Of a stretch of DNA of 64,000 bases, positions 1 through 64,000 are shown piece after piece (position 1 is the first letter of the stretch; each line of letters begins with the position of its first letter). The stretch is from NCBI GenBank assembly GCA_020199775.1, contig JAIVJZ010000003.1, forward strand, positions 1-64,000. The letters run 5' to 3'. The stretch comes from Acidobacteriota bacterium. GTDB taxonomy: Bacteria > Acidobacteriota > Blastocatellia > Pyrinomonadales > Pyrinomonadaceae. The notes under the pieces were generated by a model, which saw only the letters and a list, made by a program, of their open reading frames with translations, was not told where the DNA came from and did not search any database. A program made the position numbers and the translations under genes.

Positions 1-750
1 CACTTCCGACGCGAACGAGTTGAGTTGATCCACCATCGTGTTGATGGTGTTCTTGAGTTCGAGGATTTCGCCCTTCACATCGACGGTGATCTTCTTGGAC
101 AAATCGCCGTTGGCGACCGCCGTCGTCACCTCTGCGATGTTGCGCACCTGCGCGGTGAGGTTGCCGGCCATGGAGTTGACGCTGTCGGTCAAATCTTTCC
201 ACGTGCCCGCGACGCCTTTCACCTTCGCTTCGCCGCCGAGTTTGCCTTCCGTACCCACCTCGCGCGCCACGCGCGTCACCTCCGACGCGAACGAACCGAG
301 TTGATCCACCATCGAGTTGACGATCTTGACGGAGCGCAGGAATTCGCCCTTGAGCGGGCGGCCTTCCACGTCGAGCGCCATGCGTTGCGAGAGGTCGCCG
401 TTGGCGACCGCGCCGATGACGCGCGTGATCTCGTTGGTTGGGCGCGCCATGTCGTCTATGAGCATGTTCACGGAATCGACCACTTCGACCCACGAGCCTT
501 GCGCCCCGGCGAGCGTGGCGCGCTGCGTGATCTTGCCGTCGCGGCCGACGACGCGGCTGACGCGTTCGAGTTCTTTGGCGGTCTGGTCGTTCAGTTCCAT
601 GATGTCGTTCAAGGTGTCGGCGATCTTGCCGGCCTCGCCCGTCCATTCGGTCGGGAGGCGCGCCGAGAAGTCGCCCTTCTTGAAGGCCATCAGCGTTTTC
701 AGGAGTAGCTTGGTGTCGAGTAAATCTGGTGTTGCCTGTTGATTTCGCAT
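1..750 (-). CDS. HAMP-repeat signalling protein, 5' part only (probable hybrid histidine kinase)
   Basis: The minus strand is open from an ATG at 748-750 to the window edge (250 codons, no stop), preceded by GGAAGGA at a normal distance. After a short leader the protein holds a HAMP-like segment ([10 protein letters not shown], about residues 25-60) and then two ~92-residue repeats, each with a VANGDLSxxx block and a second block of the GKxxxxAxxxGxxGxWxxxxDSVN type. This poly-HAMP array is known from soluble group III hybrid histidine kinases (Nik1/Os-1 type), where it senses and relays signals to a kinase and receiver domain. Those domains would lie beyond position 1 and are not visible, so a chemoreceptor-like protein is possible. 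No transmembrane segment is seen in the visible part. Confidence 0.85.
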
Positions 751-1101
751 TGCGTCCTTCCAAAAAATAATGATCCCTATGCCGGAAAGGAATTTTCGGT
801 TCGCGACAAAAAAACCCCTCGCCGCCCGTCCCTATCGGAGCATCTTAGCTGTTAGCGAACATGCGCCGCGCCGCAGGGGAACGGCACAGCCGGTATTGGA
901 ATGGGTGGAGAGTTTGAGGGAGAAGTTCAATTGCGTTGGTTATCAAGTTTTTCGCCACTTCAATTTATACCCGTCCGGCGAAAATATGTAAATCCCGCGT
1001 GCGTGCGCGCCGCGCCCGCCCGAGCCGTTTTGCATCCGTGCGGCGCGGTTATAGACTGGCAAGGGGTGGCCGCAAAGTTCGACCTCCGAGGGAGTTTTTC
1101 A
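751..1101. promoter_or_regulatory. Divergent intergenic region between HAMP protein and PQQ-type propeller gene
   Basis: 351 bp without a credible gene. It must hold promoters for both flanking genes. A weak candidate -10 (TATAGA, 1050-1055, in CGGTTATAGAC) precedes the propeller gene by about 46 bp; no convincing -35 goes with it. No hairpin or repeat of note was seen. Confidence 0.35.
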
Positions 1102-3009
1102 ATGATGCGATTTCGACCTTTTTCCTTCCGGCGCAATTTTCCTCTGCTGCTCGGCGTCGCGTGTCTCGCCGCCGCTCTGGGCTTTCCTACCGGGGCGAAA
1201 GCCGCCGCGGGGTGGTCAGCGCGCTTCGACGGCGACGTGCGTTTTTACCAGTTGACGGAGTTGGGCGTGCTGCTCGTCGGGACGGAGCGTTCGCTCTACG
1301 CGGTTGACGGCGAGCGTGGCGAAATCCTGTGGCGGCGCAAGAACGTGCGGCTCGACGAGACCGACATCGCACCCGTGCCCGGCACGGACATTCTGCTCCT
1401 GAGTCTGGAAAGCGACGGCAAGACGCGGCTCGAAGCGACCGACATCCTGACGGGCGGCGCGCTCTGGCGGAGCGACCGCGTGCGCGGCAGCGTCATGCAG
1501 ATGGCCGTGGACACGGAAGCGCAGAGGCTCGCCGTGGTGCTCGTGCGCGGGGCGCGGGGCAAATCGGGCGACGGGTTGAAGAAGCACCCGGTTACGCACG
1601 TCTTCAACCTCGTGGACGGCGAAGAGTTGTGGAAGCACGAGACGGGCGAGGTGGAATTGATGCCCGCCGCGTGGGGCGAAGACGGCGCGGAGGTGGAGAC
1701 GAACTTCACGCTCGACAATTATCACCCGCCGCTGTTCGCCGACGGCCGCCTGTATCTCTTCTACGAGGGCGTCACGTCGTTCGACGCGCCGACGGGCAAG
1801 AGCCGCGAGCGCGAAAAGTTTCGCGTCAACGAAGAGGGGCTGGCGCTGACCGAAGCCGACCCCGTCTTCGACGAACGCTACATCTACACTTCGGGGCGAG
1901 GGCGCGTGCGCGCCGTCTCGCGCTCCGATTTTGAAGTGGCGTGGGAGGCGAAAGATGTCGGCCTCGCGCCCGAAATGCTGCTCGCGGGCGAGGGCGCGAC
2001 GTTGTACGTGCGCACGGGCGGGCAGTTCACGCGCCTCAAAGACGGCGAGACGGCCGAGCGCGGCCCCTACGGCGTGAGCGCGATTGACACGACGACGGGC
2101 AAGGTGCGCTGGCGTTACAAGGGCGCGGACAAAGGCATCACCAACCTCGCGCTGCCCGACGCCTCCACGATCCTCATCGCCGACCGCGACGACCTCATCT
2201 GGATTGACGCGGCGACGGGCAAACGTCGTGCGAAAATCTCGCACCGGATCGAGCGCGCGGCCTTCGTCCTCGTCAACGAGCGCGGCGCGGCCGTCGTCGG
2301 CGGGCGCAACGAGATCGCGGCCTTCGACGCGCGGAGCGGCCGCGAGTTGTGGCGCACGCGCCACACGCCGCCGGGGCGCGGCTTCCTGCGTACCGTGGGC
2401 GCGATTGCCGCGCGCGCCGCCTCGCTCTACTTCCGCTACGGCGGCACGGCCACGTCGGTCTTCGGCGGCGTCCGCACGGTGTCGCGCGCCGCCACCGCGC
2501 TCCGCTGGTCTGGGCTCTCGGCGCGCAACACGCTGCCGGGTCTCACCTCGCTCGCCGCCGGGGCGGCGCGTCAGGAGATCACGCGCCGCTTCACCCCCTA
2601 CGGCATCGCCGCGCGCGCGCGTGAGGCCGCGAACTTTCGCCTGCCGAACATGCCGCGCATGCCGCGCGTGGGCGTCTCCGACCTGCCGCGCCCCTCCGTG
2701 CGCGACGTGGACGAACGCCTCCTCGACCGGCTCGACCCCGCCAGCCAACTCGCGCGCCTCTCGCGTTTCCTCTGGCGGCGCGAACGCCTCGCCGCCCTGC
2801 GCGGCCAGTGGATGTACTACTACACGAACTTGAAGACGGGCGGCGGCAACGGCCTCGCGGGCGTCAACCTCAACAACGGGCGCACCGAGCGCGAACTACG
2901 CCTCGAACACCCAGACCCGCGCTTCACCACCGCCGAAGAGACCGGCCTGCTCTACACCTCGCAGGGCAATCGCCTGCACGCCCTGACGCTCGACGCCGGA
3001 GGCCGGTGA
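1102..3009 (+). CDS. Secreted PQQ-like beta-propeller repeat protein
   Basis: 635 residues. The ATG at 1102 is chosen because it follows GGGAG and opens a signal peptide (MMRFRPFSFRRNFPLLLG...AKAAA, about residues 1-34); the frame is open further upstream but reads as non-coding. Residues ~35-470 carry repeated W-containing strands (EILWRRKN, GALWRSDR, EELWKHE, KVRWRYKG, RELWRTRH), the pattern of PQQ/BamB-like WD propellers. The C-terminal third is Arg/Pro-rich and returns to propeller-like strands near the end (GLLYTSQGNRLHALTLD). It is probably periplasmic or outer-membrane associated. I see no quinoprotein catalytic residues, so a scaffold or sensor role is as likely as an enzyme. Confidence 0.8.
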   Translation: MMRFRPFSFRRNFPLLLGVACLAAALGFPTGAKAAAGWSARFDGDVRFYQLTELGVLLVGTERSLYAVDGERGEILWRRKNVRLDETDIAPVPGTDILLLSLESDGKTRLEATDILTGGALWRSDRVRGSVMQMAVDTEAQRLAVVLVRGARGKSGDGLKKHPVTHVFNLVDGEELWKHETGEVELMPAAWGEDGAEVETNFTLDNYHPPLFADGRLYLFYEGVTSFDAPTGKSREREKFRVNEEGLALTEADPVFDERYIYTSGRGRVRAVSRSDFEVAWEAKDVGLAPEMLLAGEGATLYVRTGGQFTRLKDGETAERGPYGVSAIDTTTGKVRWRYKGADKGITNLALPDASTILIADRDDLIWIDAATGKRRAKISHRIERAAFVLVNERGAAVVGGRNEIAAFDARSGRELWRTRHTPPGRGFLRTVGAIAARAASLYFRYGGTATSVFGGVRTVSRAATALRWSGLSARNTLPGLTSLAAGAARQEITRRFTPYGIAARAREAANFRLPNMPRMPRVGVSDLPRPSVRDVDERLLDRLDPASQLARLSRFLWRRERLAALRGQWMYYYTNLKTGGGNGLAGVNLNNGRTERELRLEHPDPRFTTAEETGLLYTSQGNRLHALTLDAGGR

Positions 3010-3016
3010 GTCTCGC

Positions 3017-3130
3017 ATGTGCGGAGGATTGAAGCCGGGACGCACGCCCCGGCCAGAAGAACAAATCACGCCGTTCCTGACCGCCCTCGGCCCCTCCAAC
3101 ATCATCGGGGCGCGGCTCAACGTCGTCTGA
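3017..3130 (+). CDS. Possible 37-aa ORF after the propeller gene
   Basis: An ATG at 3017, 7 bp after the propeller stop and preceded by GGTGAG, opens a 37-codon frame ending at TGA 3128-3130. The second half (ITPFLTALGPSNIIGARLNVV read in two parts) has strongly GC-rich third positions, like real genes here; the first half does not. It could be a small translationally coupled peptide, the relic of a longer gene, or chance. I do not recognise it. Confidence 0.2.
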   Translation: MCGGLKPGRTPRPEEQITPFLTALGPSNIIGARLNVV

Positions 3131-3149
3131 CCACGCACGCGCGAGCGAA

Positions 3150-3509
3150 CTAAGAGCCAAGCAAGCGGGCGACTGTTTCAACAATCTTCCCTGTGTCGTT
3201 CGGCTTCCGCAAAAACTCATTCGCGCCCGCCCGCCGCGCATCGCTGCCGCATTCGCTCACGGAGAACATGATGATGGGCGTCTTTCTGTGGTGCGGAAGT
3301 TCGCGGGCGTAGCGCAGTAGCTCCAGCCCGTTGACGTTGGGTAGATGATTGTCGAACATCAAGAGGTTATAGTCGGCATCGCTCGCCAGCCTTGTTACCG
3401 CGACCGCCCCGTCGTGACAGAGCGTCACGCGCCAGCCTTCTTCTTCCAACGTCTCTTTGATGGCTCGGGCGACGATCTTATGGTCTCCGACTAACAGTAT
3501 GTGAGGCAT
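3150..3509 (-). CDS. Stand-alone response-regulator receiver domain
   Basis: 119 residues, only a CheY-like receiver. The phosphoacceptor is D53 in MFDNHLPNVNG, the switch Ser is near position 83-85 (IIMFSVSE) and the conserved Lys is K102 followed by Pro. The acidic pocket at the first strand is LLVGDHK, where the usual double acid is reduced to a single Asp (D9), so Mg binding may be weaker. No output domain is attached; such receivers work as phosphorelay intermediates or act on a partner protein. The partial HAMP protein at the left edge is a possible partner, by proximity only. Confidence 0.88.
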   Translation of the reverse strand: MPHILLVGDHKIVARAIKETLEEEGWRVTLCHDGAVAVTRLASDADYNLLMFDNHLPNVNGLELLRYARELPHHRKTPIIMFSVSECGSDARRAGANEFLRKPNDTGKIVETVARLLGS

Positions 3510-3713
3510 ACGGCTATCGTCCTATGCATGAAGAGGGGACTTGCGATGTACTTGTGCCACAAGCCCGCGCAGCCTCTGCCGCCTATGTTTAAGTTAGGCA
3601 GAGGCCAGACTAGTCGAGGTGAAGATGCTTAACTTTAGCACGGTCTGGCATGATGCGCGCGATCTATCTTTGAAATTAATGACGCTCATGCGTAGCTCAA
3701 CCTCAAAGGAGTG

Positions 3714-3839
3714 ATGAGCATCGCCGTTCGAGTGGAGAGGTTCTTACTCACGGCGACGGTTGAGCGCAGAGACGTCCTAATCCCAATTAGCATTAGCGGC
3801 GAGACTTTGATGCGTTTGGTCATTCGCAGGATGAACTGA
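3714..3839 (+). CDS. Possible 41-aa ORF or gene relic
   Basis: ATG at 3714 follows AAAGGAG (3705-3711) by only 2 bp, which is short for a ribosome site. The peptide (MSIAVRVERFLLTATVERR then DVLIPISISGETLMRLVIRR, MN) has no match I recognise. Codon use is unlike the GC-rich neighbours. A neighbouring frame continues in a protein-like manner, so a frameshifted relic is at least as likely as a functional small gene. Confidence 0.2.
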   Translation: MSIAVRVERFLLTATVERRDVLIPISISGETLMRLVIRRMN

Positions 3840-3888
3840 TCAAGCGCCTAAAGCGGGTTGCCATTGAGTGCGATGAAGGAATCATTGG

Positions 3889-3950
3889 AGGGGCGGGGCT
3901 GGTCCCCGCCCGCGTGGTTACGAAAGCGAGCGGGGACAAGCCCTGCCCCT
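3889..3950. repeat. REP-like inverted repeat
   Basis: Two 20-nt arms, 3889-3908 (AGGGGCGGGGCTGGTCCCCG) and 3931-3950, are inverted copies with two mismatches, separated by 22 nt. The GGGGC...GTCCCCG design resembles REP-type palindromes scattered in bacterial intergenic regions. No other copy was seen in this window. Confidence 0.65.
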
Positions 3951-4036
3951 ACCATAATCACAGACGAGTCGCATCCATTTGCAAACTGCTGTAAACACTT
4001 GTCGGGCGAAATCGTGTGAGACTCAAATTAAAGCGC

Positions 4037-4160
4037 TCACCGGTGCGGGCACAGAGGAAGCAAACGCGGAAGTGGGAACGCGGAACGATGAACTGAAAGC
4101 AGGGTGCTTTTGCTTCCGCGTTCCCGCTTCCGCGTTTAACTCTCCGTGTCTGCATTGGCG
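4037..4160. repeat. Composite heptamer palindrome, copy 1
   Basis: The inner left arm (4063-4098) reads as successive heptamers AACGCGG, AAGTGGG, AACGCGG, AACGATG, AACTGAA; the right arm (~4112-4137) reads TTCCGCG, TTCCCGC, TTCCGCG and pairs with the first three. Outside them lie a CACAGAGG-type left arm (4040-4060) and a CTCTCCGTGTCTGC-type right arm (4140-4155), the same type seen alone at 34257-34399. So one element appears nested in another. It sits just beyond the stop of the gene at 4179. Confidence 0.75.
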
Positions 4161-4178
4161 AGCGATTTTACGTCAAAC

Positions 4179-4808
4179 TTACCGGACGAGGCCGCCGCCG
4201 CCGCCGCGCGCCTGTAAGCCCATCAGCCGCGCCGGGAAGACGCCGAAGTCCTCGACCTCCCAGGTGTTGCCGTCTCTCAGCCTGACCTTCGCGGCGGGGA
4301 TGAAAGTCCCTTCGCTGTTGCCCCGGCGGCGCAGGAAAATCTCCGCGTAGCCGAACCTGTAGTCCTCCGAGCGCGTCCCGTAGCGCAACTCGTAGAAGTT
4401 GACGTTGCGCTCGTAGAGCACGACGAGTTTTGTCCCGTTCTCCTGCGGCACGGAGATGATCACGTTGGCGTCCACGCCTACGCCGTTGCCAATCGTGATG
4501 CGCCCCGCCTCCATTCGTGAGAGCGTGCGCAGCAACTCTTCCTGCCCGCCCGACTGCAACGCCGCGTTCAACTGCCGCACCTCGTCCGCAGACGTGTAGC
4601 GATTCACGTTGAGCCTGAACGGGGCCGTCCGCCCGCCGAACCGCCCGCCCACGCCGACGACCGTGCCCAGAATCACCTGCTCGCGCCCCTCGACGGCACG
4701 ACCGCCCCTGCGCTGCCCGAGCGCGACCGACCCCGTCTGCAACACCGCGCAGCACAACGCCGCGCAGCACAAGACGCCCAACCAACCCGACAATTTTCTT
4801 CCGCTCAT
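4179..4808 (-). CDS. Secreted protein of unknown function
   Basis: 209 residues from ATG 4806-4808, preceded by GAGGGGGAAG. A clear signal peptide (MSGRKLSGWLGVLCCAALCC...VALGQ) is followed by a mostly beta-looking domain: an early segment GTVVGVGGRFGGRTAPFRLNVNRY, a central RITIGNGVGVDANVIIS and a C-terminal part ending in a Gly-rich tail (GGGGGLVR). The frame is open 34 codons further upstream, but that part holds the ribosome site and reads as non-coding. I do not recognise the family; it is presumably periplasmic or cell-surface. The next gene upstream (4995-5495) is also a small secreted protein, separated by a heptamer palindrome. Confidence 0.75.
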   Translation of the reverse strand: MSGRKLSGWLGVLCCAALCCAVLQTGSVALGQRRGGRAVEGREQVILGTVVGVGGRFGGRTAPFRLNVNRYTSADEVRQLNAALQSGGQEELLRTLSRMEAGRITIGNGVGVDANVIISVPQENGTKLVVLYERNVNFYELRYGTRSEDYRFGYAEIFLRRRGNSEGTFIPAAKVRLRDGNTWEVEDFGVFPARLMGLQARGGGGGLVR

Positions 4809-4917
4809 AGCTTCCCCCTCGTTGAAATTCAAAATTACCCGTCGAAGGGTAATTTTAAGCCCCGGAAGTGCGTAGATTGTCTCGAATATCTTCGGAAGGT
4901 TTGCCGTCATCTAAAAG

Positions 4918-4994
4918 TATGAACGCGGAACGCGGAACGATGAACTGAAAAGCAACTGTTTTCAGTTCATCGTTCCGCGTTCATACTTCATCAT
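4918..4994. repeat. Heptamer palindrome, copy 2
   Basis: Left arm heptamers ATGAACG, CGGAACG, CGGAACG, ATGAACT; right arm TTCATCG, TTCCGCG, TTCATAC, TTCATCA. The loop carries GCAACTGT (4952-4959). The right arm ends at the TAA stop of the upstream secreted-protein gene (4995-4997). A 23-bp core (4928-4950) is identical to copies at 4076, 35517 and 61736. Confidence 0.9.
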
Positions 4995-5495
4995 TTAGTT
5001 CGCGGGCGGCGCGGCGGGGCGGACGCTGATGGTGTTGATGCCGTATGGCTCTTGCGTGTCCAGCGTGAACTCGAAGGTGATCCAGCGCGCGTCTTTCTTC
5101 GTCTGCACGAGCACCTCGAATATGTTTTCGGTCGAGCGCCTCAGGCTGTGCGGTTTGAGGCCGCCGGTTCGTTCGTAGAACTCCGAATCCTTATCCGCGT
5201 TCTCCGGGTCGTCGCCGAAGCTTTCGTGAAAGGCGCGCATCGTCTTGAGGTCGCCGCTGTTGAAGGCGGCGAAGAATTTGGCGACGGTCTTGCCCGCGGG
5301 CGTCTTGGACAACTCTTCGTCGAGCGCGGAGGTCTTTTCGGCGGCCTTCTCTTTGCCGGGCGCGGCCGTCTTTTCCGACGCCCCCGGCTGCTGTTTGTTG
5401 TCGGCGGGCGTCTGCGCCCCGCACACCGAAGCGGCGAACGCGGAGACGATGCAGGCGAGCAGGAGGCGTTTGCAGAGGGCGTTGATCTGTTTCAT
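4995..5495 (-). CDS. Secreted protein with NTF2-like domain (tentative)
   Basis: 166 residues. A signal peptide (MKQINALCKRLLLACIVSAF...VCGAQ) leads to a Lys/Glu/Ala-rich linker (residues ~27-60) and a ~100-residue domain starting TPAGKTVAKFFAAFNSGDLK. The pattern GKxxxxFFxAFNSGDxxxMRxFH is typical of SnoaL/NTF2-like folds found beside secreted peptidases and hydrolases. That fold call is from pattern alone; no catalytic residues can be named. Likely periplasmic. Confidence 0.7.
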   Translation of the reverse strand: MKQINALCKRLLLACIVSAFAASVCGAQTPADNKQQPGASEKTAAPGKEKAAEKTSALDEELSKTPAGKTVAKFFAAFNSGDLKTMRAFHESFGDDPENADKDSEFYERTGGLKPHSLRRSTENIFEVLVQTKKDARWITFEFTLDTQEPYGINTISVRPAAPPAN

Positions 5496-5603
5496 GATTC
5501 TTTACTCCGGGGAATTAAACGTTCAAACTCCCGCAGAGTATCCACGAAACGCGCCCGCCGTTGGTTAAGACGAGGATAAAAGATTGTTAAGGATGTAAAG
5601 AAT

Positions 5604-5680
5604 AGGGATGAGGGATGAGGGATGAAAAGAGAGATTGAATCGCTTGTGTGCTTTTATTTCATCCCTCATCCCTCATCCCT
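5604..5680. repeat. Heptamer palindrome, GGGATGA type
   Basis: Left arm 5604-5627 is three GGGATGA-phase heptamers plus AAA; right arm 5657-5680 is its exact 24-nt inverse complement; loop 29 nt. Different sequence from the GAACGCG family but the same 7-bp build. The right arm overlaps the last codons of the phosphatase gene and encodes its final residues (EGMRDEG). Confidence 0.92.
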
Positions 5681-6366
5681 TCCTCTGCCAGTCGCTTCTT
5701 CGCCTTGCGCAGACGCTTGCCCGGAACGTCGTAGCGGCGCGCAGCCTTGACCTGCACGAACTCGCCGGTCTCGATGATGTAGGCCGTAAGTTCGTAACCG
5801 TAGACACAGCCCGTGTCGAGCCCGATGGCGTGCTTCCCCCGGCGCACCACCGGATGAGGCCAGTGGCCGAACAGGATGGTCTGCGCTCCGTCATAAACTT
5901 CGTACCACGGCGTGCCCTTCGGCGTTTTGGCCTTCCCTTCCAGAGAGCGCAGTTCGGTCAAATCTTTGGCCGACTGGTCTTCGAGCGCGACGCCGGGACG
6001 CAAGCCCGCGTGGACGACGAGGTGCGCACCCAGATCGAGCGTCAGGGGCAGTGATGCGAGATAAGATTCGTAACGCTCGCGCCCGCTTTCGAGTTCGACG
6101 TGGCAGGCGTGCTGTTGCTCGTTCAGTTTTTTCTTCTTGCCGCGCCAGTAGCGCAGGATGGCGCGGTCGTGGTTGCCGAGCACGGAGGAGAAGCGCGCGT
6201 CCGACATGAAGAGTTCGAGCACCTCGCGATTGCGCTCGCCCTTCACGATCAGATCGCCGACGGCGATGATGCGATCAAACGCGCCCGCCTGAACCTTGTC
6301 GAGCAACGCCAGAAGTTCCTCGTAACAGCCGTGGATGTCGCCGATGACGATGGTTCGTGCGGTCAT
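5659..6366 (-). CDS. PPP-family metallophosphoesterase (ApaH/PrpE-like)
   Basis: 235 residues. The metal-binding and catalytic blocks of PPP phosphatases are all present in order: GDIHG (residues 8-12), GDLIVKG (~37-43), GNHD (~64-67), a His in VVHAGL (~117) and FGHWPHP plus LDTGCVYG (~165-190). The family hydrolyses phosphoproteins or diadenosine tetraphosphate with a two-metal site; which substrate applies here is not clear. The protein is cytosolic. Its last seven residues are written by a heptamer palindrome (5657-5680), so its natural C-terminus has probably been altered. A promoter-like GTTAAAATC lies ~44 bp upstream. Confidence 0.9.
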   Translation of the reverse strand: MTARTIVIGDIHGCYEELLALLDKVQAGAFDRIIAVGDLIVKGERNREVLELFMSDARFSSVLGNHDRAILRYWRGKKKKLNEQQHACHVELESGRERYESYLASLPLTLDLGAHLVVHAGLRPGVALEDQSAKDLTELRSLEGKAKTPKGTPWYEVYDGAQTILFGHWPHPVVRRGKHAIGLDTGCVYGYELTAYIIETGEFVQVKAARRYDVPGKRLRKAKKRLAEEGMRDEG

Positions 6367-6408
6367 GTTCTTCTCACACTGATTTTGAGCCGGGTGAATT
6401 ACGCACCG

Positions 6409-6426
6409 GATTTTAACGCATGCGGC
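6409..6426 (-). promoter_or_regulatory. Candidate promoter or shared site upstream of phosphatase
   Basis: On the minus strand this reads GCCGCAT-GC-GTTAAAATC, with TAAAAT (6410-6415) as possible -10, 44 bp before the start. The same 18 bp with only the middle two bases changed lies at 24555-24572, again ~45 bp before a start. No clear -35 is seen. Confidence 0.5.
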
Positions 6427-6472
6427 ACGCTGATGCGCAGGACGCGGAAGGCGCGGGACGGCGCGCCGCCGG

Positions 6473-6478
6473 TATAAA
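6473..6478 (+). promoter_or_regulatory. Candidate -10 of sixA
   Basis: TATAAA in CCGGTATAAAGTG, about 72 bp upstream of the sixA ATG. The -35 is not obvious. A weak AAAAGT/ACTTTTTTT stem (6498-6533) lies between it and the gene and could attenuate. Confidence 0.35.
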
Positions 6479-6549
6479 GTGCGCTGCCCTTCGTGCTAAA
6501 AGTTCTCGAAGCGTTTTCCCGAAACTTTTTTTAAAGCTTTCACGCGAAC

Positions 6550-7074
6550 ATGAAAACACTGCTTTTGCTCCGCCACGCGAGACCGACCCAGTCCAGCCCG
6601 ACCGGGCGCGACTTCGGCCGCCCGCTCGCCGACGAAGGACGCGCCGACGCGCTGCTCGTCGGCCAATTTCTCCGGCGCAGAAAATTAACACCCGATACAA
6701 TCGTCTGCTCGCCCGCCGCACGCGCGCGAGAGACCGCCGACCTCGTCATCGAAGCCGCGCAACTCGACGCGCCGCTGCTTTTCCACGAAAGCATCTACGA
6801 AGCGAGCACGGAGCAACTGATCGAAGTCGTCTCGGAAGTGGAAGACAGCGCCGACGTGGTTCTCATGGTCGGCCACAATCCCGGCCTCCAGTCGTTGCTC
6901 GAACGCCTGACGGGCGAGGGCGCGGCCATGACTCCGGCCACGCTCGCGCGCATCGATCTCGACATAGACGCGTGGAACGAGCTGCGACGCGGGGCGCAAG
7001 AAGAAGAAGAAGAAGAAGAAGAAGAAGGGCGACTCGTCTTCGCCTTCCCGCCGCAAGCTCTAGCAGGACATTGA
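6550..7074 (+). CDS. sixA: Phosphohistidine phosphatase SixA-like
   Basis: 174 residues. The histidine-phosphatase signature is LLLLRHARPT at the N-terminus (His 9 is the nucleophile), with R in the SPAARARETADLV block (~residues 56-66) and the second catalytic His in VLMVGHNPGL (~residue 102). Members remove phosphate from phosphohistidine, for instance on HPt domains. It carries an unusual run of nine Glu near the C-terminus, encoded by nine uninterrupted GAA codons (7000-7026), absent from typical SixA. No Shine-Dalgarno is apparent before the ATG. Confidence 0.9.
   Translation: MKTLLLLRHARPTQSSPTGRDFGRPLADEGRADALLVGQFLRRRKLTPDTIVCSPAARARETADLVIEAAQLDAPLLFHESIYEASTEQLIEVVSEVEDSADVVLMVGHNPGLQSLLERLTGEGAAMTPATLARIDLDIDAWNELRRGAQEEEEEEEEEGRLVFAFPPQALAGH
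7000..7026 (+). repeat. (GAA)9 trinucleotide tract in sixA
   Basis: Nine perfect GAA codons in a row within a GC-rich gene that otherwise prefers GAG and GAA mixed. In frame, so slippage would change the length of the poly-Glu tract without breaking the reading frame. Confidence 0.95.
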
Positions 7075-7083
7075 ACGACTCTC

Positions 7084-9678
7084 TCAAGGGGCGCGCAACA
7101 CCGCGAGCGGCTTGCGCGTGAGCGCGTCGAAACTTGAGAGCGCGCCGACGGCCGCGACCAAGAGGACGGTCGCGCCGAGCCCCACGAAGTAGAGCCACGG
7201 CGTAAAACTCCACGGTATTTCGAACACGAAACGCGAGATCGAATACGAGAGCGCGATGGCCGCGAGCGTGCCGACGAGCCCCGCCGTCAGACCGAGCAGG
7301 CCGTACTCCGCGAGCATGATCGAGAGCAGCACTTTGCGCTTCGCGCCGAGCGTCTTCAAGACCGCCGCCTCGTAGACGCGCTGCCACTTCGTCATCGCAA
7401 TCGAGCCGACGAGGATGAGCACGCCGCTCAACAGCACGAACCCGCCGATGAACGACACGGCCAGCGTCACGTTGTTCAAAATCCGCGTCACAGCGCGCAT
7501 GATGTCGGCCACGTCGATCACGGAGATGTTCGGGTACTTGTCCAGCAGTGCGCGTTGGAAGCGGCCGCGCTCCGCATCAGTCGTGGGGCCGTTGATGGGC
7601 GCGATCAACATCTGCGGCGCATTTTCCAGCGTGCCCGGCCGGAAGAGGACGAGGAAGCCCGTGCGCGAGTTGCGCCAGTCAACACGCCGGACGCTCGTGA
7701 CGCGCGCCGTCAGGCGGCGACCCGTGATGTCGAACGTGATCGTGCCGCCCAGATCGAGTCCCGCCAGCCCGATCATGCCCTCTTCGACGGACACCTCGGG
7801 TTCGCTCGACGGCGCGGCGTCCCAGAACGTTCCCGCGACAATCGTCTCGTTCTCTTCGAGTTGCGGCCTGTAGGTGACGACGTACTCGCGCCCCAGCATG
7901 CCACGTTGCGGGCGTCGCCCTTTGTCGTCGAGGTCGATGCTCTGCCCGTTGATCGCGGCGATGCGCATGCGCACCGTCGGGACGAGCGTGGGGCGTTCGC
8001 CCGTCGCCCTCGTGATCAACTCTTCGACGCCTTCTTTCTGATCCTTCTGCACGTCGATCAAAAACATGTTCGGCAACTGCGCCCGCGCCGCCGGGTCGAA
8101 CTCGCGCACGAGATTCTTTTGCAGCGATTGCGTCGCGATGACGAGGAACGCGCCCAGCCCGACGGCCAGCACCACGACGCGCGTCTGGTTGCCCGGCCGG
8201 TACATGCTGTTGACGGCGTGCCTGAGGGCGAACGAACGAACGTGGCGCGCGCGCCGGACGAGGTGGATGACGAGCATCGCCGTCAGTTGCAGCGCGCCCG
8301 CCGTCAGCGCGAGACCCGCCATGAAGAACGCGCCCACGCGAATCGAACCCGCCTGCCACGCCGCGAGCGCGAGGAGCCCACCCGCGACGCCGAGCCCGAC
8401 GAGCGCACGCGTCAGGCCGATCAGGCCGATGCGCCTCGGAGATAGCGCGCCGCGCAGACGCCCTAACCAATTAACGTTTGTGTCGGCCACCCCGGCGTCG
8501 CCGCCCGCTGCGTCTTCGCGCAGCAGCATGTTCGGTTTGATGTGGCGCACGCGCAGGAGCGGCAGCGCGGAGAACAGCAGCGAGATGAGCAGGCCGAGCG
8601 CGAGCCCCTGCGCGATTGCGCCCGGCGTCAAGTCGTAACTCATGTTAGGGGGAAGCGTCTCGCTGAAACGGCGCGCGACGAACAGCAACGCCGCCCGCGC
8701 CAGCAAGACGCCGAAGAGACTGCCCGCGAAGCCCAGCGCGAGCACCTGCGCCAGATACACGCCCGCGATCATGCGGCTCGACGCGCCCACGCATTTGAGC
8801 ACGGCGATGGTGCGCTTCTTCTGTTCGATGAAGACGCGCGTCACGTTCGACACGCCGATGCCGCCGAGCACGAGGATGACCAACCCCGTCAGCGACAGGT
8901 AATTTTCCGAGCGCGTGTATTGTTCGTTCAACCCTTCCTGCGAATCCCTGTACGAGCGCACGCTGACGAGGCTCTCTTTCAGCCCCGCGCGCAAATCCGC
9001 GACGAGCGCGTTCAACTCCGCGGGCGGCGCTTTCATGAGAATCTTGTTGCGCGCGCGACTGCCGAAGCCCGTCAAACCCGTCGCGGCGATTGCGCCGCGC
9101 GCGATGAAGACGCGCGGCCCGATGCGGAAGCCGCCCGTCGCGCCCGGCTCCTGCGCCGTCACGCCGCGTATCTGAAACGTCGAGTTACCGATCTTCACTT
9201 CGTCGCCGACCTTCAAACTCAGGCGTTCGAGCAGCGACGCGGCGACGACCACGCCGTCGTTCTCCAAGAGCGCGTGTGTGAATTGTTCGCCGTTCGCCAG
9301 CGTGAACTCGCCGTAGAGCGGGTAGGGCGCGTCGATCCCCTTCAACTCGACCATCAACGCGCCCTCGCGCGCGTCGTCGGCCGGGCGGAGCATCGTCGAA
9401 GCCTCGATGGTCTGCGTCTCGGCCGCGACGCCGTGCGCGGCGGCGATGCGCTTGACGACGGCGAGCGTCGCGTCGTTTATCTCGCGCGACGAATCAACCT
9501 GCACGTCGGCGGTCAGGATGTTGCGCGCCTCCGAGACCATCGCCGCATTCACGTTCTGGATGGTCGAACGCAGCGCGACGATTGCGCCGACGCCGATGCC
9601 GATGCACAGGAAGAAAAAAAGCAGACGCTTCCACGAGGAACGTATTTCGCGCCGCGCCATCCGCCAGATGAATTTCAT
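7084..9678 (-). CDS. ybbP: ABC exporter permease, YbbP/FtsX type
   Basis: 864 residues. A first membrane segment (LLFFFLCIGIGVGAIVAL, ~19-37) is followed by a large extracytoplasmic domain, an FtsX-type three-helix block (~265-385, with the LKCVGASSRMIAGVYLAQ coupling helix), a further helix group (~420-470), a second external domain and a C-terminal FtsX block (~735-855, LKTLGAKRKVLLSIMLAEYG). This duplicated FtsX layout is that of YbbP. Its start overlaps the ATPase stop by 4 bp (ATGA, 9675-9678). Together with tesA in divergent position it reproduces the gene neighbourhood tesA/ybbA/ybbP known from E. coli. Substrate unknown; lipid or envelope export is the common suggestion. Confidence 0.92.
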   Translation of the reverse strand: MKFIWRMARREIRSSWKRLLFFFLCIGIGVGAIVALRSTIQNVNAAMVSEARNILTADVQVDSSREINDATLAVVKRIAAAHGVAAETQTIEASTMLRPADDAREGALMVELKGIDAPYPLYGEFTLANGEQFTHALLENDGVVVAASLLERLSLKVGDEVKIGNSTFQIRGVTAQEPGATGGFRIGPRVFIARGAIAATGLTGFGSRARNKILMKAPPAELNALVADLRAGLKESLVSVRSYRDSQEGLNEQYTRSENYLSLTGLVILVLGGIGVSNVTRVFIEQKKRTIAVLKCVGASSRMIAGVYLAQVLALGFAGSLFGVLLARAALLFVARRFSETLPPNMSYDLTPGAIAQGLALGLLISLLFSALPLLRVRHIKPNMLLREDAAGGDAGVADTNVNWLGRLRGALSPRRIGLIGLTRALVGLGVAGGLLALAAWQAGSIRVGAFFMAGLALTAGALQLTAMLVIHLVRRARHVRSFALRHAVNSMYRPGNQTRVVVLAVGLGAFLVIATQSLQKNLVREFDPAARAQLPNMFLIDVQKDQKEGVEELITRATGERPTLVPTVRMRIAAINGQSIDLDDKGRRPQRGMLGREYVVTYRPQLEENETIVAGTFWDAAPSSEPEVSVEEGMIGLAGLDLGGTITFDITGRRLTARVTSVRRVDWRNSRTGFLVLFRPGTLENAPQMLIAPINGPTTDAERGRFQRALLDKYPNISVIDVADIMRAVTRILNNVTLAVSFIGGFVLLSGVLILVGSIAMTKWQRVYEAAVLKTLGAKRKVLLSIMLAEYGLLGLTAGLVGTLAAIALSYSISRFVFEIPWSFTPWLYFVGLGATVLLVAAVGALSSFDALTRKPLAVLRAP

Positions 9679-10466
9679 CGTCGCCCCTGATGCTGCGGCT
9701 CTGCCGCCGTCTCCAACACCTCGTCGCCCGCCGCGCCGCCCGTCTCCACGTCAACGCCGCCCGTCGCCCCGTCGCCCGCGCTGCTATCGCCGCTACTGCC
9801 GTCACTGTCGCTGACGACCCGCCCGTCGCGCAGTGCGATGCGGCGGTCGGCGAGCGCGGCGAGTTCGTGGTCGTGCGTGATCAGGATGAGCGTCGTCCCG
9901 CGCTGGCGGTTGAGTTTCAACATGAGTTCGAAGACGTGGCGGCCGTTCCGGGAGTCGAGGTTGCCGGTCGGCTCGTCGGCCAGCAGGATCGAAGGGTTGT
10001 TCGAGAAGGCGCGCGCAATCGAGACGCGTTGCTGCTCGCCGCCCGACAATTGCGACGGGTAATGGTGCGCGCGCGCCGTCAGGTCAACGTCTTCGAGCAG
10101 CGCGCGCGCGCGGGCGGGCGCATCGCCGAGGCCCGCGATCTCCATCGGCACGAGCACGTTCTCGTAAGCCGTGAGCGAAGTGATGAGATGGAAGGACTGA
10201 AAGACGATGCCGATCTTCCGGCCGCGCAACCCGGCGAGCGAGTCTTCGTCCATCGACGTGATGGCCTCGCCGTCAACGCGTATCTCGCCCGCCGTGGGCG
10301 CGTCGAGTCCGGCGATGAGTCCGAGCAAAGTTGACTTGCCGCTCCCCGAAGGGCCGACGATGGAGACGAACTGCCCGTCGGGGATCGTGAGATCGAGCGA
10401 GTGCAAGATGGTCAGCGTCTCCGCGCCGGAGGGAACTTCTTTCCTGAGCCTGTATAATTCAATCAT
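9675..10466 (-). CDS. ybbA: ABC exporter ATPase, YbbA/LolD type
   Basis: 263 residues from ATG 10464-10466. Walker A GPSGSGKST (~residue 38), Q-loop FQSFHL, signature LSGGEQQRV, Walker B ILLADEPTGNLD and the H-loop ITHDHE are all intact. After the ATPase core a Gly/Ser/Asp-rich tail of ~45 residues (SDSDGSSGDSSAGDG...) extends the usual LolD/YbbA length. The frame is open further upstream, but the chosen ATG gives the family's normal N-terminus (MIELYRLRK). Its start codon overlaps the divergent tesA start codon by 2 bp. Confidence 0.95.
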   Translation of the reverse strand: MIELYRLRKEVPSGAETLTILHSLDLTIPDGQFVSIVGPSGSGKSTLLGLIAGLDAPTAGEIRVDGEAITSMDEDSLAGLRGRKIGIVFQSFHLITSLTAYENVLVPMEIAGLGDAPARARALLEDVDLTARAHHYPSQLSGGEQQRVSIARAFSNNPSILLADEPTGNLDSRNGRHVFELMLKLNRQRGTTLILITHDHELAALADRRIALRDGRVVSDSDGSSGDSSAGDGATGGVDVETGGAAGDEVLETAAEPQHQGRR

Positions 10467-10467
10467 G
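10453..10467 (+). promoter_or_regulatory. TATAAT promoter of tesA; probable leaderless start
   Basis: A perfect -10 hexamer TATAAT (10453-10458) is followed after 6 bp by the tesA ATG (10465), so the expected transcription start coincides with the A of ATG. No Shine-Dalgarno is present. The palindrome CATG (10464-10467) supplies both the tesA ATG and, on the other strand, the ybbA ATG. The -35 region is weak. Confidence 0.7.
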
Positions 10468-11139
10468 CGTAAATTTATTTCGTTCAGCTTAACATTACTC
10501 GCCGCCTTTATCCTCTGCGCCTGCGGCAACAATCAACGAAACGCGCCCGCGCCGCCCGCGCCGCCCGCGACCCCGGCGCGCAATCTGCCGAAGATCGTCG
10601 CCCTCGGCGACAGCCTGACGGCAGGTTACGGCCTCTCCCTTCACGAAAGTTACCCGTCGCTCTTACAAGAACAACTCAAACGTGACGGTTTTGAGTACGA
10701 AGTCGTGAATGCCGGAGTTTCCGGCGACACCAGCGCCGGGGGCTTGCGCCGCCTCGACTGGGCGCTCGAAGGCGACGTGCGCTTCGTCATCCTCGAACTC
10801 GGCGCGAACGACATCCTGCGCGGCCTGCCCACCTCGGAGACGCGCAAGAACCTCTCGCAGATCATCGAACGCGCGCGCGCGCGCGGCGCGCAGGTGTTGC
10901 TCGCAGGCATGCTCGCCCCCACCAACTACGGCGCGCAATACGGGCGCGCCAGCATGGAAGTCTTCCCCGCGCTCGCCAAAGAATACGACCTGCCCCTGAT
11001 CCCCTTCTTCCTCGACCGCGTCGCCGGAATCGAAAACTTGAACCAAGCCGACGGCGTCCACCCCAACCCCGAAGGCACGCGCATCGTCGCCGCAACCGTC
11101 TACCAACATCTCAAGCCGATGCTGGAGAAGAAGCGTTGA
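10465..11139 (+). CDS. tesA: SGNH esterase / lysophospholipase-thioesterase TesA-like lipoprotein
   Basis: 224 residues. The N-terminus is a lipoprotein signal (MRKFISFSLTLLAAFILCAC, Cys 20) followed by a Pro/Ala linker. The SGNH blocks are all present: GDSLTAGYG (Ser nucleophile, ~residue 49), the Gly of VSGDT, GANDIL, and DGVHPN with catalytic Asp and His near the C-terminus. TesA enzymes hydrolyse arylesters, acyl-CoA and lysophospholipids in the periplasm. Here it is predicted to be membrane-anchored. It is divergent from ybbA-ybbP, an arrangement shared with E. coli that suggests a functional link between the exporter and lipid hydrolysis. Confidence 0.93.
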   Translation: MRKFISFSLTLLAAFILCACGNNQRNAPAPPAPPATPARNLPKIVALGDSLTAGYGLSLHESYPSLLQEQLKRDGFEYEVVNAGVSGDTSAGGLRRLDWALEGDVRFVILELGANDILRGLPTSETRKNLSQIIERARARGAQVLLAGMLAPTNYGAQYGRASMEVFPALAKEYDLPLIPFFLDRVAGIENLNQADGVHPNPEGTRIVAATVYQHLKPMLEKKR

Positions 11140-11192
11140 ATTAATATAGCGGCTATTTCGTCCCGACTGATCCTTCGTCAGGAGTGATGTTC

Positions 11193-11636
11193 ATGAAGAA
11201 ACTTTTATACACCCTGCTGACGGCCTCGCTGGTAATCGGCAGCCTGCCCGAATTAAAAGTGTCCGCGCAACGGCCGGGAGTCATTACCGGCTCGCTGTCT
11301 TACCCCACCGACGCAGGCTTACCCAGAATGATCGTATGCGCGGAGTCCGTAACTTCCAAGAGCATCCACTGCACGGACAAGCGCGTCGTGAATCGAAGGC
11401 GGGGCAAAGTCTCGTATAAACTGACAGTCCCCGCCGGGGGCTATTACGTCTTCGCCACCCTCGTGAACGGGGAGGAGTCGGGCGAGGCGTACTGGGGCTA
11501 CAGGGCTTACTATTCGGAATTCGTGATATGCGGCCTCTCGGTCAATTGCCCGTCCCACGAACCCGTCAAAGTAACGCTGCGCGCCGGGCAAACTTTAACG
11601 GGCATTGACCCCGGCGATTGGTACGCCGACAACTGA
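11193..11636 (+). CDS. Small secreted protein of unknown function
   Basis: 147 residues from ATG 11193, 8 bp after AGGAG (11180-11184); an ATG at 11187 is too close to that site. Signal peptide MKKLLYTLLTASLVIGSL...VSAQ. The mature part looks like an all-beta, carboxypeptidase-regulatory-like fold: GVITGSLSYPTDAG near the start, AGGYYVFATL in the middle and KVTLRAGQTLTGIDPGDWY at the end. Four Cys residues may form disulphides. Likely exported. Function unknown. Confidence 0.75.
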   Translation: MKKLLYTLLTASLVIGSLPELKVSAQRPGVITGSLSYPTDAGLPRMIVCAESVTSKSIHCTDKRVVNRRRGKVSYKLTVPAGGYYVFATLVNGEESGEAYWGYRAYYSEFVICGLSVNCPSHEPVKVTLRAGQTLTGIDPGDWYADN

Positions 11637-11674
11637 CATTTACATTGTGTGTGCACAGTTGCCTTCGGTTTCCG

Positions 11675-11711
11675 TTCATCACTCCACATTCATCACCCCA
11701 CATTCGTCACT
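11675..11711. repeat. Single-arm heptamer tract
   Basis: TTCATCA, CTCCACA, TTCATCA, CCCCACA, TTCGTCA in direct succession: a 14-bp period built of two heptamers, ending at the TGA of the NHL-LytM gene. No matching inverted arm is present, so this may be a half-element. Confidence 0.7.
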
Positions 11712-13968
11712 TGCCTTCGATCCTGATCTCCACGTCGCGCCCGGCGGTTGCCTCGTTGCCGTGATAGTCGGCGGCGATGATGCGGAGGGTGTAGTCGCCT
11801 GTCGGCAAGTTTGACGTGTCCCACACGGAGCGCGCGGCGCGGCCGTGGCGGACGACGTTCGTCGTTTCGTAGAGGAAGCGCGTGGACTTGCTGCCGTAGA
11901 CGGTGATGCCGCTCTCGTCGGCGTAGGCCACTTTGACGGCTTCCATCTCCGGCGGCATGCGGTCGAATTCGAGCGTGATGCGCGGCTGCTCGAAGCCGGG
12001 CGCGGGCGTGCCGTCGGGGCGGAGCAACCCGTAGCCGAGTTTGTAGAGGCCGAGACGGCGGCGCGCCTGATTGCCGTCAACCTGATCGTAGGCGTCAACC
12101 ACGATGCGTACCTGCCCGCCGACGAGCAGGCGGCCGTCGCGTTTCTCCGTGAGACGCTGACCATTGGACGCGTCGAAGAGTTGCACGCCGTCGCGCTCGA
12201 TCTTGGGCGCGACCGTGTCCGTGAAGCCGACGAGCGGGAGCACGAGCGGGTTCAGTTCGGCGTTCGGCGCGCCGAAATTCATGTGGACGTGATACATGCG
12301 ATTGACCGTGCCGAGCGCGTCGCCCACGCGGAAGCGTGTTCCGCGTTTGATGCGGACGCGCGTGAGTTTCCCCTGCGCGTCGCGCTGCGGCGCGAAGCGC
12401 GCCTCGTCGATCAACTCGTCCCGCTCGCTGCGCCCGGCGCGCAGGTGAACGTAAGTCATCACGCCGACGCGCAAGCCTTCGTTGAGTTCGCCGTGTCCCC
12501 AGTTGGTCAGCGGGCTCTCGACCTTTTCATCCAGAACGGCGCGCACGGTCTGGCCGTAAGTGCCGAAGATGTCTATGCCGCTGTGCAAATGATGGCGGCT
12601 GTCTGTGGTGTCGTAACTGCCGCGCACCTCGCCGAGCGTCGCGGCCACTTCGTGCCAACTTTCTTGCGGGTCGAGCGGCCACGGCAGAGACTTGACGCCG
12701 AGCGCGTCGGCCGACAGGCGCGGCAGCACGTCGCCCAGTTCGGCGGGCGGCGCGGCATCGTTCGCGGGATCGCCCGGCAACGAGGGTGCGCCTTGAGTCG
12801 AAGCGTTTTGCGTCGAAGCGTCTTCCGGCGTTGCCGCGCCGTTCGTGGCCGCGTTGTGCGTAGTCGTCGCTCCCCCGGCGGCGGCGGTGGTTAACTTGCG
12901 CACGAGATAGTTTGCGCTGTCGGCAACGTACAACGCGCCGCTTTTATCAACCGCGATGCCCGCCGGTTGGTTGAAGCGGGCGGTCGTTCGCCCGTCGCCG
13001 TTCGAGAAACCCGCGCCCGTGCCCGCGATGAGGTGCGCCGTCGTGCGGCCGTCGGGCGCGAGTTGCCAGATGCGGTTGCGCTCGCGCTCCGCCACGTAGA
13101 GAAAATTATCGTGCGTGAGCGCGAGTCCCACCGGCTCGAACGCCCCGTCGAACTGCGAACCGTCGGCGGGCGCGGGGTTGAGCGTCGAGACCTGACCATC
13201 TTTCGACAGCTTGCGCAGGCGACGGTTGCCCGTGTCCGCGATGAACAACTCGCCGTCCGCGGTCGCGACGAGGGCGCACGGCGTATCGAACAGCGCGACG
13301 CCGCCCGCGCCGTCCGCGTAGCCGGGCGCGTTGCCGCCCGCGATTGTTGTCACCTGGCCGTCGGCCGTCGTGATCAAACGGATGCGGTCGTTGTAAGTGT
13401 CTGCGACGTAGACGCGCTCGCCGCGCGCGTCCACGGCGACGCCGACGGGCGCGTTGAACTGCGCCGCGTGTGCCGCGCCGTCGCGCGCGCCCGGCGTGCC
13501 GTCGCCCGCGAGCGTCGTCACCAAGCCTTCGGGCGTCACTTTGCGAACGCGGTTGTTCGACGTGTCTGCGACGTAGAGGTTGCCGTCCGCATCGGCGGCG
13601 AGGGCGGAGGGCGTGTTGAAAGAGGCCGCGCCGCCCGCGCCGTCTGAGAAGCCTTCCGCGCCGCCCGCGAGCGTCGTCACAATCGCGCCCTCGGCGGCGA
13701 TCTTGCGTATGCGATTACTGTCGCCCGCGTCGGCGACGTAGACGTTTCCGCGCCCGTCAACCGCGACGCCGAATGGGTTGTGGAAACGCGCCCCGGCCGG
13801 GACGGCTGCGTCCGTCGCGCCGGGCGCGCCGTCGCCCGCGAACGTGGCGACGGCGGCGTGCCACCCGGCGACGGTCGGCGTCGGGCGGTCGCGCAGTCGA
13901 TAAAAGATGAAGACGGCGACGCCGGCTAAGATGAGCAGGAGCGCGAGCGGAAGGAAGCGTTTGAACAT
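11707..13968 (-). CDS. NHL-repeat propeller fused to LytM/M23 peptidase-like domain
   Basis: 753 residues. An N-terminal membrane anchor or signal (FLPLALLLILAGVAVFIFY, 4-22) is followed by five or six NHL repeats (~40-370) of the type FNxPxGVAVDxxGNVYVADTxNxRIRK. After an Ala/Thr linker (~375-420) comes a domain with HSGID (HxxxD) and HVHMNFG (HxH), the zinc ligands of M23/LytM peptidases (~455-570). The last ~180 residues are beta-rich and end without a recognisable motif. M23 enzymes cut peptidoglycan cross-bridges; both ligand pairs are intact, so activity is possible. The fusion of an NHL propeller to M23 is unusual. Confidence 0.82.
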   Translation of the reverse strand: MFKRFLPLALLLILAGVAVFIFYRLRDRPTPTVAGWHAAVATFAGDGAPGATDAAVPAGARFHNPFGVAVDGRGNVYVADAGDSNRIRKIAAEGAIVTTLAGGAEGFSDGAGGAASFNTPSALAADADGNLYVADTSNNRVRKVTPEGLVTTLAGDGTPGARDGAAHAAQFNAPVGVAVDARGERVYVADTYNDRIRLITTADGQVTTIAGGNAPGYADGAGGVALFDTPCALVATADGELFIADTGNRRLRKLSKDGQVSTLNPAPADGSQFDGAFEPVGLALTHDNFLYVAERERNRIWQLAPDGRTTAHLIAGTGAGFSNGDGRTTARFNQPAGIAVDKSGALYVADSANYLVRKLTTAAAGGATTTHNAATNGAATPEDASTQNASTQGAPSLPGDPANDAAPPAELGDVLPRLSADALGVKSLPWPLDPQESWHEVAATLGEVRGSYDTTDSRHHLHSGIDIFGTYGQTVRAVLDEKVESPLTNWGHGELNEGLRVGVMTYVHLRAGRSERDELIDEARFAPQRDAQGKLTRVRIKRGTRFRVGDALGTVNRMYHVHMNFGAPNAELNPLVLPLVGFTDTVAPKIERDGVQLFDASNGQRLTEKRDGRLLVGGQVRIVVDAYDQVDGNQARRRLGLYKLGYGLLRPDGTPAPGFEQPRITLEFDRMPPEMEAVKVAYADESGITVYGSKSTRFLYETTNVVRHGRAARSVWDTSNLPTGDYTLRIIAADYHGNEATAGRDVEIRIEGK

Positions 13969-14077
13969 TCGTCGGGCGACCCGGTCGGGGTTCGGCGGTC
14001 AGATTCGGACAGGATTCTTATGTAGTTTTCGCGCAACGATTGTCAACCGGAGCGGGCGGCAACTCTCCGGGGCGGGA

Positions 14078-14129
14078 AACTTTCGCACGAGCTTTCTCGA
14101 ATCTAGTAATAGACGTGCGAGCGAAAGTT
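14078..14129. promoter_or_regulatory. Inverted repeat upstream of the Asp-box propeller gene
   Basis: AACTTTCGC (14078-14086) and GCGAAAGTT (14121-14129) are perfect inverse copies, centres 43 bp apart, in the 221-bp divergent gap between the NHL-LytM gene and the propeller gene. Could bind a dimeric regulator or form a stem; no direct evidence. Confidence 0.4.
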
Positions 14130-14189
14130 GGTTTATCTTTTCAGTTCCATTCTGTTCTATTCAAGTCACGCCGCTCAGGAGTCGAGTTC

Positions 14190-17100
14190 ATGCTCAAATG
14201 CCGTTTGCCTCAAGTGTGGGCGTTAGCCCTGTTCTTACTCTGTACAAGTCTTCCTCAACACACGGCGGCGGCGGCGCAGCAACAGACGCCGACCCCGACG
14301 CCCACACCGGCCGCGACGCCCACACCTACCGCGACGCCCGAAGAACGTTTCGACCCGGCGAAGGAAGCGGGCAGCCCCGCCAAGAACACGGGCACCGCCG
14401 CCCCAGCAACCGTAGCAGCAACGACGGCCACAGACGAGAAGGACACGGGCCGAGACGCGAACCCCTTCGAGCGTCTTGAATGGCGCAGCATCGGCCCGGC
14501 CAACATGGGCGGGCGCACGGCCGACGTGGAGGGCGTCGCGGGCGACCCCGACATCGTTTACGTCGGCACGGCTTCGGGCGGCATCTGGAAGACCGTGAAC
14601 GGCGGGCAGACGTGGCGGCCGATCTTTGAACGACAGGGCACGATCTCCGTCGGCGACCTCGCGCTTGAACCGAAGAACCCCGATGTCGTGTGGGTTGGCA
14701 CGGGCGAATCGAACGTGCGCAACAGCGTCTCGTTCGGCGACGGCGTCTACAAGTCAACCGACGGCGGCAAGACGTGGCGGCACATGGGGCTGCGCGACAC
14801 GCGCCACATCTCGCGCATCGTCATCAACCCGCGCAACCCCGACGTGGTTTACGTCGGCGCGTTCGGCCACGCCTTCGGCGCGAACGAGGAGCGCGGCGTC
14901 TTTATGACGACCGACGGCGGCAAGACGTGGGCGAAGACGCTCTACGTGGACGCGGAGCACGGCGTCTCCGATCTCGACATCGACCCCGTCAACCCGAACG
15001 TCCTCTACGCCGCGATGTGGCAGTTCCGCCGCACGCCGTGGACGCACAAGAGCGGAAGCGAAAAAGGCGGCGTTTTCAAATCAATCGACGGCGGGCGCAC
15101 GTGGAACAAACTCACGACGGGGTTGCCGAAACTCATCGGGCGCATCGGCGTCAAAGTCGCGCCGAGCAGCCCGAACGTCGTCTACGCTATCACGGAGTCG
15201 AAGGACGGCACGCTCTATCGTTCGGACGACGCGGGCGAAAACTGGCGGCGCGTTTCCAATCAGGCCAACATCGTCTCGCGCGGTTTTTATTACACGGACG
15301 TGCGCGTTGACCCGACCAACGCGGATCGCGTCTACGCCATCGCTTCGACCCTGTTCGTCTCGATTGACGGCGGGCGCACCTTCCGCTCGATCACGGGGCG
15401 CACGCACATCGACTATCACGCGCTCTGGATCGACCCCGTCGATCCGCGCCGCATGTGGCAGGGGCAGGACGGCGGCGTCGCCGTCTCGTACGACCGCGGC
15501 GAGACGTGGGAGTACGTCAACAACATGCCGCTCGGCCAGTTCTATCAAATTCACGCCGACAACCGCGAGCCGTTTTACTACGTGATGGGCGGGCTTCAAG
15601 ACAATGGGAGTTGGACGGGGCCGAGCCGCACGCGCGAACCCGCCGGCATACTTAACGACGACTGGCGCATGGTCAGTTTCGGCGACGGCTTCTACACGTT
15701 GAATCACTCGGACGATCCCGACCTCTACCTCTCCGAGTCGCAGGGCGGCGGCATCGTCCGCACCGACATGCGCAACCGCGAGCAGCAGTCCATCACGCCT
15801 TACGCCGACGACCCCGGCGGCCCCGCCGCCGAGCAGAAGTTTCGCTTCAACTGGAACTCGCCCATCACGCCATCGCCGCACGACAAGAACACGATCTATC
15901 TCGGCGGCAACGTCGTCTTCAAGTCAACCGACTTCGGCAAAAGTTGGACGGCCATCAGCCCCGACCTGACGACCAACGACAAAACGAAACAGGGCAACGC
16001 GGGCGGCCCCGTCGCGCTGGAGAACACGGGCGCGGAATATCACACGACCATCATCAGCATCGCCGAATCCCCCTTGCGCGCCGGGCACATCTGGGCGGGC
16101 ACGGACGACGGCCAACTGCAAGCCACCACCGACGGCGGCAAGCGTTGGACGAACTTGACGAAGAACGTCGCCGGGCTGCCCACGGGCTCGCCCGTCTCGC
16201 ACGTCGAGCCTTCGCGCGCGGACGCCGACACGGCTTACGTTTCGTTCGACCGACACATGCTCGACGACCTGCGCCCCTACGTCTACAAGACGACCGACGG
16301 CGGGCGCACCTTCCGCAACGTCACCGGCAACCTGCCCGCCAACGCCTACGTCTGGGTCGTGCGCGAAGACCCGAAGAACACAAACTTGATTTACGCCGGG
16401 ACGGAACTCGGCCTCTACGTCTCTTACACGGGCGGCAACGCGTGGCAGATTTTGGGACTCAAGAACCTGCCGCACGTCGCCATCCACGACATCGTCGTCC
16501 ACCCGCGCGACAACGATCTCATCCTCGGCACGCACGGCCGCAGCATCTGGATTTTCGACGACGCCACGCCCATCCAGGGGATGAACGACACGGTGCGCGC
16601 CGCCGACCTGCACATGTTCGACATCCGCCCCGCCTTGCGCTACACCACGCGCTTCACGCGCTACGGCATCGGCGATAAACCTTTCACCGGCCAGAACCCG
16701 CCCTACGGCGCGCTCATCACCTATCATCTCAAGTCGAAGCCCGACGAGAAGACGAAGGTGCGCGTGGAAATCCGCGACGCCAAAGGCCAACTCGTCCTCG
16801 AAGAGACCCGCGTGCCGAAAGAGCGCGGGCTCAATCGCTACGCGTGGAACTTGCGCTACGGCGGCGCGCAGGTGCGCCGGCCGCCGACGACCGAAGAGAC
16901 GCCCTTCGGCGGCGGCGCGCGCGGCCCGCAGGTGTTGCCCGGCGCTTACACCGTCAAACTTTTCATCGGCGACAAGTCGGTCGAGCGGCGCGTCGAAGTG
17001 CGCCTCGACCCGACGGTCAGCGTGTCCGCGACGGATTTGCAGATGACGCACGACATGAGTTTGAAGTTGCGCGATATGCAGTCCACGACGAACACGATGC

Positions 17101-17516
17101 TGCGCGCGCTCGACAGCATCAAAAGCCAACTCCAGTTCATCGAACGCACCGTGAAGGAACGCCTGACCGAACCGCCGAAGGATTTGACGGCGGCCATCAC
17201 CGACAACTTGAAACAAGTTGACAAGGTGCTCGCCACGCTCTCGCGCCCGCAGGAAGAAGGACTCGGCTACAACCCGGGGCGCGCGCAGTTGATCGACGAG
17301 GTCGGCGGGCTGTTCTTCACCATCGACGCGACGAACGCCGCGCCCACCCCCGCGCAGCGCGAATATTACGGCACGCTGCAAACGCGCTTCCGCACGACGC
17401 TCGCCGAGGCCAACAAGTTCTTTACGCAGTCAGTCCCGAAATTGAACGAGACGTTGCGCCGTTTCGACGCGCCGACGGTCATGGTCGGCAAGCCCGTTGA
17501 GATTCCGAATCAATAG
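14190..17516 (+). CDS. Secreted Asp-box (sortilin/VPS10-like) beta-propeller protein
   Basis: 1108 residues from ATG 14190, 8 bp after AGGAG. Signal peptide (MLKCRLPQVWALALFLLCTS...) and a Thr/Pro repeat linker (TPTPTPTPAATPTPTATP, ~33-50). Residues ~80-770 carry at least eight Asp-boxes (STDGGKTW, TTDGGKTW, SIDGGRTW, SDDAGENW, SIDGGRTF, STDFGKSW, TTDGGKRW, TTDGGRTF), giving one or two propellers of the sialidase/VPS10 type. The C-terminal ~300 residues hold a beta domain and a Lys/Arg-rich helical region (~1000-1080). Such proteins are often annotated as glycosyl hydrolases, but no catalytic set is evident. It precedes an M20 peptidase by 63 bp, so the two may act together on peptides. Confidence 0.88.
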   Translation: MLKCRLPQVWALALFLLCTSLPQHTAAAAQQQTPTPTPTPAATPTPTATPEERFDPAKEAGSPAKNTGTAAPATVAATTATDEKDTGRDANPFERLEWRSIGPANMGGRTADVEGVAGDPDIVYVGTASGGIWKTVNGGQTWRPIFERQGTISVGDLALEPKNPDVVWVGTGESNVRNSVSFGDGVYKSTDGGKTWRHMGLRDTRHISRIVINPRNPDVVYVGAFGHAFGANEERGVFMTTDGGKTWAKTLYVDAEHGVSDLDIDPVNPNVLYAAMWQFRRTPWTHKSGSEKGGVFKSIDGGRTWNKLTTGLPKLIGRIGVKVAPSSPNVVYAITESKDGTLYRSDDAGENWRRVSNQANIVSRGFYYTDVRVDPTNADRVYAIASTLFVSIDGGRTFRSITGRTHIDYHALWIDPVDPRRMWQGQDGGVAVSYDRGETWEYVNNMPLGQFYQIHADNREPFYYVMGGLQDNGSWTGPSRTREPAGILNDDWRMVSFGDGFYTLNHSDDPDLYLSESQGGGIVRTDMRNREQQSITPYADDPGGPAAEQKFRFNWNSPITPSPHDKNTIYLGGNVVFKSTDFGKSWTAISPDLTTNDKTKQGNAGGPVALENTGAEYHTTIISIAESPLRAGHIWAGTDDGQLQATTDGGKRWTNLTKNVAGLPTGSPVSHVEPSRADADTAYVSFDRHMLDDLRPYVYKTTDGGRTFRNVTGNLPANAYVWVVREDPKNTNLIYAGTELGLYVSYTGGNAWQILGLKNLPHVAIHDIVVHPRDNDLILGTHGRSIWIFDDATPIQGMNDTVRAADLHMFDIRPALRYTTRFTRYGIGDKPFTGQNPPYGALITYHLKSKPDEKTKVRVEIRDAKGQLVLEETRVPKERGLNRYAWNLRYGGAQVRRPPTTEETPFGGGARGPQVLPGAYTVKLFIGDKSVERRVEVRLDPTVSVSATDLQMTHDMSLKLRDMQSTTNTMLRALDSIKSQLQFIERTVKERLTEPPKDLTAAITDNLKQVDKVLATLSRPQEEGLGYNPGRAQLIDEVGGLFFTIDATNAAPTPAQREYYGTLQTRFRTTLAEANKFFTQSVPKLNETLRRFDAPTVMVGKPVEIPNQ

Positions 17517-17579
17517 CGCGGGCGATTATTTTAGCGACAGCGGATCGTCCGCCGTCTCGTATTCAGCAGGAAGAAGATC

Positions 17580-19016
17580 ATGCACAAACTCAGACACCAC
17601 CTCGTCGCCGGTTTGCTCGTCATCGCGTCGCTCTCGATTCAATTATCCGGAGTTGCGCGCGCGCAAAACGGCTCGCTCGACGCCGAACGGCAAACCCTGC
17701 GCGAAATCTTTCAGGAGCTAATCGAGATCAACACGGTAGACCCGAACGGCGACGTGACGCGGGCGGCCGAGGCGATGCGCGCGCGGCTGCTCGCGGCCGG
17801 GTTCGCGGCGGAAGACGTGCGCGTGGTCGTGCCCGCCGGAAACGCGAAGAAGGGCAACCTCGTGGCGCGCTACCGCAGCCCGCAGCCCGTGGGCAAGCCG
17901 CTGCTGCTGCTCGCGCACATCGATGTCGTCGAGGCGCGCAAGGAGGATTGGTCGGACGGGCTCGACCCCTTCAAGTTCACCGAGCGCGACGGCTACTACT
18001 ACGGGCGCGGCACGATGGACGACAAGGCGATGGCCGCGATCTTCGTCGCCAACCTGATCCGCTTCAAACGCGAAAACTTCCAACCCGCACGCGACATCAT
18101 CGTCGCCCTGACGACCGACGAGGAGACCGGCGACTTCAACGGCGTCGAGTTTCTCTTGAAGGATCACCGCGCGCTGGTGGACGCCGAGTTCGGCATCAAC
18201 GAGGGCGGGCGCGGCTACCTCAAAGCGGGGAAGCCCCTGCTGAACGCCGTGCAGGCGAGCGAGAAGGTCTACCAGAGTTTCCGGCTCGAAGTGCGAAACA
18301 AGGGCGGGCACAGTTCGCTGCCCGTCAAAGACAACGCCATCTTTCGTCTCGCCACCGGGCTCGACCGCCTCGCGCGGTTCGACTTCCCCGTCAACCTCAA
18401 CGAGGTGACGCGCTCCTACTTCGAGCGCATGTCGAAGATCGAGACGGGACAGATGGCCGCCGACATGCGCGCCGTGGCCGCCACAGCGCGCCCCGAAGCG
18501 AGTTCGGTCGCGCGCCTGTCGGTCTCGCCCTACTACAACGCGCTCATGCGCACGACCTGCGTCGCCACGCGGCTCGAAGGCGGGCACGCCGACAACGCCC
18601 TGCCGCAGATGGCCCGCGCCACCGTCAACTGCCGCATCCTCCCGCAGGAGAACGCGGCAGACGTGCAGGCCACGCTCAAGCGCGTCCTCTCGGACGATCA
18701 GATCGGCATCACGCCAATCGCCGTCTCGAAGCCCAGCCCGCCCTCGCCCCTGCGGCCGGAGATCATGGGGACGATTGAACGTCTCACGAGCGAGATGTGG
18801 CCGGGCGTGCCCGTCGTGCCGATCATGGGCACGGGCGCAACCGACAGCCTCTTTTTCCGTCAGGTCGGCATCCCGGTCTACGGCGTCTCCGGCATCTTCG
18901 ACGACATAGACGACAACCGCACGCACGGCCGCGACGAACGTATCGCCGTCAAATCTTTCCACGACGGCCAGCAGTTCCTCTACCGCCTGACGAAAGCCTT
19001 CTCGTCCGCCAAGTGA
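17580..19016 (+). CDS. Secreted M20-family metallopeptidase
   Basis: 478 residues, ATG 17580 after AGGAAGAAG. Signal peptide ends near VARAQ (residue ~29). The M20 zinc site is complete: H in LLLLAHIDVVEA (~109), bridging D in YYYGRGTMDDKA (~141), catalytic E-E in TTDEETGD (~175), E in INEGGRG and the terminal H in DNRTHGRDER (~455). The dimerisation domain with VRNKGGHSS lies between. The family removes amino acids from peptides or dipeptides. Export and the preceding propeller gene suggest extracellular peptide use. Confidence 0.93.
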   Translation: MHKLRHHLVAGLLVIASLSIQLSGVARAQNGSLDAERQTLREIFQELIEINTVDPNGDVTRAAEAMRARLLAAGFAAEDVRVVVPAGNAKKGNLVARYRSPQPVGKPLLLLAHIDVVEARKEDWSDGLDPFKFTERDGYYYGRGTMDDKAMAAIFVANLIRFKRENFQPARDIIVALTTDEETGDFNGVEFLLKDHRALVDAEFGINEGGRGYLKAGKPLLNAVQASEKVYQSFRLEVRNKGGHSSLPVKDNAIFRLATGLDRLARFDFPVNLNEVTRSYFERMSKIETGQMAADMRAVAATARPEASSVARLSVSPYYNALMRTTCVATRLEGGHADNALPQMARATVNCRILPQENAADVQATLKRVLSDDQIGITPIAVSKPSPPSPLRPEIMGTIERLTSEMWPGVPVVPIMGTGATDSLFFRQVGIPVYGVSGIFDDIDDNRTHGRDERIAVKSFHDGQQFLYRLTKAFSSAK

Positions 19017-19054
19017 AATTTATTGTGAATTGGAGAGGGGTCGAGCGGCGAGCG

Positions 19055-20257
19055 TCACCCGGCGGCGCGGTCAACGCGCGCCAACTCCGGTTGGTAGTTT
19101 TCCACTGCCGCCTCTTCCTCCGCCGGTTCGGGGTGCACGGCTTCAACTTGAAACGGAATTTCGAGCGTGACGATCATGCCGCGCGGGGTGGCGCGCGCGA
19201 GCGTGAGATGCCCGCCCGCGCCGTAGAGGTGTTCGAGACGCGCGCGTGTGTTCGCCAGCCCGACGCCGCCCGCACGGCTGCGCGCCGGCAGGTCGCCGGG
19301 CGCGTCCGCTTCGCCCGCGAGCGCGGGGCCGGGGCCGTTGTCTTCGACTTGCAGCCGGAGTCGCCCCTGACGGCGCGCGGCGCGAATCGCCAGACGCCCC
19401 GGCGCGCTCTGGCGCGAGATGCCGTGCCGGATGGCGTTCTCGACGAGCGGTTGGAGGATGAGGTTCGGCACGAGCGCGGCGAGCGTCTGCGGCTCGATGT
19501 CGGTCTCGACGCTGAGGCGGTCGTGACGGATCATTTCGATCTCAAGGTAACAACGCAGGAAGGCCATCTCCTGTTCGAGCGTCACCTCCTGATCGCCGGA
19601 GTTCTCCAACGTGAGGCGCAGGAAATCTCCGAGGCGCGCCACCATCTGGTCGGCGGCCTCCGCGTCGCGGTGCAGGAGCGCGGAGATGGAGTTGAGCGTG
19701 TTGAAGAGGAAGTGCGGGTGGAGTTGCATCTTGAGCGCGCGCAGTTGCGCCTGCGCGAGTTGGGCGCGCAGTTCCGAGGCTTTCACCTCGGCGACGCGGA
19801 AGCTGTGATAGTAGTCGAGCGCGTTGATGGCGATGAGGATCAGCCAGTAGATCGAGACCTTCAACGGGAGGTTGGCGAAAAGTTGGTAGCTGAAGAACGA
19901 GAGGAGCGTGGGGAACTCGCGGGTCAGCACCCCGCCCGCGAGCCAGTAGAGCGACAGGTAGAGGCAGAGGTGGAGGGCGGGGAAAATCAGGCTCGCGGGG
20001 AGATGCACGAAGAAGAGGCTCTGCGGCCAGTGCTGCCGGTCGAGACGGTAGCGGCGCGCGACGAGGGCGATGAGCGGAGCGAGCAAAGCCCAGAGGTAGA
20101 AGGCCGTCAAGTTCCAGACGAAGATGCCGACGAGATCGACGCGGCGGTAGTCGCTGATGGCGAGCGTGCCGAAAAACGAGAGGCTGGCGAACGTGAGTCC
20201 GATGAGCGTCCACACACCGGCGAGGATCAAGATGGCGCGGAGGCGTTTGAACGGCAT
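19055..20257 (-). CDS. LytS/YehU-type membrane histidine kinase
   Basis: 400 residues from ATG 20255-20257. Four or five membrane segments lie in residues ~8-150. The His_kinase (PF06580) block LHPHFLFNTLNSI has its phosphoacceptor at ~H182, and the ATPase part shows PLVENAIRHGI and VEDNGPGP followed by GVGLANTRARLEHLYG. The C-terminal ~30 residues are an acidic tail. It forms a pair with the LytTR regulator at 21075-21848; a Fis-type gene lies between. The start chosen has no Shine-Dalgarno but sits 7 bp after an extended -10 (TGCGATAAT), so a leaderless message is likely. Confidence 0.92.
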   Translation of the reverse strand: MPFKRLRAILILAGVWTLIGLTFASLSFFGTLAISDYRRVDLVGIFVWNLTAFYLWALLAPLIALVARRYRLDRQHWPQSLFFVHLPASLIFPALHLCLYLSLYWLAGGVLTREFPTLLSFFSYQLFANLPLKVSIYWLILIAINALDYYHSFRVAEVKASELRAQLAQAQLRALKMQLHPHFLFNTLNSISALLHRDAEAADQMVARLGDFLRLTLENSGDQEVTLEQEMAFLRCYLEIEMIRHDRLSVETDIEPQTLAALVPNLILQPLVENAIRHGISRQSAPGRLAIRAARRQGRLRLQVEDNGPGPALAGEADAPGDLPARSRAGGVGLANTRARLEHLYGAGGHLTLARATPRGMIVTLEIPFQVEAVHPEPAEEEAAVENYQPELARVDRAAG

Positions 20258-20273
20258 GTAAATTATTATCGCA
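20258..20273 (-). promoter_or_regulatory. Extended -10 promoter of the LytS-type kinase; probable leaderless start
   Basis: On the minus strand TGCGATAAT, then 7 bp (AATTTAC), then ATG. TGn-GATAAT is an extended -10; transcription is expected to begin at or next to the start codon. This would let the kinase be made independently of the upstream regulator genes. Confidence 0.55.
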
Positions 20274-20407
20274 CAGGAAACGCCGAAGGAAATACGCGCG
20301 CCGCCCCATTTTCTTCCGACCGGAGGGCGAACAAAATTCGGGCAGAGGATGCTTCCCCTGCCCTGAATAGTCGTCTGCAAAAGCTGTGTCCGGCGCGGCG
20401 AGAGTCG

Positions 20408-20809
20408 TTAGTCAACCGACTTCGGGAATGGCCCCGCCTGTTGCGGCGCATCGTGGGGCAGAGGGATACGGTAGCGTTTCACTTTCGAGTTGAGCGTCGT
20501 CACTTTCAGGCCGAGGAGGCGCGAGGCGCGCACCTGATGGCCGCCCGTCAGTTCGAGGGCGCGCATGATCAGTTCACGCTCGAAGCGTTCCACCTCGTCG
20601 TAGAACTTGATGCCGCGCACGATGTCCGCCGCGTCGAGCGTGCTGATGGCCTGCACCTCTTTCAACAAAGTGAGGGCGGCCATTTGGAGCATCTCGATCT
20701 GCCCCGACAGCGCGCTGTCGTTCAGCGTGATGTGCTTCGCGCCGACGCCGCCGCGCGGGTCGCTCGCAAAGTTGTTCTCTTTGCGATCCAACAGGGCTGC
20801 TTCTTTCAT
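20408..20809 (-). CDS. Fis-type helix-turn-helix protein without ATPase domain
   Basis: 133 residues from ATG 20807-20809, preceded by AGAGGGAA. The last ~45 residues match the Fis/NtrC DNA-binding helix-turn-helix (ERELIMRALELTGGHQVRAS then RLLGLKVTTLNSKVKRY). The N-terminal part is helical and lacks receiver or AAA+ motifs. It could be a nucleoid protein or a specialised regulator. It lies between the LytTR regulator and its kinase on the same strand (265 bp and 150 bp gaps), which suggests it belongs to the same circuit. Confidence 0.82.
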   Translation of the reverse strand: MKEAALLDRKENNFASDPRGGVGAKHITLNDSALSGQIEMLQMAALTLLKEVQAISTLDAADIVRGIKFYDEVERFERELIMRALELTGGHQVRASRLLGLKVTTLNSKVKRYRIPLPHDAPQQAGPFPKSVD

Positions 20810-21074
20810 CGTTGTTCCCTCTATTTCGTCTGTCAACTCAAACGGGGTTCGGCGCGACTCGTGCGCGCATTCTCTTCATGCTCTAGTTGAGCGGAAACCA
20901 GTTTAACCGCGCCGCGCCGGACGGCAACGGAAATGTGACGAGCCGCGAAATCCGGTGTCGAACGGTTCGTGGCGGGTGACGAAACTTCAGCTTGAGTTCG
21001 ATCTAAGAAGATGCCGGGTTTCTCGAAGCCCCGTCAGGGGCGCAAGATTGATCGCCCCTGATGCGGTTCGAGAC

Positions 21075-21848
21075 TCAGGAAGAGTTTTCAAACAGCTCCA
21101 ACAATTTGTCGCGATAACTGCGGCTGAGGGTCAACTGTTTGCCGTCGCGCAGAATCACGACGTAGTCGCCGCTAAACAGCGGTTGCAGTTCCTTGATTCG
21201 TTCGATGTTGACGAGCGTGGAGCGGTGGATGCGCAGGAATTTGTCGGGGTTGAGTTTGGAGACGAGCCGGTTCATGGTTTCGCGCACGAGGTGCGACTCC
21301 CGTCCGACGTGCAGGCGCAGGTAATTGCCTTCCGCCTCGATCCAGTCGAGTTCTTCGGTGCGCAGGAAGAAGACGCGGCCGGAAGACTTGATCATGAGTC
21401 GTTCGAGATGCCGCGACGGCTCGCTCTTGAAATTTTCCAGCAGCGAGAGCAGGCGTTCGTTGAGTTCGCCCTTCGCCCCGTTCGAGAGGTGAGCGCGGGC
21501 GCGCTCCACGGCCTTGCGAAACCGCTCGCGGTTGTAAGGCTTCAACAGGTAGTCGAGCGCGTTCACGTCGAAGGCCTGCAAAGCGTAGCGGTCGTAGGCC
21601 GTGACGAAGATGACGGCGGGCATCTCGGCGACGCCGACGGCCTTCAGGACGCCGAAGCCGTCGAGTTCGGGAATCTGTATGTCGAGGAAGACGAGGTCTG
21701 GCTTGAGCGTCCTGATCGCGGCGACGGCCTCGTGCCCTTCGGCACATTCGCCGACGAGTTCGAGGTCGCGTTCGCCCGCGAGGAAACGCTTGATGCGTTC
21801 GCGCGCCAACGGTTCATCGTCAACGATGAGCGTCCTGATGGTGTTCAC
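21075..21848 (-). CDS. LytTR-family response regulator
   Basis: 257 residues from a GTG start (21846-21848) with GGAGG nine bases upstream. The receiver shows DDE at 10-12, phosphoacceptor D56 (VFLDIQIPELDG), T in IFVTAYDRYA and K in YLLKPYNRERF. The LytTR DNA-binding domain occupies ~150-257 (DWIEAEGNYLRLHVG, LRIHRSTLVNIERIKEL). This is the natural partner of the LytS-type kinase at 19055-20257. Targets unknown. Confidence 0.94.
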   Translation of the reverse strand: MNTIRTLIVDDEPLARERIKRFLAGERDLELVGECAEGHEAVAAIRTLKPDLVFLDIQIPELDGFGVLKAVGVAEMPAVIFVTAYDRYALQAFDVNALDYLLKPYNRERFRKAVERARAHLSNGAKGELNERLLSLLENFKSEPSRHLERLMIKSSGRVFFLRTEELDWIEAEGNYLRLHVGRESHLVRETMNRLVSKLNPDKFLRIHRSTLVNIERIKELQPLFSGDYVVILRDGKQLTLSRSYRDKLLELFENSS

Positions 21849-21969
21849 CCGTGGTGGCCTCCGTAAGGCTTTTCGTCTCGTAAGGAATCGCCGGGCTCAA
21901 CTTTGGGGGAAGACTCGTCGTGCCCGGCCTGCTCTTTATAAACGCCCCCGGCGTGAGTTTGTTTCAGAC

Positions 21970-22013
21970 AAAAAAAACCGCGCTTGCGGGTTAGACCACC
22001 GCGCGCGGTTTTT
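21970..22013. terminator. Bidirectional intrinsic terminator
   Basis: ACCGCGC / GCGCGGT stem with an A-rich run on the left (seven or more A) and TTTTT on the right, so either strand gives a GC stem followed by a U run. On the minus strand it ends transcription from the acidic-protein gene. Confidence 0.8.
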
Positions 22014-22065
22014 GGTTGCAATCTTCTTTCGACGTTTCCGGGGCGCGTTTCGAGCGTCCGCGAAG

Positions 22066-22097
22066 AAGGCCGGGGTAAGTGAACTTACCCCGGCCTT
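22066..22097. terminator. 15-bp perfect hairpin
   Basis: AAGGCCGGGGTAAGT and its exact inverse separated by two bases. On the minus strand it is followed by TTCTTC, a poor U-run; it may block 3' exonucleases or assist the downstream terminator at 21970-22013. Confidence 0.6.
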
Positions 22098-22148
22098 GCG
22101 AGTTGCCCCGTATTCAACGACCGCCGTTCGCCCGGCCGTCCCTTACTT

Positions 22149-22484
22149 CTATCCGAAGGAAGGCTCGCCGTCGTAGACGACATTCCAGCCGTTGCGCCGG
22201 CTGGTGGCGAGGCTGCGATTGAACCAGTGCGTGGCGGCGTCGGCGTCTTCGTAGATTTGCGCGGAGGGCACGCGCTGGCGCGGGTCGACGCGCACGATGC
22301 GACCGCCCTCGGCGGAAATCTTCAAACTCAGGATCGCCAGCAAGTCGTTCTTCTGCATGACGGCGGTGCGTACCTCGAAAGGCTCTCCGTCGTCCAACTC
22401 ATCTTCGTCCTCCGCCTCGTCCGTTTCGTCATACGCTTCTTCTTCGCCGATAATATCTTCAAAGAAGTCTTCCGGTTCATTCAT
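22149..22484 (-). CDS. Small acidic protein of unknown function
   Basis: 111 residues from ATG 22482-22484. The first ~37 residues are almost entirely Glu/Asp (EPEDFFEDIIGEEEAYDE...), followed by a compact domain containing AVMQKNDLLAILSLKISAEG in the middle and WNVVYDGEPSFG at the C-terminus. The frame stays open up to a TTG inside the neighbouring oxygenase, but that part overlaps a 7-bp-periodic AT-rich stretch. I do not recognise the family. Cytosolic by composition. Confidence 0.6.
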   Translation of the reverse strand: MNEPEDFFEDIIGEEEAYDETDEAEDEDELDDGEPFEVRTAVMQKNDLLAILSLKISAEGGRIVRVDPRQRVPSAQIYEDADAATHWFNRSLATSRRNGWNVVYDGEPSFG

Positions 22485-22525
22485 AATCTCAAAATTCCTA
22501 TTCTCTAAATTAAATTCTTCCCGTC

Positions 22526-23356
22526 TCAATACGCGAAGGCTTGGTAAATCTCCGTCGGTGGCAAGTCGTCGAGCGATTCGACGACCGGGTTGAAGCGCAG
22601 CATGCGCCGGGCGCGCTCCGAGAGCGTTTCGTGCACGTGGCGCGGGATGTGGATCGTCACTTCGGGACGGAACAGCCAGCGGCGGCTGTAGCCGACGACG
22701 ACCATCGGGCGCGGCTCGCTCGTCTTGTTCGGCGTGCCGCGATGCAGGGCGCGCACGTCGCGCACCATCACGTCGCCAAGCCGCATCAGGAGCGGTTCCA
22801 GTTTGCGCTCGCCCGTCTCGACGAGACGCAACGCTTCCGGCTTCGGCAGCATGTGCGTGCCGCGCGCCACCTCGAAGGGGCCGTTCTCCGGCGTCACCTC
22901 GACGAGCGGGAAGTTGACGGCGATTTGAAAGGGCGGCGTCTCGCGCCCCGTTTCGGGGAAGAGCGGCGGCGTGTCGCGATGTACGTCCTGATACTCGGAG
23001 CCGGGGAGCGGCGTGTCGGTCGCCAACTGTACCATCGTGAAGTCTTCACCGGCGAGGCGTTCGACGACGGCGAGCACGTCCGGGTCTTCGTAGATCAGGG
23101 GGTCGGCGAACGGGGCGTCGAACGGGAGCGTCACGTAGTAGCGCGCCGCGCCGCGATTGCGCAAATGGCCTTCGCGCTCGATGTGCTCCGAGAGCAGCGG
23201 GGCGAAGGCCGCGCGCCACGCGTGAAGCGTGTCTTGCGGAAAATGTTCCGGCAGGACGCAAAAGCCGTCCCGCAACACGTCTCCGGCGAAACTTTCAATC
23301 TCGGCCTCGGAATATCTCCCGCCGCCCATCTCTCGCCCCTTGTTCATCAAACTCAT
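22526..23356 (-). CDS. Phytanoyl-CoA dioxygenase (PhyH) family protein
   Basis: 276 residues. The Fe(II)/2-oxoglutarate facial triad is visible: HRD in YQDVHRDTPPLF (~129-131), the distal His in RALHRGTPNK (~205) and the 2-oxoglutarate Arg in TSEPRPMVVVGY (~214). The family hydroxylates diverse small molecules. The start is ambiguous among three Met in the first ten residues (MSLMNKGREM); the first is used. No pathway genes adjoin it. Confidence 0.85.
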   Translation of the reverse strand: MSLMNKGREMGGGRYSEAEIESFAGDVLRDGFCVLPEHFPQDTLHAWRAAFAPLLSEHIEREGHLRNRGAARYYVTLPFDAPFADPLIYEDPDVLAVVERLAGEDFTMVQLATDTPLPGSEYQDVHRDTPPLFPETGRETPPFQIAVNFPLVEVTPENGPFEVARGTHMLPKPEALRLVETGERKLEPLLMRLGDVMVRDVRALHRGTPNKTSEPRPMVVVGYSRRWLFRPEVTIHIPRHVHETLSERARRMLRFNPVVESLDDLPPTEIYQAFAY

Positions 23357-23377
23357 CTTACCTGCTGCGAAGTCGTC

Positions 23378-24511
23378 TTACCTTCTGCGCGGGCGCGCCG
23401 GGCGACGTTTCACCGCCCCGCCCTTATTCGCGCCGGGCTTGGGGGCGACGCGGGACTCCGGTTTCTTGGCCGCGAACTGTCTCTTGATCACCTCGGCCAG
23501 CCCGGCCTGCTGGAAGCTGACGTTCAACTCGACTTCGTTGCCGCGCGCGGTGTTCGTCAGCGTTTCGACAACTCGCATCAGGGCGGTCAGGTCGGCTTTA
23601 GAACTTTCGCTGGCCTTCTGCAAATCTTTCTGAAGTTCCCCTTTGGCAAAGCCGAGGCCCATGTTGATCAGGCCGCTCAGAGCCGACGCCTTTTCCGCGT
23701 CGTCCATACGAATGATCGACTGCACGCCGAAAACCGAGGGCTGCATGTTCACGGCCACCTGCACCTGTCGCACCGCGTCAACCATGCGTTCCATTTCGGC
23801 GTTAGGGGGCGCGCCGAGCGCGCGTATTTGTTGCGACATGCCGGGCGGAATGTCGGCCACGAGGCTGACGAGCGTGTTCGCGTCGCGCAGGGCGAGGTCA
23901 ACCAACTCCGGCTTGAGCCGCGGACGCCCGCCGCCCCCGCTGCTCGCCTCCATCGCGTCTTTCAAATAAGCGGGGATGCCGACGGCGATGGTATTGGCGT
24001 CGAGCGCGGTCGCGGCGATCTGATCGACGGGGAAGTTTTTCCGCCCTTGCCCGACGCCGGCAATAGCACCGGCGGGCGCGGGCTTATTGAGTGTGAACAC
24101 GCTGATGGTCTTCGTGCCGACGGTCTCCTGCGTGTACATGTCCTGCCCCATCATGCGCGCGCCGGACAGCAAAGCCTCCGCGCTGAAATTGCCGCGCACG
24201 ATCAGCAGAAACTCCGGCAGTTGCTTCAGCGACATGTCGCCCTTCAGCCGCGCGCCCGCGATCACGTATTCAAGCCCGTTGAGGTCGATGAACTGCTTGG
24301 TCTCGGCAAGCGCCTTGTTGAGCGCCTCCGGCGGCACGACGGTCGGCGCGGCCTCGTTGATCAAACGGCGCGCGTTGATGTACAGGACGGCCTGCGATTC
24401 CGGGAAGTTCGTGAGCGCGCTGCGCGCGTCCTGCGCGCGCGCGGAGGCGGACGCCACCAGCGCGAGCGCGACAAGGGACAGGAGAAACCGGGCGGGGGAT
24501 TGGGCTTTCAT
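23378..24511 (-). CDS. Secreted protein of unknown function, Acidobacteria-type
   Basis: 377 residues with a signal peptide (MKAQSPARFLLSLVALALVA...ARAQ). The mature protein begins DARSALTNFPESQAVLYINA, a pattern seen in DUF3352-like exported proteins, and is alternating alpha/beta without Cys or catalytic motifs. The C-terminus is very basic (KKPESR...RRPARPRRR). It ends 22 bp before the PhyH gene start, so they may be co-transcribed. Upstream it shares an 18-bp promoter-like block with the phosphatase gene at 5659-6366. Confidence 0.75.
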   Translation of the reverse strand: MKAQSPARFLLSLVALALVASASARAQDARSALTNFPESQAVLYINARRLINEAAPTVVPPEALNKALAETKQFIDLNGLEYVIAGARLKGDMSLKQLPEFLLIVRGNFSAEALLSGARMMGQDMYTQETVGTKTISVFTLNKPAPAGAIAGVGQGRKNFPVDQIAATALDANTIAVGIPAYLKDAMEASSGGGGRPRLKPELVDLALRDANTLVSLVADIPPGMSQQIRALGAPPNAEMERMVDAVRQVQVAVNMQPSVFGVQSIIRMDDAEKASALSGLINMGLGFAKGELQKDLQKASESSKADLTALMRVVETLTNTARGNEVELNVSFQQAGLAEVIKRQFAAKKPESRVAPKPGANKGGAVKRRPARPRRR

Positions 24512-24554
24512 TGTGTCAATTATCCTTTCGATGATACAGGCAGAAAACAGACGA

Positions 24555-24572
24555 GATTTTAACCGATGCGGC
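24555..24572 (-). promoter_or_regulatory. Candidate promoter or shared site upstream of secreted-protein gene
   Basis: Minus strand GCCGCAT-CG-GTTAAAATC; TAAAAT at 24556-24561 as -10, 45 bp before the ATG. It matches the site at 6409-6426 except for two central bases, and a shorter form (TCGGTTAAAATC) precedes the 57-aa gene at 37998-38009. Confidence 0.5.
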
Positions 24573-24593
24573 GTGCGGGGGAAAGCAGAGAGA

Positions 24594-24711
24594 AACGATG
24601 AACGATGAACGCGGAATGATGAACGCGGAACACGGAATGATGAACCGGAGAACCACGCGGCCGCTTGAATCGTTCAGTTCATCGTTCATCGTTCCGCGTT
24701 CATCGTTTCGT
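24594..24711. repeat. Heptamer palindrome, copy 3
   Basis: Left arm: AACGATG, AACGATG, AACGCGG, AATGATG, AACGCGG, AACACGG, AATGATG (24594-24642). Right arm: TTCATCG, TTCATCG, TTCCGCG, TTCATCG (24678-24705). The arms are similar but not exact inverses, as if heptamers were gained or lost on one side. The right end abuts the TAA of yjfF (24712-24714). Confidence 0.9.
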
Positions 24712-25707
24712 TTACTTCCGGCTGCTGAGGCGGTTCTGCACGATGACGACGACCAGCAGGAACAGCCCGCGCAAGACGGCCTGCCACCACGGGCTGATCC
24801 AGCCCTCGAAGTTGAAGACGTTGAAGATGAGTCCGAGCAAAAGCACGCCCGCCAGCGTTGACATGACGCTGCCCTGCCCGCCCGTCAAGAGCGTCCCGCC
24901 GACGACCACCGCCGCAATCGCGTTCAACTCGTCGCCCTGCCCCGCCACGGGTCGCCCCGCGCCGAGCCGGGCCGCGTCGAGCACGCCCGCCAGCCCCGCG
25001 AGCGCGCCGCTCAAAGCGTAGACGCCGATGGTCACGCGCCCCGTGTTCAAGCCCATCAAGCGCGCCGCCTCGTCGTTGTCGCCGACGGCGTAGACGTGCC
25101 GCCCGAAACGCGTGTGATTGAGGACAAGCCAGCCGAGCGCGAACAGGACGATGAGGAACACCACGGGCACGGGCACAGGCCCCACGAAATCGCGCCCCAG
25201 AGACGTGAGCGCACCCGAAGACTTGCCGATGCCGATAGACTTCTCGCCCGTGTAGGCGAGCACGAGCCCGCGCGCCGCGATCATCATCGCCAGCGTCACG
25301 ATGAACGGTTGGATGCGCGCCTTCGCGATGACCACGCCGTTGACGAGGCCGAGCACGGTCGTCAGGGCGACGGCCGCGACCACCGCGACGAGCGCGCCCT
25401 GCCCGGCGAGCGTCGCCGCCGCCACGCCCGCCACCGCCATCAGCGACCCGACCGAGAGATCGATGCCGCCCGTCAGAATCACAAACGTCATCCCCAGCGC
25501 GACGAGTCCGAGCATGCTGTTCTGGCGCAGCACGTTCACCAGATTCTCTTCCGTCAGGAAACGCTCGTAGCGCACGGCGGCGAACACGCACACCGCCACG
25601 AGCGCGACGAGCGCGCCCTGCCGCTGCGCGAACGAAGCGAACCGCGCCCGCGCCAGTCGCCCTCCCGCCGAACCGCTTTCGTCAATCGTCGTCGCTGCCT
25701 GACTCAT
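24712..25707 (-). CDS. yjfF: Sugar ABC transporter permease, YjfF-like
   Basis: 331 residues from ATG 25705-25707 after GGGGAGAA. Eight to ten membrane segments. The BPD_transp_2 core LGLVALGMTFVILTGGIDLS and the closing part NFEGWISPWWQAVLRGLFLL resemble E. coli YjfF of the galactofuranose importer. Second permease of the system; ytfT lies 3 kb upstream with two unrelated genes in between. Confidence 0.9.
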   Translation of the reverse strand: MSQAATTIDESGSAGGRLARARFASFAQRQGALVALVAVCVFAAVRYERFLTEENLVNVLRQNSMLGLVALGMTFVILTGGIDLSVGSLMAVAGVAAATLAGQGALVAVVAAVALTTVLGLVNGVVIAKARIQPFIVTLAMMIAARGLVLAYTGEKSIGIGKSSGALTSLGRDFVGPVPVPVVFLIVLFALGWLVLNHTRFGRHVYAVGDNDEAARLMGLNTGRVTIGVYALSGALAGLAGVLDAARLGAGRPVAGQGDELNAIAAVVVGGTLLTGGQGSVMSTLAGVLLLGLIFNVFNFEGWISPWWQAVLRGLFLLVVVIVQNRLSSRK

Positions 25708-25759
25708 AAATGTTCTCCCCACACGTTAACGTCTTCGAGCAACTTCCGCGCGCAACCTC

Positions 25760-27052
25760 TCACCGATTTTCCCTGAGCAGTTTGTAAGACGTTTCCAGCC
25801 TCTTTCTTATCCGTTCGCTTTCCTCGTCGAATGCAGGAGGAAAATCGAGATTCGCTATCAACCCCAACTCCGGCCGTCGGAGCGTCGCCAGTATTTGCGC
25901 CCGGTAGGCGCGCGCTTCCAACAGCACGAGGGAGAGGGCGACGGAGTCTTTCAGCCAGCCTTCTTCCGTTCGCAGGAGGCGCGCGATCTGCGGCGCATAC
26001 TCTTTCGCGTTCAGAATTCCTAACGCGAGCATCGCGGCCTGACGAGTGAACGGCTCTTTGTCGGACAAAAGTCGAGCGATCTTTCCGGCATGCTCGTTTG
26101 CGCCGACGAGCGCGAGAGCGGTGGCCGCATGCCGATTGTTAAACCTTTTATCGAGAAGTTTGGCGATCTCTCCCGCGTATGCGCGCCCGCCCAGTTTCGC
26201 CACACCATAGACGGCGGCCTCGATTACCTCGGAGCCATACTCATCGAACATCTCCTTCACGATTTGCGGCAGATATTCTTTCGCCCCGAAAGACACCAAC
26301 GCATCTATCGCCGCAACGCGCACATTCCCACCCGGATCATCGTCGCGAGCATGTTCAGTTTCCAGCAACGCGGCGATGTGCTTCGCTTCAGTTCCGGCTT
26401 TCATGAAAGCCAGAGCGGAAACCGCGCCCGAACGGTCATGCGCGTTATCGCTGCCCAGCAGTTTCACCAGTTCGGGGATATACTCTCTGGCCTCCAGCAG
26501 AGCGAGAGCAGTGGCGGCGCGCCCGCGCGCGATGCTCGCAAATCTTGCCCCGTTATTTTTTAACGTCGCAGGCGGAGCGTCCGTCAACATTTTCGCAATC
26601 GCCGGAACATCTCGCTCATCTCCCATGATGCCGAGCAACATAGCGGAAGAACCGCTTACCGTGCCGTCCTGATGATCGAGAAAAGCGATGAGTCTCTGCT
26701 TGAAACCTTTGACGCCGCCTATTTTTTTGAGCGCGGCCTCGTCGTGCTTTTCGGCGGCCTTGAAAAAGTTGATGAGCAGATGCAGCAACTCATCCACAGC
26801 CTGCTTATCTTCGTAAGCATGTGTGAGCGTCCACAGCGTCGCCGGCAGGTACTTCTGATTTTTCGCCAGACGCTGGTTGAGCAGTTCCAGTTCGCGACGT
26901 TCCTCCGTAGCGGCGTCTGTCTGAGGCGTCTGCTTAACCGGCTGTGCGGAGATTTGCGCTCCTGAGAGCGCAAGCAACAACAACGATGACGTTAAGGCGC
27001 GCCAGCACACTTCGCGTACCCGGTTCGCTCCGGCTCTGAACTCTGCTTGCAT
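25760..27052 (-). CDS. Secreted HEAT-repeat protein
   Basis: 430 residues from ATG 27050-27052, chosen because a signal peptide follows (ALTSSLLLLALSGAQISAQ) and GAGAGG lies upstream. From ~residue 130 onward the protein is made of ~40-residue helical hairpins with the pattern ExxIPELVKLLGS, KEYLPQIVKEMF, REYAPQIARLL, i.e. HEAT/PBS-lyase-like repeats. These make protein-binding solenoids. It is inserted between the amidohydrolase and yjfF genes, inside a transport operon. Role unknown. Confidence 0.8.
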   Translation of the reverse strand: MQAEFRAGANRVREVCWRALTSSLLLLALSGAQISAQPVKQTPQTDAATEERRELELLNQRLAKNQKYLPATLWTLTHAYEDKQAVDELLHLLINFFKAAEKHDEAALKKIGGVKGFKQRLIAFLDHQDGTVSGSSAMLLGIMGDERDVPAIAKMLTDAPPATLKNNGARFASIARGRAATALALLEAREYIPELVKLLGSDNAHDRSGAVSALAFMKAGTEAKHIAALLETEHARDDDPGGNVRVAAIDALVSFGAKEYLPQIVKEMFDEYGSEVIEAAVYGVAKLGGRAYAGEIAKLLDKRFNNRHAATALALVGANEHAGKIARLLSDKEPFTRQAAMLALGILNAKEYAPQIARLLRTEEGWLKDSVALSLVLLEARAYRAQILATLRRPELGLIANLDFPPAFDEESERIRKRLETSYKLLRENR

Positions 27053-27144
27053 AGTTAGCTTAACCTCTCTGACCGAACCACACTGCGACGACGCGTTGCC
27101 CGCGCCTGTGGCCTGACGTTCACAACCGTCAAAAGTGCTCTCGC

Positions 27145-28692
27145 TTAGCGCGCCGGACTTTTCGCCTTGCGCTCCGCGCGCGCACGCGCCACGATCTCTT
27201 TGACCCCGGCGAAGAGCGTCGGCGCGTGATAGGGGATGCCGTCCTTGATCGTCCACTCGATGCCGCCCGTGCGGACGGCGCGCCCGTCCTTGATCGTCTC
27301 CACGCCCACGGGGTAGAGCACTTTCAGATTTTCGAGCGGGTTGCCGTTCACCACCAGCAAGTCGGCCGCGTAGCCCGCGCGCACGCGACCGAGGCGTTCT
27401 TCCTGTCCGAGTATCTTCGCGTTATTGCCCGTCGCGTGCTGGATGACTTTGAGCGTGTGGAAGCCCGCCTCCTGATGCAACTCCAACTCCCTGAGCAGCC
27501 CGAAGCCGTACATCTGGTAGATGAAGCCCGCATCCTCGCCCACGCCGACGATGCCGCCGCGCCGCTCGAACTCGCGCAGCGCGGCCATCCAGATGCGGTA
27601 ATTCTCTTTCCAGAAAGCCTCGTCCGTCGAAGTCCAGCCGATGAAATACGAGCCGTGGTTGGCCGGGTCGGGGCGGAAGTAATCTTCGAGCGTCGGGTGC
27701 AGGTAGTCCGCGAACCACGGCTGCGTCTGCGCGCGTTGCAGGTCGCGGCTCGCCTCGTAGATGACGAGCGTCGTGTCCCACGCCACGCGCGCCTCGACCA
27801 TCCCGTCGAGCACTTTCATCAACCTGTCCCAGTTCGCCTCGCGCCACAGACGCCCCGCGTAACGAAAACGATCCACCTCGTTGTTGTAATTGTAAGCGGG
27901 CGGGAAATTCTGCACGCCGCCTTCAATCGCCGCGTCGGGGATGCCGTACCAGTGCTCGATTGAGGTCGTGCCGAACCGGATGTCGTCCCACGCGTTCGTC
28001 TCTGCGACGGCCGCGTGGTGCGCGATGCGCAGGTTGTTTTTACGCGCCTCGTCCCACGCCGCCGCCATCAGGTCGCGATCCATCGCGAACATCTTGAGGC
28101 CGTCCACGCCCTGCGCCTTCAAATCCCGCACGCGCTGGCGCGCGGCTTCCACAGTCTTCGGCGCACCGCCCGCCGCGTAGATCGCGTAGACGAACAGGCG
28201 CGGCGCGGCCACCTCGCCCGCCGCGCTCGCACGCTTGAGCGCGAGCGTCCTTTGCGTGTTGCTGCCCACGTCGCGCACCGTCGTGATGCCGCACGCGAGC
28301 CACAGTTTCAACTCGTAGTCGAGCGGTTGCGCGACGCCCCCGCGCTCCTCCTGCACGTGCCCGTGCGCGTTGATCAAACCGGGCATCACGTACTTGCCCG
28401 ACGCGTCTATCTCCACGTCGCCCACTGCGGGACGCCGCGCCGTCCCGCTCTTGACCGTGACGGGATCAAGCGCGACCAACTCCGCAATCGTGTTGTTCTC
28501 GATCACGATGTCGAACGGCCCCGAAGCGGGCGTGCCGTTCCCGTCGATCACCATCGCGTTGCGAACGACCAGGCGCGGGTAGCGCCTGCCGCTCTCCACC
28601 ACCTGCTTTGTCTTTTGCGCGCGACCGGCAGGAGGCACGCCGAAGGCGACGAGCACGACGATAACAACGGATGCGACGAGTTGTTTTTTCAT
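27145..28692 (-). CDS. Secreted amidohydrolase (imidazolonepropionase-like)
   Basis: 515 residues. Signal peptide to ~residue 26 (PPAGRAQ). The amidohydrolase metal site is seen as HxH in MPGLINAHGHV (~110/112), a Lys in DGLKMF, His in IAHHAA and IEHWYG, and Asp in GVGEDAGF. These exported enzymes are often annotated as prolidases or dipeptidases; the substrate cannot be told. It starts 12 bp after ytfT, so it is co-transcribed with the importer, which is unexpected for a galactofuranose system. Confidence 0.88.
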   Translation of the reverse strand: MKKQLVASVVIVVLVAFGVPPAGRAQKTKQVVESGRRYPRLVVRNAMVIDGNGTPASGPFDIVIENNTIAELVALDPVTVKSGTARRPAVGDVEIDASGKYVMPGLINAHGHVQEERGGVAQPLDYELKLWLACGITTVRDVGSNTQRTLALKRASAAGEVAAPRLFVYAIYAAGGAPKTVEAARQRVRDLKAQGVDGLKMFAMDRDLMAAAWDEARKNNLRIAHHAAVAETNAWDDIRFGTTSIEHWYGIPDAAIEGGVQNFPPAYNYNNEVDRFRYAGRLWREANWDRLMKVLDGMVEARVAWDTTLVIYEASRDLQRAQTQPWFADYLHPTLEDYFRPDPANHGSYFIGWTSTDEAFWKENYRIWMAALREFERRGGIVGVGEDAGFIYQMYGFGLLRELELHQEAGFHTLKVIQHATGNNAKILGQEERLGRVRAGYAADLLVVNGNPLENLKVLYPVGVETIKDGRAVRTGGIEWTIKDGIPYHAPTLFAGVKEIVARARAERKAKSPAR

Positions 28693-28703
28693 TCGTTAAG
28701 AGG

Positions 28704-29687
28704 TCACGCCACCTTGGGGCGTTGGATGTAGACGGCGACGAGGATGATCGCCGCCTTGAGGACGAGCGACCACGCGAAGCCGATGCCGAGCATGTTGAAG
28801 CTCGTCGTGATGACTTGCATGATGAGCGCGCCGATGAGCGTGCCGACGACCGTCACGCGCCCGCCCGTCAGCGGCGTGCCGCCGACCACGACCGCCGCGA
28901 TGGCGTCGAGTTCGATGTAGAGTCCGACTTTCGTCGCGTCGCTCGCCTCGGCCTTCGCGGCTTCGATCAGACCGGCGAGTCCGGCGAGCAGGCCGCTCAG
29001 GGCATAGACCATGATCTTCGTCCGGTGGACTTTGATCCCGGCGAGCCGCGCGGCCGCTTCGTTCCCCCCGACGGCGACGACGTAGCGGCCGAAGCTCGTC
29101 GCGCGCATCACGAAGATCGCGACGGCCACGACCACGAGCATCACGACCACAGACATCGGCACAGGCCCGACGAAGCCTTTGCCGAGCGACATGAAATTCT
29201 GGTTGTCGATCAAAATGATCTGCCCGCCGCGACTGATGACCTGCGCCACGCCGCGCCCGGTGATCAGGAGCGCGAGCGTCACGATGATCGGCTGGATGCG
29301 GAAGCCGGAGATGAGCGCGCCGTTGATGAAGCCGACGGCGAGCGCGGCAAAGAGTCCTAAGAGCACCGCGGGCAAGAGGCCGCGTTCGAGATTCGTCGCG
29401 GCGAGCGCGGCGGCAATCGCCATCACCGAGCCGACCGAGAGGTCGATTCCGCCCGTCGCGATGACGAGCGTCATCCCGACGGCGACCAGCACCGTCGGCG
29501 CGACTTGCAGGAGGATGTTGCGAAAATTGTTTACGTCGGCAAAGTTCTGCGTGAACAGGGCGTTGGCTAAGACGAGCAAGACGAGCGCGGCGAGCGCGCC
29601 GTAGGTCGGGCCGTAATCGGTGAGGAGCGAGCGGCGCGGGCGTGCGCCGCCCGCCCCCGCGCTGTTGACGGGCGTGGCGTTCTGCAT
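28704..29687 (-). CDS. ytfT: Sugar ABC transporter permease, YtfT-like
   Basis: 327 residues, polytopic. VAVGMTLVIATGGIDLSVGS, LLITGRGVAQVI and LYIELDAIAAVVVGGTPLTG follow E. coli YtfT closely. Starts 4 bp after the ytfR stop. First permease of the importer. Confidence 0.92.
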   Translation of the reverse strand: MQNATPVNSAGAGGARPRRSLLTDYGPTYGALAALVLLVLANALFTQNFADVNNFRNILLQVAPTVLVAVGMTLVIATGGIDLSVGSVMAIAAALAATNLERGLLPAVLLGLFAALAVGFINGALISGFRIQPIIVTLALLITGRGVAQVISRGGQIILIDNQNFMSLGKGFVGPVPMSVVVMLVVVAVAIFVMRATSFGRYVVAVGGNEAAARLAGIKVHRTKIMVYALSGLLAGLAGLIEAAKAEASDATKVGLYIELDAIAAVVVGGTPLTGGRVTVVGTLIGALIMQVITTSFNMLGIGFAWSLVLKAAIILVAVYIQRPKVA

Positions 29688-29690
29688 CTT

Positions 29691-31304
29691 CTAAGCTCCT
29701 TCCGAGGGGGGCGCGGCGGCGGGCGGCGTGGCGGCGGGCGGCGTCGTGTCCGTGACGTGCGCGGTGGCGGTCGAAGCGGGGGTCGCCTCTCCGGTCGCGC
29801 CTTCGGCCATCGCGCGGATGATGTTGTCCTGCGAGATTTCGTCGCCGCGCAGTTCGCCCACGCGCTGCCCGTCGCGCATCACGACGACGCGCGAACTGCC
29901 TTCGACCAACTCTTCCAACTCCGAAGAGATCATCAGGACGCCGAGGCCGCTCTCCGCCAGTTCGCCCACGAGCGACTGAATCTCGCCCTTCGCGCCGATG
30001 TCGATGCCGCGCGTCGGCTCGTCGAGGATGAGGAACTTCGGGTTCTTGCAGAGCCAGCGCGCGAGCAAAACTTTCTGCTGGTTGCCGCCCGACAACTCGC
30101 GGATTTTCTGGTCGGCGTTGGCGGCCTTGATGCCGAGCCGCTTCATAAACTTGTCAACGATCTCGGCTTGACGCGCGCGCGAGACGACGCCGAGCGTCGA
30201 GAGCGCGGGCAGCGCGGCGAGCGTCAAATTCTCGCGCACGCTCAACTCAGGGATGATGCCTTCGGCCTTGCGGTCTTCCGTGAGAAACGCGATGCCGGAA
30301 TCAATCGCGTCGTTCACCGAGCCGCGCCTGATGGTCTTGCCTTCCAGACGCACCTCGCCCGCTTCGACGCTGTCCGCGCCGAAGATGGCGCGCGCCGTCT
30401 CCGTGCGTCCCGAACCGAGCAGGCCCGCCATGCCGACGATCTCGCCGCGCGCCACTTCCACCGTCACGTCGTTCAGTTTTCGCCCGCGCTTCAAATGCTC
30501 CGCGCTGAGGAGCGGCGTCTCGCCCGCCGCCGCAGTCACGCCTTTGAACGCGGTCGTGCCCTGCCGCAGTTCCTCGCGCTGCTTGCCGAGCATGAGACAG
30601 ACGAGATCGATCTTTTCCAACCCCGCGAGCGGGCGCGTGGCGACGAACCGCCCGTCACGCAGGATCGTCACGCGGTCGCAGACCGTGTACAACTCGTCGA
30701 AGCGGTGGCTGATGTACACGACGGCCGTCCCCTCAGCTTTGAGCCGCCGGATCACGTCGTAGAGAATCTGCACCTCGTGTTCCGTCAGAGAACTCGTCGG
30801 CTCGTCGAGCACGACGACCTTCGCGTCGAACGAGACGCCGCGCGCAATCGCCACCATCTGCCGGAGCGCGATGTTCAGACTGCCGAGCGGAGCGCGCGGG
30901 TCTATCTCAAGGCCGAGACGTTTGAGCAGCGCGGCGGCGTCCGCGTTCATCCGTTTCCAATCGACGAGGCCGAAGCGGCGCGGCTCGCGACCCAGATAGA
31001 TGTTCTCGGCGACCGTGCGATACGTCAGCAGATTGACTTCCTGATAGACGGCCACGACGCCCGCCTCTTGCGCGTCTTCCGGCGTGCGAAAATCGACCGC
31101 GCGGCCTTCCAAAAACATCTGCCCGCCGTCGCGCGTGTACGCGCCCGTCATGATCTTGATCAGGGTGGACTTCCCCGCGCCGTTCTCCCCCACGAGCGCG
31201 TGCACCTCTCCGCGCTCCAACTCAAGCGAGACATTCGCGAGCGCCGTCACGCCCGAAAAGATTTTCGTGATGCCCTCCATGCGGAGGACTGGTTCGTTCT
31301 GCAT
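29691..31304 (-). CDS. ytfR: Sugar ABC transporter ATPase with two ABC domains, YtfR/RbsA-like
   Basis: 537 residues from ATG 31302-31304. First domain: Walker A GENGAGKST (~38), signature-region LNIALRQMVAIARG, Walker B VVVLDEPTSSL. Second domain: degenerate P-loop GLLGSGRTE (~300) and intact LSGGNQQKV plus FLILDEPTRGID. This asymmetry is standard for the CUT2 family. A C-terminal Ala/Thr/Pro tail is extra. A TTG nine bases upstream is inside the repeat and is not used. There is no strong Shine-Dalgarno because the heptamer repeat reaches the start codon. Confidence 0.94.
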   Translation of the reverse strand: MQNEPVLRMEGITKIFSGVTALANVSLELERGEVHALVGENGAGKSTLIKIMTGAYTRDGGQMFLEGRAVDFRTPEDAQEAGVVAVYQEVNLLTYRTVAENIYLGREPRRFGLVDWKRMNADAAALLKRLGLEIDPRAPLGSLNIALRQMVAIARGVSFDAKVVVLDEPTSSLTEHEVQILYDVIRRLKAEGTAVVYISHRFDELYTVCDRVTILRDGRFVATRPLAGLEKIDLVCLMLGKQREELRQGTTAFKGVTAAAGETPLLSAEHLKRGRKLNDVTVEVARGEIVGMAGLLGSGRTETARAIFGADSVEAGEVRLEGKTIRRGSVNDAIDSGIAFLTEDRKAEGIIPELSVRENLTLAALPALSTLGVVSRARQAEIVDKFMKRLGIKAANADQKIRELSGGNQQKVLLARWLCKNPKFLILDEPTRGIDIGAKGEIQSLVGELAESGLGVLMISSELEELVEGSSRVVVMRDGQRVGELRGDEISQDNIIRAMAEGATGEATPASTATAHVTDTTPPAATPPAAAPPSEGA

Positions 31305-31466
31305 AAGTTTCAAGTTTCAGGTTTCAAGTTTCAGGTCAGAAGCTTTCAAGTTTCAGGTTTCAAGTTTCAGGTCTGAGGTTCTAAGTTTTCCAACTTGAAA
31401 CCTGCCCCTGAAACTTGAAACTCCACTTCTTAAACTTGAAACCTGAAACCTGAAACTTGAAACTCC
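31305..31466. repeat. Heptamer palindrome, AAGTTTC type
   Basis: Left side is a run of AAGTTTC, AGGTTTC and near variants (31305-31382), right side the inverse set GAAACTT, GAAACCT (31390-31463). The whole 160-bp gap between ytfQ and ytfR is made of it, from the ytfR ATG to the ytfQ stop. It is inside the operon, so it is transcribed. Confidence 0.92.
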
Positions 31467-31467
31467 G

Positions 31468-32508
31468 TCAATAGGCTTCGTTCAAAAACTGCGCGGCGTT
31501 CGTCTTGTCGAAGAGGCGGTCTTCGATGCCGACGATGGGCGGGAGTTTCTCGCCCGCCCAGAATTTTTCGAGCGTGGCGAAGGCCAGCGGGCCGAAGCGC
31601 GGGTTCGACTCGATGGTCACGTTCATCTTGCCGTCGAGGATGGCTTGCAGCGCGCTCTTCTGCCCGTCGACCGAGACGATCAAAACGTCCGTGCCCGGTT
31701 TCATGTTCGCGGCTTCGAGAGCCTGGATCGCGCCGAGCGCCATCTCGTCGTTGTGCGCGTAGACGGCCGTGATCTCTTTGCCCCGCGCCTGAATGATGTT
31801 CTGCATCACGTCGCGCGCCTTGGCGCGATTGAAGTCGCCGGTCTGCGACTGGATGATCTTCATCTCCGGGTGCTTGGCGATCTCGTCGCGGAAGCCCTTG
31901 CCGCGATCCGCCGTGACGGATGCGCCGCTCGTGCCGCTCAGTTCCACGATGTTGGCTTTGCCGTTCGACGCACGGGCGAGCCACTCGGCGGCGCGCTGCC
32001 CCTGCTTGATGAAGTCCGACTTGAGCACGGTGACGAAATCCTCGCCCGCCGCGCCCGAAGCCTCGCGGTCAACGAGGATGACGGGAATGCCCCGCTCCTT
32101 CGCCGTCGCTAACGCCTGCTCGAAGCCGACCGTCTCGCGCGGCGCGAGGAAGATGGCATCGACGCGCTGCGCCACGAGGTCTTCGACGTTGGCGGCCTGC
32201 TTGGCCGTGTCGCCCTGCGCGACCGTCACGCGCAGGTCGTACCTGTCGGGACGCTTGGCCGCCTCTGACTTGATGCTCTCTGTCTCGGCGATGCGCCACG
32301 GCCCGTCCATCTCCATCTGCGAGAAGCCGATCACTTTTTTGCCGCCGCTGTTCTGCCCGCCGCCGCTGCCTGTCGCGCCGCCGCCGCCGCCGCCGCCGCT
32401 GCTGCTGCTCTCCTTACGACAACCACCCAACGCGAGCGCGGCCACGAACAACAACAACACCGCCGCCAGCACCGCCACAGACTTTCGCCCACCGACTGTT
32501 GATTTCAT
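31468..32508 (-). CDS. ytfQ: Sugar-binding lipoprotein of ABC importer, YtfQ-like
   Basis: 346 residues, ATG 32506-32508 after GAGGTGA. Lipoprotein signal ending GGCRKE (Cys ~30), then a Gly/Ser linker (~35-55). The binding domain starts VIGFSQMEMDGPWRIAETES, as in YtfQ, with DAIFLAPRETVGFEQAL and IVSVDGQKSALQAI. YtfQ binds galactofuranose and also arabinose-like furanoses; GH43 genes next to it fit arabinose or galactose supply. Confidence 0.93.
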   Translation of the reverse strand: MKSTVGGRKSVAVLAAVLLLFVAALALGGCRKESSSSGGGGGGGATGSGGGQNSGGKKVIGFSQMEMDGPWRIAETESIKSEAAKRPDRYDLRVTVAQGDTAKQAANVEDLVAQRVDAIFLAPRETVGFEQALATAKERGIPVILVDREASGAAGEDFVTVLKSDFIKQGQRAAEWLARASNGKANIVELSGTSGASVTADRGKGFRDEIAKHPEMKIIQSQTGDFNRAKARDVMQNIIQARGKEITAVYAHNDEMALGAIQALEAANMKPGTDVLIVSVDGQKSALQAILDGKMNVTIESNPRFGPLAFATLEKFWAGEKLPPIVGIEDRLFDKTNAAQFLNEAY

Positions 32509-32530
32509 TTTTCACCTCAAAAGTTTTCAA

Positions 32531-34201
32531 TTATTCTCGCGTCGCCCGTCGTGTGCGCGTCGGCGCGATCCTCAACCATTCAAACTTGGCGGACGCGCCC
32601 GCCGCGCCGCCCGTCGTGAGCGCGACGCGCACGCCCCTGTCCCACGGCGGCAAATATTCGCCGTCCATCTCGCCGCCCACGTCGCGCCAGCGGTTGCCGT
32701 CCTCGCTCACCGAGAAACGATACCTGCGCGCGTCCTCCGCCGTCATACGCAGATAGACGAGCGGCGTCTTGACCGCATCGGCCAACGTCGAGACGACTTT
32801 CTGCACGTTCTTCTCGCGCCGCCAGAGGACGACGTTTCGGCCGTCCGTGGCCGCGCCGAGGGCGTTCTCGCCGTCGCCGTAAGCCGCGAGTCCGGCGACC
32901 GCGCCGCCCTTCAACGCGCGCGCGTCAACGAGCACCGTGGCGTCGTAGTCGCCCGTGGTGGCGAGGCGCGCCACGACCGCGCCGAGGGTATTCGTCGCCT
33001 GCGCGGCCGACGGCGAGAGGACGAGGCGGCCGCCGCGCGCGCTCTCCGTGCGCATGACGGGTTCGTTCGCCTGCGGCCACTGCCAGCCGGGTTGCAGCCG
33101 GGGCGCGGTGAAGTCGTCGAAGAAATGGAGTTCGGCGTTGCGCTCGTTGAACCCGTGCGGCGAGGCGGCGCGCGCCGAAGGGCCGCGACCCTGATTGATC
33201 GTCGGCCAGCCGTCCGCGCCCCAACGCACCTCGTCGAGCAACGCCTGTCTGCCGACGTAGACGAAATCCTTCGCGTCCATCGCGTGATACATCATGTAGT
33301 CGCGCCCGCGCGCGTCGCTGACAACCGTGCCGTGGCCGGGGCACTTCCAGGTGTCGTTGCCGCGCAGGATCGGGTTCGCGGGGTTCTTCTCCCACGGCCC
33401 CAGCAGCTTGCGCGCGCGCGCCACGCCCATCATGTAGTTGCACTGGCGGTCGCAGCAGAAGTTGCCCGAATAGAACATGTAGAAATAGTCGCCGCGCCTG
33501 ACCACGGCCGGACCTTCGACCAGATCGCCGTAAGGCAGCGAGGCGTGCTTCTCCCACGCCTGATCGTTGCGAATCAACTCCTGCTTTTCACCAATCAGGC
33601 GGGTGCCGTCGGGCGAGAGCCGCTGCGCCCAGATGGGCGTCGGCACGCTGCGGCTGTTGCCGTCCTCTTTCCACAACAGATACCGCTGCCCGTTTTCGTC
33701 GCGGAGGGGGAAGCCGTCAATCGAGCCGACTTCCTGACAGACCAGCGGGCCGTGATCTGTGTATGGCCCTTGCGGGCGGCGCGCCGTGGCGACGGCGACG
33801 CACAGCGGGCCGTCCTTTTTCTTCGCCGTGTAGTAGATGTAGAAGCGACCGCGATCCTCGGAGATTTCCGGCGCCCAGTAGTTGCCGACCGACCACGCGG
33901 GACGCTTCTGAAAGACCGCGCCGACGACGCGCCAGTTGACGAGATCGCGCGAGTGCAGGATGGGAAACTCCGGAGCCCACTCGGAAGACGTGGCCGTCGC
34001 CCAGTAATCCTGCCCGACGCGAATCACCGAGGGGTCTGGATAGTCGCCCGCGAGCGCGGGGTTCGTATAAGTGGCGCGCGTCTGCGCCGCAAGGCTTCCC
34101 GCGAAGGCCGACAGGAGCGCGACGCAGAACGCCGCGCGGCGCAGCACGACTCGCGCGGCGCACGCCTTCGACGGCGAAGATTTGAGTTCTGTTTTTTGCA
34201 T
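32531..34201 (-). CDS. Secreted GH43-type arabinosidase/xylosidase
   Basis: 556 residues from ATG 34199-34201 (GAAGGGC upstream). Signal peptide to ~residue 39. The five-bladed propeller begins YTNPALAGDYPDPSVIR with the catalytic Asp base (DPS), shows YWAPEIS, the pKa-modulating Asp region SIDGFPLRD and the acid Glu in GDLVEGPAVV. The last ~200 residues form a concanavalin-like C-terminal domain. GH43 releases L-arabinose or xylose from plant polysaccharides. Stop codon is 22 bp before ytfQ. Confidence 0.88.
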   Translation of the reverse strand: MQKTELKSSPSKACAARVVLRRAAFCVALLSAFAGSLAAQTRATYTNPALAGDYPDPSVIRVGQDYWATATSSEWAPEFPILHSRDLVNWRVVGAVFQKRPAWSVGNYWAPEISEDRGRFYIYYTAKKKDGPLCVAVATARRPQGPYTDHGPLVCQEVGSIDGFPLRDENGQRYLLWKEDGNSRSVPTPIWAQRLSPDGTRLIGEKQELIRNDQAWEKHASLPYGDLVEGPAVVRRGDYFYMFYSGNFCCDRQCNYMMGVARARKLLGPWEKNPANPILRGNDTWKCPGHGTVVSDARGRDYMMYHAMDAKDFVYVGRQALLDEVRWGADGWPTINQGRGPSARAASPHGFNERNAELHFFDDFTAPRLQPGWQWPQANEPVMRTESARGGRLVLSPSAAQATNTLGAVVARLATTGDYDATVLVDARALKGGAVAGLAAYGDGENALGAATDGRNVVLWRREKNVQKVVSTLADAVKTPLVYLRMTAEDARRYRFSVSEDGNRWRDVGGEMDGEYLPPWDRGVRVALTTGGAAGASAKFEWLRIAPTRTRRATRE

Positions 34202-34256
34202 CTTTAGATTGCCCTTCGTCCCAGACAAAATGATCTTCGGATTAGACGATCAAGAC

Positions 34257-34399
34257 TCAGCCAACGCAGGCACAGAGGACACAGAGAGAGAGCGCAGAGA
34301 ACAACTATTTGAGATTTCAAATTCGAGATCGCCTGACGCCTTCCTTCGTGCTCCCTCTGTGCTCTCTCTCTGTGTCTGCGTCGGCGAAGGCTTTATTCC
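34257..34399. repeat. Imperfect palindrome, CACAGAG type
   Basis: Arms 34280-34299 (CACAGAGAGAGAGCGCAGAG) and 34355-34374 are inverse with one mismatch; flanking GCAGGCACAGAGG and CTGTGTCTGCG extend the pairing. The loop contains TTTGAGA, TTTCAAA, TTCGAGA in heptamer phase. Between lacI stop and GH43 start. The same arm type encloses the element at 4037-4160. Confidence 0.82.
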
Positions 34400-34418
34400 C
34401 TTCCACTGACAACCGGCT

Positions 34419-35495
34419 CTAACGATCTCGCGCGGGCGGCGCGGCGCGGCGCGTGTTTGCGTCGGCCGCCGCCGCGGGGCGGCCTTCGGCATTGCGCTTG
34501 GGGGCGCGTCCGGTCGAAGCGCGCGTGACGAGGCGCGTCGAGATGTGGATGTCCGTCCCCTGCTGCTCCGAGTGTTCGACGCTGGCGATGAGAGCTTCGA
34601 CGGCGCGGCGGCCGAGTTCTTCGCGCGGCAGGCTCACGGTCGTCAGCGGCGGCGCGGCGAGTTGGGCGAAGGCGATGTCGTCAAACCCGACGACCGACAC
34701 GTCGCGCGGCACTTCGACGCCGCGCTCGCGAAACTCCTGCATCACCCCGAGCGCCATCATGTCGTTGGCGACGACGACGGCGGTCGGCATCTCCCCGCCG
34801 CGTTCGAGCAGGGCGCGCGCCGCCTGCCGCCCGCCGTCGAGTTTGAAATTGCCGTCGTACACCTGCGGCGAGGTTTCGGGCAGGTGGCGCGCGAGCGAGT
34901 TGCGGAAAGCGTCGAGCCGCTTGACGGCCGAGCGCAGGCGGCGCGGCCCGCCGACGAAAGCGATCTCGCGATGGCCGAGCGCGACGAGGTGCGCGATGGC
35001 CTCTTCGATCCCCGTGTCGTAGTCCACGACGATGTTGCTCATGCACCGCCCCGCGCTCCCCAGATCGAGGAAGACGACGCAGACGCGCTGCCTCGCCAGT
35101 TCGCCGACGAGCGTGGTGTCGAGTTCCGAAGTCATCAGCGCGACGCCCGCCACCTTGCGTTCGATGAGCCGCTGCACGTAGCTCGACGTGCGCTTGGCCT
35201 CGTAGTTCGTGTTCGACAGGATCAGATCGTATCCGCGCTCGAAGGCCGCCCGCTCGATTGATTTGACGAGTTCGGGGAAGAATGGGTTCGAGATGTCCGA
35301 GATGATCAGGCCGAGCGTGTTGCTGCGCCCGGAGGCGAGGCTGCGCGCGTGCGCGTTCGGGTAATAGCCGCACCGCTCGACGGCGCGCAGCACCCGCTCG
35401 CGCGTCTCGTCCGTTACCCGCCTCGTCTTGTTGATGACGTGAGAGACGGTGGCCGTCGAAACGCCCGCCTCCCGCGCCACGTCTTTGATACGCAT
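34419..35495 (-). CDS. LacI-family transcriptional repressor
   Basis: 358 residues from ATG 35493-35495; upstream in-frame codons lie in a repeat and are not coding. The DNA-binding domain MRIKDVAREAGVSTATVSHV and hinge (RSLASGRSNTLGLI) are classic, followed by a periplasmic-binding-like sugar domain (~60-330). The C-terminal tail is Arg/Ala-rich. Located between galK and a GH43 gene. The best operator candidates are the two TAAnCGnTTA sites at the TonB-receptor promoter (45981-46002). Ligand is probably arabinose- or galactose-related. Confidence 0.93.
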   Translation of the reverse strand: MRIKDVAREAGVSTATVSHVINKTRRVTDETRERVLRAVERCGYYPNAHARSLASGRSNTLGLIISDISNPFFPELVKSIERAAFERGYDLILSNTNYEAKRTSSYVQRLIERKVAGVALMTSELDTTLVGELARQRVCVVFLDLGSAGRCMSNIVVDYDTGIEEAIAHLVALGHREIAFVGGPRRLRSAVKRLDAFRNSLARHLPETSPQVYDGNFKLDGGRQAARALLERGGEMPTAVVVANDMMALGVMQEFRERGVEVPRDVSVVGFDDIAFAQLAAPPLTTVSLPREELGRRAVEALIASVEHSEQQGTDIHISTRLVTRASTGRAPKRNAEGRPAAAADANTRRAAPPARDR

Positions 35496-35502
35496 ATTAG
35501 CT

Positions 35503-35586
35503 GAACGATGAAGTCGGAACGCGGAACGATGAACTGAAAGCAAGCTGTCTGTACTTCATCGTTCATCGTTCATACTTCATCGTTTA
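35503..35586. repeat. Heptamer palindrome, copy 4
   Basis: Left arm GAACGAT, GAAGTCG, GAACGCG, GAACGAT, GAACTGA; right arm TTCATCG, TTCATCG, TTCATAC, TTCATCG. It fills the gap from just before lacI to the end of galK and overlaps galK: the codons for the last residues (NDEV) and the TGA lie in the right arm. Core 35517-35539 is identical to three other copies. Confidence 0.92.
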
Positions 35587-36751
35587 TTTCCTTCGCTCCT
35601 TCACCCGCTTCGGACACGTAAATGTTGGGCGTCAGGCCGGTCGCGCCGGTGTATCCGCGCGTGATGGTCTCGCGAAAATCTTCGAGCCGGTCGCGGCGGA
35701 CGAGGTTGACGGTGCAACCGCCGAAGCCGCCGCCCGTCATGCGCGCGCCGAGCGTCGCGCCCGCGAGCGACGTGGCAATTTCGACCAGCACGTCGAGTTC
35801 GCGGCAACTCACTTCGTAGTCCTGCCTGAGCGACTCGTGGCTCGCGAGCATCAGTCTGCCCATCTCTTCCAGCCGCCTCTCCCTGAGCGCGGCGGCGGCG
35901 TCGAGCGTGCGCGCGTTCTCCGTCACGACGTGGCGGCAGCGCCGCCCGACCACTTCCGGCAGCACATGGCCGTAACGCTCGAAATCCGCTTCGCTCACGT
36001 CGCGCAACGCGCGTATGTTCGCCAGCCCCTCGCGCCGCAGCAACTCCACGCCCTCTTCACACTCCGCGCGCCGCAGGTTGTATTCCGACGCGGACAATTC
36101 GTGCTTGACGCGCGTGTCGCAGATGACGACGAGCGTTTCCGTCGTGTCAACCGGGATGGCCTGCGTCTCAAGCGTGCGGCAGTCGATCAGGAGCGCGTGA
36201 CCGGCGCGGCCGAGCGCGACGATGAATTGATCCATGATGCCCACCTTCGCGCCGACGTACGTGTGCTCCGCCTCCTGCCCCGCGAGCGCGAGTTCGACGC
36301 GGTCAACTTCCACGCCCGCGACGGACGCGAGCGCGAGTCCCGCAGAGACTTCGAGCGCAGCCGAGGACGACAGCCCGCCGCCGACCGGCACGTCCGAACT
36401 GATGACGAGGTCTGCCCCGCCGAGCCGCACGCCGCGCCGTTCCAGAGCCTGCGCGACGCCTTCGACGTAATCCAGCCAGATGCCGCGCTCGCGCATCCCC
36501 GGCCGGTCGAGATCGAATTCGGCGTGCTCGCCCAGATTCAGAGAGAAGACGCGGACGCGTCTATCGGCGCGCGCTGCGGCGGCGACACACGTCTCACGGT
36601 CAATCGCCATCGGCAGCACGAAGCCGTCGTTATAGTCCGTATGCTCGCCGATCAAATTGACGCGGCCGGGCGCGCGAAACAGGCGCGGCGTTTGCTCCGC
36701 TGCTCCGTACACATCCAGAAAGGCGCGCCGGAGCGCGGCCGTGTCAATCAA
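35570..36751 (-). CDS. galK: Galactokinase
   Basis: 393 residues from a TTG start (36749-36751) preceded by GGAGAGGAGG. GHMP kinase motifs: GRVNLIGEHTDYNDG (~28-42), the P-loop-like GGGLSSSAALE (~115-125) and GGFGGCTVNL near the C-terminus. Converts galactose to galactose-1-phosphate (Leloir pathway). Its start overlaps the galT stop by 8 bp, so the pair is translationally coupled. The C-terminal residues are encoded by a repeat element. Confidence 0.95.
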   Translation of the reverse strand: MIDTAALRRAFLDVYGAAEQTPRLFRAPGRVNLIGEHTDYNDGFVLPMAIDRETCVAAAARADRRVRVFSLNLGEHAEFDLDRPGMRERGIWLDYVEGVAQALERRGVRLGGADLVISSDVPVGGGLSSSAALEVSAGLALASVAGVEVDRVELALAGQEAEHTYVGAKVGIMDQFIVALGRAGHALLIDCRTLETQAIPVDTTETLVVICDTRVKHELSASEYNLRRAECEEGVELLRREGLANIRALRDVSEADFERYGHVLPEVVGRRCRHVVTENARTLDAAAALRERRLEEMGRLMLASHESLRQDYEVSCRELDVLVEIATSLAGATLGARMTGGGFGGCTVNLVRRDRLEDFRETITRGYTGATGLTPNIYVSEAGEGAKEINDEV

Positions 36752-37778
36752 CGCCCGCCTCCTCTCCCGGCTTCTCGCCCGCCCCGCGCGTCGTTTGCCA
36801 GACGACCGGCGCGACGTGCGCGCGCAGTTCGGCGGCCTTCTCTTCGGCGAGCGTGTCGTTGATGAACATCCCTGCGCCCGACTCGCTGCCCGCGAGATAT
36901 TTCAACTTCGTCGCCGTGCGCAGCGGCGGGTAGAACTCGATGTGAAAGTGATAGTAGTCGTAGTCGCCGCCGTCCGCGGGTCGCTGGTGCAAGACCATCA
37001 TGTAGGGGAACGAGAGGTCGAACAGTTTATCGTAAGCGGCGATGACGGTCTTGAGAATCGCGGCGAGATCGCGTTGCTCCGCATCGTCCATGTCGGTCAG
37101 GGCTTGCAGGTGGCGCGCGCTCGCGATGTGGACTTCGTAGGGGTAGCGCGCGAAGAAAGGGATATAGGCCGCGAAAGAATCGTTCTCCGCGACGACGCGA
37201 CGGCCGTCCGTTCTTTCATTCGCCACGATGTCGCAGAGCAGGCAGTGATTCGTCTTCTCTTTGTGCGCGCGCGACTGTTCGAGTTCGCGTGCGATGCGGG
37301 GCGGGATGAACGGGTAGGCGTAAATCTGGCCGTGCGGGTGGTGGAGCGTGACGCCGATGGCCTCGCCCTTGTTCTCGAAGATGAAGACGTATTCGACAAA
37401 CTCGCGCGCCGAAAGTTCGCGGAAGCGATCCGTCCAGACCTGCACCAGTTGGTAAATCTGTTCGACGGGCTCGCGGGCGAGCGTCGAATCGTGGTGCGGC
37501 GTGTAGACGATCACCTCGCAGACGCCGACGCCGGGGCGCACCGGGTAGAGTTCCGACGCCTCGACGGCGGGCTCCGGGGGTTCGGGTTGCAGACTCGGAA
37601 AACGGTTCTCGAAGGCGACGATTGTATAAGTGGGTTCGGGGATTTCCGTGGGGAAGCCGCCGGGCTTCGTGGGGCAGAGCGGGCAGAAGTCGGCGGGCGG
37701 CAGGAAGGTGCGCGTCTGCCGGTGCGTGGCCGTTGCCACCCATTCGCCCATCAAAGGATTCCAGCGAAGTTCAGACAC
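36744..37778 (-). CDS. galT: Galactose-1-phosphate uridylyltransferase
   Basis: 344 residues from GTG 37776-37778 with GGAGGAGAG directly upstream. Zinc ligands in FCPLCP, catalytic HxH in HHPHGQIYAY (~150-155; His is uridylylated), second CLLCD pair and the closing YYHFHIEFYPP. Length fits the ~340-residue GalT family. Overlaps the 57-aa gene upstream by 8 bp and galK downstream by 8 bp. Confidence 0.95.
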   Translation of the reverse strand: MSELRWNPLMGEWVATATHRQTRTFLPPADFCPLCPTKPGGFPTEIPEPTYTIVAFENRFPSLQPEPPEPAVEASELYPVRPGVGVCEVIVYTPHHDSTLAREPVEQIYQLVQVWTDRFRELSAREFVEYVFIFENKGEAIGVTLHHPHGQIYAYPFIPPRIARELEQSRAHKEKTNHCLLCDIVANERTDGRRVVAENDSFAAYIPFFARYPYEVHIASARHLQALTDMDDAEQRDLAAILKTVIAAYDKLFDLSFPYMMVLHQRPADGGDYDYYHFHIEFYPPLRTATKLKYLAGSESGAGMFINDTLAEEKAAELRAHVAPVVWQTTRGAGEKPGEEAGVD

Positions 37779-37944
37779 GCCTCTCCTCCGTCGCCTGCGG
37801 CTCCACGTCCGGCTCCGCGCGCCGCTCCGAAGACCCGGCCGCGCCCTCGTCCCCTTCCGAATTTGAAGTGGCGGCCGTCTCATCTTCAAAGGTGTAGAAG
37901 ATGAGGTAACGCCCGTCTTCGAGAGTGATCTGCCTGCGTTGCAT
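37771..37944 (-). CDS. 57-aa conserved-looking small protein coupled to galT
   Basis: From ATG 37942-37944, with AGGAG four bases upstream, to TGA 37771-37773, overlapping the galT GTG by 8 bp. The peptide starts MQRRQITLEDGRYLIFYTFE and ends in an acidic, low-complexity tail (SNSEGDEGAAGSSERRAEP...). The compact first half could be a small beta-hairpin. Good ribosome site and coupling support a real gene; function unknown. Confidence 0.65.
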   Translation of the reverse strand: MQRRQITLEDGRYLIFYTFEDETAATSNSEGDEGAAGSSERRAEPDVEPQATEERRV

Positions 37945-37997
37945 GCCGCTCCTGAACCGCCCCGGCCTGTGTTGTTGAAGCACGAATTAAAGCACGG

Positions 37998-38009
37998 ATT
38001 TTAACCGAC
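37998..38009 (-). promoter_or_regulatory. Candidate promoter upstream of the 57-aa/galT/galK genes
   Basis: Minus strand GTCGGTTAAAATCC; TAAAAT (37998-38003) 54 bp before the ATG. Same core as the sites at 6409 and 24555, so galTK may have its own promoter besides read-through from GH43. Confidence 0.45.
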
Positions 38010-38051
38010 CGTGCGAACTATTTCATTTCCGGTTTCGACCGGCGAGACCGT

Positions 38052-39308
38052 TCACCGCCCCGTGACGGCAGCGGCGGGGACGATGACGGGCGCGGGCTTC
38101 GCGAGCGTCGAAGGGCTGCCCCATTCGACGCGCGGCCAGCCTTTGCGATAGACGAGCCGATCCATGAGCATGATGCGGCGCACGTCGCGGTCGCCCGCGA
38201 TGGCGGCGTCGGTGTTGCGCTTGCCCGCGTCAATCGCGTGATAGATGATCCAGTCGTCTCCGACAGCGTCGCGGACGACGGAGTTGTGACCGGGCGCGAT
38301 GAAGCGCGTGTTGAGTTCGAGAATGACGCTTTGCGGTTCGCCCGTCGCCGAGGCCAAAGTCTCGAACGGCCCTTCGGCCGAGCGCGAGCGCGCGACCATC
38401 ACGGCGTAGTGCGCCTTGTCGCCGCAGCAGTTGTCGCCCGAAAAGAAGAGATAGTAAAAGCCGTCGCGCTCCGTCACCCACGCGCCTTCGACGAGGCGTT
38501 GATAGTTCGCCGGGTCTTCGGTCTTGATGGGAAACACGACTTCGCGCGCACGACTTCCACGCTTGAAGCTCACGCGGTCGGCGGCCAACTCCTGCACGCG
38601 CAGCGGCTCGAAGCCCGAACCCCAGTAGAGCAGACGCTTGCCCGTGCGCGGGTCGTCGTAGGCCATCGGGTCGATGTTGACGAACGACTTGCCGCACTTC
38701 AAAGGCTTCCCCGTGTCCGTGAACGGCCCCTGCGGATTCTTCGCCGTGGCGACGGCGAGGCACAAGCCCGTGAGCGTATTCGGGTCGGCCGAGTAGTAGA
38801 GGTAAAACGTGTCGCCGTGCTGGCTGACGTGCGGAGCCCAGAACTTCTGCGTCTGGTTTGCCCAGATGGGTTTGACGGGCAGCGCGTCGCCGAGCCGTTC
38901 CCAACGCGTGAGGTCGCGCGAGCGTGCGACCTGTATGTTGATGGTCTGGCCCGCAATCGTCGCCTGCGTGGCGTAGGCGTAGTAGAAGCCGTCCGAGGCG
39001 CGCATCACGGTCGGGTCGGGAAAGTCTTCGTCGAAGATCGGATTCGTGTAAGTTTGCCGCGCGACGCTTTGCGCCCCGCGCCCCGGACGATTCCGGTCGC
39101 GACTCTGCGCGGCGAGCGAAACCGGGAACAGAGAAGAGAGCGTCGCGAATATCAGGGCAAGCGTGAGCGAACCCGCGCGCCGAAACAACTGCCGAGACCA
39201 TGCTCTTTCCCGCCTGCTCAACCGGCGAAAGACGCGGGCAGCGACGAGCCGCCGCGCCTCTACGGTCTCGCCCAAGCTTTCCGGTTTCGCTCTCGAAGTG
39301 TGCTTCAT
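38052..39308 (-). CDS. Second secreted GH43-type glycosidase
   Basis: 418 residues from ATG 39306-39308 after GGAGAAG. An N-terminal basic stretch precedes the signal helix (SLTLALIFATLSSLFPVSLAAQ, ~42-62). Catalytic domain: YTNPIFDEDFPDPTVMR (Asp base), FWAPHVS, the NIDPMAYDD region and acid Glu in RLVEGAWVTE. No extra C-terminal domain, unlike the paralogue at 32531. Predicted arabinan or arabinoxylan debranching. Confidence 0.88.
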   Translation of the reverse strand: MKHTSRAKPESLGETVEARRLVAARVFRRLSRRERAWSRQLFRRAGSLTLALIFATLSSLFPVSLAAQSRDRNRPGRGAQSVARQTYTNPIFDEDFPDPTVMRASDGFYYAYATQATIAGQTINIQVARSRDLTRWERLGDALPVKPIWANQTQKFWAPHVSQHGDTFYLYYSADPNTLTGLCLAVATAKNPQGPFTDTGKPLKCGKSFVNIDPMAYDDPRTGKRLLYWGSGFEPLRVQELAADRVSFKRGSRAREVVFPIKTEDPANYQRLVEGAWVTERDGFYYLFFSGDNCCGDKAHYAVMVARSRSAEGPFETLASATGEPQSVILELNTRFIAPGHNSVVRDAVGDDWIIYHAIDAGKRNTDAAIAGDRDVRRIMLMDRLVYRKGWPRVEWGSPSTLAKPAPVIVPAAAVTGR

Positions 39309-39319
39309 CTTCTCCGTCT

Positions 39320-39997
39320 CTACTTCGCCGTCACGACGCGCACGGAGTCCCAATGGTTCTCCGCGCTGCTCCAGCCGTAGAGCATGACGCGGAAGGAGCG
39401 CGGCATGTTCTTGATGGTCTTGCTCAAGCCCTCTTGCCCGTTGAGCATGAAGAGAAACTCGTCGCCGCGCCGCACGATGCCGAGCGTCGGGTTCTTGAGT
39501 TTCGTGCCGAGCTTGCGGTTGTCGAGTCGTTCGCCCGCGCCATCCACCACCGCCCACGCTTCCAGAGTCTTTTCGCTCGTCAGCATCCACTCGATGCGAT
39601 TGCGCCCGGAGCCGTCGAACATGATGGCGAGGACTGCCGTGCCGAGCGTATCTTTCTGCCCCGGCGCGGGCAGCAGCGACTCAACCTTCGTAATCGTGCC
39701 CTCGAAGATGAAACGGTCGCTCGTAAAACTCTGCTTGCTGCGGACGCCGGAACGCGAGGCGTGCATGCCGCGCATGCGCAACTCGCCCGCTTCCAGTTTG
39801 AGTTTGCCGCCGCTCGTGCCCTCGAAGCTGAACCGCTCCCACTTGTCGGCGTCGAGTTGCTTGCCGTCGAAGTCGTCGCCCCACTGTTCGACCTGTGGCT
39901 GGCGTTGCGGCGCGGGCGTGCCTTCTTGCGCGAGCGCGAACGCCGCACTCAAGGACACGGCCACGGCCAGACTAACAATGCGCGAAAAACTTTTCAT
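39320..39997 (-). CDS. Secreted concanavalin A-like (lectin/glucanase-fold) protein
   Basis: 225 residues from ATG 39995-39997; GAGGGAG lies 6 bp upstream. Signal peptide ends near ALAQE. The mature part WGDDFDGKQLDADKWERFSF then GELRMRGMHASR and FIFEGTITKVESLL follows the beta-jelly-roll pattern of LamG/DUF1080/GH16-like folds. No GH16 catalytic ExDxxE is seen, so a carbohydrate-binding role is preferred. Stop is 12 bp before the GH43 start. Confidence 0.75.
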   Translation of the reverse strand: MKSFSRIVSLAVAVSLSAAFALAQEGTPAPQRQPQVEQWGDDFDGKQLDADKWERFSFEGTSGGKLKLEAGELRMRGMHASRSGVRSKQSFTSDRFIFEGTITKVESLLPAPGQKDTLGTAVLAIMFDGSGRNRIEWMLTSEKTLEAWAVVDGAGERLDNRKLGTKLKNPTLGIVRRGDEFLFMLNGQEGLSKTIKNMPRSFRVMLYGWSSAENHWDSVRVVTAK

Positions 39998-40033
39998 CAC
40001 TGGCTCCCTCGGATCAATCTACTAAATGCGCGT

Positions 40034-41749
40034 TTAAAAATGCACGTTGGCGAGCCGCCGGACGATCTCTTTGCGCTCGTTCCGCGCCTGCTCCTTCTGC
40101 CCCTCGTTCAGACGCTTGAAGGTGGCGAGCGCGGCCTGCGCTTCGGCCGTGCGCTTCTGGCGCGTGTAGACGCGACCGAGTTGGTAGTGCGTTTCGGCCG
40201 ACTTCGGATCGAGAGCGACGGCGCGCGCGAGTTGTTCGGCGGCCGAATCCAGACGCTCCGTGCGCAGGTAAAGTTTCCCCAGCGCGAGCCGCGCGGAGGC
40301 GAGCGTCGGGTCGAGTTCGACGGCGCGCAGCAGAGCCTTTTCCGGGCGCGCGGTGTCCGAAGGATTTTGCTTGAGCAGGATGTCGGCCAGCAGGTAATGC
40401 ACGGTGGCGAGTTGCGGGTTGACCGCGACGGCGCGTTCGTAAAACTTGATGGCTTCGTCGTAACGGCCCTGCTCGGCGTATGCGAGTCCGAGGTAGGCGA
40501 GCGCGGGGGCGGCCTGCGGGTCGAGTTCGGCGGCGCGCGCGAGCGCGGGGGCGGCCTCCACGCTCTGATGCTCGGTCATGTAGGCGAGGCCGAGCGCGAA
40601 CCAGAGTTTCGCCGAATGCGGGAACGTCTTTAAAGCCTCCTGCAAACGGATGACGGCGGCCTTCGGGGCTTGCGAGTTGATGAGGAGCAGCGCGTAGCGG
40701 AAACGGTAATCCTCGCTCGCGGGCGCGCGCTCGACGGCGAGGCGCATCGCCGGGATCGCGTTCTCGACGCGGCCGATGGATTCGTAGAGATCGGCGAGCG
40801 CGGCGTAGACGGGAGCGGCGTCCACGCCGCGCGCGACCGCCGACTCCAACAGGCGACCGGCGGCCGCCACGTCTTTACGCGCGCGATAAATTCGCGCAAG
40901 GCTCACGACGGCCTCGTCGTTCGCGGGGTCGGCGGAGACGGCGGCGTTCAACTCCGCCGCCGCCTCGTCCAACAAGTTAGCTTCGAGCAGAGCCGCGCCG
41001 AGTTCGGCGCGCGATTGCGCGGAGGAAACTTCCCCGGCGGTCGAGGCCGTAGTTGCGCCCGTCAGGCGCGCGGCATAGTCGCGGTAGTGTGCGGCGGCGG
41101 CCGTCGCGTCGTCGAGACGCAGCGCGATGACTGTGAGGGCGCGTGCGATCTCTGCGTCGGGCGCGATTGTCTGGGCGCGCGCGAAGAGCGCGCGGGCGGC
41201 GAGCAGGTCTTCGCGCGTTGACGAGGCGAAGCGAATTTGCGCGAGGTTGACGAGCGCGCTCGGTTGACGGGCATCGAGTTTGAGCGACGCCTCGAACTCG
41301 GCGGCGGCCTCGACGGCACGCCCGCGCCGGAAGAGGATCGCGCCGTAGTTGTTGCGCGCCTCGGCGGAGCGCGGGGCGTTCCCGGCGGCGGCGGCGAAAT
41401 GCGTCTCGGCCGCCTGAAGGTCGCCCGCGCGTGCGGCGAGCGCGCCGAGATAGGTGTGCGCCTCGACGTTCTTCGGATCGCGTTTGAGGGCGCGCTCGAA
41501 GAGAGTTTTGGCCGCCGCGCCGTCGCCCCGCGCTAAAGCCGCGACGCCTTGCGCGACCAGAGTCGAAGCGTTTTCGGCGGGACGCGTCGAGGGCGCGGCC
41601 GCCGCCTTTTGCGCGGTGTGAAAAGAAGGTCGTCCGGGCGTGACGATAACCGTAACTGCGGGCGCAGAAACGCCGTGCGCCGCGACAGCAGCCGACAGGC
41701 TGACGAGAAGCGCGGCCAAACAAAACGGACTTGGCGGCAAGCGCGGCAT
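40034..41749 (-). CDS. Secreted tetratricopeptide-repeat protein next to TonB receptor
   Basis: 571 residues from ATG 41747-41749 (no clear Shine-Dalgarno; a GTG ten codons upstream is possible). Signal peptide FCLAALLVSLSAAVAAHG. From ~residue 65 to the end about 14 TPR units follow, e.g. AAKTLFERALKRDPKNVEAH, EAIKFYERAVAVNPQLATVH, SAAEQLARAVALDPKSAETH. Likely periplasmic or outer-membrane bound. It is the first gene after the TonB receptor (116-bp gap), the place of SusD in Bacteroidetes systems. Confidence 0.88.
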   Translation of the reverse strand: MPRLPPSPFCLAALLVSLSAAVAAHGVSAPAVTVIVTPGRPSFHTAQKAAAAPSTRPAENASTLVAQGVAALARGDGAAAKTLFERALKRDPKNVEAHTYLGALAARAGDLQAAETHFAAAAGNAPRSAEARNNYGAILFRRGRAVEAAAEFEASLKLDARQPSALVNLAQIRFASSTREDLLAARALFARAQTIAPDAEIARALTVIALRLDDATAAAAHYRDYAARLTGATTASTAGEVSSAQSRAELGAALLEANLLDEAAAELNAAVSADPANDEAVVSLARIYRARKDVAAAGRLLESAVARGVDAAPVYAALADLYESIGRVENAIPAMRLAVERAPASEDYRFRYALLLINSQAPKAAVIRLQEALKTFPHSAKLWFALGLAYMTEHQSVEAAPALARAAELDPQAAPALAYLGLAYAEQGRYDEAIKFYERAVAVNPQLATVHYLLADILLKQNPSDTARPEKALLRAVELDPTLASARLALGKLYLRTERLDSAAEQLARAVALDPKSAETHYQLGRVYTRQKRTAEAQAALATFKRLNEGQKEQARNERKEIVRRLANVHF

Positions 41750-41864
41750 GGGCTTGAAGTGTGTGCGGGTGTGCGGCACGAAGGCCGCGTTGGGGGAAAA
41801 TGAGCGGCGCGGGAAGACTTACTGCCGTACTCCCCCGCGCCGCCCGCTCGCCTCAAATGTCGAA

Positions 41865-44800
41865 CTAGAAGATCAAGCGCACGCGCAGTTGAACCACGCG
41901 CGGCGAGTAGACGTTTTCGTCGCCGATGAAACTCTGGAAACCAAAGTTGGTGCCGTCATTCAAGTTCGTCGTCGGCGCGAAGAAGCGCGTGCGATTGAAA
42001 ATGTTGAAGGCCTCCGCGCCGACCTCAAACGTGGTGGTCTCCGTGATCCGCGTCTTCTTCAAGAGGCTGATGTTCTCGCTGGAGAACTTGTCAGACCTGA
42101 TGTTGGCGAAGGTCGCCGGGGCTGTCCCGAAGAAGCGCAGCGGGTTGGCGTAATAGTTGGCATAATCGGTCGTGCCGACGACGAGGCCGGGTCTGTTAAA
42201 AGGCGTCGGCGCGGCGAACCCGGCCGCGTTCAACACCTGCACGCCGGGCGTCTGCCCGCGGATGATGATCGTGTCGCGGCTCGAAGTGGTGATGGGCTGC
42301 CCGGTCAGGTTGAGCCGGATGTTGCCGCCGACGCCGATCAAATCGAGGAAGTTGCGGCTGTCGCCGTTGTCGGTGAAGAAGGTCAGGGGCAAGCCCGACT
42401 GGTAGCGTTGAATGCCGCTCAGTTGGAAGCCGCCGACGATCCTGTCCACGATGCCGCCGCGATTCAGGAAGCGGCGTCCCTTGCCGAAAGGCAACTCGAT
42501 GAGATAGTTGACGACGAAGACGTGCGTCGGGTTGTTGGGCGAGACCGAGCGTTGTCCGCCGCGGTCGTTGGCGAACTGGAGCACGTTGCCCGACCCGGTG
42601 CGGCCGCCGCCGAGCACGTCCTCGGAGGCGTCCGTCAGCAGTTTCGAGAAGGTGTAGGACGCGCCGAACTGGATGCCCTGCGAGAAGCGACGGTCGAGTT
42701 TGACTTGGAGCGCGTTATAGTCGCTCGTGCCCTGACTTTCGAGGATGTTGTTGATGTTGCGGTATTGCGGGAACGGCTTGAGGGCTTGCGCCACCGTGCC
42801 GTTGAAGCCCTGAAACACGGCGTCGCCGTTGGCCGGGAGCGCGACGCCGATGCTGGCCGCGTAGGTGCGATCCGCGGCGTCCAACTGGTTGACGCCCTTA
42901 TTCAAGATCGGGAAGCCGAGCCGGAGCGCGCTCAGCGGAAGCGCGTTCAGCCGCCCGAAGTCGGAGCGCAGGCGCGTCGCCTTGTGGCCGATGTAGCCGA
43001 TGGAGGCGGCGAAGTTGTAAGGCAACTGGCGTTGCAGGTCGAGGCTGTACTGGATCGTGCGCCCGGTGCGGTAAGTCGGGTCGAAGAACTGCACGTCCTG
43101 CGAGCCGTCGTCGAAGACGAACTGGCCGCCCGGATCGACCGGCGGAATGGACGGGTAGTTGCGCAGGAAGAAGCGCGACTGAATGCCGTTGGGCGTCCGC
43201 GCGCCGCTGCCCGTGTTATAGCCGATGGTGCCGGTGTTGATGTCGCCGCCGCCGCCCGTGCCGTACAAGACCGGCGCGTAGTAGAGGCCGCCGCCGCCGC
43301 GCACGACCGTCTGGTCGTTCAGCGAATAGGCAAAGCCCACGCGCGGCCCGATGTTCGAGCGGTCGGGGCGCAGGAGCGTGTCGTATTGGGTACGAACTCC
43401 GCCCTGCCCCGCCGCCCCGGCAAGCGCGCCGCGCCGACCGCCGAGGCGCGGATCGGGGTTGGCGGCGTTCGGGTCGAACGTGCGGAAGCGGTCGCGCGCT
43501 TCGGAACGCAGACCCGGCAGGTCGTAGCGCAGGCCGAGGTTCAAGGTGAGGCGCGGCGTCACCCTGATGTCGTCGTTGACGAAGTAGCCTTGCGTCAGTT
43601 GGCGGAAGGCCGGGTCAATCGAGTTGGTGCTGTTGAAGGAGAATTCGGTCGCGCCCGTGATCAGGCTGGCGATGGGCCACCCGCCCTGCTGGACGCGCCG
43701 CTGCGGGTCTTGCGCGGTCGGCGCGAGCACGAGTTCGGAAGTCTGGTCGTGTCTGAAATTGAACGAGCCGCCCGGGTCGATCCTCTGCGTCACGTTGAAC
43801 TGGCCGATGCGCACGTCGCCGCCGATCTTGAGCGCGTGGCGGCCGCGGCGGAACGAGACGAAGTCGGAGACCTGCACGCTGTTGTCGCGGATGCGGTCGG
43901 TGAAGAACGTCGAGCCGATGTTCTGGTAGCCGCGCGGGTCGGACGTGGTGGCCGGGTCGCCGTAGCCGGGGAAGTCGAAGCGCGGGAAGGCGGCGTTTTG
44001 CGTCGCGTTCACGGGCAGCCCCAGAGACGAGGTGTTGAAACCGGCGGTCGTGTTGGCGTTCGCCACGTCGAAGCGCGTGAAGCCCAGATTCAAGTGGTTG
44101 AGTAAACTGGGCGAGAAAGAGTAGTCGTGCTGCAAACGCACGAGGTGCGAGCGGAAGTCCTGCTCGAAGATGCCCTGCGAAGTGAAGGGCAGCGGGAAGC
44201 GCGGCGGCGGCGCGCCCGCGTCCTGCGCGATGCGCTGGTTGCGGCGGTAAGAATAGCTGAGCGTGAGTTTCTGTTTATCCGAAATGATGAAGTCGGGCTT
44301 GACGGTGAACTGGTTCGAGGTCAGCGGGATGATGCTCTGCGAAAGGTAGTTGCGGAAGACGCCCGAACCGAGCGGGCCGGTCGTGTTGGGCAGCGGGAAG
44401 AACTGCAAGGCGGCGATGCCCGCCGGGTCGATCAGGCCCGGAACCAGATTGAGTTGGTTGCCGGGGATGGCCTGCCGCGTCGTGGGAGCCTGCAACGGGT
44501 TGTAAATCTGCACGCCCGCGACGGGTCGGCCGTTGGCCGGGTCGGCCGGGAACTGATTGAGTATGTAGGGATCGGTCAGCAGTTCGCCGAAGTCGCCGAT
44601 GCGCATGCGCGCCGTCGGCACGGTGACGATGGCGTTCGAGCCGGTGGTGCGGCGATAGCCTTCGTAGTTGAAGAAGAAGAAGGCGCGGTTCTCGAAACGA
44701 TGAACCATGGGGCCGCCCTCGCCGAAGTTAGGGAGGGTGATCGGGCCGCTCAGGTTGAAGCCGAAGTCGTTCTGGTTGTCGCGCCGCCGTTCGAGGCGTT

Positions 44801-45671
44801 CGCGCCCCGTGCGCGGGTCGCGCCCCTGCGAGTTGTTGATGAAGGAGTTGGCGTTGAAATTTTCGTTGCGGATGAAGTCGTAGGCTTCGCCGTGAAACTC
44901 GTTGCCGCCGCTCTTCAAAGAGAAGTTGATGACGCCGCCGGAGGAGTTGCCGTATTCGGCCGAGTAGGTGCTGGTCGAGAGCGTGAACTCCTGAAAAGCA
45001 TTCGGGCCGGGGGCGACTTCGGAGAAGAACGTGCCGTTCTGCGTGCGGCGTGTGCTCGCGCCATCGACGAGGATTTCCGTGCCGAGACCCTGCCCGCCGC
45101 TGACGCGGAAGTTGGTGGCGTTGTTACCGCCGCCGGTATTCGCCCCGCTCCCCGCGCTCACGTTGCTGTCGAGGAAGATGAACGCGAGCGGCGTGCGCCC
45201 GCCCGCTTCGGAGTTCACGAGGAGCGGCAGTTCTCTCACCTGTCGCTCGTTGACGTTGCTTTGCCGGACGGGCGAATCGGTCTGGATGGTGGGCGCACTC
45301 TCTTCCGTCACCGTCACCACGTCGCTGATCGCGCCGAGTTCGAGCGTGAAGTCGGCGCGGCGCGTGACCTGCACGCCCACTTGCAGGTTGTCCACCGTCG
45401 AGGTCTTGAAGCCCGAAGCCTCGACCGAGACGCGGTAAGGCGCGGGCGCGAGTTCGGGGATCGTGTATGTGCCTTCGTCGGAGGTCGTCGCCTCGCGCGC
45501 CTCGCCCGTGTTTATATTCGTTGCGGTAACTTTCGCCCCGGCCACGAGACCGCCGTTGGGGTCTGTCACCGAGCCCGTGATCGAGCCGCGGTCGCTCTGC
45601 GCCAAGACCGGCGCGACGCAAGCCAGTAAGAACGTCAACAGCAGAAACGAGATCAGTTTATTCACCTTCAT
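41865..45671 (-). CDS. TonB-dependent receptor, Oar-like with carboxypeptidase-regulatory domain
   Basis: 1268 residues. Signal peptide 1-24 (VAPVLAQ), CarboxypepD_reg domain ~27-115 (GSITGSVTDPNGGLVAGAKV), plug domain ~125-260 and a 22-strand barrel to the C-terminal Phe (VVQLRVRLIF), the outer-membrane sorting signal. No N-terminal TonB-box or signalling domain is obvious. In Acidobacteria such receptors import oligosaccharides. Its promoter and tandem LacI operators lie ~310-375 bp upstream, giving a long leader. Confidence 0.95.
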   Translation of the reverse strand: MKVNKLISFLLLTFLLACVAPVLAQSDRGSITGSVTDPNGGLVAGAKVTATNINTGEAREATTSDEGTYTIPELAPAPYRVSVEASGFKTSTVDNLQVGVQVTRRADFTLELGAISDVVTVTEESAPTIQTDSPVRQSNVNERQVRELPLLVNSEAGGRTPLAFIFLDSNVSAGSGANTGGGNNATNFRVSGGQGLGTEILVDGASTRRTQNGTFFSEVAPGPNAFQEFTLSTSTYSAEYGNSSGGVINFSLKSGGNEFHGEAYDFIRNENFNANSFINNSQGRDPRTGRERLERRRDNQNDFGFNLSGPITLPNFGEGGPMVHRFENRAFFFFNYEGYRRTTGSNAIVTVPTARMRIGDFGELLTDPYILNQFPADPANGRPVAGVQIYNPLQAPTTRQAIPGNQLNLVPGLIDPAGIAALQFFPLPNTTGPLGSGVFRNYLSQSIIPLTSNQFTVKPDFIISDKQKLTLSYSYRRNQRIAQDAGAPPPRFPLPFTSQGIFEQDFRSHLVRLQHDYSFSPSLLNHLNLGFTRFDVANANTTAGFNTSSLGLPVNATQNAAFPRFDFPGYGDPATTSDPRGYQNIGSTFFTDRIRDNSVQVSDFVSFRRGRHALKIGGDVRIGQFNVTQRIDPGGSFNFRHDQTSELVLAPTAQDPQRRVQQGGWPIASLITGATEFSFNSTNSIDPAFRQLTQGYFVNDDIRVTPRLTLNLGLRYDLPGLRSEARDRFRTFDPNAANPDPRLGGRRGALAGAAGQGGVRTQYDTLLRPDRSNIGPRVGFAYSLNDQTVVRGGGGLYYAPVLYGTGGGGDINTGTIGYNTGSGARTPNGIQSRFFLRNYPSIPPVDPGGQFVFDDGSQDVQFFDPTYRTGRTIQYSLDLQRQLPYNFAASIGYIGHKATRLRSDFGRLNALPLSALRLGFPILNKGVNQLDAADRTYAASIGVALPANGDAVFQGFNGTVAQALKPFPQYRNINNILESQGTSDYNALQVKLDRRFSQGIQFGASYTFSKLLTDASEDVLGGGRTGSGNVLQFANDRGGQRSVSPNNPTHVFVVNYLIELPFGKGRRFLNRGGIVDRIVGGFQLSGIQRYQSGLPLTFFTDNGDSRNFLDLIGVGGNIRLNLTGQPITTSSRDTIIIRGQTPGVQVLNAAGFAAPTPFNRPGLVVGTTDYANYYANPLRFFGTAPATFANIRSDKFSSENISLLKKTRITETTTFEVGAEAFNIFNRTRFFAPTTNLNDGTNFGFQSFIGDENVYSPRVVQLRVRLIF

Positions 45672-45980
45672 GACTTCTCCTCAAACCTCACACGACGGGT
45701 GTGCGCTGGGCACTGGAATTTTCGGACGAACGGAAGGACGACTTTTAAACGCGAGCGAAGCGGCCGGACGATCAACTCGACGCGAAACCCTTAACGCGCT
45801 GCCGGACGCGACAAGGCGGCCGGACAGATGGCGAGGCGCGCGGACGCGCCGGTGCAGTGGGAGAGACCCCACCCCGATGCCCGCTTGTTGGTTGAGATTC
45901 GCATTGTAAATTGAGAGCCAACCGGAACTTGGTCGGATGCTCAAGTCTCAAGTATATAGAACCTACTTTTGAAAGCGACT

Positions 45981-46002
45981 TAAGCGGTTACGTAAACGGT
46001 TA
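45981..46002. promoter_or_regulatory. Tandem LacI-type operators
   Basis: On the minus strand TAACCGTTTA then CG then TAACCGCTTA: two 10-bp dyads with central CG, the hallmark of LacI-family operators, spaced 12 bp centre to centre. They lie just downstream of the expected transcription start, where repressor binding blocks RNA polymerase. The lacI gene at 34419-35495 is the obvious candidate binder. Confidence 0.75.
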
Positions 46003-46017
46003 ACCAAGTTGAATAGG

Positions 46018-46047
46018 CTTATATCAGTCGCCGCCGAAGCCTGTCAA
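46018..46047 (-). promoter_or_regulatory. Sigma-70-type promoter of the TonB receptor operon
   Basis: TTGACA (46042-46047) and TATAAG (46018-46023) on the minus strand, 18-bp spacer. The best canonical promoter in the window. Confidence 0.8.
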
Positions 46048-46167
46048 GTTTTTAATGCTCGCGGCATGGGCGGCGCGGGTTCAACTTTTTTCTTGCGCAC
46101 GGTGACAGATTAGTTTATTAGGATGTGACCAGCGAAAGACTCAGCAACGAAAAGGAGAACTCAAGTA

Positions 46168-46752
46168 ATGCCAGCGAAAAAAGCGAGCAAGAAGAAAGTG
46201 TCCTCCGGGAGCGGCGCGGCCGGTAAGGGCGGCGCGAAGGGCGGCGCGAGCAAATCCGGAAGCAAGGGTGGGAACAAGGGCGGCGGCGGCGGCAAGAAGG
46301 GCGCAAGCAAGGGCGCGTCGAAATCGGCCGGAAAGAAGGGCGGCGGAGGCGTGTCGAAGTCCGGGGGCAAGAAGGGCGGCGCGTCGAAGTCAACCAAGAA
46401 GTCGGCCGCTTCGGGCGGCGGCGGCAAGAAGGGTGCGAGTAAGAAAGGCGGCGGCGGCAAGAAGAGCGCGAAGGGCGGAGGCAAGTCCTCGAAGAAAGGC
46501 GGCCGCGTTGCGAAAGGGATCGTGCGTCGCGTGCTGGCCGGCGCGGCGGCCGGATTGGTGAGCGGCGCGGTGGCCGCGGCGCTCCCGCCACTTGAAGAAC
46601 AGGCAGGCATCACGCCGGTCGGCACGGGCGGAAGCGAGGGTCAGGGCAGCGGGAGCGGCGGCGGCGGCGAGAGCGGCGGCGGCGGCGAGAGCGGCGGCGG
46701 CGGGCAGAGCGGTGGTGGCGGCGGCCAAGGCGGCTCTACCGGAAACAAGTAA
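46168..46752 (+). CDS. Lys/Gly/Ser-rich histone H1-like protein with hydrophobic segment
   Basis: 194 residues, ATG 46168 after AAGGAGA. Residues 1-112 are KK/GGG/SK repeats (MPAKKASKKKVSSGSG...), very basic, like bacterial histone-H1 analogues. Residues ~113-140 (VAKGIVRRVLAGAAAGLVSG then AVAAALPPL) are hydrophobic, long enough for one helix with glycine-zipper spacing. The tail is repeated GGGGES/GGGGQS. So a polycationic domain and a Gly-rich tail flank a possible membrane helix. A strong terminator follows. Function unknown; nucleic-acid or polyphosphate binding is a guess. Confidence 0.7.
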   Translation: MPAKKASKKKVSSGSGAAGKGGAKGGASKSGSKGGNKGGGGGKKGASKGASKSAGKKGGGGVSKSGGKKGGASKSTKKSAASGGGGKKGASKKGGGGKKSAKGGGKSSKKGGRVAKGIVRRVLAGAAAGLVSGAVAAALPPLEEQAGITPVGTGGSEGQGSGSGGGGESGGGGESGGGGQSGGGGGQGGSTGNK

Positions 46753-46809
46753 CAAACGTTTTCCGCATTCCCGGCAGACGCGTTCTCTTCCGGCGTCAGG
46801 ACAAGACAG

Positions 46810-46850
46810 AGAAAAGCGACTTCGTGAGAGATTCACGAAGTCGCTTTTCT
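46810..46850 (+). terminator. Intrinsic terminator, 18-bp perfect stem
   Basis: Arms 46810-46827 and 46833-46850, loop GAGAT, with TTTTCTTT at the 3' side. Serves the Lys/Gly-rich gene; the A-run on the other side also makes it usable for minus-strand transcripts from 46949. Confidence 0.9.
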
Positions 46851-46948
46851 TTGCGCGTCGCTTTCGCCGCCGCTCGAAACTTCCGCGCGATGCGCTCGGA
46901 CGGCGACGCATCGCCTGCCGAGAGGGGTGCGCGGTCGCGGTGTGCGAA

Positions 46949-48040
46949 CTAGGGTTTTTTGTACTTGTCGATCAACGCCTGTAGGCCGTCGCTCGAATTG
47001 TTGTGGCGATACTTGTAGTAGGATTCAAGGTCGGCTCTCAGCCCGGCGCGCATCGTGTCGTATTGCGGGTCGCCTTCGGTGAGGGCGACGGCGTGCGCGT
47101 AGGCGTCGATGACTTCGTCCATCTGCGCCTCGGCCTGTTTGAGCAGGGCGTCTTTCTCCCCGCCCGCCGGCGCAGCCTTGTGCGCCTGCGCGAGCCGCTG
47201 GTACTCGTCGTTCGCCATCGTGCTGAGCAACACGTAGTTGATCGGGTCGCGCGGATTCAACCCGACCGCGCTCGTCAGTTTGGCTTTGGCGTCGGCCTTG
47301 TCGCCGGCGGACAGCGAGAGCATGGCCGCCCACTGGTACAACTGCCAATGCCAACGCGTCTTGTAATCGTTCCACGTCGCATCGGTCACGGTTTCGGGCT
47401 TCTTGTTGCTCTCGATCAGCGAGATGGCCTTGAGCGACATCTGACGGCTCTGCGCGGCGTATTTCAGATTCTGATTTCTGGCCTCGGCCAGACCGGCGCG
47501 CGAGAGGTTGATCAGCGCGGCCACGGGGTCTGGACTTTTGTCAACCGTGTTGGGGGCGAGCGCGAACGCGTCGTCGAGACGGTTGGCATCGATGTAGGCG
47601 TAGAGCAATTGTGAGTTGACGAGTTCCGCGTCGCCCGGCGCGGTAAACAATTTGAGGTAACTCTCGCTGTGCGCGATGCGCTGCGCGGGGTCTTTGATCT
47701 GGCCGATGCGGTCGGCGACGAGCGGGGCGACTTGCGGGCGCAGAGGGCTTTTCGGGTACTTCTGCAAGAAGTCGTTCGCCGCCGCGAGCATCGCCGGGAT
47801 GTCGGCGGCCGCTTCGATGGCCTTCGCCGCCTTCAACTCCGGTTCGGGCACGGTCGGCGGTTTTTCCTTCTTCTCTTTCTTCTTATTATCTTTCGGCTGC
47901 TCCTGCGGCGGCGTCGCGTCGAACGTTGCCGCCGTCACCTCCTTCGCTTCCCCGTCCGCGGCGAACGCCGGAACGGCGGACGATGTTAGGCACGCGCAGA
48001 CGGCGAGTGTACGCAGGGCGTAAAATGCTCTGTTTCTCAT
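46949..48040 (-). CDS. Secreted helical (TPR-like) protein of unknown function
   Basis: 363 residues. Signal peptide to ~28 (AVPAFAADG), then a Lys/Glu/Pro-rich linker (PQEQPKDNKKKEKKEKPP, ~45-62) and an all-helical domain with TPR-like pairs (AMLAAANDFLQKYPKSPLRP, AKAKLTSAVGLNPRDPINYV). Paralogous in style to the next gene upstream. Probably a periplasmic scaffold. No enzymatic motif. Confidence 0.75.
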   Translation of the reverse strand: MRNRAFYALRTLAVCACLTSSAVPAFAADGEAKEVTAATFDATPPQEQPKDNKKKEKKEKPPTVPEPELKAAKAIEAAADIPAMLAAANDFLQKYPKSPLRPQVAPLVADRIGQIKDPAQRIAHSESYLKLFTAPGDAELVNSQLLYAYIDANRLDDAFALAPNTVDKSPDPVAALINLSRAGLAEARNQNLKYAAQSRQMSLKAISLIESNKKPETVTDATWNDYKTRWHWQLYQWAAMLSLSAGDKADAKAKLTSAVGLNPRDPINYVLLSTMANDEYQRLAQAHKAAPAGGEKDALLKQAEAQMDEVIDAYAHAVALTEGDPQYDTMRAGLRADLESYYKYRHNNSSDGLQALIDKYKKP

Positions 48041-48182
48041 TTGCGATCCTCTTCCGAAATTTTATTGCAACGCTTCAACCAACGGGGGAGTTTGTGCTAT
48101 GCCGCTCAATATACTCTAACGCGCTCGGCGAACGCCACCTGCCCGCGCACGCGAATGACGACGCTTGCCCACACAATCGAGT

Positions 48183-48230
48183 CGCCCGCACTTTGCGAAA
48201 AGCTGAAAACTGTTTCGCGAAGTGCGGGCG
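48183..48230. terminator. 18-bp hairpin between two TPR genes
   Basis: CGCCCGCACTTTGCGAAA and its inverse (one mismatch), 12-nt loop. No U-run on either side; could stabilise the 3' end of the upstream message rather than terminate. Confidence 0.5.
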
Positions 48231-48276
48231 ATGTGGGTGCGGCGGCGCGTCTTTAGTTTGAGAGTGATCGACTAAA

Positions 48277-49185
48277 TTATTTGCCGCTCAGTTTGGCGAG
48301 TTCCCTCGCCAGTTCAGGTCTGGTCTTTTGCAGGGCTTGCACTTCGGCGGCGAGCGCCTTGGCGTCGTCCATGAAGTAATAGGCGAGGCCGAGATTGTAG
48401 CGCGCCTGAGCATCGTCGGGTTTGAGTTCGAGCGTCTTCTTGAACGCCGCGACGGCCTGCGGGTAGTCTTCGAGTTTGCCGTAGGCGACGCCCATATTGT
48501 AGTAGGCTTCCCAGTAGTCGGGCTTGACACGGACGGCCTCTCGGAAAGAGTTGACGGCTTCCTGCTGTTTGCCGAGCGCGGCCAGCGACAGCCCGACGTT
48601 GTAGTGCGGCGTGTGGTAAGGCTCTGGCAGGCGACGGATGACTTCCTGCAAGGCGGCGACCGCCTGCTCGTGCTGGTTCATCATCGCGTAGACGTTGCCG
48701 AGGTTGAAGTATGCGCTCATCACGTTGACGGGCGTCTCGCCCAAGCCCGCGTCGATTTTGAGGGCGACGGCGCGCTTGTAGGCGTCCGCAGCTTCCTTGT
48801 ATTTCCCCTGCGCCTCGTAAATCTGGCCGAGGTTGTACTGCGGGCGGAACATGGCGGGCTTCAACTTCGCCGCCTGCGTGAGAAACGCGACCGCCTCTTT
48901 GGTGTTGCCCTGCCCGGCCTGCCCCATGGCGCACTCGATCAACTGCTCGTAGCTCGCACACTCGCCGCGCGTCGCCCCGCCCGTCACCAACTTGTCCGAA
49001 GCGTCGCGGTCTGCGAACTGCGCGAAGCCTTTCGCGCCCGGCGGCAACTTTTTCTTCTTCGGGGGAGTGTTCTGACCCGGCTGCTGCCGCGGCTGCTGCG
49101 CGCTCGCGACGACGCCCGCGCCGGACGCGACGAGCGCGAGCGCGACGAAGAGCGCGCGCATCGCGTACTTAAACATATTCGCCAT
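48277..49185 (-). CDS. Secreted tetratricopeptide-repeat protein
   Basis: 302 residues from ATG 49183-49185 directly after GAGAGAAGGAGAAG. Signal peptide MFKYAMRALFVALALVASGAG. Five to six TPRs span ~95-285 (EAVAFLTQAAKLKPAMFRPQ, EAADAYKRAVALKIDAG, QAVAAFKKTLELKPDDAQAR). Likely periplasmic scaffold. Confidence 0.85.
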   Translation of the reverse strand: MANMFKYAMRALFVALALVASGAGVVASAQQPRQQPGQNTPPKKKKLPPGAKGFAQFADRDASDKLVTGGATRGECASYEQLIECAMGQAGQGNTKEAVAFLTQAAKLKPAMFRPQYNLGQIYEAQGKYKEAADAYKRAVALKIDAGLGETPVNVMSAYFNLGNVYAMMNQHEQAVAALQEVIRRLPEPYHTPHYNVGLSLAALGKQQEAVNSFREAVRVKPDYWEAYYNMGVAYGKLEDYPQAVAAFKKTLELKPDDAQARYNLGLAYYFMDDAKALAAEVQALQKTRPELARELAKLSGK

Positions 49186-49418
49186 TTCTTCTCCTTCTCT
49201 CATCAATGAAGAATGATTTCGCACCCGGCAGGCTCGCTCGAGGAGAGCGTTAGGGGCGGCAATTCCAGCTCAGTTGCGCGAAGCGCACCCGGATATTTTC
49301 GACCCCGCTGCTAAGCGCGCCCGCACGAGAGAGGCGCGCGCGCGTGGGATGCTTTGACGACGGAGTTTAGTTTGCTCACAAGGACGACTCATAAATACGG
49401 CCTCGCCTTTCCCCTTCG

Positions 49419-52400
49419 TCACTTCGACTGCCAATCGCCGACGATGACGAAGGGCGACCAGTAGAAGGGCGCGCTGTAACGCTTGCGCGCGATCATGGCG
49501 AGTTGCGACGCGCGCATCGCGGCGGGCGCGCCTTCCCCTCCCGCGAGGAGACGCCGGTAAAACTCCGGCATCAACTCGGCAGTTGACTTGTCCCCGACAG
49601 ACCAGAGGCTGACGCCGACGGTGGGCGCGCCCGCGTACATGAAGGCGCGCGTCAAGCCGATGACGCCCTCGCCCCGTCGCTCGCGGCCGAGCCCCGTCTC
49701 GCAGGCCGACAGCATCACGAGCGGCGAGCCGAGTCGCAAGTTGAAGATTTCGTCCGTGCGTAGAAAGCCGTCCGCATTCGTCTGGCCGACGAGCGAGAAC
49801 GCGAGCCCGGTGAACTGCGGGCGTTCCGAGTCGAGCAGCCCGTGCGTGGCGAAGTGCAGGACGCGGTAGCCGTCGAGCTTGCGCGCGTGCAGGTTCCCCT
49901 CGCTCGCGTCGAAGTCGAGCCACACGTCGGCCTGCCCGCCGGAGGAGCGCGCGAGTTTGGCGATCTCCTCGGCCTCGGAGCGCGTGCCGTCGAGTCGCGC
50001 CAACTTCAAATTACTGTTCCGCACATTCGTCACGTCCGCGAGCGCGCTCGCGAGCGCGAGACGTTGCACCGATTCGCGCGCCCGCGTCGCGCCCTGCGAC
50101 GAACCCTGCAAGCGCAGGTCGCCCGCGTCGAAAACGGGATCGGCCACGAGGAGCATCCCGCCGCGCGCCGCCCTGCTGTTGTCGCGCCCCGCCTGCCGCC
50201 TGACTTCCGCGACCACCGAAGCGGACGGCGCATACACCACCTCGTTCGTCCTGACGAGATAGGAGAGCGTCGAATAGTCAACGCCCTGTGTGTTCGTCAC
50301 GAGCGATTCGAAGGGCACGTAGTTGAGCGCGCCTTCGGGGACGACGAGCACGCGCCGTTGGCCGAGACTCGACGCGGCCGGGGCGACGATCATCCCGTAG
50401 AGCGCGTGCGCGGCCGACGCATACGCGCTCACGTTGGCCGGAGCGGTCGAAGGGCTGCCGAGCGTCAGCCCGCGCGTGCCCTCGACGTTGATGCCCGCGA
50501 TGGCGCGGCGCACGCCCGCCGGTATCAACTGCTGCCGCAACTCGATGGCCTGTCTCTCGATCCGTTCGCGCGACGGCAGGCGGTGCAGTGTCAGTCCCGT
50601 CCGCGTCGCCGCGAACAGGTACGACTGGTGCGCGCCCAAGCTGTATTCGAGCAGCACGGTCGAATCGTCCAACACCTGCCGCTGCACTTCGGCGAGCGTC
50701 AGCGGTTCGGCGCGCACGAGCGCGGCGTAGCGCGGGCTGCTCGTCCTGATCTGGTTTTCCAGACTGTCGAACTCGACCGAGAGCCGTTCCAGTTCCGCTT
50801 CCAACTCGGCGACGGTCTGTTTCGGTGCGTCCGGCTGTAGACTGACGCCGCCGAGCAGATTCGCGATCTCCTGTTGCCGCGCCATGTTCGCGGCCTTGCG
50901 TTCGACGAGCGCGGCGGGCACGCCCTCGCGCAACTCCGCGCGCGCGTCGCCGAGCATGTCGAGCAACGAACGCGCTTTGCCCTGTTCCACGATGCGGAAG
51001 GCTTCGGCGGCGTAAGTCAACGACTGGCCTTCGAGCGGGCGCGCGCCTTCTTGCGCGTTCGACGCGTGCGCCGACGCCCGACCGCGCGACGCGGGCGGCG
51101 CATTCATCAGCACCAACTCCGCGAGCACGCCCGCCGCTTCGTCGAACACGTCTTTCGTCGTCGCCAGAAAATTGCTCCGCGCGTTGTCGGCGCGCACGCT
51201 CCCGGCAAACAGCGTCTCGATGATGTCGAGCGCGGCGCGATAATGCTTGAGCGCGGCGTCTCTATGTTTGGCTTCGGCCTGCGCGTCGCTTGCGCCCGCT
51301 GCCATCACCCAGTGAGTCTTGCCGAGGCCGCGCTCCGCGCCCCACGTCAACTCCGCGCGCCCGTCCTGACGCGCGATTTCGGCGGCCTGCCCGTAGAACT
51401 TGAGGGCGTCCGCGAAACGACTTTGACCGAGGGCGATGTCGCCGAGGCTCGTGCGCGCCACGGCGCGAAAGAGACGCGCGGCGGCGAGATTCCCGGCGGG
51501 CGCGTCGCGCTCGGCGGCGGCGAGCACGTTGCGATAGTGCGCCTGCGCCGAATCCATCCGGTTGTTGTCGAAGTCAGCGCGCGCGAGTCTGAGTTCGCTC
51601 GTGGCGTAAGCGAAGAAGAGACGGTAGAAATCGAAACAGGCCGAAGGAGCGTTTGGTTGTCCGGCGGCGTTCTCCGCGTTCGACGCATTCTCGTAGGGTT
51701 GACCGGCGGGCGCGAACCGCTGCCCCGCACCGCGCGGGGTTGAGTTCAGAGCGTCCTTAGCTTTGAGCGTGACTTTGAAAGGCGCGGCGAGTTGTTCGGC
51801 CGGGACGATCTGTTCGAACGGCTCGTAGCCGGGGGCGTTCACTTCCAACTTTAAAACTCGGCCGACGTGGATCGGCGGCAACACGGCGCGCCCCGCCGCG
51901 TTCGTCACCTCCCAGCAATCGCAATCAATCCCGTTCGGCCGTTGCGTCGAGAGCCGACCCTTCGCGCCCTTGATGGGATTGCCGTTCTCGTCCACCACGC
52001 GCAAATCCATGCGGCCGAGGTCGTCTAGTTTCTTCGGCGCGCGTCCCATGTTCGGCGGCTCGTTGTTCGACGCGTTGCCCGACGGCTTGTTCGACGCGTT
52101 GCCCGGCGACTTGTTCGGCGAACTGTTCGACGGATTGTTCGCGGGGTTGTTCGACGGCTTGCTTGAGTTATCGCCCGCCGGATTGTTGGTCGTGTTGCCG
52201 GGGGGATTGCGCGGCAGTTTATTGAGCGGACTGTTCGGCGTGTTGCCGCCGGACGTAATCATACTCGCCACGTTGTTCGCCGCGCTCAAGCTCGACGGGT
52301 CGATGCTCTGCGGGTTAATCGAAGGACACGAACCCAACCCCGGCAGCAACGCGCTGATGCTTGCGAACGAGGCCGAACCGCCGACGGTTCCACCCGCCCC

Positions 52401-52940
52401 GGAGTTGTTCCGGCCACCACTCGCACCCGCGCCCGCGTTCAGCCCCGCGCCGCCATTTCTCTTCTCTCCCCCGCCGATGCGCGCGAAGGCCGCGCGCGCG
52501 GCTTGCTCGTCGCCCGCGAGGTAATAGGCTTCGCCGAGTTTGGCGAACATGAGCGCGGCGTTGGCCGTCTCGCTCTGCGCGCGGAAGGCTTCGGCGGCGC
52601 GCAGGAAATGTTCGACGGCGGTCTGATACTGCCCGTGCCTGAGATAGATGTCGCCGAGCGCGTCCGAAGCGGCGGCAAGTCCGCTCCGGTCGTTCGCCCC
52701 GGTGAAGAGCCGGAGCGCGGATTCGAGGAGCGGGAGCGCGAGGTCTGCGCGATTGCGCCGGAGCAAAGTCGTGCCCTCCGCGAGCGCGCGCCGCGCCGCT
52801 TCCGCGTTCGCCGTGTCTGCCATCGCGGTGTTCGCGCCCGAGGACGCCGCCGCCGAAGTGAACGCGTGCGGCACGGGCGCGAGCGCGAGCAGGCACGCAA
52901 AAAACACGACGGGCAGCGCGAGATAAAAACGTTCGGACAT
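49419..52940 (-). CDS. Secreted TPR-CHAT caspase-like protease
   Basis: 1173 residues from ATG 52938-52940 (GGAGG upstream). Signal peptide (YLALPVVFFACLLALAPVPHA). TPRs at ~45-150 and ~440-640 flank a low-complexity Gly/Asn/Pro/Ser region (~155-300) and a carboxypeptidase-regulatory-like insert (~315-400, RMDLRVVDENGNPIKGAKG). The CHAT domain (~860-1173) has catalytic His ~1033 (VLHFATHGLLD) and Cys ~1080 (MLSACETG). CHAT enzymes are cysteine proteases of the caspase/gingipain clan; some act in antiphage or cell-death systems, but the signal peptide here points to the envelope. Confidence 0.92.
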   Translation of the reverse strand: MSERFYLALPVVFFACLLALAPVPHAFTSAAASSGANTAMADTANAEAARRALAEGTTLLRRNRADLALPLLESALRLFTGANDRSGLAAASDALGDIYLRHGQYQTAVEHFLRAAEAFRAQSETANAALMFAKLGEAYYLAGDEQAARAAFARIGGGEKRNGGAGLNAGAGASGGRNNSGAGGTVGGSASFASISALLPGLGSCPSINPQSIDPSSLSAANNVASMITSGGNTPNSPLNKLPRNPPGNTTNNPAGDNSSKPSNNPANNPSNSSPNKSPGNASNKPSGNASNNEPPNMGRAPKKLDDLGRMDLRVVDENGNPIKGAKGRLSTQRPNGIDCDCWEVTNAAGRAVLPPIHVGRVLKLEVNAPGYEPFEQIVPAEQLAAPFKVTLKAKDALNSTPRGAGQRFAPAGQPYENASNAENAAGQPNAPSACFDFYRLFFAYATSELRLARADFDNNRMDSAQAHYRNVLAAAERDAPAGNLAAARLFRAVARTSLGDIALGQSRFADALKFYGQAAEIARQDGRAELTWGAERGLGKTHWVMAAGASDAQAEAKHRDAALKHYRAALDIIETLFAGSVRADNARSNFLATTKDVFDEAAGVLAELVLMNAPPASRGRASAHASNAQEGARPLEGQSLTYAAEAFRIVEQGKARSLLDMLGDARAELREGVPAALVERKAANMARQQEIANLLGGVSLQPDAPKQTVAELEAELERLSVEFDSLENQIRTSSPRYAALVRAEPLTLAEVQRQVLDDSTVLLEYSLGAHQSYLFAATRTGLTLHRLPSRERIERQAIELRQQLIPAGVRRAIAGINVEGTRGLTLGSPSTAPANVSAYASAAHALYGMIVAPAASSLGQRRVLVVPEGALNYVPFESLVTNTQGVDYSTLSYLVRTNEVVYAPSASVVAEVRRQAGRDNSRAARGGMLLVADPVFDAGDLRLQGSSQGATRARESVQRLALASALADVTNVRNSNLKLARLDGTRSEAEEIAKLARSSGGQADVWLDFDASEGNLHARKLDGYRVLHFATHGLLDSERPQFTGLAFSLVGQTNADGFLRTDEIFNLRLGSPLVMLSACETGLGRERRGEGVIGLTRAFMYAGAPTVGVSLWSVGDKSTAELMPEFYRRLLAGGEGAPAAMRASQLAMIARKRYSAPFYWSPFVIVGDWQSK

Positions 52941-53326
52941 CCGTGGCCTCCGGTGACTCAAGCGGAAAACGAAGCGGGAGATTTCAAGGCAAGCTCGCGT
53001 TGATCGGAGATTGCGGCGGCATGATTTCTGCCCCTTCGGATCAACGTGTAATTCACGATGGTCGAATTTAGCACAACGGCCTCCCTAATTCCAAAGTCAT
53101 GCGCCCGCGCCCGCCGACATCCTTAATTACGTATTCGCCGCCCCGAACGGATGCGCTGGCATAACAGTTGCGACTGACCATTTATGGCCGAACCGAACGC
53201 ACGCAGACTATACAGTTTGCCGCCATTCTCTACGTTCGCGCCGTCCCGCATATAGTCAGGTTGCGACATTAACTACGGTCGCTTACGTCGAATTTACACG
53301 GTGATCAAGGTGAGAGGAGGCAACGT
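52941..53326. other. Divergent intergenic region, CHAT gene to small basic protein
   Basis: 386 bp. Both flanking genes start outwards from it. Lower GC than the surroundings; I see no repeat, no strong hairpin and no small ORF with a convincing ribosome site. Confidence 0.5.
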
Positions 53327-53695
53327 ATGAAATTCAACTTTGGAAGTTTGAAACGGACGGCCACGGGCGTGTTCGCCTGCGCCGCGCTGGCGCTTCCGGC
53401 GGGCGCGGGGTCGGGAGTGTCCGCGCAGAAGAATCCGCACAAAGACCATCAAAAGACGGAGAGGCGCGATCTGCGCCAACAGCAGCGATACGAGCGCAGG
53501 ACTGTGGGCACGAGTCGCAGCCTGCGCCGGGAGCACAAGGCCGAACGGCGTGACTTGAAGGCGCATCAGAAGGCGGAGAAACGCGTCTACAAGCAAACTC
53601 GCCGCTCCTCGGCGCGCCCCGGCTACCACTCCAACAACGGCCGCCGCATGTACCGCACGAACCGCCCCGTCTGGGCGCGCGCACGCCGCCGTTAA
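53327..53695 (+). CDS. Small secreted, highly charged helical protein
   Basis: 122 residues, ATG 53327 after GAGAGGAGG. Signal peptide to ~33 (GSGVSAQ), then a strongly basic stretch with ~18-residue quasi-repeats (HKDHQKTERRDLRQQQRYER, RREHKAERRDLKAHQKAEKR) predicted to form an amphipathic helix, and a Tyr/Arg/Asn tail. Likely binds polyanions in the envelope. Unknown family. Confidence 0.7.
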   Translation: MKFNFGSLKRTATGVFACAALALPAGAGSGVSAQKNPHKDHQKTERRDLRQQQRYERRTVGTSRSLRREHKAERRDLKAHQKAEKRVYKQTRRSSARPGYHSNNGRRMYRTNRPVWARARRR

Positions 53696-53716
53696 ATTCA
53701 GTCCACACTAAAAAAC

Positions 53717-53757
53717 TAAGGCGGGCGTCATCGACTCACTTGATGACGCCCGCCTTA
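53717..53757. terminator. Bidirectional terminator between convergent genes
   Basis: 16-bp perfect stem (TAAGGCGGGCGTCATC and inverse), 9-nt loop, AAAAA on the left and AATTT on the right, midway between two convergent stop codons. Confidence 0.88.
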
Positions 53758-53777
53758 AATTTCCCGCCTCGCCGGTG

Positions 53778-55046
53778 CTACTCGTAACGCAGACATTCAA
53801 TCGCGTCGAGCCGCGACGCCTTCATCGCAGGCCACACGCCGAAGACGAGGCCGACCCCGATTGATACCAGCAGCCCCGTCACCACCGCCCACAGCGGGAT
53901 CGCCGCCGGAAGCGAGGGCACGAAGAACATGATGAGTTGACTGATGAGGACGGCGAGCGCGACGCCGAGGATGCCGCCGAAGAGCGTCAGCGTCATGGCC
54001 TCGAAGAGAAACTGGTTGACGATGTCGCGGCGGCGCGCGCCGACGGCCTTGCGAATCCCGATCTCCTGCGTGCGCTCCGTCACCGACACGAGCATGATGT
54101 TCATCACGCCGATGCCGCCGACGAGCAGGCCGACCGACGAGATCGCGATGGCGATGAGGCCGACCATCGCCGTGATGCTGTCGAACTGTTCGATGAATGT
54201 GCTCGCCGTCTTCACGTCGAAATTGTTCGGCTCGCTGTATTTCACGCCGCGACGCGTGCGCAGTATTTCCTCCACCTGATCGAGCGCGGCCTCGGTCTGC
54301 CCCGCCTTCGCACGGATGACGAGGATGAGGAAGCGGCGCGCGGGCGCGATCTGGAGTCCGGTGCGGAAGGGCACGAGCACGGCGTTGTCTTCCTCGTTCT
54401 CGCCCATCACGGTGTTCTTGCGCTTGGCGAGCACGCCGATGATCTCGAAGACGTAGCCGCCCATCTTCACCTGTTTGCCGACGATGTTGTCGGGCTGATC
54501 TGGAAACAGCGCGTCGGCCGCGTTGACGCCGATGACCATCACATTGCGCCGGTAGATGTCGTCCTGATCCGAAATGAAGCGGCCTTCGCGCACGGAGGTG
54601 TTGAGCACGAAGGCGTGGTTGGCCGAGACGCCCTTCGTGTTGCCGCGCCGGTAGGTCTTGCCCTGATAGGTGATCGTGTCGTCGAAGGGGCCGCCGCCGT
54701 AGCCGATGTTCGGCGATTCGAAGGCCACGTCTTCAACCGCGCTCGCCGCCTTCAAAGCCTCGCCGTCTTCGGGCGTCAAGACCTTGCGCGTGCGCTCGTT
54801 TTGATCGCGCTCGCCGAGTTGCGGTCCCGTCGTCAGGTGAAACGCGTAGAGGTTGTTCGACCCGTACTCTTCCACGATGCGGACGATGTTGCCGCGCAAG
54901 CCCGTCAAAATCGACGCGATGACCACCGCCGTCAGGACGCCGATGACGATGCCGATGGTCGTCAGAATGCTTCTGAACTTGTGCGCCCGTATGCTGTCGA
55001 GCGACATCGCCAAAATTTCTTTCGTGAGCAATCCGGGCAGTCTCAT
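53778..55046 (-). CDS. MacB-like ABC permease (second of pair)
   Basis: 422 residues. One N-terminal membrane helix (ILTTIGIVIGVLTAVVIASI, ~28-48), a periplasmic MacB_PCD domain (~50-270) and a C-terminal FtsX block of three helices with VTERTQEIGIRKAVGARRRD. The ATG at 55046 is used; an internal Met at residue 14 is possible. MacB-type permeases work with an ATPase and a periplasmic adaptor; neither is adjacent. Confidence 0.9.
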   Translation of the reverse strand: MRLPGLLTKEILAMSLDSIRAHKFRSILTTIGIVIGVLTAVVIASILTGLRGNIVRIVEEYGSNNLYAFHLTTGPQLGERDQNERTRKVLTPEDGEALKAASAVEDVAFESPNIGYGGGPFDDTITYQGKTYRRGNTKGVSANHAFVLNTSVREGRFISDQDDIYRRNVMVIGVNAADALFPDQPDNIVGKQVKMGGYVFEIIGVLAKRKNTVMGENEEDNAVLVPFRTGLQIAPARRFLILVIRAKAGQTEAALDQVEEILRTRRGVKYSEPNNFDVKTASTFIEQFDSITAMVGLIAIAISSVGLLVGGIGVMNIMLVSVTERTQEIGIRKAVGARRRDIVNQFLFEAMTLTLFGGILGVALAVLISQLIMFFVPSLPAAIPLWAVVTGLLVSIGVGLVFGVWPAMKASRLDAIECLRYE

Positions 55047-55095
55047 AACTTCTTCCCTACACTCTCCGCTCTCAGTTTCTCGCCCGATGTGCGAT

Positions 55096-56340
55096 CTAAT
55101 TTCTAGTCAGCGCGACAATCGGATCGAGCCGCGACGCTTTATAGGCCGGGTAAAGTCCGGCGACCATGCCGATGCCGCCCGAAGACAGAACCGAGAGCAG
55201 AACGTAGCCGATGGTGATCGTCATCGGGATCGGGGTCGTCGCCGAGATGAGCGCGGCGAGGGCGGCGGCGAGCAGCAGGCCGAGGATGCCGCCGAGCGCG
55301 CACAGCGTCGAAGACTCGATCAGGAACTGCATCATGATCTGCTTGCGCCGCGCGCCGAGCGCCTTGCGCAGACCGATCTCGAAGGTGCGTTCCGTCACCG
55401 ACACGAGCATGATGTTCATCACGACGATTGCGCCGACGACGAGCGAGATGAACGTGATGGGCACGACGACGGCCGCAATCGCCCCCGTGAATTCGTCGAT
55501 CTGGCCGCCGAGTTCTTCCGTGTTGACGAGGCCGAAATCGTCCTCCTCGCTGCCGACGAGTTGGTGATAATTTCTGAGCGCGGTGCGCGCGTCTTCAATC
55601 GTGTACTGGAAGGTCTCGCGCGACGCGCCTTTGCCGTGAATCTGGATGTCGCGCGGTCGCCCGTAGATGCGCCCGAAGGTCGAGAGCGGGATGTAGACGT
55701 GTTTGTCCACGAGGTCGCCGAAGATGGGGCCGCGTTTTTCTTCCACGCCGACGACGCGCAGGGGCAGCCCGCCGACCTTGAGAGTTTTTCCGATGGGGTC
55801 TGTGTCGGGGAAGAACTTGTCTTTGATGTCGCCCCCGAGCACGACGACGAGCGCGCCGCTCTCCTCCTCTTCGGGCTGGATGAAGCGGCCGTCGCTCATC
55901 GTCTTGTCTTCGATGTCGCCCATGTTGGCCGTCACGCCGAAGACGATGCCGCCGTAAAAGCTCTTGCCGTCCTGCTCGAAGCTCGACCCGCGCCCGGCCT
56001 GCGCGCCGACCATCGCGCATTGGGTGCAGTGCTGGCGGAGCCATTCCATGTCCAGGTAACTGAGTCGCGGGTTGCGCCGCTGGCGACGCTCCAACTCCTC
56101 TTCCGACATCTCGCCGGAATTCGCCATGCGCGCGATCATGAAGTGGTTCGAGCCGAGCATCTTCCCGACCTTGTCGATGACGTAAGTGTTCAGCCCGCTG
56201 ATCGCCGCGCCGACGACGACCACGGACGCCACACCGATGATGATGCCGATCAAAGTCAGGAAGGCGCGCAGCTTGTGCGCGAAGATGGAGGAGAGCGCGA
56301 TGCGCGTGGCGTCGAGATAAAAGGTGTAAACGTTTCTCAT
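55096..56340 (-). CDS. MacB-like ABC permease (first of pair)
   Basis: 414 residues from ATG 56338-56340 (no clear Shine-Dalgarno). Same layout as the next gene: helix at ~25-50 ([20 protein letters not shown]), periplasmic domain, FtsX block with [20 protein letters not shown]. The two are tandem paralogues 49 bp apart and may form a heterodimer. Confidence 0.9.
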
Positions 56341-56728
56341 AAAGCTGGAAGAAACCGGAGTGCGTCGGAACCGGGTCGCGAATGTATACGACGAAGCGGC
56401 GCGGAAGGTTTGCGGAACCTTGCGGCGCGCTCCCGTCCTGCGTCCCGCACGCCGCGACGGCCGGGCACAGGCGCGAAAAAAGCCCGCCCGCGCCTGAACG
56501 CGAGACGCTGCCGCTGACACCTTAAACGCCGGGGCGGGCGGCTTATTAACACGAATCGAGAGGTTGGAATTTCAGAGTGCGCCTGAACCGGCGGGCAACG
56601 AATCGTGAGAGTTGGATCAAGCCCGCGTGACGTTATCTCTCTATCCTGCGTTTGTTGTTCTCGCCGGATTCGTACTGCCGAGACTTTGCGCGCGCGACGA
56701 GGCCGCGCACTCGGCCGAAAGGAATCAG

Positions 56729-57358
56729 ATGCCCGCAAAATCTTCAACCGCCGCGAGCCTTTCGCGTCTCGCGCCTTTTGCGCCCGGCGGCGCGCCCGAT
56801 GCCTTGCGCGTCATCATCGAGACGCCGCAGGGCAGCCGCAACAAGTTCGACTACGACGAGGAACTCGGCCTCTTCAAACTCGGCGGCGTGCTGCCCGCCG
56901 GGGCAGTCTTCCCCTTCGACTTCGGCTTCGTCCCGTCCACCACGGGCGGCGACGGCGACCCGCTCGACGTGCTCGTGCTGATGGACGAGGCGGCCTTCGC
57001 CGGTTGCCTCGTCGAAGCGCGCCTCATCGGCGTCGTCGAAGCCGAGCAGACCGAAGAGGACGGCGTGGCGACGCGCAACGACCGCCTGATCGCCGTGGCC
57101 GCAAACGCGCGCAACCACAAAGAGGTGCGCTCGCTCGGACAACTGAACGGGAATTTGTTGGACGAGATCGAGCACTTCTTCGTCTCTTACAACGAAATGA
57201 AGGGGAAGCGGTTTGAGCCTTTAGGACGTTTCGGGCCGGAGCGCGCGCGGCGTGTGATCGAAGAAGGCGCGCGCCTGTTTCGCGCCGGCCGAAAGAAGGC
57301 GGGCGCGTCGAAGAAGGCGCGGAAGAGTTCGGGCGGCGGGACGAAGCGGCGGCGGTAA
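56729..57358 (+). CDS. Family I inorganic pyrophosphatase, diverged
   Basis: 209 residues from ATG 56729 (AAAGGAA upstream). The metal-binding signature GDGDPLDVLVL is intact and the fold order FDYDEELGLFKL ... FPFDFGFVP ... RNDRLIAVA ... LLDEIEHFFVSYN follows family I. Compared with E. coli Ppa, the Arg 43 position appears to be Gly, Tyr 55 is Phe, Lys 104 is Arg and Lys 142 is Asn (by eye). It ends in a basic Lys/Arg tail. Hydrolysis of pyrophosphate is expected but activity may be lower. Confidence 0.82.
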   Translation: MPAKSSTAASLSRLAPFAPGGAPDALRVIIETPQGSRNKFDYDEELGLFKLGGVLPAGAVFPFDFGFVPSTTGGDGDPLDVLVLMDEAAFAGCLVEARLIGVVEAEQTEEDGVATRNDRLIAVAANARNHKEVRSLGQLNGNLLDEIEHFFVSYNEMKGKRFEPLGRFGPERARRVIEEGARLFRAGRKKAGASKKARKSSGGGTKRRR

Positions 57359-57407
57359 TCCGCGCGCGGGGCGGGCGCGAAAAACTTTCGCCCGGACACA
57401 AAAAGAG

Positions 57408-57446
57408 GAGAAGCCGCGACACTTTCGTCCGTGTCGCAGGCTTCTC
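57408..57446. terminator. Hairpin between convergent pyrophosphatase and rpsU
   Basis: 15-bp stem with one bulged base (GAGAAGCCGCGACAC and inverse), 8-nt loop, followed by CTCTC. Probably the shared terminator. Confidence 0.65.
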
Positions 57447-57475
57447 TCTCGTGTGGAGCGCAAGCGGGTCTCGGT

Positions 57476-57685
57476 TTAGCCGCGCGGCTGGGCTTGCGGC
57501 GGGCGGCGTTTCTTCTTGTTGCGCTTGCGGGCGAGGGCGGATTTGAGTTTCGCCTTTTGCCCCTTCGACATGAAGAAGGCGTGTTTCTTCGCGTCTTTGA
57601 TGATCTCTTCGGTCATCACCTTGCGCTTGAAGCGGCGCAGCGCGCTCTCAATCGATTCACCTTGGTTGACGTTAACGGTTGCCAT
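57476..57685 (-). CDS. rpsU: Ribosomal protein bS21
   Basis: 69 residues, the family's normal length: MATVNVNQGESIESALRRFK, then RKVMTEEIIKDAKKHAFF and a basic tail. Needed for translation initiation on the small subunit. Confidence 0.97.
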   Translation of the reverse strand: MATVNVNQGESIESALRRFKRKVMTEEIIKDAKKHAFFMSKGQKAKLKSALARKRNKKKRRPPQAQPRG

Positions 57686-57811
57686 CTTATCTCCTGCTCT
57701 AAATTCTACGCGCGAAAGGCTTCCTCAAAAGTTGTTCGCGCGTGTTCGTTCTTCTCTTTGTTAATCAAAAACTTGCTAAAGGTCAAGCGGCGGGCGCGTG
57801 GAAGTCGCGCT

Positions 57812-58168
57812 TTACGTCGCGGCGCGGCCGTGGACGAGGCGGCGCATGCGATCCGAAAAGAGCACGTCTATTTTCTTCGGCTCGACGAGCGCCATCACTT
57901 CGCCGAGCCCGTAGGTCGGGTGGAGCATGGTCTGTCCGGCGCGGTAGGTGCGCGTCCAGTCGTAGGGCGTGCCGGTCTGCGCGCCTGCGCGCGTGCCCGC
58001 CGCCTGCGCGCTGTTTTTGAACGCGCTGCGCGTGCCGCACTTCGGGCAGTTGACGCGCGAGATCGACCCGCGCTTCGTCACCGTGGCGACGACGTGGCCG
58101 CGTTCCTCAGCGCACGCCTCGCACCATTTCTCCACACGGTCGCCCACGGCGTAAGTCTGTTTCTCCAT
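57812..58168 (-). CDS. Zinc-ribbon plus CarD/UvrD-tail-like (Tudor-type) small protein
   Basis: 118 residues. Cys pairs CEAC (16-19) and CPKC (41-44) form a zinc ribbon. After a linker (~50-68) comes YRAGQTMLHPTYGLGEVMAL and DVLFSDRMRRLVHG, matching the G-x-V-x-H-P-x-F-G-x-G-x-V barrel found in CarD, TRCF and the UvrD C-terminus (DUF3553-like), which contacts RNA polymerase or DNA. Lies between rpsU and infA on the same strand. Function unknown. Confidence 0.75.
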   Translation of the reverse strand: MEKQTYAVGDRVEKWCEACAEERGHVVATVTKRGSISRVNCPKCGTRSAFKNSAQAAGTRAGAQTGTPYDWTRTYRAGQTMLHPTYGLGEVMALVEPKKIDVLFSDRMRRLVHGRAAT

Positions 58169-58184
58169 AAAATCTCCGCGGAAA

Positions 58185-58250
58185 GTGAATCGTGAATCGT
58201 AAATCGAAAAAACTGTTCTCTCTATTCACGATTTACGATTTACGATTCAC
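58185..58250. repeat. Heptamer palindrome, GTGAATC type
   Basis: Left GTGAATC, GTGAATC, GTAAATC; right (inverse) GATTTAC, GATTTAC, GATTCAC. One heptamer differs between arms. It ends next to the infA stop (58252-58254). Confidence 0.9.
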
Positions 58251-58251
58251 C

Positions 58252-58473
58252 TCATTTATATCTGTAAGTGATCCGGCCTTTGGACAGATCGTAGGGGGAC
58301 ATTTCAACCTGCACGCGGTCGCCGGGGAGGATGCGGATAAAATTTTTGCGCATCTTGCCGCCGATTTGCGCCAGCACGATGTGCTCGCTGTTATCCAGAC
58401 GGACACGGAAGAAGGCGTTGGGCAGTTTATCTACTACGACGCCCTCGGCCGGAATGAGATCATCTTTAGCCAA
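58252..58473 (-). CDS. infA: Translation initiation factor IF-1
   Basis: 73 residues: [48 protein letters not shown]. Full-length S1/OB fold. Stand-alone, not next to ribosomal protein operons such as rpmJ. Confidence 0.97.
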
Positions 58474-58719
58474 ACAAAGTCTCCTTTGGTTAAATCAAGC
58501 GCGACTGCGCCCGTGGAGGGAACGCCCGTCACGCTTTACCCGAAGTTGGCGAACGAGTTTGAGGAGTTTATCCGAGGGTTCTCGTCGCCATGTTGTTGTG
58601 CCCGCCGACGGTCGAAATCTTGACACCGAGAGCGCCCCGGCGACCGTGAACTTCCATCGCGTGGGGCGCTTCTCCGGTGTTGCTCTCGAAAGCGATCTAA
58701 ACTGACGCCGACTGACAGG

Positions 58720-59115
58720 TTACCAACGCGGCTCGCGGTCTCCGCCGCCGCCGCCATAACCGCTGCCGCCGCCACGGTTGCCGCCGCCACCGCCGCCGTA
58801 GCCGCCGCGTCCGCCACCACCGCCGCCGTAACCGCCGCGTCCACCGCCGCCGCCGCCGCCGCGATCTTCGCGCGGGCGGGCTTCGTTGACGCTCAGGTTG
58901 CGACCGTTGAAGTCCTTGCCGTTAAACTGCGTGATGGCCGCTTCGCCCTCTTCTTTGCTCGCCATTTCGACGAAGCCGAAGCCGCGCGAGCGTCCCGTAT
59001 CCCGATCCATCACGACCGAAGCCGACTCCACCGTCCCGACCTGTCCGAACAGTTCCTGCAAGTCTTCGCCCGTAGTTTTGAAATTGAGGTTGCCGACGTA
59101 AAGTTTCATTGACAT
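58720..59115 (-). CDS. Glycine-rich RRM RNA-binding protein
   Basis: 131 residues. One RRM (1-82) with RNP2 LYVGNL and RNP1 RGFGFVEM, then a Gly/Arg/Tyr tail (GGRGGYGGGGGGRGGYGGGG). Bacterial Rbp proteins of this form are cold-responsive RNA chaperones. Start MSMK; either Met is possible, GGAGGG lies upstream. Confidence 0.93.
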   Translation of the reverse strand: MSMKLYVGNLNFKTTGEDLQELFGQVGTVESASVVMDRDTGRSRGFGFVEMASKEEGEAAITQFNGKDFNGRNLSVNEARPREDRGGGGGGGRGGYGGGGGGRGGYGGGGGGNRGGGSGYGGGGGDREPRW

Positions 59116-59288
59116 AACTGAAATCCCTCCCCCGTGGGAGCGTGAAGAGAAGCTCGAATGCTGTTTGGCTTCGTGAACGGATAGCAGCGAAGTCGCGTCT
59201 TCGGAATGCCCTGACGAGCAGCTTCTGCAAGTTAATACCGGCCTGCTCTCGAACTATCCAGACGCCGCCGCTTGGCTCTCCACAGCGC

Positions 59289-59321
<33 letters not shown>

Positions 59322-59354
59322 GTAGACGGCAGATATTATGCCTTGTGTGCGAAA

Positions 59355-59434
59355 AAAAGGCAAAAGCCCCGAACGGGTCAGAAACACCCAAGCCGGGCGG
59401 CTCAGGCAACACAACCCGGCCACCCGTTTTTAAC
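59355..59434. ncRNA. Structured intergenic element, possible regulatory RNA or double terminator
   Basis: On the plus strand ACGGGT...ACCCGTTTTT closes an inner GCCGGG...CCCGGC stem; at the left end GGCAAAAGCC stands next to a seven-A run. Read on the minus strand it ends GGCTTTTGCC and TTTTTTT. So both strands finish with a U-run. It matches no riboswitch I know. Strand and function are open. Confidence 0.4.
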
Positions 59435-59758
59435 ATCTTATACGGCGCGATAACACTCTCTTTTGCGCCGCCGCATAAAGAGTCCGGCGCGCGAAACGCC
59501 CCCACCGGGTCGCCGTCGCCGTCCGCCGTTATCTCTTAACCGCAGCGCAGATTTCCCGGCCGAACGCCGCGTTTTCTGCTTAACCCGGCACACACCAAAC
59601 TTCGTACACGCGCGCAGGCAGGAGAGCCGTCCGCCGCCGCGTTTTTCTTTCGGGTGACGGCCGCCTGCGACCGTCTTCCGGGCAGCCGCGACCGTCTTTC
59701 GCGCTTTTCGCCGCGTGAACTGTAGCGGCACAGCCATTGCCACAAGTAAAAGGGTCTA

Positions 59759-59800
59759 AGTTTCCATCTCCAAGATTGATAGTTTCCATCTCCAAGATTG
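59759..59800 (+). repeat. 22-bp tandem direct repeat upstream of SGNH gene
   Basis: AGTTTCCATCTCCAAGATTG occurs at 59759-59778 and 59781-59800, 22 bp apart (two helical turns), 18-59 bp before the ATG. Looks like paired regulator sites or a leader repeat. Confidence 0.75.
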
Positions 59801-59817
59801 TCAGATTCAGCAAGCAC

Positions 59818-61716
59818 ATGAAATTTAAAACTCTCGCTCTCGCCGTCACAATTTTCGCCCTGCTCTTCGCCGTCCGTCCGGCCGCCGCGCAGGCGCAAAC
59901 ATGGCAATACACCGCGCTCGGCGACTCGCTCGCCGCCGGATTGAACGACTCGCAGGGCGGCTACGCCGCGCGCTACCGCAACTACGTGCAGGCCGACACG
60001 GGCGCAACCGTCAACCTTGTCAACAAGGGCGTTTCCGGCTTGACGAGCGCAGGACTCCTCAACGCGCTGCGTACCGACGACACCTTGCGCGCGCAGATCG
60101 CCAACTCGCAGATCGTGACATGGAACATCGGCGCAAACGATTTTCAGGACGCCGTCGCACGCTACCAGAGCGGCACGTGCGGCGGCGCGGACAATCAGGA
60201 TTGCATCAGGGCGACGGTCGCCAGTTTCAAAGCCAACTGGAACGCCATCATCGCGCAGATACTCTCTCTGCGTAGTCCCTCGAACACCATCATTCGCACG
60301 ATGGACAACTACAACCCGGCCGTCGATCTGGCGCGGGTGTTCGGCTTCCTCCCCGTCATCAAGCCTTACCTCGACGACATCAACCGCTTCATCATCCTCA
60401 GCGCGATTAACAACCGCATCGCCCCCGCGCTCGTCTATCAGGCGTTCAACGGCCTCAACGGCGAACTCGATGCGGGAAGACGCGGTTACATCTCTGCGGA
60501 CGGCATCCACCCGAACGACACCGGCCACGACATCATCGCCGGCCAGTTCCGTGCGACCTCTTACCAGCCGCTCGTCACGCCGCAGAGCGTGTTCAACATC
60601 GCGTTGCCCCTCACGCAGGTCAGCGAAGGGTCAGGGCGCGCGACCATCATCGTCAACCGGCTCGGCAGCACGAGCGGCGCGGCCTCGGTCGAGTATTCGA
60701 CGACTGACGACTTCTCTTCCGTCCCCTGCGCCGCGCCCCCGGCCGCCGACGGCGCGATAGGCGTGGCTTACCCGCGCTGCGATTACGCGACGACCGTTGA
60801 CACGCTGCGCTTCGCCGACGGGGAGACGCAAAAGACTTTCACCATCCCCATCATCGACGACGCGCACGTGGAAAACTCGGAGGAGTTTGCCATCCGGCTC
60901 AACCAACCGGCGGGCGGGGCGCTCGGCGTGCGCTCGACGGCCAACGTTCGGATCATTGATAACGAACTCAGGTTTGATCCTCCTGTCGCCTTGCCGAACC
61001 CGATTCACTCAAGCGGTTTCTTCGTCCGCCAGCAATACCTAGACTTCCTCTCGCGCGAGGCCGACTCCCAAGGCTTCGACGCGTGGATGGGCGTCCTCAA
61101 TCGCTGCTCGGACGTAAACGATAATCCCGAATGTGAGCGCGCAACCGTCTCCGCTTCATTCTTCCGCTCGCGGGAGTTTCAACTCAAGGGCTACTTCGTC
61201 TATCTCTTCTACAAGGTCTCGCTCGGCCGCCTGCCGCTCTACGCCGAGATCATTCGCGACATGCGGCGCGTGACGGGTGAGACGGCCGAAGAAGTTTTCG
61301 CCAAGCGTCTCGCCTTCGCCAACGCGTGGGTCGAGTTGCCTGAGTTTAAGGAACGTTATTCCGAAACTCTTTCTCACGAAGCGTTCGTGGACAAGCTGCT
61401 GCAAGCCACCGGCATCGCGCTTGGCGGGAGCGCGGCGGTGACGCGCAACTCTCTGGTCAACGATTTAAACACCAGAACGAAAACGCGCGCGGAAGTGGTC
61501 ATGGCACTCGTCGAGCACCCGTCGGTTGACGCACGCGAGCGCAACGGCGCGTTCGTCGCCATGCAATACTTCGGCTACCTCCGGCGCGACCCCGAAGCCG
61601 CGGGCTACAACGCCTGGCTCGATTATCTGAACGCCAACCCCGACGACTTCCGCACGATGGTCAAGGGCTTCGTCAACTCGACCGAGTATCAACTGCGCTT
61701 CGGGCAGGTACGGTAA
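59818..61716 (+). CDS. Secreted SGNH hydrolase with Calx-beta and DUF4214 domains
   Basis: 632 residues from ATG 59818. Signal peptide to ~26 (RPAAAQAQ). SGNH domain: ALGDSLAAG (Ser ~36), NIGANDF, DGIHPNDTGHD. Calx-beta domain ~250-375 (NIALPLTQVSEGSGRATIIV). Two DUF4214 units follow: FVRQQYLDFLSREADSQGFD and FVAMQYFGYLRRDPEAAGYN. Probably an extracellular esterase bound to the surface. No Shine-Dalgarno seen. Confidence 0.87.
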   Translation: MKFKTLALAVTIFALLFAVRPAAAQAQTWQYTALGDSLAAGLNDSQGGYAARYRNYVQADTGATVNLVNKGVSGLTSAGLLNALRTDDTLRAQIANSQIVTWNIGANDFQDAVARYQSGTCGGADNQDCIRATVASFKANWNAIIAQILSLRSPSNTIIRTMDNYNPAVDLARVFGFLPVIKPYLDDINRFIILSAINNRIAPALVYQAFNGLNGELDAGRRGYISADGIHPNDTGHDIIAGQFRATSYQPLVTPQSVFNIALPLTQVSEGSGRATIIVNRLGSTSGAASVEYSTTDDFSSVPCAAPPAADGAIGVAYPRCDYATTVDTLRFADGETQKTFTIPIIDDAHVENSEEFAIRLNQPAGGALGVRSTANVRIIDNELRFDPPVALPNPIHSSGFFVRQQYLDFLSREADSQGFDAWMGVLNRCSDVNDNPECERATVSASFFRSREFQLKGYFVYLFYKVSLGRLPLYAEIIRDMRRVTGETAEEVFAKRLAFANAWVELPEFKERYSETLSHEAFVDKLLQATGIALGGSAAVTRNSLVNDLNTRTKTRAEVVMALVEHPSVDARERNGAFVAMQYFGYLRRDPEAAGYNAWLDYLNANPDDFRTMVKGFVNSTEYQLRFGQVR

Positions 61717-61809
61717 AAAAATAACGATGAAGGAGGAACGCGGAACGATGAACTGAAAGACAGTTGCTTTCAGTTCATCGTTCCGCGTTCCTCCTTCATC
61801 GTTATTTTT
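61717..61809. repeat. Heptamer palindrome, copy 5: perfect 43-bp arms
   Basis: Arms 61717-61759 and 61767-61809 are exact inverses; loop ACAGTTG. Heptamers AACGATG, AAGGAGG, AACGCGG, AACGATG, AACTGAA. It starts at the base after the SGNH TAA and runs over the TAA of the kinase gene (61802-61804). A-run left and TTTTT right make it a likely bidirectional terminator. Confidence 0.97.
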
Positions 61810-63466
61810 CCGCCGTTTCGTCGTAGTAGAGAATGATCACGACGAGCCAGACGGCGGCGGCGGCGGCGAGAAGAAAGAAGATGATGGCGAGGCCGGGATA
61901 GCCGAAGAGTTTGAAACTCGTCTCGACGCGCATCAGGAGCGACGCGCCGATGATCATGGCGGCGATGACGAGCCCGACCGTGATGCGGTTGGCGACCTTC
62001 TGCAAGCCCTCCATCAGCTTCTTCTCGTCAATCGCGTCAACCTTCAATTCCAGCTCGTTGTTACCCACGGCGTCTAAAATCTTATTGACGCGGTTGGGGA
62101 GACGTTCGAGAAAATCCTTCACGTCGAGCAGATTCGTCATCAGGTTGCCGGGCGCGAGCGACTTCAAGATGCGCTGCTGCATGATCTGGCTCGCGTAGTT
62201 GCGAATGACGGCGTTGGGGTCGAAATCGGGCGCGAGCGTATAGACCACCTGATCGAGGTTGAGCAGAGCTTTGGCGATCATGGTGAATTCGGGCGGCAGG
62301 CGAAACCCGCGGTCGGCCGCGATGCGCTGGATTTCCAGCACGACGCGCCCGGCGTCCACCTTGTTCATGCTCGTGTCGGTGTGGCGCGCGACGATGTCCG
62401 ACACGTCGCGCGTGAACTCTTCTTCCGCGAAGTTCTCCTTGCGCGTGCCCATGCGGATGGTGATGTCGGCCGCCTCTTCGCCGCGCCCGTCGCTGATGGC
62501 TAAGAGGAGCCGCAGCAGATTGTCCTGAAAGCCCGACATGATGCGCGAGACCATGCCGAGGTCTAAGAGCGCGATGCGCTCGTCTTCGGTGAGAAAGACG
62601 TTGCCGGGGTGCGGGTCGGCGTGGAAGACGCCGTCCACGAGTATCTGCTGCAAGTAGGCGCGGAAGAATTGTTCGGCGAGTCGCTTGCCGTTGATCTCCA
62701 GGCGGCGGATCGGGTGGAGCGCGGTGATCTTCTTGCCGTGGATGTAGTCCATCGTCAGCACGCGCGAACTGGTGAAGTCTTCGACGGGGCGCGGGATGAT
62801 GAGGAGGTCGAAGTCTCTCAGGTTTTCGGCAAACTCGATGAGATGCCCGGCTTCGTCGCGGTAGTCGAGTTCGCGCAGCAAACTCTTGCGAAACTCCGAG
62901 AGCATCTGCGCGAAGTCGTAACGCTTGCCCATCTCCGTGTGCGAATCGAGAAACGTGGCGAGTTCTTCGAGCGCGGCCACGTCCTGCATGATCTGTTCGC
63001 GGATGTCGGGGCGTTGAATTTTGACCACCACCTCGCGGCCGTCGCGCATCTCCGCGCGGTGCACCTGACCGAGCGAGGCCGACGCCATCGGAATCGAGTC
63101 GAAGCGGTTGAATGCCTTCGACAGGCGCACGCCCAGATCGTCTTCGACGATCCGCTCCACGTCGGCGAAGGAAAACGGCCCGACGTTGTCCTGCAAGCGC
63201 GCGAGGGCTTCCAGATAAGGCGGCGGCAAAATGTCTGCGCGTGTGGAGAGCAGTTGGCCGAGTTTGATGAAGGTCGGCCCGAGACGTTCGAGGTCGGCGG
63301 CGAGTTCACCCGCTTCGGGCGCAACTGCCGCCACCTCCGGCGACTCGTCGCCGAGCGCGAGCGAGAGGCCGCTCGTCTTCACCAGATCGGAGCGGCCGTA
63401 CTTCATAAACAGCACGGCGATGTCTTTGTAACGCTTCAGATGTTCGGGCTTCAGCGAAATTGCCAT
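61802..63466 (-). CDS. ABC1/UbiB-family atypical kinase
   Basis: 554 residues from ATG 63464-63466 (GAGGAA upstream). KxGQ motif FIKLGQLLSTRADILPP (~68-84), Ala-rich loop ASASLGQVHRA, K in VVVKIQRP, catalytic DGVFHADPHPGN and metal-binding LLDLGMVS. Two C-terminal membrane helices (~495-545). UbiB members support quinone biosynthesis by ATP-dependent lipid handling. Confidence 0.95.
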   Translation of the reverse strand: MAISLKPEHLKRYKDIAVLFMKYGRSDLVKTSGLSLALGDESPEVAAVAPEAGELAADLERLGPTFIKLGQLLSTRADILPPPYLEALARLQDNVGPFSFADVERIVEDDLGVRLSKAFNRFDSIPMASASLGQVHRAEMRDGREVVVKIQRPDIREQIMQDVAALEELATFLDSHTEMGKRYDFAQMLSEFRKSLLRELDYRDEAGHLIEFAENLRDFDLLIIPRPVEDFTSSRVLTMDYIHGKKITALHPIRRLEINGKRLAEQFFRAYLQQILVDGVFHADPHPGNVFLTEDERIALLDLGMVSRIMSGFQDNLLRLLLAISDGRGEEAADITIRMGTRKENFAEEEFTRDVSDIVARHTDTSMNKVDAGRVVLEIQRIAADRGFRLPPEFTMIAKALLNLDQVVYTLAPDFDPNAVIRNYASQIMQQRILKSLAPGNLMTNLLDVKDFLERLPNRVNKILDAVGNNELELKVDAIDEKKLMEGLQKVANRITVGLVIAAMIIGASLLMRVETSFKLFGYPGLAIIFFLLAAAAAVWLVVIILYYDETAEK

Positions 63467-63563
63467 CAATGTTCCTCGACGAAGACTTTTTGCTCGGACT
63501 TGAAAACTTGAACCTTCGGGAGAGGTTCGCGCGCGCAATCTCGCGACGGACGATTATACCGAT

Positions 63564-63782
63564 TCAGTCGTCGGACGCCACTCGATACCGTTCACCTCGG
63601 GTTTGCGCCCGGACGACGACCCAGATGTAGCAGATGAGGAGCGGGATGAAAAGCAGGACGGAGAGGAACGTCAACAACGCCAGAATGGTATACGCGCCGT
63701 CGTGCGCCGTCGCCTCGCCGCGTTCGGCGGCGTTGAATTTCCAGACATGGGGCGCGGCCGGAGCGCGGCAGGCCGTGGGACT
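63564..63782 (-). pseudogene. Small membrane-segment ORF without start, in frame with upstream stop
   Basis: Between the TAA of the DUF4097-like gene (63783-63785) and TGA 63564-63566 the same frame stays open for 72 codons: ...WKFNAAERGEATAHDG, then a helix YTILALLTFLSVLLFIPLLI and CYIWVVVRAQTRGERYR. It has a clear membrane helix and coding-like codons but no usable ATG, GTG or TTG before the helix. Either a pseudogene, a truncated end of the upstream gene, or stop-codon readthrough. Confidence 0.5.
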
Positions 63783-64000
63783 TTAACTCTTAATCTTGAT
63801 ATTGCCGCTGACGACTTTAACGACGATGGGCTGGCCTCCCGCGCCGACGCGCCCGACGGCCTGCTGCCCCATCACGCGCTGCTCGACTTTGATCTGGAGG
63901 TCTTCGTCGATTTCGATGTCGCCGTCTACGGTCTCGGCCTTGAGTTCGGCGTTCGTGCCGGGAGAGAGTTCGAGTTCGATGTTACCGTGGATGCCGTTGA
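63783..64000 (-). CDS. DUF4097-like adhesin-type beta-repeat protein, 3' end only
   Basis: 71 codons visible, running off the right edge. Repeating strands NIELELSPGTNAELKAETVD, GDIEIDEDLQIKVEQ and VVSGNIKIKS are the DUF4097/bactofilin-like beta-helix pattern in which each turn has a G-x-I/V-x-L strand. The start lies outside the window. Confidence 0.7.
   Translation of the reverse strand, partial: NGIHGNIELELSPGTNAELKAETVDGDIEIDEDLQIKVEQRVMGQQAVGRVGAGGQPIVVKVVSGNIKIKS

Follow-up and report, generated by a model that had tools for sequence, protein, structure and literature searches.

Tandem-heptamer palindromes at gene ends in an Acidobacteriota genome are probably gene-less copies of an S23-enclosing hairpin element

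Palindromes with arms of tandem heptamers are found at gene ends in the window, the 64-kb stretch of an Acidobacteriota genome analysed here. They are probably gene-less versions of a mobile hairpin element. In its fuller form this element encloses a gene for S23 (PF05635), a protein of the intervening sequences (IVSs) of 23S rRNA, and its predicted insertion sites are the ends of genes and the loops of palindromes already in place. The gene-end hairpins have the same heptamer type as the hairpins that enclose S23 genes, and are therefore likely to be gene-less copies of a selfish element. A preliminary description of the palindromes is extended in two respects: in related genomes one heptamer class takes the place of another at a given junction, and in many bacteria S23 genes lie between arms of this kind.

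Palindromes in the window

Nine elements had been listed as having tandem-heptamer arms. Eight of these are palindromes of 7-bp period in the places given, and the ninth (11675-11711) is indeed a heptamer array but not a palindrome, as its second arm is absent. The elements, none of which is assigned a strand, are as follows.

4037..4160, palindrome, class A (GAACGCG/GATGAAC); core arms 4062-4085 and 4114-4137 (24 nt, 96%); 41 nt to the stop of the minus-strand gene 4179-4745
4914..4996, palindrome, class A, loop of 7 nt; abuts the stop end of gene 4995-5495 (minus strand)
5604..5680, palindrome, class D (GGGATGA), perfect 24-bp arms; overlaps the stop end of gene 5659-6366 (minus strand)
11675..11711, lone heptamer array, no second arm, non-palindromic; at the stop end of gene 11707-13968 (minus strand)
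24592..24710, palindrome, class A
31305..31464, palindromic array, class B (AGTTTCA/GGTTTCA)
35504..35584, palindrome, class A
58185..58250, palindrome, class C (GTGAATC/GTAAATC)
61710..61816, palindrome, class A, between convergent stop codons; arms of 50 nt, 94% complementary

The view that unlike heptamer sets have one architecture in common, a palindrome of period 7 placed where a gene ends, is upheld, and chance is ruled out. The 23-bp core reported in four exact copies is present at 4075, 4927, 35516 and 61735 (plus strand), with a fifth copy at 61769 (minus strand). Closeness to stop codons is also confirmed, as seven of the eight palindromes end within 22 nt of one, overlaps counted. 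All nine elements are too short to contain an S23 gene. No Rfam match was found within the window, and five further loci gave only tRNA-Sec.

Abundance, period and placement

An excess of 7-bp period over other periods, proposed in the preliminary description as a test, is present genome-wide. Period-7 arms are found in 84 of 118 strong inverted repeats in 583 kb of the source genome (G000). In 464 kb, 7 is the best period for 66 of 93 strong inverted repeats, the arms of which match themselves at 65% of positions at lag 7, and at 20-34% at other lags up to 20, except 14. Across stretches of 30 genomes, 148 of 217 inverted repeats have period 7 compared with 3.5 expected from shuffled arms, a count in which one stretch (G028) is fully masked and its single inverted repeat an artefact. 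A genome-wide search for the 23-bp core with up to three mismatches gave 78 + 74 matches, and the reversed pattern gave none. Gene-less arms have a median length of 28 nt (84 arms). Loops are shared within classes, and whole classes are dispersed.

The elements are placed close behind stop codons. Of 72 co-directional elements in the 583 kb, 49 are no more than 10 nt away from the upstream stop. Where the gap leaves over 20 nt to spare, this holds for 26 of 43 elements (overlaps counted as matches), against 6.5 expected from 10,000 random placements (maximum 15), while the next start is within 10 nt in only 4 of the 43. Elements are rare at divergent junctions. Of the host stops within 60 nt, 29 of 81 fall inside an element. 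The supply of stops in all three frames was considered as a general role of the heptamers and rejected: three-frame stops occur in 19 of 84 arms (3.1 expected after shuffling of the arms), but 26 of the 84 are stop-free (15.6 expected), and this excess indicates that the role is not general.

One operon has an element in 10 of its 14 gaps, in most cases no more than about 20 nt ahead of the next start codon. A Shine-Dalgarno-like motif precedes 10 of 39 downstream starts that have an element within 25 nt upstream, and 123 of 261 starts that have none.

S23 genes inside heptamer palindromes

In a set of 109 S23 loci from several phyla, 76 lie inside inverted period-7 arms, and a further 11 are enclosed by arms of period 8-9. 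Among relatives, 36 of 49 evaluable S23 loci are enclosed by period-7 inverted arms and four by arms of period 8 or 9, compared with 1 of 117 own control genes. In other phyla, S23 genes lie in period-7 arms at 18 of 30 loci, plus six of period 8 or 9, among them the near-identical pair L332 and L346, each of period 8. For the order to which a Lysobacterales genome belongs, the proportion is 22 of 30 (plus one), and some of the arms are GGGAATC- or GGGATTC-like. PF05635 is carried by 23 of 24 non-Acidobacteriota genomes picked from matches to a GTGACRA pattern, by 73 of 200 genomes of one order used for comparison, and by none of 14 control genomes.

The S23 units span 428-517 nt (19 units with best period 7), and their arms have a median length of 31 nt (34 arms). 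The S23 coding sequence is under purifying selection (pN/pS 0.04-0.37 in eight S23 pairs). No transposase, integrase or reverse transcriptase gene was seen in the S23 unit.

Conservation of sites and turnover of classes

To compare the same junctions in other members of the genus, gaps were kept only if both neighbouring genes lay on one contig; of 446 gaps, 60 were comparable with G001 and 89 with G002 (one of the 89 exceeding 700 nt), the compared genomes being incomplete assemblies. Between the source genome and G002, an element is found in both at 19 junctions, in one at 3 + 1, and in neither at 65 (p = 3e-15), counts that rest on a custom gene caller and detector. At two of the four discordant junctions (C40:85561 and 106031) class F arms are visible by eye in both genomes, and the detector thus understates the agreement. 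The heptamer class differs at 13 of the 19 doubly occupied junctions. Element sites are conserved, with changes of class.

For the window palindromes, the junctions compare as follows. At the junction of 35504..35584, both G001 and G002 have the GTGACRA class, and at that of 31305..31464 the heptamers are GGTCAGT/TGTCCGT in G001 and AGCAGTA/AGCAGTG in G002. Arms of the related type [GA]GTRAAT are seen in G002 for the palindrome at 58185..58250. At the junction of 5604..5680 in G001, a GTCAGTT/GTCCGTG palindrome sits between the arms of a class D palindrome. No palindrome was found at the junction of 24592..24710 in G001 and G002. At one junction, a congener has a palindrome nested between the arms of a second one, and this second palindrome is plain in the two others.

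The kept occupancy could instead reflect selection for a hairpin. On this reading, strong mRNA hairpins at gene ends are maintained for 3'-end protection, partial attenuation or RNase III processing, and sequence classes interchange because only structure is under selection. It agrees with the change of class at occupied sites, with a mean fold energy of -48 kcal/mol for 74 elements near stops, and with arms that match each other better within an element than they match those of other elements in classes A and C (p<=0.0002), though not in class B (p = 0.35). It leaves unexplained the S23 genes between such arms, the dispersal of classes with shared loops, nesting and empty junctions, and is unlikely as the full account. 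A function as gene-end hairpin is compatible with the mobile element as a secondary role.

Relationship of S23 units and gene-less palindromes

The arms of S23 units resemble the gene-less palindromes of their own genome (match of 11.4/14) more than those of other genomes (9.6), with an own-genome excess supported by both a Wilcoxon test (p = 0.002) and permutation of genome labels (p = 0.0005). A gene-less partner of the same class is present in the sample for 14 of 20 S23 arms. S23 identity is correlated with heptamer similarity over 540 cross-genome pairs (r = 0.30, p = 0.0002), weakly so for pairs under 60% identity (r = 0.14, p = 0.016), and this correlation could be due to physical linkage alone. 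Same-class lone arms around a larger insert were considered as an arrangement and rejected: such arms in inverted orientation within 6 kb of each other form four pairs, and the sole long pair contains S23.

At the L312 site, the source genome has an S23 unit of class A, where G001 has 58 nt and G002 48 nt without an inverted repeat of at least 12 nt. At the L287 site, the source genome has an S23 unit of class B and both congeners have gene-less palindromes. For an S23 site of G002 (L280, GTGACRA class), flanks were found partly in G001 and not in the source genome.

S23 genes might alternatively be hitch-hikers that entered heptamer palindromes which slippage and template switching had already produced. 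Polymerase slippage is a process that heptamers have been suggested to promote (Mrazek 2007, as cited in an excerpt of PMC4679880), heptamer numbers are variable, and the class B S23 copy is flanked on one side by a complete gene-less palindrome. The shared loops and dispersed classes, the L312 unit at a junction that is palindrome-free in both congeners, and the covariation of S23 with heptamers argue against this origin, which appears improbable.

Descent of gene-less loops from S23 units by deletion was also considered. Class A gene-less loops compared with the inner ends of the class A S23 unit score 14.4 and 15.1 (interior mean 11.9, maximum 13.2), but loops of some other classes score almost as high against the same ends (up to 14.0), and class B gene-less loops show no resemblance to the inner ends of the class B S23 unit. 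The case is thus weak for class A and fails for class B, and such descent is not established.

S23 copy number has no clear relation to palindrome density in the stretches compared, which are small and in many cases lie around one operon. G001 and G003 are palindrome-rich, yet have no S23 at E<=0.001; G004, G015, G024 and G034 have 9, 13, 12 and 6 S23 copies and no palindrome in 19-20 kb each. The source genome has four S23 copies above the cut-off, with arms of class A, B, G and none, and no S23 copy of class C, its third commonest class, was found there.

Terminators and REP-like elements

Intrinsic transcription terminators, bidirectional between convergent genes, are a very unlikely identity for the elements. 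Strong hairpins do follow stop codons, and at least five T in the 10 nt past the stem are found for 24 of 74 elements compared with 47 of 449 control windows. A T-rich tail is absent from the other 50, so that, unlike in an intrinsic terminator, a U-tract directly after the stem is not general, and termination in the 10 occupied gaps of the 14-gap operon would silence downstream genes. REPs are similarly short, dispersed, extragenic palindromes near stop codons, but a REP-like identity, with mobilisation by a Y1 (RAYT-type) transposase, is most improbable, since no PF01797 was found in G001, G002 and G012, all rich in palindromes, and there are 9, 13, 9 and 13 copies in G004, G015, G024 and G034, with no palindrome in 19-20 kb each (other palindrome-rich genomes, G000, G003, G014, G017 and G027, have 2-4 copies).

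Proposed element

In the mobile hairpin element favoured here, the S23 ring would recognise its own heptamer class, whether in folded RNA or in single-stranded DNA, and would assist host enzymes in copying the hairpin elsewhere. Insertion directly behind a stop codon would do no harm, and would let S23 be transcribed and translated by coupling. Once transcribed, the hairpin may be tolerated, or trimmed by RNase III by analogy with 23S rRNA IVSs. Class turnover would arise from newcomers entering resident loops, together with decay of the outer arms.

More tentatively, S23p may be the founder of a superfamily of mobile elements without transposase, in which each protomer of a pentameric four-helix ring reads approximately one 7-nt unit of the tandem heptamers, and the ring drives the spread of hairpin copies to gene ends and hairpin loops. 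The rRNA IVSs, Xanthomonas GGGAATC, TAACTGA, STRR and the window palindromes would then be branches, with a protein-heptamer code diversifying into many classes.

S23 proteins hereby gain a candidate partner in the tandem heptamers beside their genes. Given these heptamers, class pairs that are naturally matched or mismatched, and comparisons with empty sites, binding and mobilisation are directly testable. Scattered reports of bacterial heptamer repeats are linked to one element, and gene-end hairpins are revealed that retain an inherited site as their sequence is overwritten.

Comparison with known systems

Cyanobacterial STRRs are intergenic tandem heptamers of patchy distribution with indels in steps of 7, and are mostly direct arrays near start codons. 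TAACTGA direct repeats are likewise intergenic tandem heptamers, patchily distributed and with indels in 7-steps; they are mostly direct arrays near start codons, with neither palindromic arms nor S23 described in the excerpt of PMC4679880. REP/BIME elements are extragenic palindromes, part of them near stop codons. Tandem heptamers are not mentioned for them or for RAYTs in the excerpts concerned (PMC3733652, PMC12306157), and the palindromes here are unrelated to Y1 transposase counts.

GGGAATC heptamers of Xanthomonas and Nostoc lie between aligned ORFs and are under-represented between divergent ORFs, mostly <50 bp from, or overlapping, stop codons downstream of ORFs, and form 70-75 inverted pairs per genome (excerpt of PMC4692102). 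The period of 7 and the inverted pairs near stop codons are shared with the elements here, although the window sequences belong to other classes. In that excerpt they are described as a single G-rich quadruplex repeat without a link to S23, whereas non-G-rich classes are also found here. S23 genes with GGGAATC-like arms occur in what is likely that repeat's order.

The 23S rRNA IVS of Coxiella burnetii is 428 nt in length, with a 28-bp stem, an S23p ORF in the loop and tandem heptamers of varying number, and has been termed a selfish element; S23/IVP proteins are given no known function there (excerpt of PMC4990558). The S23 units, at about 430 nt, with a long terminal stem, an S23p ORF in the loop and tandem heptamers, resemble this IVS as excerpted. 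Unlike it, the present elements are dispersed at stop codons of protein genes rather than in a 23S rRNA helix, with many heptamer classes per genome and gene-less copies in the majority.

The preliminary description had suggested a perhaps undescribed element class. Several heptamer classes with one architecture are indeed found, but since the Xanthomonas GGGAATC, Coxiella IVS and TAACTGA pieces are already in print (excerpts of PMC4692102, PMC4990558 and PMC4679880), the class is not wholly undescribed. Among the literature matches listed, no paper joins heptamer repeats, gene-end palindromes and the S23 IVS; here these known fragments are joined into one element.

Abundance of period-7 palindromes

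Palindromes and heptamers are each detected in the window, and the heptamer palindromes proposed in the preliminary description are real; all nine elements listed there are palindromes except 11675-11711, which is a lone arm. The core said to be shared among copies is also real, with 78 + 74 genome-wide matches at no more than 3 mismatches and 0 for the reversed control. From 464 kb, 93 strong inverted repeats were collected blind to period; their arms self-match at 65% at lag 7 and at 20-34% at lags not divisible by 7. Stretches of 30 genomes, many of them picked around one operon, yield 217 inverted repeats; seven is the best period in 148, against 3.5 from shuffled arms. In 583 kb of the host genome (G000), 84/118 inverted repeats have period 7, which extrapolates to roughly 850 period-7 elements per genome. 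One further genome (G011) has 2 palindromes in 17 kb, and the window's heptamer classes are also found on contigs titled Pyrinomonadaceae.

Repeats of other kinds were observed as follows (C40 and C11 are G000 contigs; G001 and G002 are same-genus genomes).
Window 3900-3955; C40:140275-140345 and 158293-158363; C11:492841-492899: a separate family of dispersed, likewise intergenic palindromes (GGGGACAAGCCCTGCCCCTAC), which lack period 7
Window 1-320: in G001:C145 and G002:C49 this segment is repeated in tandem every ~276 bp
Window 59759-59800: exact tandem repeat close to where gene 59776-61716 starts (unit 22 bp, 1.9 copies)

Position relative to genes

Within the 583 kb, 83/446 gene junctions carry an element: 49/238 of '--', 23/103 of '++', 9/53 of convergent and 2/52 of divergent junctions. 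The proposed proximity to stop codons holds in roomy gaps, where 26/43 elements lie within 10 nt of the upstream stop (6.5 expected); the next start codon is not favoured (4/43 within 10 nt of it). In the operon C40:74672-91831, 10/14 gaps are occupied. A selenocysteine tRNA (locus L034:14303-14397, minus strand; Rfam RF01852, 67.8 bits) lies in a divergent gap where each of the three congeners has a heptamer palindrome as well.

Turnover of heptamer classes at conserved junctions

In relatives, the heptamer class at an equivalent junction is often a different one, and some such junctions have no palindrome. Between G000 and G002, 19 junctions are occupied in both, 3 in G000 only, 1 in G002 only and 65 in neither (Fisher p = 3e-15), 2 of the 4 discordant cases being detector misses on inspection by eye. 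The class is kept at 6 of the 19 shared junctions (>=12/14 bases) and changed at 13 (<=10/14). G000 and G001 share 15 (2 and 0 one-sided, 43 neither), and G001 and G002 share 12 (1 and 0 one-sided, 39 neither), with the class changed at 4/12. The window junction at 31305 has three classes in three congeners, and at C40:65107 the flanks are constant around class B (AGTTTCA/GGTTTCA) in G000 and G001 and around GTGACGA with an inner GTGAATC element in G002. At operon junction g2/g3, near-alike GGATTGC palindromes occur in G001 and G027, from two genera, with class A (GAACGCG/GATGAAC) in G000 and G002; the likeness may reflect transfer, retained ancestry or contamination.

Nested palindromes also occur. 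At the window's 5604 site, a GTCAGTT palindrome sits between the arms of a GGGATGA palindrome in G001, the latter being plain in G000 and G002. Nested pairs were seen by eye in G002, G017 and G026; a strict script, which missed pairs recognised by eye, returned one in G000, one additional in G002 and, as its third row, a single-class variant. Arms of classes A and C (GTGAATC/GTAAATC) match their partners better than other copies' arms (p<=0.0002), weak evidence because the inverted-repeat filter favours that outcome; class B arms do not (p = 0.35). At C11:340768-340846, a chimeric, non-palindromic gap pairs a left-hand GTGACAA array with a right-hand CATCCCT array, as recombination between two classes would leave it.

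S23 genes within heptamer arms

A class A palindrome at C11:465090-465514 surrounds an ORF matching PF05635 (S23, the protein of 23S rRNA intervening sequences, IVS; 70 bits) and solved protein 2rld (five chains). The S23 fold is common to Avd of diversity-generating retroelements. Among S23 loci of relatives in the host's taxonomic class, found by tblastn (49/50 evaluable, 1 dropped at a contig end), 36/49 have inverted period-7 arms and 4/49 period 8 or 9; the control is 1/117 own genes of 250-600 nt. Of 24 genomes outside Acidobacteriota, chosen from a listing of 80 loci that carry three GTGACRA heptamers each, 23 have PF05635; S23 loci there have period-7 arms at 18/30 and period 8/9 at 6/30, with one near-identical pair among the six. 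In a sample from the order of a Lysobacterales genome, PF05635 is present in 73/200 genomes; of 30 S23 loci listed, 22 have period-7 arms and 1 period 8, and some arms are GGGAATC- or GGGATTC-like. Pooled, period-7 arms flank 76/109 S23 loci and period-8/9 arms another 11/109. S23 genes are conserved at the coding level: pN/pS is 0.04-0.37 across 8 pairs, 5 of which have saturated synonymous sites. A same-strand ORF ends 0-234 nt upstream of 28/33 S23 genes (an uncontrolled count), and in L312, the class A unit of G000, the S23 ATG directly follows the host stop. Palindromes of 8-bp units occur at C40:59149-59226, C11:305230-305330 and C11:414354-414451 (CTTTGCGC / GCGCAAAG), and some S23 genes elsewhere have 8- or 9-bp arms.

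S23 units and gene-less palindromes

The palindromes are read here as likely gene-less copies of an S23 hairpin element. For 20 S23 copies with a detected arm pair, from eight genomes (armless copies were set aside, as were 5 matches scoring under the family cut-off), arms match gene-less palindromes at 11.4/14 in their own genome and 9.6/14 in other genomes (p = 0.002 and 0.0005), and 14/20 have a same-class gene-less partner. Heptamer similarity rises with S23 identity (r = 0.30, p = 0.0002, 34 loci; r = 0.14, p = 0.016 below 60% identity). The L312 site is 58 and 48 nt long in two congeners, without an inverted repeat >=12 nt; the site of L287, the class B unit, holds gene-less palindromes in both. 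Against this reading, S23 copy number shows no clear relation to palindrome density, no S23 is found for class C in G000, the loops of gene-less class B palindromes are unlike the inner ends of the class B S23 unit, and no mobility enzyme was seen inside the S23 unit.

Comparison with published systems

Among the best literature matches, in which subscription journals are thinly covered, no publication was found on S23 genes in dispersed heptamer palindromes. The IVS described in PMC4990558 is 428 nt long, with a 28-bp stem and a loop holding S23p; it has three GACAGAT heptamers, varying among strains, and is excised by RNase III. The same paper gives S23p as having no known function and the X. 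campestris protein as a homopentamer. PMC4679880 describes TAACTGA heptamers and gives the heptamer excess of Mrazek, and GGGAATC heptamers, in PMC4692102, form inverted pairs close to stop codons.
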